This document shows, piece by piece, positions 1 through 35,062 of a stretch of 35,062 bases of DNA (position 1 is its first letter; the number at the start of each line of letters is the position of its first letter). Under the pieces are notes generated by a model. The model worked only from the letters and a program-made list of their open reading frames with translations. It ran no database searches and had not been told where the DNA came from. The stretch lies in contig SDOX01000018.1 in NCBI GenBank assembly GCA_004565275.1, forward strand, positions 12,306 through 47,367, written 5' to 3'. The position numbers and the translations under genes are program-made. The stretch is from Nannochloropsis salina CCMP1776 (Eukaryota; Sar; Eustigmatophyceae; Eustigmatales; Monodopsidaceae).

Positions 1-60
1 CCCTCCTCCTCCTCCTCCTCCTCCTCCTCCTCCCCCTTCTTCTTCTTCTTCTTCTTCTTC
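1..60. repeat. TCC then TTC triplet tract
   Basis: About ten TCC triplets run directly into about eight TTC triplets. The pyrimidine tract ends just before a CAG at 80-82, so it could be the polypyrimidine tract of an intron whose acceptor lies there. Confidence 0.8.
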
Positions 61-82
61 TCCTTTTCCCCCTCGGCCCCAG

Positions 83-432
83 GCCCTGGAAGTGCGAATG
101 CCACAGAAGCCAGTACCTCCGCCGTCACAACCCCGACAGGAGCAACCTCCGATGTCGCGCTCGCCGGCTACCTCGTTGATATGATTCGAAGGCAGGTTGA
201 GTCCTTCCTCCTCCTGGTCGGGGAGGAAAGATTCGGTCCTTTTGATCAAGTCATAGCAGGGAGCGGGAGGGAGGATGGGATAGAGGAATGGAAGGAGGAG
301 GGAAGGAACGACTGGCTTCGAAGCGTGACAGGGCGTTCGAAAGGCTCTGCCTCTAAGTGGGAAGGGGAGGAAGAAGCAGGTGGGAAAGGTGACGGAGGAG
401 GAGAGGGAAGGCGATATATCCTGAGAAAATAA
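83..432 (+). CDS. possible last exon of an unknown gene (5' part outside window)
   Basis: The frame is open from the window edge to a TAA at 430-432. A pyrimidine tract and CAG at 80-82 look like an acceptor, so the exon would start at 83 in phase 1. The first part reads as ordinary protein: an Ala/Thr/Ser-rich stretch, then residues including GYLVDMIRRQ and LLLVGEERFG. The last 50 residues are Gly/Glu/Lys-rich and low in complexity and may be intron or 3' UTR read through. An AATAAA overlaps the stop (428-433). No family is recognised. The alternative is that this is only a chance open frame in purine-rich DNA. Confidence 0.3.
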
Positions 433-491
433 AGAAAGGATTGAAGACGCTTTCGCTTGGTTTAGAAGCCGTAGACATGTCTATAAAGAAA

Positions 492-812
492 GTAAAGAGA
501 TAGAAAAAGCTTAGACCGTCATCAGTCTGATGGATACAGGATAAGTAAATAGAGAAAGCTAAGACCGTCATCACTCGGATGAATGCATATTAAGTAAATA
601 GAGAGAGCTTAGACCGTCATCAGTCTGATGCATACAGGATTAGTAAATAGAGAAACATTTAATATGTCATGACTCGGATGGATGCATGATAAGTTAATAG
701 AGAAAGCTTAGACCGTCATCAGTCTGATGAATGCAGGATTAGTAAATAGAGAAACATTTAATACGTCATGACTCGGGTAGATACAGGATAAGTAAATAGA
801 GAAACCATTTTG
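492..812. repeat. 49/50-bp tandem repeat, about 6.5 copies, with a 99-bp higher order
   Basis: Copies begin with GTAAATAGAGA or a close variant at 492, 545, 594, 643, 693, 742 and 792, giving spacings of 53, 49, 49, 50, 49 and 50. Two subtypes exist. Type A carries AGACCGTCATCAGTCTGATG, which contains a perfect dyad CATCAG-T-CTGATG. Type B carries TTTAATATGTCATGACTCGG. In the last four full copies the order is A-B-A-B, so 594-692 and 693-791 are two copies of a 99-bp unit. It lies downstream of the possible 3' end at 432. Confidence 0.92.
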
Positions 813-1712
813 TCGTCCCGAGCCCAAGGAGGGAAGGAAGGATGTAGCGAGGGTGAGGCAGAAAAGGAGTAAGCGAATTTTAGAAGGAGGAACGAAGGAA
901 AGAAGGGAGGGAGAGAGGGAGGCATGGATGTAGGATCTGCACATACGTGTTAATAGCTCCAAGACACTCATCAAAAGGGTGGACTAGAGGAGAGGAATGA
1001 CGGTAGAGAGGGAGGGAGGGAGGGAGGGAGGGAGGGAGGGAGGGAGGGAGGGAGGGAGGGAGGGAGGGAGGCAAGGGCATGGACGCGAGAAGGTGTGGTC
1101 AGGAGTGACTGGGCGAGGCCCCCGAGTGACCAAAAGATGTGGGAAAAGTAGAATATAAGGAGGGGGAAGGTAGGGGCCGAGGCAGTGTCTCCAGTACGTG
1201 ATACATGGCGGCAATAAAAATAAAATACCTGGCTCGTAGGGGTGCAGAGAAGAAGAAAATTCGGGGAATGAATCCTGCGGATGCGTTTTTGGGCACGTTT
1301 GTTGTTGGACCTTTCGAAGCAAAGCATTCCTGGGAGGGAGAAGAAGAAAGTGGATGTACAATTTTCTCTTCCACCCTCTTCCCTCCTTCACCCTTTCCTG
1401 CTTTCTCTGCCCACTCCCCTGGTAACCGCACCCTCTCCCAAAGCTCAAACCTGTCCATTCTCCGCCTTTCTTTTCCATACATGTCCATTCTCCGCCTTTC
1501 TTTTCCATTCTCTACGTATTTTCTTCCATTTTGCAGGTGCCCCGGGGAAGAAAAGGAGAAGAAGGAGACAACGAGAGATCATCCTCAGGCCACCTTGGTC
1601 GCACGTCTTTCTCCTCTCCCACCCACCCTCCCTAGAACACCATGACAGGGGCAGTAAAGAGATGACAAGACCTTATTCCGCTTCCTCCCTCCCTACAGCC
1701 CTCCCAAACCTT
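813..1712. other. no gene recognised; purine-rich spacer
   Basis: Holds polypurine sequence, the GGGA tract at 1008-1071, and a tandem duplication of about 31 bp around 1453-1512 (unit containing CCATTCTCCGCCTTTCTTTT). The left part of the helix-hairpin-helix gene's 3' UTR probably falls here. Open frames on both strands are dominated by low-complexity residues, and none is supported as a gene. Confidence 0.6.
1008..1071. repeat. (GGGA)n tract
   Basis: About 15 uninterrupted GGGA units, outside any recognised gene. Runs of three G spaced by one base fit the G-quadruplex pattern. Confidence 0.95.
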
Positions 1713-3268
1713 CTAGTTCGTGTCAAGCGCAGGCGCATCAGGCGCTGCTGTCGCCGTCTCTCCCTTCCTTCCTCCATCCTCAGAGTTCGCAACACAAACA
1801 GTTGCAGCAGCGTCATCCTCACCAGCTACTGGATCAACCACATTCTTGCTCTCAGCGGCCCCAGAAGACGCGTAAGCTCCGCTATCATACATTCCAGGTA
1901 CCCACATAGAGACCTGGAAGAAGGGGTAGAGGAGGATGGAGGGAAAGAGGGACAGTGTAAGCAACAAATATTGAAGCGATGAGTTGGACTCTTGTCGGAC
2001 AGTCCAATATAACTCGTGGGACCACAGTCCTGATTCTTCGACCTTTTTTCCCTTGCTCTCAAATCTTTCCCTTCCCTCTCTTCCACCTTGCTGGCGATCG
2101 CATCGACAATGCCGGAGCGGTGGGAGTCAAGCCCGTATTCCTGAATGTGCTCGTAGAAGCGTTGGGCGTGATCCTGGAAGGAAATAAAGGATTCGACGAA
2201 TAAGATTCACTATATACGAGTGTAAGAGGAATCCTAGAGAGAAATGTGGATTACGTAGTCATGCTGCAATCAAGATATTCGTGGGACAGGCAGAATTTGC
2301 ACATAAATAGTCTTATACGAGCAAAGAAAATGTGGAGGACTGGCATGGCGTGCATGGTGAGATTGAATTTACAATAGTGGTGGGGGTTTCGGACCGCAGC
2401 CTGCTCCATGGCTTTTTCACTTCACCTTAGGGTCGACGTTCTTGCTTTTCATCTTCATGTACTGTGGAAAAAGGAAAAGAGGAGGCGAAAGAAGCGGGAG
2501 GGGAAGCGAGCTTGGATGGGCCCATGTGAAAAAAAGACAAGGCGTTGAAAACGACGTGGACCAGAGGGAAGAAAGAAAGCAGAACAGGCGGCCTTCATAC
2601 CTCGCCAATGAGCTGATGGGTCGTGTGGATGTGCTTGTCTTGAAGATGCTGAGCATTTTTGGGTCCTTGAAAGCGGACGATTAAAGAAGTACGAAGGATG
2701 GATGGCCATGTAAAAGGGCAGTAGGAGAAAGATAGAAAAGGTCGAAAAATTGAAAAAAGTAGACCTCTTCGACCGGATGAAAGTACTTACCGATGCCTGG
2801 AATCTCTTGCAGGTCTCCCGTGATAGGAGAACGAAGCCTGGTATCCAGAATGAATCGCGGCAAAATTAAAGAAGGAGAGAAGGTGAAGCGAGATGTATGA
2901 CATAGGAAAGGAGGGAAGAGAAAGCCAATGTTCAGTGAAGGATTTATGAAATATTTTATGGAGATATGGACAGTAATGGTTGAACATAAGCAGTGGACAT
3001 CACGCTGTCGAAGTAAGAGGGCGCTGTGTGCCCGCACAAAGGGGAAAATTATGAAAAGGCCTTCAAATCTTCACACACTTAAATACCCACCAATTGAGCT
3101 GAGCTTCCATAGAAACCTGAGACTTTGTCGGATCGAAGGTACCATGCTTCTGTTATGAGGGAAGTTGAGACAAAGGAAGGTAAGAGCATGGAGATGGAAG
3201 AACTAAGAGGGCGACTGGAAAGGAAGGAAAGCACGGTGAGCGCTCTTCTTTACATTACTTACCGTCAT
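1713..3268 (-). CDS. small helix-hairpin-helix protein (BAF/Pol-beta-like HhH fold), uncharacterised
   Basis: Seven exons on the - strand: 3268-3263, 3149-3091, 2837-2791, 2665-2601, 2461-2426, 2173-2087 and 1913-1713. All introns are GT-AG, all phases agree, and together they encode 166 residues. The first exon is only ATG ACG followed by GTAAGT. Around residues 27-43 the protein reads SPITGDLQEIPGIGPKN, a helix-hairpin-helix with the IPGIG hairpin. THQLIGEYM and a basic linker MKMKSK follow, then a helical stretch ending HRSGIVDAIASK. This order (GDL-x-x-IPGIG, later QLIG-(F/Y)) resembles barrier-to-autointegration factor and single HhH domains of DNA-binding proteins, so a DNA- or chromatin-binding role is inferred. 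The last 66 residues are Ala/Asp/Glu-rich and look disordered. The family assignment rests on motif resemblance only. Confidence 0.72.
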
Positions 3269-3545
3269 GATGATAAGAGAGAAAGGTGTTGGAAATGAAG
3301 TAGAGTAGAATATCTGAAGAAAAGGAACAATTAGAGGAAATTGCATGTACATGCAGAAGTAAGGTGCAGGAAGGAGGAAGAAAGGTCGCCTTCAAGGAGC
3401 AAGAAGCTGATGAGCACGCTTTACCTTTACGTAAGCTGGATATGAAAGTTAATAGGCCACAAACAATACAGTAAAATCATTGAATGTAGAATTTTTGTAG
3501 ATTTCTGACTCAAGCTAAGACCAATATAAAGTACAAAGCGGGGAA
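3269..3545. promoter_or_regulatory. spacer between two divergent genes
   Basis: About 280 bp separate the - strand start at 3268 from the earliest + strand start at 3546. If the + gene starts at 4026 or 4062 the spacer is about 760-790 bp. The arrangement fits a shared divergent promoter. No TATA box or other clear element is seen. Confidence 0.4.
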
Positions 3546-5025
3546 ATGGAGTCGAGGGAGCGTAGCTTTGTAACGCGCTCTGACACCGCGAATAACCGTA
3601 CGTTCCAACAAAAGAAGCCACATCACAAGGCCAGAATTGAAGCTGCTTCCTCCCCCCTTTCTCCCCACCCGATGCCTTTCAATGTAACGGAGTTGATGAA
3701 CGCACAGTGTGTCAGGGGGGAAGAGCCAGGGACGTGTGATGGCTTGGGAGGTTCGGGCATGCGGGTGAGGAGGAGGGAGGGCCCCGAACCTCCTCCTGCA
3801 GCTGTTGCAGATTATGTCTATGCCCCTTTAAAGGCCATATACAAGGCAGGGGTGCCCAGGGAAGTATGTACGAGTGTCTGTATGCCTATTGGTGATTTTG
3901 TTCGCAAGTGTCGCGGGAAATTCGATTTGGACGTGGATCTGGTTCTCGAACATGTTCAGTTAAGCACCCGTCGATCATTCTTTGACTCCCTCCCCCCCCC
4001 GCCCCTAAACCCCCGGCTCAACAATATGAAAGTACTACCCTTTCGACATTTGAGCACCATCATGTCCACTGTCAGTGCACTTTCAAGTTCCTCATCTGCG
4101 GCACCTCCCTCGTCCAACACCGTTGTTCCTGCCACTTATTCCAACCTCAATGACAACGCCTTGCAGAAACCTTTGCTCGATGCTACATGTCCCGAGCCCG
4201 TTGGGGCCTCTATTCTTTACGAAGATGACTTTGTAAAACTAACAAAGTCTTCTCTTCGCATCAAATGGTATTATTTTCCCATCGGAGCCTCGAAGGTTAT
4301 CCCGTTGAAGAGCATTCAAAAGGTGAGCGACGGTGCCGGGGAAGGGTATACATGGGAACGAGAGGAATATTGACACAAATGCCCCAATAAGTGGGTGAAA
4401 AGATGATTATGATATGAGTATATTTATTCTGACCTTCAGTCCCTTTCTTCAGTTAAATTTCACGAAGTCAGTATACGGACCAAGACGAGTGTACGCAAAA
4501 CCCTTATTGCTCTCTTCCTGTCCAGATATCTTTAAGACCTTTAGGAAGCATGTGGCAAGGCCAGTACAAACACTGGGGCATGGCCATCGATTTCAAACGC
4601 TGGTGGCCGAGCGACATGTTGCGCCATCAACGTGTAGGGCGGTTATGGGGAAATGTTTCGGAGGGATCGGTGCCGCATGGGTTTGGCTCGTTGAATGATT
4701 TCCAGCCAACAATCAAAAGCACCCATGCCTTTCATGCGGGACTCTTGGCTTGTCCGTTATCTATCCTTTATCTTGGGAAGCGTCCCTCCTTCATCACGTC
4801 GTCCGGCTTGATTTCCCACCTCTCTCCCCCTACCGCTTTCCTTTGTGCCGGACCCGTTACCGCCTCCGTTCATTTCCTCGCTTCCCTGCCTCCCTCTCTT
4901 TTCTCCCTCAGGCGCATTTTATCGAGGTCGATTGCGGAACATGGCCCCTCGTCGCTTTTACGCTCAAAGAATCAGAGGATTTTTACCGTTCTCTCTCTCA
5001 GGTTCGATCAGGGTGCGTAACGTAA
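3546..5025 (+). CDS. conserved uncharacterised protein, PH-like small domain
   Basis: Three exons: 3546-4322, 4526-4633 and 4912-5025 (TAA). Exon 1 ends at AAG|GTGAGC. Exon 2 starts after CTGTCCAG and most likely ends at CGT|GTAGGG. Exon 3 starts after CTCCCTCAG. All phases are 0. The conserved part starts near 4210: ILYEDDFVKLTKSSLRIKWY, then FPIGASKVIPLKSI, then YKHWGMAIDFKRWWPSDM, then HFIEVDCGTWP and AFTLKESEDFYRSL. This order (strand-rich WYYFP-G-K-IPL segment, a Trp-rich segment, then an IxVD-G-WP segment) is one I recall from uncharacterised proteins of fungi and protists, and it suggests a compact PH-like beta fold. The start is uncertain: 3546 gives 332 residues, 4026 gives 172 and 4062 gives 160. 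The 172-codon upstream extension without a stop favours the longer form, but it shows no recognisable domain. Confidence 0.65.
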
Positions 5026-6358
5026 GGGGGTAAGAGCAAGGTTGCCTCAAGTAGTTGGGCTATCATTGCAGTGAGAAAAGGGGAGAAAAGGTGGAGAAAT
5101 GAATAGAGAAAGGAGAAAAATGCGGCATGAGTCTCTGCTAGACGGGGTCAGCGTTGACTGTATTTCATCGCAGCATTTAAAACTGGCTTCTTCCTCACGC
5201 ATACGTAGGCCGTAGCAGCAGTCAGGACGGGAAATGGACGTACCTAGCAGACAGACGCGCAGAGTGGTAGTGCTCTGCCGGGAGTTTCCATTTTAAAGAC
5301 CCATTTTGGGCTGTATTTTGAAATGTACCATGTCTTCTGTAAGAAGCAAGCCCAGGGGGCACAGGGAATAGGATTTTTAGCCCCTTCCACGACCTTCCAT
5401 CCTTATAAAATTAGCATCGGGAAAGTGCCGACTCATATCTGAAGAATTATAGAATGGGATGAAAAAGGGACAAGAGCAGGTTGAACACAACCTCCCGCCA
5501 CCGGGTCTGAAAAGGTTTTAAAACCCGATCTTACGTATTACATCGCAGAGGCCCTACACAGCACTGTGGGTGGAACGAACATGCTGTGAGAATGGGCTGT
5601 CTTACATAACGAAAAAAAAATAAAACACGCCAGCATGCACCATGCAAAGGCCATGAAAACTTGCTAGATCTGCGTGTGCGCTGTTCACGTTCTTATCGCT
5701 CGCGGACGCCTCCAGGAGAAAGTCGAGACTTGTCCGTGATGTTCCACGATCGACCTGCGTCCGTGCATGCAATTGCGAACCACACAAAGGCCTCAATTGC
5801 AAAGAAGTCGTAGCGTGCATCGTTTTTGACTATCCACGCCAAGAGATGGCCGCTTTTCTCCGCAGACACGTACTTTCCCTGTTTTCTGTTTTCACCACAC
5901 GCTCATTTCACTTTCACTGCGTGAAGATTCATTTCGAGACATCAGTTCTAACTCTTGCAAAACTAGCGTATGTTCAGTATCAGACATCGACGTAATCATT
6001 CGACAAATACATAGTCCAAGAACTTAATCTCGCCCTCGGCTTTTGACCTTTTCCCGTCGCGTTCGCATGAACTATATGCCGCTAGTTCAACCTGCTAGGA
6101 GACCAGCAAGTCGCAGTATCCAGTGACGACGCGACGGCGACGTTTGAAGGCTGGAAAAATAAAAACACATGCGACGTCCGATACTCCATCTTATATACCT
6201 AATCTTTTTTCTTTTGGAACAGGATTGCCTTCGAACGAGTGTACATGGCACATTTTTTCCTTCGCGCAGCAGGTGTTGGCCGTCGGACTGCTTTTGTGGC
6301 AGCTTCAGGTAGGGAGAGAGCAACAGCAAGAAGGAGCGAGGGTCCTCCAGACTCGCGG
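5026..6358. other. no gene recognised
   Basis: Mixed-composition spacer between the PH-like gene and the sulfide:quinone oxidoreductase gene. Short open frames on either strand (for example 5602-5820 on -) show no recognisable motif. It probably holds the 3' UTR of the left gene and the promoter of the right one. Confidence 0.55.
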
Positions 6359-6479
6359 ATGCATGACCATGCCCCGTTCTCACGAGTGCTTTCCAACGGC
6401 ATTGGCCGCCTCAGCAGGCAGTGCCGTGCTATTGAGCGGTGCAGGCATGGCCTATGCGACGTCCTGCAAGGAGGAGCGG
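6359..6479 (+). other. candidate first exon of the sulfide:quinone oxidoreductase gene
   Basis: An ATG at 6359 opens a 40-codon frame that ends in phase 1 at GCGG|GTAGGG. Its peptide (FSRVLSNGIGRLSRQCR) is Arg-rich and could form an amphipathic mitochondrial presequence. An acceptor at 6742 (GAGCCAG) would join it in frame to the sequence leading into the FAD-binding exon. An alternative is the ATG at 6363 in another frame, spliced to the acceptor at 6855. Neither can be decided from sequence alone. Confidence 0.3.
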
Positions 6480-6855
6480 GTAGGGTCGGAGGAGAGGGAG
6501 AGAGGGAGTGCGGGAGAGAGGTCAAAGAGTAGTCGGGGTGGTATCTAGTGGGAAGGTTCCAACTCGAGATGGACTCGTACAGAAGTCATGAAAAGAGGAA
6601 TGCGGTCAGCAGACTCTCGAGTACCCAGAAGATGACATTTTAGTGATGAAGCCGGGAGGACGGGGAAGCATGTGGCACGCGGGATGAGGGACTTTCGCGG
6701 CCCTGACATGACAACGCCCGCCTTTCCTGCGCGCGGAGCCAGGCATACTTTATGTTGACAAGCACGACCGGTCCACGTTTCCCTGTCCCTCGCCGCTTGC
6801 GCCCGCGTGTCCTGTACTTGACCGCCCCGATCCACACAGAGTGTCGTCCTGCCAG

Positions 6856-8443
6856 CATCCTGCACCCTCCCTTGGCATCCAGCCTCCTCATTTCCTCCCT
6901 CCATCCACATCACCTGAAACACAGGACAAACACAAAATTCTCATTGTCGGAGGCGGCTCTGGGGGCCTGGCCGTAGCGGCGCAGCTCCAAATCAAAGGTA
7001 TCCTCCCTCCCTTCTTCCCCCCCTCCCTCCCTCCCTCCCTCCCTGCCTCCTTCCCTCCCTTCTTCCTTCCCTCCCTTCTTCCTTCCCTCCCTTCAACTGA
7101 CTCTTCTTTTCCCCCTTTCGAAGGTGAAAAGGACGTAGCAGTAATTGAACCCTCGGAGAATCATTATTATCAGCCGCTTTGGACGCTCGGTGCGCCTCCT
7201 TCCTCCCTCCCTCCCTCTGTCCCTCCCTTCCCCCCTCCCTTCCCCCCTCCCTCCCTCCTTTTCTCCCTCTTCTCTTTCCCCCTCAGCTGCGACCGCCTGT
7301 CTTCCTTCTATCTTCTCCTTTACCTCCCTTCTCTCTCCTTCCTCCCGTCCTCCGCCCAACCGCCCTTCTCCTCCCTCCCTCCCTCCCTCCCTCCCTCCCT
7401 CCCTCCCTCCCTCCCTCCCTTCCTCCCTTCCCACCCAGTCGGTGGTGGGGGTCTTCCCAGGCAGCAAGAGCCGACGACCCGAGAAGGACGTCATGCCCTC
7501 GGGTGTCCACTGGCTCAAGGACAGGTAGGGGGGGAGGGAGGGAGGGAGGGAAAGAGGGCGGGAGGGAAGGAAGGACTGATGGAGCTCTGTGGTAGCGCCC
7601 CATGCCGTCACCGTCATGTCCCCCTTTCCTCCCTCCCCCCTTCCTTCCTTTCCTCCTTATCCCCACAGAGTGACTACATTCGACCCGGCGAACAACACGG
7701 TTACCATGGCCGATGGGAAAAAGGTGCTCCCTCCCTCCCTCCCTTCCCCCCTCCCTCCCTCCCTCCCTCCCTCCCTTCCCCTTCATCCTCACCTGTCCGC
7801 TGCAATTCACCCGACACGCTTCGCCTTTCAACCTCCTTCATCCACATTCTTCCCCTTCCTCCGTCCCTCCCTCTCTCCCCTCCTCCCTCCCTCATTTCCT
7901 GATACTGAGGTACCCGTCGTTATTCAATAAAAGCCTTATTGACTCTTTTCCCCCTTTCTCCCTCCCTCTCTTTCTCCCTCCCTTTCCCCCCCTCCCTCCG
8001 TCACTCCCTTCTTCCTTCCTGCCCCATCAGGAGGCGCCCGTCCTGGTCCACAATATGGGAAAGGTTATGAGGGGAGAGAAGCCCACGGCCGTGTACGATG
8101 GCTACACGTCTTGTCCGCTGATCACGGTGAGGACGGAGGGAGGGAGGGAGGGAGGGAGGGTAGGGAGGGAGGGCCCCCAGGTTCCAGCACCCGTCCGATC
8201 CTCACCACATGCTCCCTTTCTTCCTCCCCATCACTTGCTCAGGGGTACTCTTCCCTCCTCCTCGCTGAATTCAAGTACGGCGGGGAGGTAGCCGAAACCT
8301 TCGGGCGCGTCATCGACCAGGCGGAACCTCGCTGGGCCTTCCTCCAGCTGAAGAAGCACGTCTTCCCCTTTGCGTATTGGGAATTGTTCTTGCGAGGTCG
8401 GTGGTTCGGGACGCGGGGCGTCATTCCTCCGTCGTTTGAGTGA
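6856..8443 (+). CDS. SQOR: sulfide:quinone oxidoreductase, central part absent
   Basis: Exons: up to 6997, 7124-7189, 7461-7524, 7669-7723, 8031-8126 and 8243-8443 (TGA). All junctions keep frame. The first carries the FAD dinucleotide-binding motif KILIVGGGSGGLAVAA, then come VAVIEPSENHYYQPLWTL, a segment with DVMPSGVHWLKDR, and VTTFDPANNTVTMADGKK. The next recognisable exon is already the C terminus: YDGYTSCPLIT, LLAEFKYGGE, FAYWELFLRGRWFG. These match the two ends of the mitochondrial-type enzyme, which oxidises sulfide and passes electrons to quinone. The roughly 200 central residues are not found: the redox Cys pair, the second FAD-binding GxGD motif and the quinone site. Only a 307-bp CCCT-rich intron (7724-8030) lies there. 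As written the product could not work, so either exons were lost or the assembly collapsed. The N terminus is upstream and uncertain. Confidence 0.85.
7371..7420. repeat. (CCCT)n tract in SQOR intron 2
   Basis: About 12 CCCT units before the acceptor used at 7460. Confidence 0.95.
7728..7778. repeat. (CCCT)n tract in SQOR intron 4
   Basis: Starts four bases after the donor at 7724, at the exact point where the conserved central exons of the enzyme should follow. Confidence 0.95.
7926..7931 (+). other. AATAAA inside SQOR intron 4
   Basis: A perfect AATAAA on the sense strand within the intron that replaces the enzyme's centre. It could allow early polyadenylation or mark the end of a displaced fragment. 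It could also be chance. Confidence 0.3.
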
Positions 8444-9752
8444 GGCTGAGGGTTGGGGAAATCATGAGGGGAGAGGGTGAGGAGGAAGGAGGGAGGGCGG
8501 GCGGGAAAGAGGATGGGAATGGAGGGGAGGAGAAATTTGAGTGAGGGAGGGAGGATAGAAGAGGAGGTGTGCAGCGGTTTATGGCAGGCCTAAAGGCGGT
8601 GAATAATTTATAAAGAGACATGAATGAAGGAGGAATGAAAAGAAAGGGAAGGAAGGGAGGGTGATGGCCAGGTGGTGTGGTAGCCTGAAGAAGACTGGGA
8701 GGAAAAAAATGGAACGGTGGTGACGGGAAGAAGGAGTGGTGGGAATTTTGAAAGTTGGGTTCACTTGAGGGACCGAAGGTCAAGAAGAAACGAAAGATGA
8801 TGGTTATGAGAAATCAACGCGTGGCAACCCTTGCTATGAGGAGGGTGTCGATACAGCAGGTTTTGATTCCCGGTCTATGCGCGGGGACCCTCGCTTTCAC
8901 TGCCGTGCATGGCCCGAAATGGCTCAAGTGTCGTCGACAAATGATAGATTTTGAGTATAGTATTGCTAGATCCATGGGGTGTGTGAGGCTATTGCTAGCT
9001 CCATGGGGTGTGTGAGGAGGTTCCCACCACTTTCCATTTTCTTTTCTAGTCTTCTATCTCGCCCTATTCAAATTAACCCCATCAACGTTCGTTTCGCCAC
9101 GCATAAAATTGTCGTGAAGGGAGCTTGCCTCACGACGCCTGCTGCGCTTGAAATGTAATGTAGTCGCGATCAATGTACGGTAGATTTTTTTTTGCATGAG
9201 CAGCCGATAACTAGTAATCGTGATATGACTGCAGACAGGGAGTGCTGGCGACGCATGCGTTGTCCACATGATCGGACAGCTTTGCAAATACATGTGGAAT
9301 GGAACAAAACCACCTCCGAGCCGTCCCTTCTATCGATACACATTACGTGTATGACCGTATACGACGGAATGTTGTCTGTTCAAGGGACTGGGATAATGTT
9401 TCTTGTAAAGTTTGCTTCCTGTCCCTCCAACCTCCTGCTGTGGACGGAGGACAGTGGCCATGGCTGAGTGAAGACGGATGCCCTTTCTTGTGAACTTAGA
9501 CACAACAGAGCGGCATAAGTGGCGGCTGTCATGCGCATTGCTGGTAGAAAGACATGATTTCTCCTGACTCGCGTATGACATGCTGATGTCACGTAGACTA
9601 CCTCGTTGGACGGGGGGGCGCTTCTCGCACAGACGAAAGAGCTCTTATGAGAGGGCTCAGGAGCACACCAGTATTACGGCGAAAACGAATGACCATCTCA
9701 CGCTTCCCTTCATTAAAATTATTCTTCATGATAGGGTCCAGCCCTCCATAAA
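8444..9752. other. no gene recognised
   Basis: The first 300 bases are purine-rich 3' flank of the SQOR gene. After 9000 the sequence has ordinary composition and presumably includes the promoter of the ferredoxin gene; its ATG at 9753 has A at -3 and G at +4. Short frames here show no motif. Confidence 0.55.
8961..9018. repeat. 29-bp tandem duplication
   Basis: Two copies of TATTGCTAG(A/C)TCCATGGGG followed by TGTGTGAGG, starting at 8961 and 8990, with about one mismatch. Confidence 0.85.
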
Positions 9753-11893
9753 ATGGCGCGGCACCGGCGGAGAGAGGACCGGGGGTCTCCCTCCATCCTC
9801 CCTTCGAGCGCGGCTTTCCTCCTCTTCCTCGCTTGCCTTTGTGACAATTCTCGCGCTTTCTGTCTTTATCAAAGACCAGCACACCATTTTACCTCCTTCT
9901 TGCTACATGGGCGACAACCTTTATCTTCCTTCCCCCTCGCCTCCTCCTTCCCCCCCTCCGCCTCCCTCCCTGCCTCCTCTCTGGCCTCCTCCTCCTCCCC
10001 TGCGGAGCCCCTTGACAATGAGCGCGAGACCATCCAAGTGCGGTTTATTAACACGCCAGACGGAAATGATGTGGTCACCACGGCACAAGAAGGAGACAAT
10101 TTGATGAAGGTAGGAAGGAGGGGGGAGGGAACGGCGGAGAAGGGCATGGGCCACCGTTTCGTCTGCAACTAAGTTCGTTCCGTGCATTGATCTTCCTCCA
10201 GAGAAGACTGGCCTTTGGTCACGATGGAAGTATGTCCTCACAAGACTGGCATTGTCGCCTGTTGTCGCCTTTCCATGCCCTGACCTTCGCGCCCCGTACA
10301 AGATGTCTCCCTCCCTCCCTCGCTCCAAACCCTTCTTTCCTCCCTAACTCCCATTACCCCTTCTTTCCCTGTCAGGTCGGAGACAAAGCGGGCATCTCCA
10401 TCCCTCGAGCCTGCTGCACGGGCCTCTGCGGGACCTGTACCAGCGATTTACGAGACCCTTCCTATACGTTCAAGGGGGAAGACAAGCCTGCCGGCGCCCG
10501 CGAAGGCTATCAGACCATCCGCGCGTGCTCCACGCAGGTGACTTCTCCCTCTCACCCTCCCTCCCTCCCTCCCTCCCTCCCTCTTCTTTCTCTCTTTCCT
10601 CTCTGTGATTTTCCTGTGCGTCCTTCTCCCCTCCCTCCCTCCCTTTCCCTCCCCCTCTCTTGCCCTCGATCCTCGCTCTGGTACGATTTTATTTCCCCTG
10701 CCTCTCGCACGGCGTCTCAGCAGTGGAATGGAGTGTGCCTATCTCCTCCACCCTGCTCCCTGTTATAATTACCACCGACATTACCTTAACATCAAGGACC
10801 CGCCCCCCCACGATGCGGCCCTCCCCGGCCCTCTCAGCCTCCCTCCCTCCCTCCCTCCCTCCCTCCCTCCCTCCCTCCCTCCCTACCCTCCTTCCCTCCT
10901 TTCTCCTTCCAGGTCAAGCTTCCCCCAGACTGCGAGGAGATGGTGGTGGATGTCTATCGGATCAAGAAGAAGAAAGGGGCAAAAGGCCAGGAGGAGGACG
11001 GGAACTACATGCAGCGCTTCTCCGGTACGCCCTCCCTCCCTCCCTTCCTCCCTTAATTACGTATNNNNNNNNNNNNNNNNNNNNNNNNNNNNNNNNNNNN
11101 NNNNNNNNNNNNNNNNNNNNNNNNNNNNNNNNNNNNNNNNNNNNNNNNNNNNNNNNNNNNNNNNGGGAGGGAGGGAGGGAGGGAGGGAGGGAGGGAGGGA
11201 GTGGTGGCGCTTCTTCGAGACCTGGTGAATGAGTTGTGCGGGCAGGCGGGGCGCCCCAGTTAAGGCAGTCTCATCTCGCGGTGACCCTACCAGGCATTCC
11301 ATCGCCTCGCGGCCCGTCTTTCTGCTCGGCCCTTGAATGTTGCCGGGCCTCGACCCTGCGCTCTCTCTCACCTCAATCCTCTCTCTGTACCTGTGCGGGG
11401 TATATATCCATGTGTCCCTCTCACCTCGTCCTTCTCTCGTCGGGGTATATAACCACCTCCCCCCCCTTCCCCCAGGGGAATGGCCTTGAGGCAGAGCAAA
11501 CCGGACGGAGGCGCCGTGTGTCCCACGTGCAAAGGCGTCGGAAAGAATCCTTGTTTCAATTGCAAGGTACGAGGCTCTCTAGGTCGGGTAAATGGGGAGA
11601 AGATCGGATCGGTGGGGTGGGCCCGCAGACTCGGCGTCCTCAGGGGCGTGGCCAGGAGAAGGACAGGCACGGAAGGTGCTCTCTTCTTACAGGGGACTCG
11701 TGCATTGTCAACCCTTCCCGCGATCTCACGTGATTTGCGTCGCACTCATGCACGACATCTCTATTTTATTTAGGGGAAGGGAGTCCTGGTTTCGGGGCAA
11801 CGCTCTCTTACCTGCTATATCTGCAAAGGAGAAGGAATGTACTTTTGTGCCGATTGTCAGGCGACGGGGATGATTAGTCGGAAGAAGGTGTAG
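9753..11893 (+). CDS. plastid-targeted plant-type [2Fe-2S] ferredoxin with C-terminal DnaJ-type zinc finger
   Basis: Exons 9753-10109, 10376-10537, 10913-11024, then 11476-11566 and 11774-11893 (TAG). The N terminus has a hydrophobic core FLLFLACLC and SRA|F near residue 36, then a Ser/Pro-rich transit stretch. This is the two-part leader of complex red plastids. Exon 2 holds the cluster loop RACCTGLCGTC (C-x4-C-x2-C), and RACST supplies the fourth Cys. Exon 3 ends the ferredoxin fold with VKLPPDCEEM and VDVYR, then a Lys-rich linker. The last two exons carry four CxxCxGxG-like motifs (CPTCKGVG, CFNCKGKG, CYICKGEG, CADCQATG), as in DnaJ and the plastid BSD2-like proteins. Exon 3 ends in phase 1 but the 11476 exon needs phase 2, and a 100-N gap lies between, so an exon is probably hidden. 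If no exon links them, the zinc finger could be a separate gene starting at ATG 11480. Confidence 0.8.
10839..10884. repeat. (CCCT)n tract in ferredoxin intron 2
   Basis: About 11 CCCT units shortly before the acceptor at 10912. A shorter tract lies at 10556-10583, near the donor of the same intron. Confidence 0.95.
11065..11164. other. assembly gap of exactly 100 N
   Basis: A round 100 N usually marks a scaffold gap of unknown true length. The left flank is CCCT-rich and the right flank is GGGA-rich. The phase mismatch of the flanking exons suggests at least one exon is missing here. Confidence 0.97.
11165..11201. repeat. (GGGA)n tract at the right edge of the gap
   Basis: About nine GGGA units. 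In this window GGGA tracts lie just after intron donors, so a donor inside the gap is likely. Confidence 0.92.
11365..11455. repeat. imperfect tandem duplication in a ferredoxin-gene intron
   Basis: CTCTCACCTC...CGGGGTATATA occurs at about 11365-11409 and again at about 11418-11454, with small length differences. Confidence 0.6.
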
Positions 11894-12873
11894 AAACACA
11901 CAGGAAAGTTGGATGGTGTGAAGGATGATATTGATATTGAATGCTTGTCAGCTTTTGAGTGTCTGCGAGATGAGAGGAGCATCATGGAAAGTAAAGAAAG
12001 GATAAGTACATATCCGAGAGCCAGATTGATGGAGCGAGGATGACTCTTGAATGGAGAATGAAGAAAAATTGACAGACAACTTTGCCGCAAAGCTCCCTTG
12101 TTTCCACAGGTTAATACCTCTTGTTTCACATCGAGATGCAGAGAGGGAAGGGGGGGGTGTTACAAGGTGCCGTCTCACGTCAACGAGGACAAGAAGCGCA
12201 CTTGAGGGGCAAGATTGTGATAAAATTCCTCTCCACGCCCATTCTTTTCATACACTTCCCCCCTTCTTTTTGTTTCTTGTACCTAAAATTAGTGTGGCTA
12301 CCCTCAAATTGTGGTGCTCGTCACGCTTAAGCCGTGCTGCCCTACTTTTTTACCCCAGCCGTTCTGGTTCCATTAATTTTGAAAAATGCCATGCTCTCGA
12401 ATTATAGACGTCTGCGTGCCCTTCCTTGAAAACGATATGTTTTCTCTTTGAACGTGACATGATAGGGCTTTGTACAATATTCTAGAAAAAAATATTCTTT
12501 TATGTGAAGGCGCGGCGTCTGCTTTCCAGGGTAGGGGGGGTAGGCGAGATCAAGTTGATGTTCGCCAGTTGCTTGCGGGAACGCAAGTTCTGGGAACCAC
12601 GTGCAACACAGCCATTCAAAGGCATGATCAGACGCTAGAAATTGTCTCGAAATCATAATTGAATTCTTTAAAACGAAAAGGTGTAATCGATGAGGCGGGA
12701 TATGTATAAAATATTGGCTGAGTCTCACGCATTTCCTGCGAGCTTGCCCTTTGACATTCCGAGTTTGTGTTTCCATTCACGATACTGCAGAAATGAGCGG
12801 GCCCCGCTGGCGAGAATCATTATTCTAAAAGAGGCATCAGGAGATACTCTGTCCCAGGGGTTCATAAGATTCC
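11894..12873. other. no gene recognised
   Basis: Relatively AT-rich spacer between the zinc-finger stop and the antiporter start. It should contain the 3' UTR of the former and the promoter of the latter. No motif-bearing frame is seen on either strand. Confidence 0.55.
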
Positions 12874-15800
12874 ATGTCAAAGGCCAACACCACCACGGCC
12901 TCCCCGTCGGACCATTCCGAAGTGACGGGCGGGGTTCTTGCTGGCGCCAACCCGCTCCATTCTACTGTTGCCCTTTTCCTTCTCCAAGTCGTCATCATCA
13001 TGGCCACCACGCGAATCCTAGCCTACGGGTTACATTACTTGAAACAACCGAGGGTGATTGCTGAAATTCTGGCGGGTATCCTCTTGGGCCCATCAGGAAT
13101 GGGCAACATTCCCGGCTGGTTGTCCAACGTCTTCCCCGACAGGTCCCTCCCCTTCTTGACACTGGCAGCTAATGTTGGTCTTATTCTATACATGTTTTTA
13201 GTGGGCTTGGAGCTCACACCCGGGGGTAAGTTCGGAGGCCATGTACGGATAGAAACCCGTGCGCAGGCGTCTTTGTATAAATAATTTTCTCTTGTGGGGG
13301 GGAGCACACCGGCTTACACCTTGCTCGCCTCGATAGCTGATTTGGATTTTTAATCGAATTTCTTATTTTCCCACTTGTTCCTCCCTTCTCAAAGCGCTTT
13401 GGACAAACGGTGCGTGCGGAAAGGTGGAGGAAATAATGGGCCAGAATGTTGTGCCTTCCCTTGGAATGGGTTCACGACACTCACCCCAGCCTCCTTGTCG
13501 TGTCCACAACTCCTTTTCACAGCGAGACAGTCAGTCCTGATTAGCACGGTCGGGATCGTCTTTCCTTTCCTTTTGGGCTGCGGGGGAAGCGTTGTTCTCT
13601 ACCGTCACCGAAAAAACACGGAAGAGGTGCCCTTCTCCTCGTTTCTGCTCTTTACCGGGCTGAGCTTGTCCATCACCGCTTTCCCAATATTGGCACGGAT
13701 ATTGACGGATCTCAACCTGATGGAGACGGAGGTGGGCGTGATGACGATAGGCGCCGCCGCCTTGGGGGACGCGGTGGCGTGGTGCTTCCTGATACTGGTC
13801 ATCTCCATACTGCACAGGTGAGTAAAAGCAGTCTCTCTCGAGGAAAAATGGATGTGTCGTTGCCTAGGGAGAGTATGTGGTGCGATGGGTAGGGCCTGTG
13901 GGGTCTTGGGTGCGACGAGGCGACCGAGGAAATGTCGTGTGGTCAGTATGTCTGGTGGGATGGGCTGCCTGGCCTCCTTTGCCTCTTTGGGCGGTCGGAC
14001 AAAACTTAGGGTCGCCGGTACACGCCTGAAGAAATATACAGGGTTGGGGTTAGGGGTAGGGTTAGGGTAGGCTTCAGCCCTAACATTTAAGTCCATGGCC
14101 GCATCTTCTGAGTCCTCACCTTCAGCCTCGTATGTCAGAGACACTGGCATCCCCCTTGCCTGTCTCACAGGGGGCGATAAGTCTACTAACTCGGACACGC
14201 CCCTTTGACCTGATATCCACACCCTCATTTCCCTACAGCTCTACCCTCCTGAACGCGCTCTATGTCTTTTGCATCGTGCTCGCCTATGGGGCCCTGCTCC
14301 TTCTCCTGGGCCGACCCCTCCTTTCCCGGCATCTAGGACGGGCAGCCCGGGCAGGAAGCGAGACCTTACAACGGTCACTTCTAGCGTTGACGTTTATGGC
14401 TATTTTCCTTTCTGCATTCTTGACTGTCAGTGCACGGAGGAAGGGGCAAGGGGGCGGCCAGGGGCAAGGGATTCGACCCGCTTTGCTCTTGTGGGCCGGA
14501 GGGGGGGGGGGGAGCGATCCTCCGAAAGATTCGACGTCTTTTCCTCTTGTCTGCGGCTCTCGCACAGCGCAGCACCACTGTCCATTGTATCGATTTACCA
14601 CCACACTGACCGTAATTTATCGCGTCACCTGCAGGACCTGGCTGGCGTGCATACTATCTTCGGCTCCTTCTTGCTCGGTCTCGCCTTTCCCATCAACCCC
14701 TCCACCCTTCGGCTTGCGAAAACGATCGAGGACTTTGCCTCCATTGTCTTCCTCCCGCTATATTTTGCCGCGTCTGGGCTCAGAACACAGGTGGGGAGCC
14801 ATGGGTATGAGTTTTGGTTGAGGTGGGTAAGCCAGAGTCACGGGGAGGAGGAAATATGCCCGGTCGCACTGGCAGACAGCCCAAGGGGTCATCCCACCAG
14901 GGGCCTCCCTTGTGCCACTCCTTCCGGGCCAAGGCGAGGCAAAAAAAGGCGGAGGGACGCGCATTCGTTTCGAGACCTTTCTTGGTAGACCCGGGCTATG
15001 CAGCCTTCGGCTGACGGCCCATGTGCCCCTCTCTCGCCCTTTCCCTAGCTTGCCAGTCTTTCTAGCCTTCGGGCGTTCCTGCTCTTTCTCCTCGTGTTGA
15101 CGATTGCCGTGGTGGGGAAATTTGTGGGATGCGCCGCTGCGGCTCGCCTGGGAGGGAAGATGCCCTGGCGCGAGAGTTTCAGCGTGGGGGCTTTGATGAA
15201 TACACGGTGAGTGTCCGGCGAGTGGGAGGAGGGCCGAGGGGAAGAGGGATCAAGCAAACGCGTGAACAGGTCTTTCGTACAGGTGGACGAGGGGGAACAG
15301 GGGTAGGAGAAAGTTGTTCCTAAGGGACGAGCCCGTCGTGGCTCCCGGACCCTGACATTTTCCTTCCGCTTCGAACCCTCCAGAGGTCTCGTCGAGTTGA
15401 TTGTGCTGAATCTGGGGCTGGACGCTGGAGTGATCGATGTAGAGCAATTCACCATCTTTGTGCTCATGGCCCTTGTCACGACCTTTGCCACGTGTCCGGG
15501 TATGGTTGGCCTGTTGTTGAGAGGATTGTCGGCTCTGCATATGTTTCTGTCCCATGCCCTGCTCATGAATCGCATTGACATGCTCTCAAGCGCATTCCTG
15601 CGTCCTTCATTTACCCCTTATTCCTTGACCTCGACCAGTGGTCAGCTGCCTGTATCCTGTCGAAAAACGCGTGAAATTCGGGACAAGGAGCGCCGTGGAA
15701 GGAGGAAAGCTTCTAGAAGGAATGCGTTTTTCACGCGCCACGAGGAAATCTGGGTCCCAACGAACCCGCACAAGCGTGCCTGCTCTGGCAGAACCTGCGG

Positions 15801-17617
15801 CCAGACACATGGCCATGACGGGGTATGCCATGGAGAGGGGGAGGGCGGGGGAGAGGAAGGGGGAGAGGACGGGGGACGTCAGCACGACGGACGGGCAAGA
15901 ACCCGTGGGAGGGACCTTGCACTTGATGTCGGTGGCACAGCGCATGGCGGACGTTCCCGGCCTGGCCCTCCTCACGGCTTTGATCCGCCCCGAGCACATT
16001 TCCTGCGTCCGTTTCGTGGAGTCCGAAGCCACACCCTTGTCGATTTTGACGTCACAAGGCACGCTCCAGATCGCCACTGGCATGGATCCCACCCTGCAGA
16101 TGATGCTCACGTGCGGATACTTGGCGGGGCTCCCTGTAGACGTCCACCTGAAGGTACGCAAGCTTCTACTTTCTGTTCGTTTCTCTGACTGTCCTGCGTA
16201 GTGTTCTCCCATTTCTCCTTCCTTTTGGGGGACGGCCAAGACCTCACCCCGATGCAGGTGGAGGTAACCGGGAGGGTCAGACCTGCGTCTGCATGGAAAA
16301 AGGAGATCCCAAGAGATATCGTCCTTTGGCCTCGTCCTGAGTGCGTTGATTGACTGTATGCACACACCCAGACCCCCCCTCCCGCGAACCTTCCCTTGCC
16401 CATTATCATGAAAACATGCCATGCCCTCTAAACCCATCCATTCGGGTGCCTGTCCGCAATCCCGCCAGGTCTGCCAGCCTGAAGACTTCGCCAAGGAGCT
16501 CTGTCGTTGGGCGGTGGAGCTGGACACTTCCATGGTCCTGCTTCCCTGCCGGCGGGAAGATGCCTCGCTCGGCGACTTCCACACCCGCTTCGTCAAGGGA
16601 GTGGTACATCGATGCCCCCGGCCGTTACTGCTCTTTTGGGACCATCAGCTGGGCGAAAGCCTCTGCTCGCTCCCAAGGGGTCCGCGGCGAGGGAAAGTCG
16701 TCCTTCTCCTTTTCCAGGGGGGGCGGAACGACCGGGAAAGCCTCGGGCTGGCCCGCCGCCTCCTGCGGGTCCAGGATGTGCATGTGCATGTGTTGGTGAT
16801 GCAACGGGCTGGGCAATTGCCGCCTGAGGACCAAGCCGCCCTGGCTGCCTTTGAACGCCTGTGTTGTCCCTGCATGGACGCCGGTCGTGACGCCCCAGAA
16901 TCAGGAGAAAAGCAGCGCGTGCCGACGGAAGAGGAGAAGCAAGGAGGAAAGCAGGGAGGGCGGGTGGTGATATCCCGGTATGATGCCCTGGGAAGTGGGA
17001 GTGCAGCTGGGTACCCATTCCATCACAGCTCGCGGCCTGGTCAAGGAGACGGAGAGGGCCCGGGCGGGTGCAGAGTGACGGACGAGGATGTGACGCAACG
17101 GGTGCTGGATGTGTGCATACGCGAAACGGCGCATGTGATCATCTTGGGGGCGGCATCGGAGGCAGCTGTCACTGCCAACATGAATTTGTGGACCGCAACG
17201 ACGCGCCTGCGGGCTACCCATGCGCCAGTGGTGCCGGACGGGGTAGAGGTGAACGTGCGGAAACGATTGTTGTCTGCCAAGCTGGGGCGGGCGCTGATCG
17301 ACTCGGAGATTGCTGCTTCCCTCTTGGTGGTGTTGTGTCCCTCCTTGATGCCGGAAAGGCCAGGAGGGGGGGGCGCGAGGGTAATCAGACAGCAGCAATC
17401 GGACCTTCGGACATTAAATTTGATAATTGATGACGAGGGGGACGGAGATGACGAGGAGGAGGAGGAGGAGGAGGAGGAAGAGGAGGAGGGGGAATCGCAG
17501 GCGAAGGAGGAGGCTGATGTCGAAGGGGGGAGGAGCTCTCCAGTAGAGAGGGGAGACGCCCAAGAGGGAGGAAGGCGGGCCGCGGAAACAGCACTTGGAC
17601 GCGTGCTCCCTCGGTAG
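12874..17617 (+). CDS. CPA2-family monovalent cation/proton antiporter (KEA/CHX/Kha1 type) with USP-like cytosolic tail
   Basis: Eight exons: 12874-13225, 13523-13817, 14239-14425, 14635-14790, 15049-15206, 15384-15499, 15639-16153 and 16469-17617 (TAG). All phases agree and give 975 residues. The first 430 or so are multispanning membrane sequence with family landmarks: QPRVIAEILAGILLGPSGMG, LYMFLVGLEL, SLSITAFPILARILTD, GVHTIFGSFLLGLAFP and ALMNTRGLVELIVLNLGLD. These fit the K+(Na+)/H+ exchange fold of an organelle or plasma membrane. In the ion-binding helix the usual (N/D)-D pair reads G-D (LGDAVAW). The long tail resembles the universal-stress-protein-like C-terminal region of CHX/Kha1 proteins (LEHISC-like start as RPEHISCVRF; VVHRCPRPLLLFW). 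It ends in a run of twelve Glu. Unlike its neighbours its introns lack CCCT/GGGA tracts. Confidence 0.94.
14041..14084. repeat. short interstitial telomere-like TTAGGG array in antiporter intron 2
   Basis: GGGTTGGGGTTAGGGG and GTAGGGTTAGGGTAGG follow each other on the + strand. GTTAGGG at 14061-14067 has a perfect inverted partner CCCTAAC at 14078-14084, giving a 7-bp stem with a 10-base loop. Confidence 0.75.
17450..17490. repeat. GAG trinucleotide tract coding for poly-Glu
   Basis: Near-pure GAG/GAA repeat inside the last antiporter exon. It encodes an acidic run of twelve Glu. Confidence 0.9.
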
Positions 17618-18238
17618 AGACAGTATAGATGCATGACACCAAGGGGATCTGGCGGAGGATGCGACAAGAATGATTCTGCTTGCGCTTTGACATGTCGGCA
17701 TATCTGTGTTGATAATGTTCGGGCGTGACGACGGGCTTTATCAAGGAGGCGGACGGTGATTGATCCCGAGGGCCAAGAAAGAGGGGAAAGAGCTGAAGAA
17801 TAAGACCTAAAAAAGACATACAACCAGCACGGCATATATAGGGAGGTTCGAAAGGACTAAAAACATAGTGACTTCTGTGATCACTCAGGCTTTCACTCCA
17901 AATAGACCGCGGGTGGCGCTTTCGGTTGGATACATTTTTTAAGTATTTACTTTCCAGGCTCACATAATTTATGCACAAACAGTAGGGCGCCCGCCACGTA
18001 TTCCCCCTTCCACAACCCCCCGGAGCATTGTGAAACGAGTGGAAGTGGGCCGAAACAAAGAGAAGAATCCACAGGGACCTCATTCTGTGCTGTCTAGGCG
18101 CCAGTCTCTACTTCCTCCTTGTCGTCATGCTCCCCCCCCCGGCGCCCCTCCTGGACGCAGCCCGCCAGATCCCACTTCTCCCCACCCCGAAAGCTCCCAA
18201 CCTCCCAAAATCATGGCCGTGCGACGGCATTCAATGTC
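17618..18238. other. tail-to-tail spacer
   Basis: About 620 bp between the stop codons of the antiporter (+) and IMP3 (-). It must hold both 3' UTRs. No gene or clear structure is seen. Confidence 0.6.
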
Positions 18239-19584
18239 TCAATTTCCCAGCAGGTCAAAATCGTCCAATTTGTCGTTGTACGCCACCACGGCCCGCTTGA
18301 TCTTGGAGCTATCCACCCACGTCAGGAAATCCTCTAGGCTCCGGGTTACAAGGAAAGTCGGGTCGGTGACAACTGTGGGAAGGCAGGAAGGAGGAGGGAA
18401 AGAGGAGGGTGACCCTGGCGGAGGAGGAGGGGCAGGGTGCAGGGCGCGAGACACAGCCCGATGGCCGGCAAGGAGGACCCGCACGGGCGACTCAAAAGAC
18501 GACCAGGCCCCTCCCCTCCTCTCTCCTTTCCCTGTGGCCTTCAGCGCCCCGGCCAAAGACCTGCCAACGCCCACGATTTCTCCGCAGCCTCTCATCGACC
18601 CCCTCTCCCCCTCCCTTGGCTCCTCCTCCCCCGCCTCAACCCCTCCTTTCCCCCCTACCTGTGGGGCCGACCCGGACATGACCCTGTTCGATGAAAGTAA
18701 CCGCCTCCTTTAATGTCTCCGCCATCTTCATCCGCACCATCACCACTGGCAAGCGGCGACGGCAAAAGGCAGAGGCGGCCAGGGTCTCGCACTGGCTCAA
18801 GGACTTCTTTGTCGGGATTAAGCCCATGTTGTAGAGCTTCGACAGGAGCTGGAGAGGGGGAAAAGGGGCATGCTATGGTCAGGCTCGCCATGTCAATCGT
18901 GGGAATTTAAAATTTCCCTCCTGGTCGGTACATCTCTAGCCTTGAAAGAGTGCATTTGGGTGCCAGGCCCTCCCTTTGAGAAATATCTTCGCATCTACGC
19001 CACTTCCACCTCATTCCGTCGACTCGTCCATCATCAAGTACATTCTTCTCAATACATTCCATGCAGCCTGTTCTCAACTTTGTTCTCTTAAGATCACCAT
19101 TCTTAATCAGTAAGCCTCATTCCCCCCTTCCAATCTCATCATCCCTTTCTCCTCCCTTCGTCTCCTTACATCATCTGTCATCTTGATCCGGAACTCATCC
19201 TCCGGTTTCAGATCCTTCAGCTTAGCCGTTAACTTGGTTATATGCCCACAAATTTTGTTATACCTATCAAGAGAAAGGGACAAGAATTCGGCAAAAGGAG
19301 ACAGTGAACCGGGAGAAACTATGGACAGATAACCAAACACAGTAGCCAATGATGCAGCCACGGCCTCGACATTTAGCGTCACACGTTAGGTTCCGCAATT
19401 GCTCTCATCTCTACGCCATGTACAAAGTCTTCGGTTTCTTTCTTGCTTACTTGACATAGTCCTCCCGATCCTGGATGTGGTAGCGCCGCAATATTTTGAT
19501 TTCTCGGATGTTCTGGTCACTCTTCCATTGCAGGAAATCGACCTTCTTCAGCAGTTTTTGCTCGTGGTGCCGCAGTTGCCGCAT
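18239..19584 (-). CDS. IMP3: U3 small nucleolar ribonucleoprotein IMP3
   Basis: Four exons on the - strand: 19584-19451, 19263-19170, 18848-18659 and 18372-18239. Phases agree and give 183 residues, the usual IMP3 size (184 in human). The start [20 protein letters not shown] matches the family N terminus, and [16 protein letters not shown] and [13 protein letters not shown] follow. The S4 RNA-binding domain covers roughly residues 107-165 ([26 protein letters not shown]). The C terminus is [11 protein letters not shown]3 binds U3 snoRNA with MPP10 and IMP4 in the small-subunit processome and helps U3 pair with pre-18S rRNA in the nucleolus. Intron 3 has the purine-start/pyrimidine-end layout in weaker form. 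Nothing appears broken. Confidence 0.97.
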
Positions 19585-21073
19585 CCTACTCTACGTGAAG
19601 AGAGAGTCGAAAAAATGAAGGACATGGCAAAGGGTGAGTCGGACCAACATGTTCCAACCTACAGCATGCGGTAATGCTGAGGGATACTGTCGCAGGTGGG
19701 GAGGTCTGTGCAGCGTTGTCTCGCGTCTGCCATGCAAATCCTAATTTTAGGCCTGCGACACCATTATCTCTATTGCGCACACACAACTTGTCCTTCATGT
19801 CGTGGTCGCACAACCAAACAGCACCCGTCGCATTAACGCTTCTTAACTCTTAGTGGACGTGCGCAGAAAAGCCTCATCTCCGGGTAGCGTTTAGAGAAAA
19901 AATCAAAACGACGGGCTTCAAAGAAGGGCAGACAACCAGGGTATTTTGGGCGCCTTCGGAATTCCACAATTTTTCATCTATGTCTTGGGAGCTTATCATG
20001 TAAGGATTAAGGAATTTCTTCAAGCTTAAAAAAGCACTCAGTCTCTTTCATTGCATTTTCTGGTATATTCTCGAAATCTCGTCTTCTATAATCCTTTGGG
20101 GTTCACGAAATTCAGTGGCCACGGATGCAATTCCTTTGTCATCGGTACATGCCAAATCGTATGGACTTACAAAACCTGAAAAGGCACACATCGAGCCAGC
20201 CAGTTCTCCTCTGCATCGGGCAACAGAACTGAAGACTCCCGCAACCGTGCTCATCGGTGTTGAGAATGGCAATGGCGATGAAAAGGATCCTACTTTATTC
20301 TTTTAGGTTGGCTTTCATTTCATGTCACAAGAGCTTTGTCGTTTGTCTTTGACTTTCGTCTGGTGTTTTGGACCTTGAGTAACATCGCATTTCACTATCT
20401 GTTCTCCACCATCGCGATTACTTAGAGTGTAGAGCTTTTAATCTAACCTTCGGAGTGAAGTGACACAAGCTTAATAAACATTCCAATGCTTCCTGTTCCT
20501 GACCATATTGCTTTTCATCAGTGCTCTTCCTCTATAGCGTCCATCCCGACATCACTTTTGGCGATTCCCCCCCCTCTTCAAGGCCACAATTTCCTCTCCT
20601 AACCTCTAATCAATCTTCCTATCGTCCCTGATTTAGACTTCTGATCTCTCTGTGCTGTCTCCGTGCGCATTTTCCCTGCCTGCATACCGAGTTTTGTTGC
20701 TCCGGCTGTATTCTCTTCTCGCTATCCCCCCCCCCCTCCTTCAACACATCTACTCATAGAGTCGCATACATGAGGTTTCCTAGTAATAAATTGTCATCCC
20801 ACTCCTTTCCTCCATTCCCTTGCACCCCATTCGGAATATTCTCACCGTGCCCCTTCCTAGCTGACAGTACCCGCCTCTATCTCGTAGTCTCCATCGCTCC
20901 CTCCTCCTTCCTCTTCTGCACTCACCTCCTGCCTTCTCTTCTTAATCACTCCCACCCACTCTTGATTGCCCGAGGGTCTTCTCCTCGTTCCCTGGTACCC
21001 TTGCTCCCTTTGTCTTGCACCCGCCCATGGCCTGCCGTACCCCCCCTTTCTATAGTCGCCCCCCTCCGGCCTC
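19585..21073. other. no gene firmly recognised
   Basis: Upstream region of IMP3 and downstream region of the MAP kinase gene. From about 20500 to 21070 the + strand is pyrimidine-rich, fitting 3' UTR of the - strand kinase. One ambiguous open frame pair lies at 20048-20306 (listed separately). Confidence 0.5.
20048..20306 (-). CDS. ambiguous small open frame, both strands plausible
   Basis: On the - strand a frame from the ATG near 20254 down to 20048 encodes about 68 residues ending EDEISRIYQKMQ. On the + strand an overlapping frame ends at 20306 with residues such as LIGVENGNGDEKDPTLFF and follows a possible acceptor (GAAATTCAG). Both have normal amino-acid composition, unlike the repeat-driven frames elsewhere. 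No family is recognised and no second exon can be assigned. Confidence 0.2.
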
Positions 21074-25749
<4,676 letters not shown>

Positions 25750-27493
25750 CCTTGCTCATGCAAAGTACCCCTTCATGCTCGTCAACATACCTCACAAATT
25801 GCCCGTTGACCTTTTTCCAACGCCTGAAGCCATCAGACCGCTGTCTGTCCGTCCCTTGCTCTGAACATCATGCCCACTATAAATCAAGGGAGAAGAACCA
25901 CGTGCTACTGACTTGCCGAAACGCTGTCACGGTCAATCCACCACCTTTTGAGAAGAAGTGTATGTAAACGTGATGCAAAACGCAGGAAAATACAGGACAG
26001 AGCAGGGGGAAATGTTGTGAAGGGAAATACGATTGCCTTCTCATCGAAATTCTGTCCCTTCAAATTATTTATCTCCCTCAATCAGGCCTAGCCAAGCAAG
26101 TGCGTACTGACAGGATTGAATGCACACGTTTCCTCCCTCCCTCCCCCTCTCCTCCAAACGCCTCCTGACACCACCATCCCACGCTCTCCCAGTCCACATA
26201 CAGAGTCGACGGACCCCCCAGACTTGGTCGGGTGGAGTGCCGGAGGCAGGGATAAGAAAGGGAACAAGAAAGCTGAAGAAAGCGAGGAAATCGCCAAAGA
26301 TTCTTTTCCACAGTCGACACAGTCCCGGCCAAAATTTTGAAGATAAGGAGGGAGCGACCGTGAAAATGCGGTGACACCTGCGTGCAGTCTTTTGAAAAGG
26401 CACGAAAGAAGGCTTGCGCGAGGTGGGTTCTACCCCTTTCTTACCAGAGAGGCGTCACTCTCCAAAGCGAAGTACCAGCACTTTATTTACAAGGCTTGTC
26501 ACCGCGCTTTTCGCATGCATTTTTGTCTGTTCGACACGTCTGTTTTGTGCCCACGACGTGTGCGAATGTGATCTTGTCATAATAAAGGAAGTTAAAGAAG
26601 AATAAAAGAAGTGTAAATGTTTTGGGTGTAACATTTGTGAATACGTGGGAGGGCTTGTTCTTGACGACCCTTCGTTGCTATCTTCCTCTTATTTTCGTTA
26701 GAAATAGTCCCTTTTACCCATACACATTACGCGCTTGCATACGTAGTATGCAGCATACGCAGTATATAGACCGGCAGAATGTTGTTTTCTGCCCAGAATA
26801 TGCAAGTCTCAATCTTTGACACATAGCAGGAGTTTTCCTATTGCACCATGGGGCACTTATTTTGGCCGGATGATTCGTTCCACTCAGATCACCACCATTT
26901 CCGCCACGCTCCAAATTTCCTTTCCTACTTTCCGAGTACTTTGGGGCATATTTTCCTGCCCCTGGCCTGCTGTTAGGCCTCAACATACAAGCTTTGGCGG
27001 TGTCCTCTTTCTTGTAAAAACATCCCCCCGGACATCCTCGCAAGCACGGCATGATGCGTTTGAGCATCACTCTATTGCTGTGCGGCTTACTTCTCACAAA
27101 TATAGGACCACCAGATTCTTGATTAAATACCTACCTAATCATGGACCTCACCTGTGACACGCAGAGGACTTCTACTCCTATTTTGACTGTCGCCATTTGA
27201 GAATCAGGGCGCTTTAAAAATCGTTCTACAAACTTAACCGCATATAGATAATCCGTTCCAAGCGCCCTTTCCTTACTCTTTCCCTGCATCCTTTTCACCT
27301 CCACTTAAAGGCCATTACGGCCGCGACTTTGCCCACTCCGGAAGCTCTCCATTGGTATTCCTTGTCCACAAAACACATGATCATCCTCCTTCTCCCGTTC
27401 TCTTTGTGGCCATGTGGAACAGACCAAAGAGCTAGGGAACTCGCCCTTTCTCCCACCCTCCTCCTTGTGCAGCCTCTGTGGGACCACAGCAAC
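25750..27493. other. no gene recognised
   Basis: Spacer between the kinase start and the end of the LRR gene, both on the - strand. The right part should hold the LRR gene's 3' UTR and the left part the kinase promoter. Frames near 26065-26403 (-) and 26116-26340 (+) overlap each other and show no motif. Confidence 0.55.
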
Positions 27494-29383
27494 CTACCCG
27501 GAGGAAGCCGGAGCCGACTGGGTGCGGCGAATGATGGGCACGGAAGATTTGCGTTCAAGACGCACCACCGGCATGTTCGGCTCCCGACCTCCATGTGAAC
27601 CTCCTTCCCTCCCTCCGCGCAGCGCCAGCACTTGGCACCGGGCCCGAGTCGGGTCAAGGCCGTTGAAGGTCATGTCCACGTCTCGGAGGGCCGGGAGGAG
27701 GACGGGGCTCAAGAGGATGGGGAGGAGCAAAGTGGCAGGCTCGTCCGACATCCCGTTCACCGCCAGGTCCAGGGACTCCAAGCCCTTCATCCCTCCCTGT
27801 TGGAAGCACGCGGCGACGTGCGCGAAGCCAAAGGGGCCGAGCTCGTTCGAGCGCAGGCTTAAACTCCGCAAGCGCGGGCAGGAGCCTTCGGCCAACGCCG
27901 CCATCAGAAAGCCTACCCCTTCGGCATGGATGCCGTTCCGGCCCAAATTCAAACGCTCCAGCCCTCGCACCGCCCCCCGTCGGATCGCTTCCGACAAGAG
28001 GAAAGCACCTTCGGCCGTCATGGCGTTGTCCTCCACGTCCAGGCTTTTCATCGCCGGTTGTGGACGTTGGATCAAGGCAGACGCCAGCAGCGCCGTCCCC
28101 TCCGCGTACAAATAATTGCCTCCCACGTCTAACCCTGCCAAGCGCGGGCAGGTCCCCCGGGTCAAGAGGGAGCCGACCGAGGCGGCCCCCTTCGAGCCTA
28201 TCTTGTTCCCACGTAGGTCCAACCAGGTCAAGGCGGGGCACCGGCCTTGGCCCAGCGCCTCCGTCAGGGCGGCCGTCCCGTCCCCATAAATCCGGTTCCG
28301 GGAGAGAATCAAACGGCGCAACGCCGGCACCGCCCCTTGCGCCAGGGCAATGGCCAGGGCCTCGGCGCCTTGCGGGTACAGATGGTTGTCCGACAAGTCC
28401 AATGTCTCTAAGCCTCCCCCCCCGCCCAGACTCAGGGCTCGAGCCAACGCGCGGATGCCCTCTGTGCTCACGGCGCTTTCCGGTATGGCCAGACGACGGA
28501 GATGGGGGAGTTTCGAGTCCACCAAGGCCTTAGCCAGGTACACCAGACCCTTGTCCGTCAAGGTATTGTGACCCACCGAGAGCTCTTCCAATAACGGACA
28601 GGTCGCCTGACTCACCGCCTCGATGATCAAAAGCATGCCCTCCGCGTTCGCCTTGTTCCCGTCCATGTCCAATACCCGGAGGTTCGCCCCCGCCCCTCCT
28701 TTCAATGCCTTCGCCAGCACGGTCACGCCACGGGAACCCATCCCGTTCCCTGCCAGGCGCAGCACCCGTAGAGATGGAGCCAGCCCGTGAGTCTGCATGG
28801 CAATGCTCAACGCCTCCGCCCCCCCTGGCCCGATCCCGCACGCTGTCAGGTTCAACGAGTCTAACTCAGGACACGCTCCTCCCCGCAATCGCTCAGCCAA
28901 CATTCGCGTCCCACAGGCACCTAAACGACGTTGAGAAAAGTCGAGCGAGCGCATTTGTGCGCAGGCATTGATGCCCATCAGATCCAAGAGGCTGCGGACC
29001 GATATGGCGTCCAGGCTCAAAAACGACATGACATGCTTCCACAGTTCGGAGGGCAACGGGAACCTGGGAGAAGCCTCCAGACAAGACGACGACGAAAAAG
29101 AAAGGCTGCTTGTGTCACTGGCAGCGCAGGTGGAAGATGGGAGGCTCATTGCGATCCGACTGGCCGTGGTTTGCGTCGTGGACGACCATCGAGCTGCTTT
29201 GCTTCGTCGTCGGTTCCTCAAGGCGACTGTCTCCAAGCTTGCCCCTGCGCCCAAAGCTTCCGGGGTCAAAGGAGCATTTTGTGTTGTTAGCAAGCCCGCA
29301 GCGGAAGGCGTCGTGAGGACGAAAGAGGCATTTCTTTCCTCCGCGTCGACACCTTCCAAGGTGGAAAATCGCCTTGTGGTCAT
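27494..29383 (-). CDS. intronless F-box-like / leucine-rich repeat protein (RNI type)
   Basis: One uninterrupted frame of 629 residues on the - strand, from ATG at 29383 to a stop at 27494, in contrast to the intron-rich neighbours. Residues 1-105 are Ser/Thr-rich. An F-box-like segment (PLPSELWKHVMSFLSLDA) follows near residue 110. About fifteen leucine-rich repeats of 28-32 residues then run to about residue 580, each with an LxxLxLxxN-like core (LETLDLSDNHLY, LTWLDLRGNKIG, LERLNLGRNGIH). The repeat class is ribonuclease-inhibitor/NLRC3-like. With the F-box-like segment, a substrate receptor of an SCF ubiquitin ligase is possible; a plain protein-binding scaffold is the alternative. The tail holds a GGRE-type stretch from a GGGA tract, then RKSSVP and RTQSAP, which both fit 14-3-3 mode-1 sites. 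Confidence 0.88.
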   Translation of the reverse strand: MTTRRFSTLEGVDAEERNASFVLTTPSAAGLLTTQNAPLTPEALGAGASLETVALRNRRRSKAARWSSTTQTTASRIAMSLPSSTCAASDTSSLSFSSSSCLEASPRFPLPSELWKHVMSFLSLDAISVRSLLDLMGINACAQMRSLDFSQRRLGACGTRMLAERLRGGACPELDSLNLTACGIGPGGAEALSIAMQTHGLAPSLRVLRLAGNGMGSRGVTVLAKALKGGAGANLRVLDMDGNKANAEGMLLIIEAVSQATCPLLEELSVGHNTLTDKGLVYLAKALVDSKLPHLRRLAIPESAVSTEGIRALARALSLGGGGGLETLDLSDNHLYPQGAEALAIALAQGAVPALRRLILSRNRIYGDGTAALTEALGQGRCPALTWLDLRGNKIGSKGAASVGSLLTRGTCPRLAGLDVGGNYLYAEGTALLASALIQRPQPAMKSLDVEDNAMTAEGAFLLSEAIRRGAVRGLERLNLGRNGIHAEGVGFLMAALAEGSCPRLRSLSLRSNELGPFGFAHVAACFQQGGMKGLESLDLAVNGMSDEPATLLLPILLSPVLLPALRDVDMTFNGLDPTRARCQVLALRGGREGGSHGGREPNMPVVRLERKSSVPIIRRTQSAPASSG

Positions 29384-30833
29384 CTTCTAAAGATTTGCGT
29401 GTCCACCTCCTTCTGGCTGGCCTGTTATTGAATGGAAAAGAGAGGATAAAGATTTAAGTAGGCGGTTTACCGTTCATATACTTCCTCGATGGAGGAGGAT
29501 ACGAAAAAGAGAAAGAGGAAAATTGTTGCGAGGTAGGGACACATCATGACTTGCGTAAATCGGGTGAAAACGAAAATTTCAAGCCGAAATGTGTAATTGT
29601 TGTGTTTATTGAGAATAAAAGGCTTTACGAGTTTATCGATAGCGGGTGAAATCGGTGGGCGGCACGTGACGTCTCGCTGGGGTTTGGAAGGAACAAGACT
29701 CGGCTTGTCGAGGACGTTCGAAATAAAATGAGCACGCACCATCTCCCATCTCTGCAATTAAACAGGTCAGCATTGTTCGCAAGTCCCTCCGAGAAAAATG
29801 CATGTCCCTGAAGACAGTAAAATACAGTCCAATGACCCAACGAAAAAAAACTTGCGCGCTTCGCACCAAGACCGGTGGCTTCTGGTTTCCTTTATGTCGT
29901 CCATTTGAAGGCCGCACCGGCTTGGACCAACGGCTGACGAAGATTTTGAATTTTACCGTTTTTAAGCCCGGGGAGGTCGAGTCCAGCCAAAAAAGGCGTG
30001 GCGACCCAGCTGGATGCCCGGCAACGATAAAAACCACGCAATATTGTGGTGTATGCCCGTTTAAGCTTGTAGTGTGATGAGGTAGCACGCGAGGGACAAA
30101 TATGATTTTGAAAAACTTGGTCCAACGGCCCAAGGAGTACGTTGGGAAGCGCGGGAAACTCTCGTACTCGATCAATCTACGTCGCCTTTAGCTGGTGATA
30201 AATCTACGGTGATATCAAATCCCCCGTATTCTTTCCAAGCACTTCAGATATCTTGCTTGGGATGATTAACTAAGGTGCAGTGAATAGCTTGTATGTGTTT
30301 CTCTGGCTGTCGTCGATTCGCCGGAAAGACATCACGCATGTGTCCAACTTCATTTGTACAAGCAAAGAGCCGCCTACAGCCAAAAATGCCCACAACTCCG
30401 CCTCCGAAGCTTTTGATTGCCATCCCGGGACCCTCATAAAATCGAAAAGCTTGTCTAAACACCGAAGCCACGCCGGATGTACAAAAACAGTATGGAAGGA
30501 AGAAGGATGAATCCACCCTAGTTTGGTTAGAGGAAGTGAGCTCATCGAGGGGACGAACGTGAAATGAGGAAAAAAGGATTGGAAACTCCTTGTAAAAATC
30601 AAGAGAAGTAGCCAATTGTTTTCACGACGTGATTGATAGTGCTGTGCCACCCATATCTTTCGTGACTCTTCTTTCCAAACATTCCATGCTAAAACCATCT
30701 GTTTCAGTAACGACTGCTTAGCCCCTTAGTTCTATGCCTCATTTACGTTCACCAAACCCATCAATTTTGCTTCTCGTCTTTTGTATCCCTCTTACCCCCT
30801 TTCTCCCTCCTCGCCTCCCCCCCCTCTCCGTCC
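29384..30833. other. no gene recognised
   Basis: Upstream region of the LRR gene and downstream region of TYW1. It is AT-richer than its surroundings. Open frames of 90-180 codons occur on both strands around 29630-30175 and 30244-30698 and overlap each other, but none has a recognisable motif or convincing splice partners. Confidence 0.5.
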
Positions 30834-32755
30834 CTACCCGCACCCACTATCTGTTGGCCTGTATGGTACTTCCTCCACCACGCCCGCCTTATTCCTCCTG
30901 AAACGCGTGTCCACAGGGTCAAATCCCTCTTCGGGCGCCCCCTTGAGGGCCCATGCGGGGGTCTCCGCGCAATAATCCGAAGCGTCGAATTCGGTGCCAT
31001 CCTTCTCGAACTGAACGCACGGTCCATCGATAGTCAGTGACCCAGTGACAGCGAGCAGGGAAAGGGAGAAGGGGAAAGAAAATGAGAAATAAAGAAGAAG
31101 GTATAAAGGTCTTATTCAGTGCCTTTGCTACTCGAGATTGCCTCCAAAACCTCCTTTTTGACACCTTCTTCCCCTTCCTCCCCATCTGTCCCCCCCTGCA
31201 ATCCCTCCTCCCTACCCGCTCGATCAAATCGTGGAATTTCGCATAGTCGATCCAAGTGTACCATTTCCCCCCCCGGTGGAACGTCTTTTTCCGCGCCAGA
31301 AGCGTGCAGCAGGAATGAGCGTGCTCCGCCATGAATTCGTATTCGCCTGTATCCAGAGAAAGGAGGAAAGGAGGAAAGGAGGGAGGGAGGGAGGAAGGGG
31401 GAGAGGGAGGGAGGGAGGGAGGGAGGGAGGGAGGGAGGAGGGAAGAACCTGGCTAAGAAAGAATTATAATTTTCACTCGCACACACACCACCCACTTCTC
31501 TTTCGCCTTTCCTCCCTCCCTCCCTTCCTCCTTCCCTCCCTCTCCCCCCACCTCAAGCTCGTCCACGTAGTCATACTCGGCCATGTCCGTCACGGTCACA
31601 GCGAAATGGTACCCGGAGATATTCATGGCGAAGGCTTCTTTCTGCGAGGGAAGAGGGAAACGTGCGATTGAATGATATTCCTCAATACCGACAAGATGTA
31701 TCGCGCCCGTTCGCCTCCACCCGTCCCTTCCTCCCTCCCTCCCTCCCTCCCTCCCTCCCTCCCTCCCTCCCTCCCCACCTGGAAGACCTCAGCCAGCTTC
31801 CTCCCGCTCCCAGTCCCGGAGCCCACCAATACCCGCAACGGCACCTGCTTGATGCCCCCTCCCTCCCTCCTTCCTTCCTTCCTTCCCTCCTTCGGCCCCT
31901 GTCCACCCTCCGGCTCCACCCCCTTCTCTTCCGAAACTTGGCACCCGCACCTTCCTTCCCTCCCTCCTTCCCTCCCTCCTCCACAACAGCCCTCTCCCGC
32001 CACCTCGGGCGCTTCCTGCGCGGTCTCTGCTCTGGGCGTCAAGGTACGTGTGATCAGGGACACGGGCTCCGTGCCACTGCCTCCTTCTTGCGTGGGCCTC
32101 CCCACCGGCGATTTCGGGGCCCGCCCCTCCCCCCTGCCCTCGACCCTCCAGAACCGAAGGGGGAGGAGGACAAGGAGGAGGGTGCCGATGGTAGGGAAGA
32201 TGAGGAGATGGGAGAGGTGTCCGGCGAAGAAACGACCGCCTTTGGCGTACCTTCCTCTTTCCCACTTTCAACGGGTCCTTCGCCCTCCCCTCCCTTCCAA
32301 ACCGTCTCCTTGGATGCCCCATCCTCCTCCTCGTTCCACTCCGTTTCCGCGGTCTTTCCTTCACTTGCCACGCCTTCTCTAGCCGCCACTTCCTCCCTTT
32401 CCCCCCCAACTACCTCATCCGTAACCTTCTCTGGATGGCTTTCCTCAGGGGTCGCCGCCATAACAGCGGCCGGTGGGCCGTTCGACCACAAGAAGATGAA
32501 GAGGGGCAGTAAAAGGAGTAGGAGAGACGCAACGATGGGCACCGCCAGGGAGGAGTAGATCGAGGCGTAGTGCTTGGTTACCGCCCATGCCTGTGTAAGC
32601 TGATCGGTAGCCCGTTCCACCAAGGTGGGGGGGGGAGGAGGGGGAGGTAGGGGAGGAGGGTAGAGCCAGTCGTACACCGCCACCAAATAATCATAGGTGT
32701 TGTATTTGCTCTGTGGCATGCTTTTAATCGTCTTGAAAAGGCTTGAGGGCTTCAA
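30834..32755 (-). CDS. TYW1: tRNA wybutosine-synthesising protein 1 (TYW1), catalytic centre absent
   Basis: The - strand start MKPSSLFKTIKS at 32755 is followed by a hydrophobic segment (LLLLLLPLFIFLW, near residues 75-90), fitting the membrane anchor of eukaryotic TYW1, and by an acidic linker. The flavodoxin start RVLVGSGTGSGRKLAEVFQ ends at 31779. Exon 31641-31552 continues it (YHFAVTVTDMAEYDY). The next exons are already the family C terminus: 31346-31216 (EHAHSCCTLLARK, GGKWYTWIDYAKFHDL) and 31010-30834 (TPAWALKGAPEEGFDP). The rest of the flavodoxin domain and the radical-SAM core with its CxxxCxxC cluster site, about 400 residues, are missing. Exon 31552 ends in phase 0 but 31346 needs phase 1, so these two are not natural neighbours. 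TYW1 normally builds the tricyclic wybutosine core on tRNA-Phe at the ER surface. The frame switch within the linker (about 32050-32110) is unresolved. Confidence 0.87.
31377..31440. repeat. GGGA tract (CCCT in the transcript) in the TYW1 intron at the missing core
   Basis: Lies between the two exons where the radical-SAM domain should be, just before the acceptor at 31347. Confidence 0.93.
31731..31774. repeat. CCCT tract (GGGA in the transcript) after a TYW1 donor
   Basis: In sense orientation it is GGGA starting a few bases after the donor at 31778. Confidence 0.94.
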
Positions 32756-33894
32756 TGTGCGCTGATAACGCGTAAACGACTGCTGGATCCGAACCTAATT
32801 CAAAGCCATGCCCGTCTATCATGCGATGCAGCACCTCGGCTGTTCTGCTTTGTGGTGACAGTGAGGAAAAATACAATCAGAGGCCCTGTCAGCTCGTGCT
32901 ATGAACGATAATGCGCACTGGTCGCCCTTGTGCCTCTCGTTTCTTTGTAAAAAACGTTTCCGAGAGCGGTATGCAATCTCATGCGTGGAAGTCGACTGGT
33001 GTGGGACTCTTGAATTCTTGTTCTGTCTACCGCCTCGAGCTTCATTCGCCCGCCCCCAGGTTTTTACCCGCGATGCGATGCCAAGAAAACCAAAAATCGA
33101 CTGCCACGCCGTTCTCTGTCATCGACAAAGCAGGGTGCACACGGTGTCTCGCGCGCCGTTCCATGTTAAATCGTGTTTCGTGGAAGGAAGTAAATTATTG
33201 GCAAGGATATGAAAGCTTGGCTACTGTTTTTCGCTTTGCCGGGTAGCTTTCCACCACGCGACAACGTCGTCAAAATTGACATGCAAACCCTCTCTTTTTT
33301 CGTTGTGCCCGTCAACATCACGTCTTTCGTAACAGTTGAGTCTATAGTACATAGCTGATATGTTTTGAAGTAAAGGAAAATTTTTTCCTTCTTCAAGGAG
33401 ATCAAGCTACTTCGATAGATGTCACGTTGCTCACGAAAAGGAATGAATTTGACTTATAGATGCTGCATAAAACAACACATAGCGACAATGTTTATCCCCC
33501 CAAAATTCTAGACCAGTTCTATGTTTTCGCGGGAGTGCAACGCAAACACTGCTTCAACCTTCAAAAGAGGAAGTCGCCCGCGAATTACTTTGGAGAGTGG
33601 TGACTGGGAGAAAGAGGGTGGCTGGGGGGGGCTAAAAGATGCTAAGACAGAATAAAACAAGAACGGAAAAGTCTCGAGAATACAACTCCAAAGAAAAACG
33701 CGCTCGGCAGGTTGAGCCCTTGCAGAGCAATCCTTGACAAGGTCTCGAGTGGGAGGCGCCCCTAGTATCTTTTCTTCTATGCCGACAACCGAACCACACT
33801 CGTAGATCTACCCGAGGCCTGCCGGAAAACAGGCGTCGTGCCTTTTCCCTCACACTCGGCGGGGACACAATCTGCGTTGCACGAAATCCCCGCC
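32756..33894. other. no gene recognised
   Basis: Spacer between TYW1 and the WD40 gene, both on -. It should contain the WD40 3' UTR and the TYW1 promoter. Overlapping + frames at 32901-33246 show no motif. Confidence 0.55.
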
Positions 33895-35062
33895 TTAGAA
33901 CGGAGAGAGCTTGACGAGCGTGCCCTGACGGCTGGCTACCCACAGGCACGGCCGTTTCCCTTTCGTTTCCATACCCGGACTTTCCATGGTCACCATTTGG
34001 GAGACATCTGCGTCCAATTGGCCACGGCTGATCGGCTTGGCAGAGAGCGTCTCGTAGACAGAGAGGCGTCGGGACTTCTCACCCGTGACCAGGACGTACC
34101 TGGCGGGGGGGGAAGGGCAGGGGGGGAAGGAAAGGGTGATGAGAAGGGACGCGTCTCTTTTTTTTGCGCGATTGACACAAAACGAGGGATTGTTAGGATC
34201 CCTGCTCGTTCTTATTTTGCTTGTCGTGGCCCCAACGTATACCGGTGCCCTCTGCCCGCGGCTCCCACCTTTTCTCCCCTATTATTTTCCCTTCACATCA
34301 CCTCTTCTTCTTCCCCCTCCTTTCCTCTCTGCCCTCCCTTCTCCTTTCACTCTCTCCTCCCTGCTCCTCACCGTCCTTGGTCATAAAATTCGGGGGCGGT
34401 GATGGCGCTCTGTTTCTGCACCAGTGAGGAGACGTGCCCAAAGTAGGAGCAGAGGGGCTCCCCTCCTCCCTCCCTCTTTCCCTCCCTCCCTCCCTCCCTC
34501 CCTCCTGCCTTCCGAAGGTCCCACAGCCGTAAATGCTGGTCCAATCCCGCTGAAAGGAGGAGGTGGGGCTATGAGAGATGAGGGAGGGAGGGAAGGAGGG
34601 AGAGTGGGTGGTGGTAAGGGAAGGGAGGAGGCATCAGATTGCGAGAATTCCCTCCCTCTTTCCCTCCCTCGTCTTTTCCCCTCCCTCCCACCTCCGAGGG
34701 GTGCCAACGGACGGTGTGGACGGTCCGGGCGTGGGCATGAGGGATGACGAGGCAGGAGGAGGAGGTAAGGGAGGGGGCCCGCAGGTCGACGACCTGGGAA
34801 AATGAGAGCGAGGGAAGGAGGGAGGGAGGGGGGGAGGGAGGGAGGGAGGGAAGGGGAGGGACCATCAAGCAGTTTGTATGTCGCGCTCTTCCCCGGGAAC
34901 CGGGACGGGCATTTGGCTGAGGGGCGGGGAGGTGAGGCGGAGGGAGGAGGGGAGGACGGAGGGAGGGAGGGAGGTACCTTGACCGTCGCAGTCGTTCCCC
35001 GAGACGGCAAGGCGGTGCGAGCCTTGCTCCAACGAGAAGCGCACGCACTTGATGACCGTGTC
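33895..35062 (-). CDS. WD40-repeat protein, C-terminal part (5' end beyond window)
   Basis: Exons on the - strand: 35062-34978, 34916-34863, 34793-34692, 34549-34372 and 34099-33895 (TAA). WD40 features are DTVIKCVRFSLEQGSHRLAV, VVDLRAPS, ARTVHTVRWHPSE and a clear repeat end GLDQHLRLWDLRK. The last exon reads YVLVTGEKSRRLSVYETLS, SRQGTLVKLSPF. These are successive blades of a beta-propeller, so a scaffold role is inferred; the exact family is not recognised. Exon 34793-34692 reads as WD40 only in a frame one base off from that of its neighbours. In exon 34549-34372 a GGGA tract after DLRK is open in frame (Gly/Arg/Glu-rich). It is either translated or removed as an intron with a GC donor (AAG|GCAGGA) and an acceptor at GTGCAG. 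Confidence 0.84.
34816..34850. repeat. GGGA tract (CCCT in the transcript) in WD40 intron 2
   Basis: Fills most of a 69-bp intron that is pyrimidine-rich from donor to acceptor in sense orientation. Confidence 0.92.

Follow-up and report, generated by a model that had tools for sequence, protein, structure and literature searches.

In a stretch of 35,062 nucleotides of Nannochloropsis salina CCMP1776 (contig SDOX01000018.1, positions 12,306 to 47,367, hereafter the window), several introns carry GGGA units after the donor and CCCT units before the acceptor, which raises the question of whether these complementary ends pair across the intron and assist its splicing. The reading that we consider probable is that these are ordinary U2-type introns overgrown by a microsatellite, in which a one-sided filter at the acceptor has left complementary ends as a by-product rather than a splicing device.

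Thirty-two introns were curated in the window, a set that omits one gene near 1.6-3.4 kb and another near 4.0-5.0 kb. A gene finder gave 26 introns, of which twelve were kept unchanged (including six of the 22 tract introns described below), and the rest of the curated set was placed by reading frames and GT-AG. On reading the sequence, fourteen gene-finder introns were dropped or replaced: 6480-7438, 13818-13946, 14067-14238, 14491-14567, 14823-15065, 15500-15638, 18589-18658, 23823-24183, 31347-31484, 32084-32250 and, at the end of the MAP kinase gene, four on an antisense frame (21206-22058). The candidate 18657-18849 was excluded for want of GT..AG. Protein homology backs nine of the 32 junctions. 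All 32 introns have GT..AG, which was also a condition of curation, and fit U2-type spliceosomal introns with a learnt consensus of GTRNG at the donor and mostly CAG at the acceptor, from which individual introns deviate at some bases. For comparison, 77 predicted introns were taken from 200 kb after five of 82 were excluded as shorter than 75 nt.

A tract was defined as at least two exact tandem GGGA or CCCT units within 60 nt of the intron start or end. Tracts were found near an end in 22 of the 32 window introns, which are given below with the donor tract before the acceptor tract (G for GGGA, C for CCCT); the labels of the TYW1-like and WD40-like genes are those of the first-pass annotation.

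6998..7123, plus strand: SQOR intron, C..C; 0 end pairs
7190..7438, plus strand: SQOR intron, C..C; 0 end pairs
7525..7668, plus strand: SQOR intron, G..C; 53 predicted end-to-end pairs, MFE -88.6
7724..8030, plus strand: C..C interval in SQOR, taken as an intron but a candidate assembly collapse; next exon aligns from human SQOR residue 315
8127..8242, plus strand: SQOR intron, donor GGGA, pyrimidine-rich acceptor without a 2-unit tract; junction gapless against human SQOR
10110..10375, plus strand: ferredoxin-like gene intron, G..C; junction without gap against ferredoxin I, Fer2 match spans the junction
10538..10912, plus strand: ferredoxin-like gene intron, C..C; 0 end pairs
11025..11475, plus strand: ferredoxin-like gene intron, donor CCCT; has an N gap and, in its interior, a GGGA tract
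24662..24835, minus strand: MAP kinase intron 1, G..C; 55 end pairs, junction within MAPK alignment
24337..24531, minus strand: MAP kinase intron 2, C..C; 6 end pairs, junction within MAPK alignment
24023..24183, minus strand: MAP kinase intron 3, C..C; 10 end pairs, junction within MAPK alignment
23823..23965, minus strand: MAP kinase intron 4, C..C; 2 end pairs, junction within MAPK alignment
23511..23724, minus strand: MAP kinase intron 5, G..C; 45 end pairs, flanks kinase-like by reading, frame discontinuous
23245..23419, minus strand: MAP kinase intron 6, C..C; 0 end pairs
22923..23095, minus strand: MAP kinase intron 7, G..C; 34 end pairs, gapless junction
22633..22789, minus strand: MAP kinase intron 8, G..C; 37 end pairs, gapless junction
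22382..22518, minus strand: MAP kinase intron 9, donor GGGA, acceptor without a 2-unit CCCT tract; 40 end pairs, gapless junction
31347..31551, minus strand: TYW1-like gene intron, G..C; 18 end pairs
31642..31778, minus strand: TYW1-like gene intron, donor GGGA; 35 end pairs
34100..34371, minus strand: WD40-like gene intron, donor G-tract, acceptor without a 2-unit CCCT tract; 28 end pairs
34550..34691, minus strand: WD40-like gene intron, G..C; 33 end pairs
34794..34977, minus strand: WD40-like gene intron, C..C; 0 end pairs

Eight of the 32 introns were G..C, with complementary simple repeats at both ends, four had GGGA at the donor only, nine were C..C, one had CCCT at the donor only and ten were tract-free, counts that vary with the tract threshold. 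The donor side of the 22 tract introns carried GGGA in twelve and CCCT in ten (binomial p 0.83), or 12:9 when the doubtful interval 7724-8030 is left out, and the acceptor side carried CCCT in 17, no tract in five and GGGA in none. This SQOR interval may be an assembly collapse, because the middle of the protein is apparently absent between the flanking exons. Neither C..G nor G..G introns were present among the 32, and acceptor GGGA was absent at all 12 window and threshold settings tried. The first-pass annotation had described about a dozen G-first introns, about ten pyrimidine introns and no complete intron in reverse order, in agreement with the twelve, ten and zero counted here, and the eight introns it offered as examples all lie where it placed them with GT..AG in sense orientation. 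Its rule of GGGA at the donor and CCCT at the acceptor stands in that the polarity is real and tracks gene direction on both strands, but the orientation is fixed at the acceptor only. Among the 77 other introns, donor-side tracts were eight GGGA to one CCCT, and the acceptor side had five CCCT and two GGGA. Both acceptor-GGGA cases of the 200 kb (C1:73566 and C2:64375) were single-intron predictions by a 24- or 22-nt exon and are probably false, though they were kept in the counts.

Genome-wide acceptor counts were made once per site for tract3-N3-33-CAGG relative to a reversed control. CCCT3-N3-33-CAGG was in excess (666 versus 284 in the control) while GGGA3-N3-33-CAGG was not (685 versus 679). 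Pyrimidines made up a fraction of 0.88 of the final 25 nt in introns with donor GGGA and 0.92 in those with donor CCCT, compared to 0.69 in tract-free window introns and 0.64 in the 77 others, and the 3' signal of tract introns is therefore strong and not replaced. A gene for the large subunit of U2AF is also present in the genome (match at E 1.4e-107 over positions 8-508 of 510).

On the donor side, raw counts of GGGA:CCCT following three pattern pairs were 347:43, 101:80 and 14:6, GGGA being higher in each. Relative to reversed controls, themselves imperfect in G-rich surroundings, GGGA showed no excess after GTRCG (101 versus 116) or GTRAGT (14 versus 26), and the excess of AGGTRNG before GGGA3 (347 versus 207) carries the caveat that this motif is imitated by imperfect GGGA repeats. 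A clean genome-wide GGGA preference was absent, the excess over control being gone in two of the three patterns. There are hints of a donor-side G preference in the 8:1 tracts of the 77 introns and in a slight G excess downstream of the donor in unselected introns (skew 0.068, CI 0.011 to 0.125, 61 introns), which count against the by-product view. Donor strength by our own matrix (means of 2.80 for G-donor, 1.68 for C-donor and 2.61 for tract-free introns) was set aside, since that matrix is biased towards G, and the raw order of tract pairs in window DNA (GC 9, CG 13, CC 12 and GG 27 at 30-250 bp) was uninformative because C-then-G pairs can also span an exon.

The donor GGGA could alternatively be an intronic splicing enhancer, working by way of G-tract binding proteins or an RNA quadruplex and without involving the 3' end, a reading we regard as improbable. 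It draws on the G excess, the 8:1 tracts and the AGGTRNG counts above, and on quadruplex-type spacing no more than 70 nt from the donor in nine of the 12 G-donor introns compared to three of the ten tract-free introns, so that the quadruplex raised by the first-pass annotation is borne out as an option. However, CCCT occupies the same donor position in ten introns of the same genes, and the donor patterns lacked a GGGA excess in two cases and were imitated by repeats in the third. G-triplet elements were reportedly found in small vertebrate introns by McCullough and Berget in 1997; the introns here likewise hold G runs within short introns, but unlike those elements the window donors have no consistent preference of G over C (12:10).

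That the two ends can pair over tens of bases, as had been claimed, was supported for the G-donor introns by predicted folds. End-to-end duplexes in the 12 G-donor introns averaged -65.2 kcal/mol versus -35.4 in whole-intron dinucleotide shuffles (mean z -5.0), with means of 36 predicted end pairs in these, 2 in the ten C-donor and 12 in the ten tract-free introns. End pairing in the 77 other introns was slightly above shuffles (mean z -0.41, p 0.004), which counts against the by-product view. The values of the G-donor introns would favour introns in which base pairing between the GGGA and CCCT arms draws the splice sites together and helps their recognition, but we think this unlikely in view of the following. 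Acceptor CCCT was present in 8 of 12 introns with donor G and in 9 of 10 with donor C (Fisher p 0.32; small numbers), and no co-occurrence of donor GGGA and acceptor CCCT beyond independence was found among the 22 tract introns. Donor G-skew and acceptor C-skew were negatively correlated in the 32 window introns (rho -0.35, p 0.05) and in the 77 others (rho -0.24, p 0.04). In none of six groups tested did an intron's own ends pair better than swapped ones (permutation P 0.96 for the 22 tract introns), and the lengths of the G and C arms did not match in the 12 G-donor introns (rho -0.44, p 0.16). The median predicted distance between donor and acceptor in G-donor introns (10.5) was hardly below that of tract-free introns (14.5) or the 77 others (13), with 92.5 in C-donor introns. 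Two of the donor patterns were not above control, and the strong acceptor pyrimidine tracts and encoded U2AF are contrary to the stem-dependent, U2AF2-independent mode of splicing that marks bridging introns of the Lin et al. type.

The same genes also hold C-donor introns whose ends hardly pair. Among homology-backed introns of the MAP kinase gene, four G-donor introns had 34-55 end pairs and three C..C introns only 2-10; the latter, introns 2-4, are flanked by G..C introns, and homology backs these junctions except that of intron 5. End pairing is therefore dispensable in this gene. The earlier suggestion that the two ends jointly aid splicing was not upheld, given uncoupled orientation, equally good swapped ends and ten tract introns with about two end pairs.

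The tracts consist of exact head-to-tail units, which fits a tetranucleotide microsatellite, and (GGGA)4 was present at 6451 forward and 6192 reverse places (overlapping) in 26.5 Mb, with a tendency among the places listed towards low and high contig coordinates. Tracts of at least three units covered 12.99% of the 7,112 curated intron bases versus 0.54% of the 16,428 bases that belong to neither a curated exon nor a curated intron. Within 40 nt of the donor their cover was 0.352 versus 0.184 under circular shifts, none of 500 shifts being as high. Tracts were present in 22 of the 24 introns of five genes and in none of the eight introns of two neighbouring genes. This near-restriction to introns, donor hugging and gene-by-gene filling are not explained by neutral microsatellites. 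The amount of tract in the 5' half (either orientation) also correlated with the amount of CCCT in the 3' half (rho 0.45, p 0.01, 32 introns), an observation that counts against the by-product view.

A broader possibility, which seems unlikely although somewhat less so than either the enhancer or the bridging reading taken singly, is that the repeat was placed by splicing signals and not by chance, in repeat-defined or newborn introns where tracts act as enhancers and G..C introns also bridge. This reading rests on tracts lying almost only in introns, no more than about 40 nt from the donor or 60 nt from the acceptor, and gene by gene. Recent introns could have formed by GGGA/CCCT-rich DNA inserting into or expanding within exons of some genes. 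The near-confinement of tracts to introns and their presence in five genes but not in two neighbouring ones would agree with such an origin, as would the shorter exons flanking tract introns of the window (median 91, n=21, versus 156, n=10; p 0.001), but the difference in exon length was absent in the 77 other introns (148 versus 161, p 0.20), the intron cores are mutually dissimilar and the GT..AG ends resemble those of other introns, and we consider this origin very unlikely. A mobile, introner-like family with conserved ends, also proposed by the first-pass annotation, is scarcely credible: many introns do have similar ends, but the shared ends are a low-complexity repeat. With tracts masked, no matches were found among 109 introns at E 0.01, and the only intron core put to a genome-wide search, from the MAP kinase gene, was single copy in 26.5 Mb. 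Introner-like introns were rejected on these grounds, as no near-identical copies at unrelated sites were seen in either search.

Under the preferred reading of overgrowth with a one-sided filter, a (GGGA)n/(CCCT)n microsatellite, common in the genome and especially towards contig ends, would overgrow intron ends; both orientations would be tolerated beside the donor, and only the pyrimidine orientation would survive beside the acceptor. The 3' splice site requires a pyrimidine tract, which would exclude GGGA at the acceptor. Of introns bearing a tract at each end, such a filter would therefore leave G..C and C..C but never C..G, and with the donor orientation free and the acceptor orientation fixed about half of the tract introns would seem built to pair. 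We infer that the cause is selection on the pyrimidine tract and the source microsatellite growth.

In the introns described by Lin et al. in Genome Res, two repeats are said to co-occur beyond independence. These AC/GT-repeat introns of fish and lamprey have complementary repeats that bridge the intron and aid splice-site recognition, and G-, C- and GC-rich bridging repeats have been suggested for mammals, according to a review (PMC7404189). As in those introns, complementary simple repeats lie at opposite ends here with a potentially stable cross-intron stem; unlike them, the introns here have a set orientation at the acceptor alone, show no coupling of orientation between their ends, are unable to pair in about half of the tract-bearing cases and keep a strong 3' pyrimidine tract. 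Lian and Garner (2005), as cited in PMC10027321, tied complementary intronic repeats to alternative splicing, similarly as a means of joining sites, but the account given there does not place them in fixed polarity at the two ends of a single intron. Simple repeats in eustigmatophytes are concentrated at chromosome ends (PMC8570151), in keeping with the heavy simple-repeat load here, which is greater towards contig ends; the tracts here differ in being mostly intronic and acceptor-oriented, and the text searched does not contain the word intron. No published report of introns such as these was found by a full-text literature search, subscription papers being mostly outside its scope.

The case shows how a one-sided constraint can yield the striking pattern of intron ends complementary to each other, and the control that separates pairing from by-product is the introns of the same gene whose ends do not pair. 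If the restriction to introns and the donor hugging were true genome-wide, this lineage would be suited to asking whether microsatellites become splicing signals or seed introns.

The GGGA/CCCT pattern at intron ends is real, and its orientation rule is one-sided, with the acceptor fixed and the donor mixed. Tract bearing was defined as at least two exact units, read on the sense strand, within the first or last 60 nt of an intron, and 22 of the 32 window introns met this definition: eight with GGGA after the donor and CCCT before the acceptor, four with GGGA at the donor only, nine with CCCT at both ends and one with CCCT at the donor only. Introns that open with GGGA and close with CCCT, as described in the first-pass annotation, therefore exist, and the reverse order was again absent, GGGA being found at the acceptor of 0/32 window introns at all 12 window/threshold settings. 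By side, the acceptor carried CCCT in 17 introns and GGGA in none while the donor carried GGGA in 12 and CCCT in 10.

Introns were predicted with a small custom gene finder, for which the window and another 200 kb of its genome served as training sequence. A strand-symmetric non-coding model kept it, by design, from favouring either GGGA or CCCT inside introns. Window introns were then curated through reading frames and splice sites. In total 109 introns were used, 32 in the window and 77 elsewhere, each of the latter at least 75 nt. All 109 are predicted introns. The 32 come from a tract-rich region and are largely eye-placed, with twelve identical to the gene-finder prediction and the remainder placed or corrected by eye. 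Protein homology, gapless at the junction, backs nine window junctions (MAP kinase seven, SQOR one, ferredoxin-like one). Homology supports the identification of the MAP kinase, SQOR and ferredoxin genes, with a Fer2 match in the ferredoxin-like gene, and TYW1 and WD40 are putative labels from the first-pass annotation.

Tracts of at least three units made up 12.99% of the sequence of curated introns in the window, compared with 0.97% of curated exons and 0.54% of the remaining sequence, in which some unresolved genes lie. In two 100-kb blocks, tracts of at least two units covered 1.15% and 1.72% of predicted introns, 0.76% and 0.91% of exons and 0.25% and 0.23% of the rest. Tract cover in 29 introns was 0.352 within 40 nt of the donor versus 0.184 in circular shifts (0/500 as high) and 0.259 within 40 nt of the acceptor versus 0.175 (P = 0.016). 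Tract status goes gene by gene.

Tract-bearing introns per gene in the window
SQOR: 5 of 5
Ferredoxin-like gene: 3 of 4
MAP kinase: 9 of 9
TYW1-like gene: 2 of 3
WD40-like gene: 3 of 3
Two neighbouring genes: 0 of 6 and 0 of 2

Window tract introns adjoin shorter exons (p = 0.001), a difference not seen in the 77 other introns (p = 0.20). A GGGA tract at 34372-34549 lies within the WD40-like open reading frame, where it would encode a GREG-type repeat, so tracts can be exonic too. The MAP kinase exon at 22790-22922 begins with a coding pyrimidine run aligned to MAPK, and pyrimidine-rich sequence thus crosses the acceptor into the exon.

The genome searched (26.5 Mb in 103 contigs, with the window at bases 12,306-47,367 of contig 47) has a GC content near 0.55 and a heavy simple-repeat load, which together with a TTAGGG-like stretch at about 14.04 kb would fit a eustigmatophyte alga. 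Among the matches listed, GGGA/CCCT tracts tended to lie toward the low and high coordinates of contigs C1, C2, C6, C57, C70 and C72 with sparse middles, the extent of the contig being known for C1 and C2 only. In C1 and C2, unselected blocks between 200 and 300 kb held 9 and 6 tracts of at least three units per 100 kb versus 41 in the 35-kb window, itself at 12-47 kb of its contig. Simple repeats in eustigmatophytes are described as concentrated at chromosome ends (PMC8570151). The curated intron 13818-14238, in the gene at 12.9-17.6 kb, contains a telomere-like TTAGGG-type stretch (14035-14070).

Genome-wide splice-site counts gave a clean acceptor rule but not a clean donor rule. The search returned one match per start position, so that the direction starting at the splice site gave one count per site, and the matching direction of the reversed pattern served as control. 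CCCT3 followed by CAGG within 3-33 nt occurred 666 times versus 284 in the control, while GGGA3 in the same arrangement occurred 685 versus 679 times. For the donor, GGTRCG preceded CCCT3 80 times (control 47) and GGGA3 101 times (control 116), GGTRAGT preceded CCCTCCCTCCC 6 times (control 2) and GGGAGGGAGGG 14 times (control 26), and AGGTRNG preceded CCCT3 43 times (control 16) and GGGA3 347 times (control 207). The last count is confounded, since AGGTAGG also occurs within imperfect GGGA repeats. In all three pattern pairs GGGA had the higher raw donor count, so that the absence of a donor G preference depends on controls that are themselves imperfect where the surroundings are G-rich.

That the ends could pair over tens of bases was borne out in predicted folds, as introns with a GGGA donor averaged about 36 end-to-end pairs and their end duplexes far exceeded those of shuffled introns in strength (mean z -5.0). 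The two ends of the window introns showed no coupling in orientation: which tract stood at the donor gave no indication of the acceptor side (Fisher p = 0.32), and donor and acceptor skews correlated negatively, the opposite of the pairing prediction. Own ends were not superior to swapped ends, where a donor end is paired with the acceptor end of another intron, in either the 22 tract introns (-36.8 versus -40.7 swapped) or the 12 GGGA-donor introns (-65.2 versus -68.1), and arm lengths were unmatched among the latter (rho -0.44, p = 0.16). Over the full set of 32, introns with more tract in their 5' half, in either orientation, also tended to have more CCCT in their 3' half (rho 0.45, p = 0.01); what the two ends share is thus tract load, not orientation. 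In the MAP kinase gene, 34-55 end pairs are predicted for the GGGA-donor introns 1, 7, 8 and 9 and 2-10 for introns 2, 3 and 4, which have CCCT at both ends; homology backs the junctions of all seven. Intron 5 has GGGA then CCCT and intron 6 CCCT at both ends, with the reading frame broken around both. In predicted folds, the stems of GGGA-donor introns would keep the splice sites closed to much the same degree as those of tract-free introns (unpaired fraction at donor and acceptor 0.29 and 0.32 versus 0.32 and 0.38), CCCT-donor introns being more open (0.50 and 0.69).

Exons 23420-23510 and 23725-23822 (MAP kinase), 7439-7524 (SQOR) and 34978-35062 (WD40-like) are out of frame with their neighbours, which looks like small assembly indels; their sequence was used uncorrected. 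At SQOR 7724-8030 the middle of the protein seems absent between the flanking exons; here the assembly may have collapsed over a CCCT-rich stretch, so that 7724-8030 is perhaps not a single genuine intron. Given the probable indels and the possible collapse over a repeat, one intron and certain tract lengths could be artefacts.

AC/GT-repeat introns of fish reportedly have as their hallmark a co-occurrence of the two repeats beyond independence, which was looked for in the window introns and not found. That fish class, as described in PMC7404189, is the nearest system to the window introns.

Acceptor pyrimidine content was high in tract introns (0.88 with GGGA and 0.92 with CCCT donors), against 0.69 for window introns lacking tracts and 0.64 for introns outside the window. 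With the U2AF large subunit also encoded in the genome, nothing suggests a stem replacing 3' splice-site recognition. The explanation we favour, and consider fairly likely, is that ordinary introns would have been overgrown by microsatellites while purifying selection would have acted on the 3' pyrimidine tract. This model leaves the near-confinement to introns, donor hugging and gene-wise status unexplained. The 77 other introns carried donor-side tracts of GGGA in 8 and CCCT in 1 and acceptor-side tracts of CCCT in 5 and GGGA in 2, and their ends paired slightly more strongly than in shuffles (mean z -0.41, p = 0.004) but no better than swapped ends (P = 0.20). Unselected introns of 130 nt or longer (n = 61) had G in mild excess downstream of the donor (0.068) and C in excess upstream of the acceptor (0.152), and this mild polarity of ordinary introns may be what the repeats amplify.
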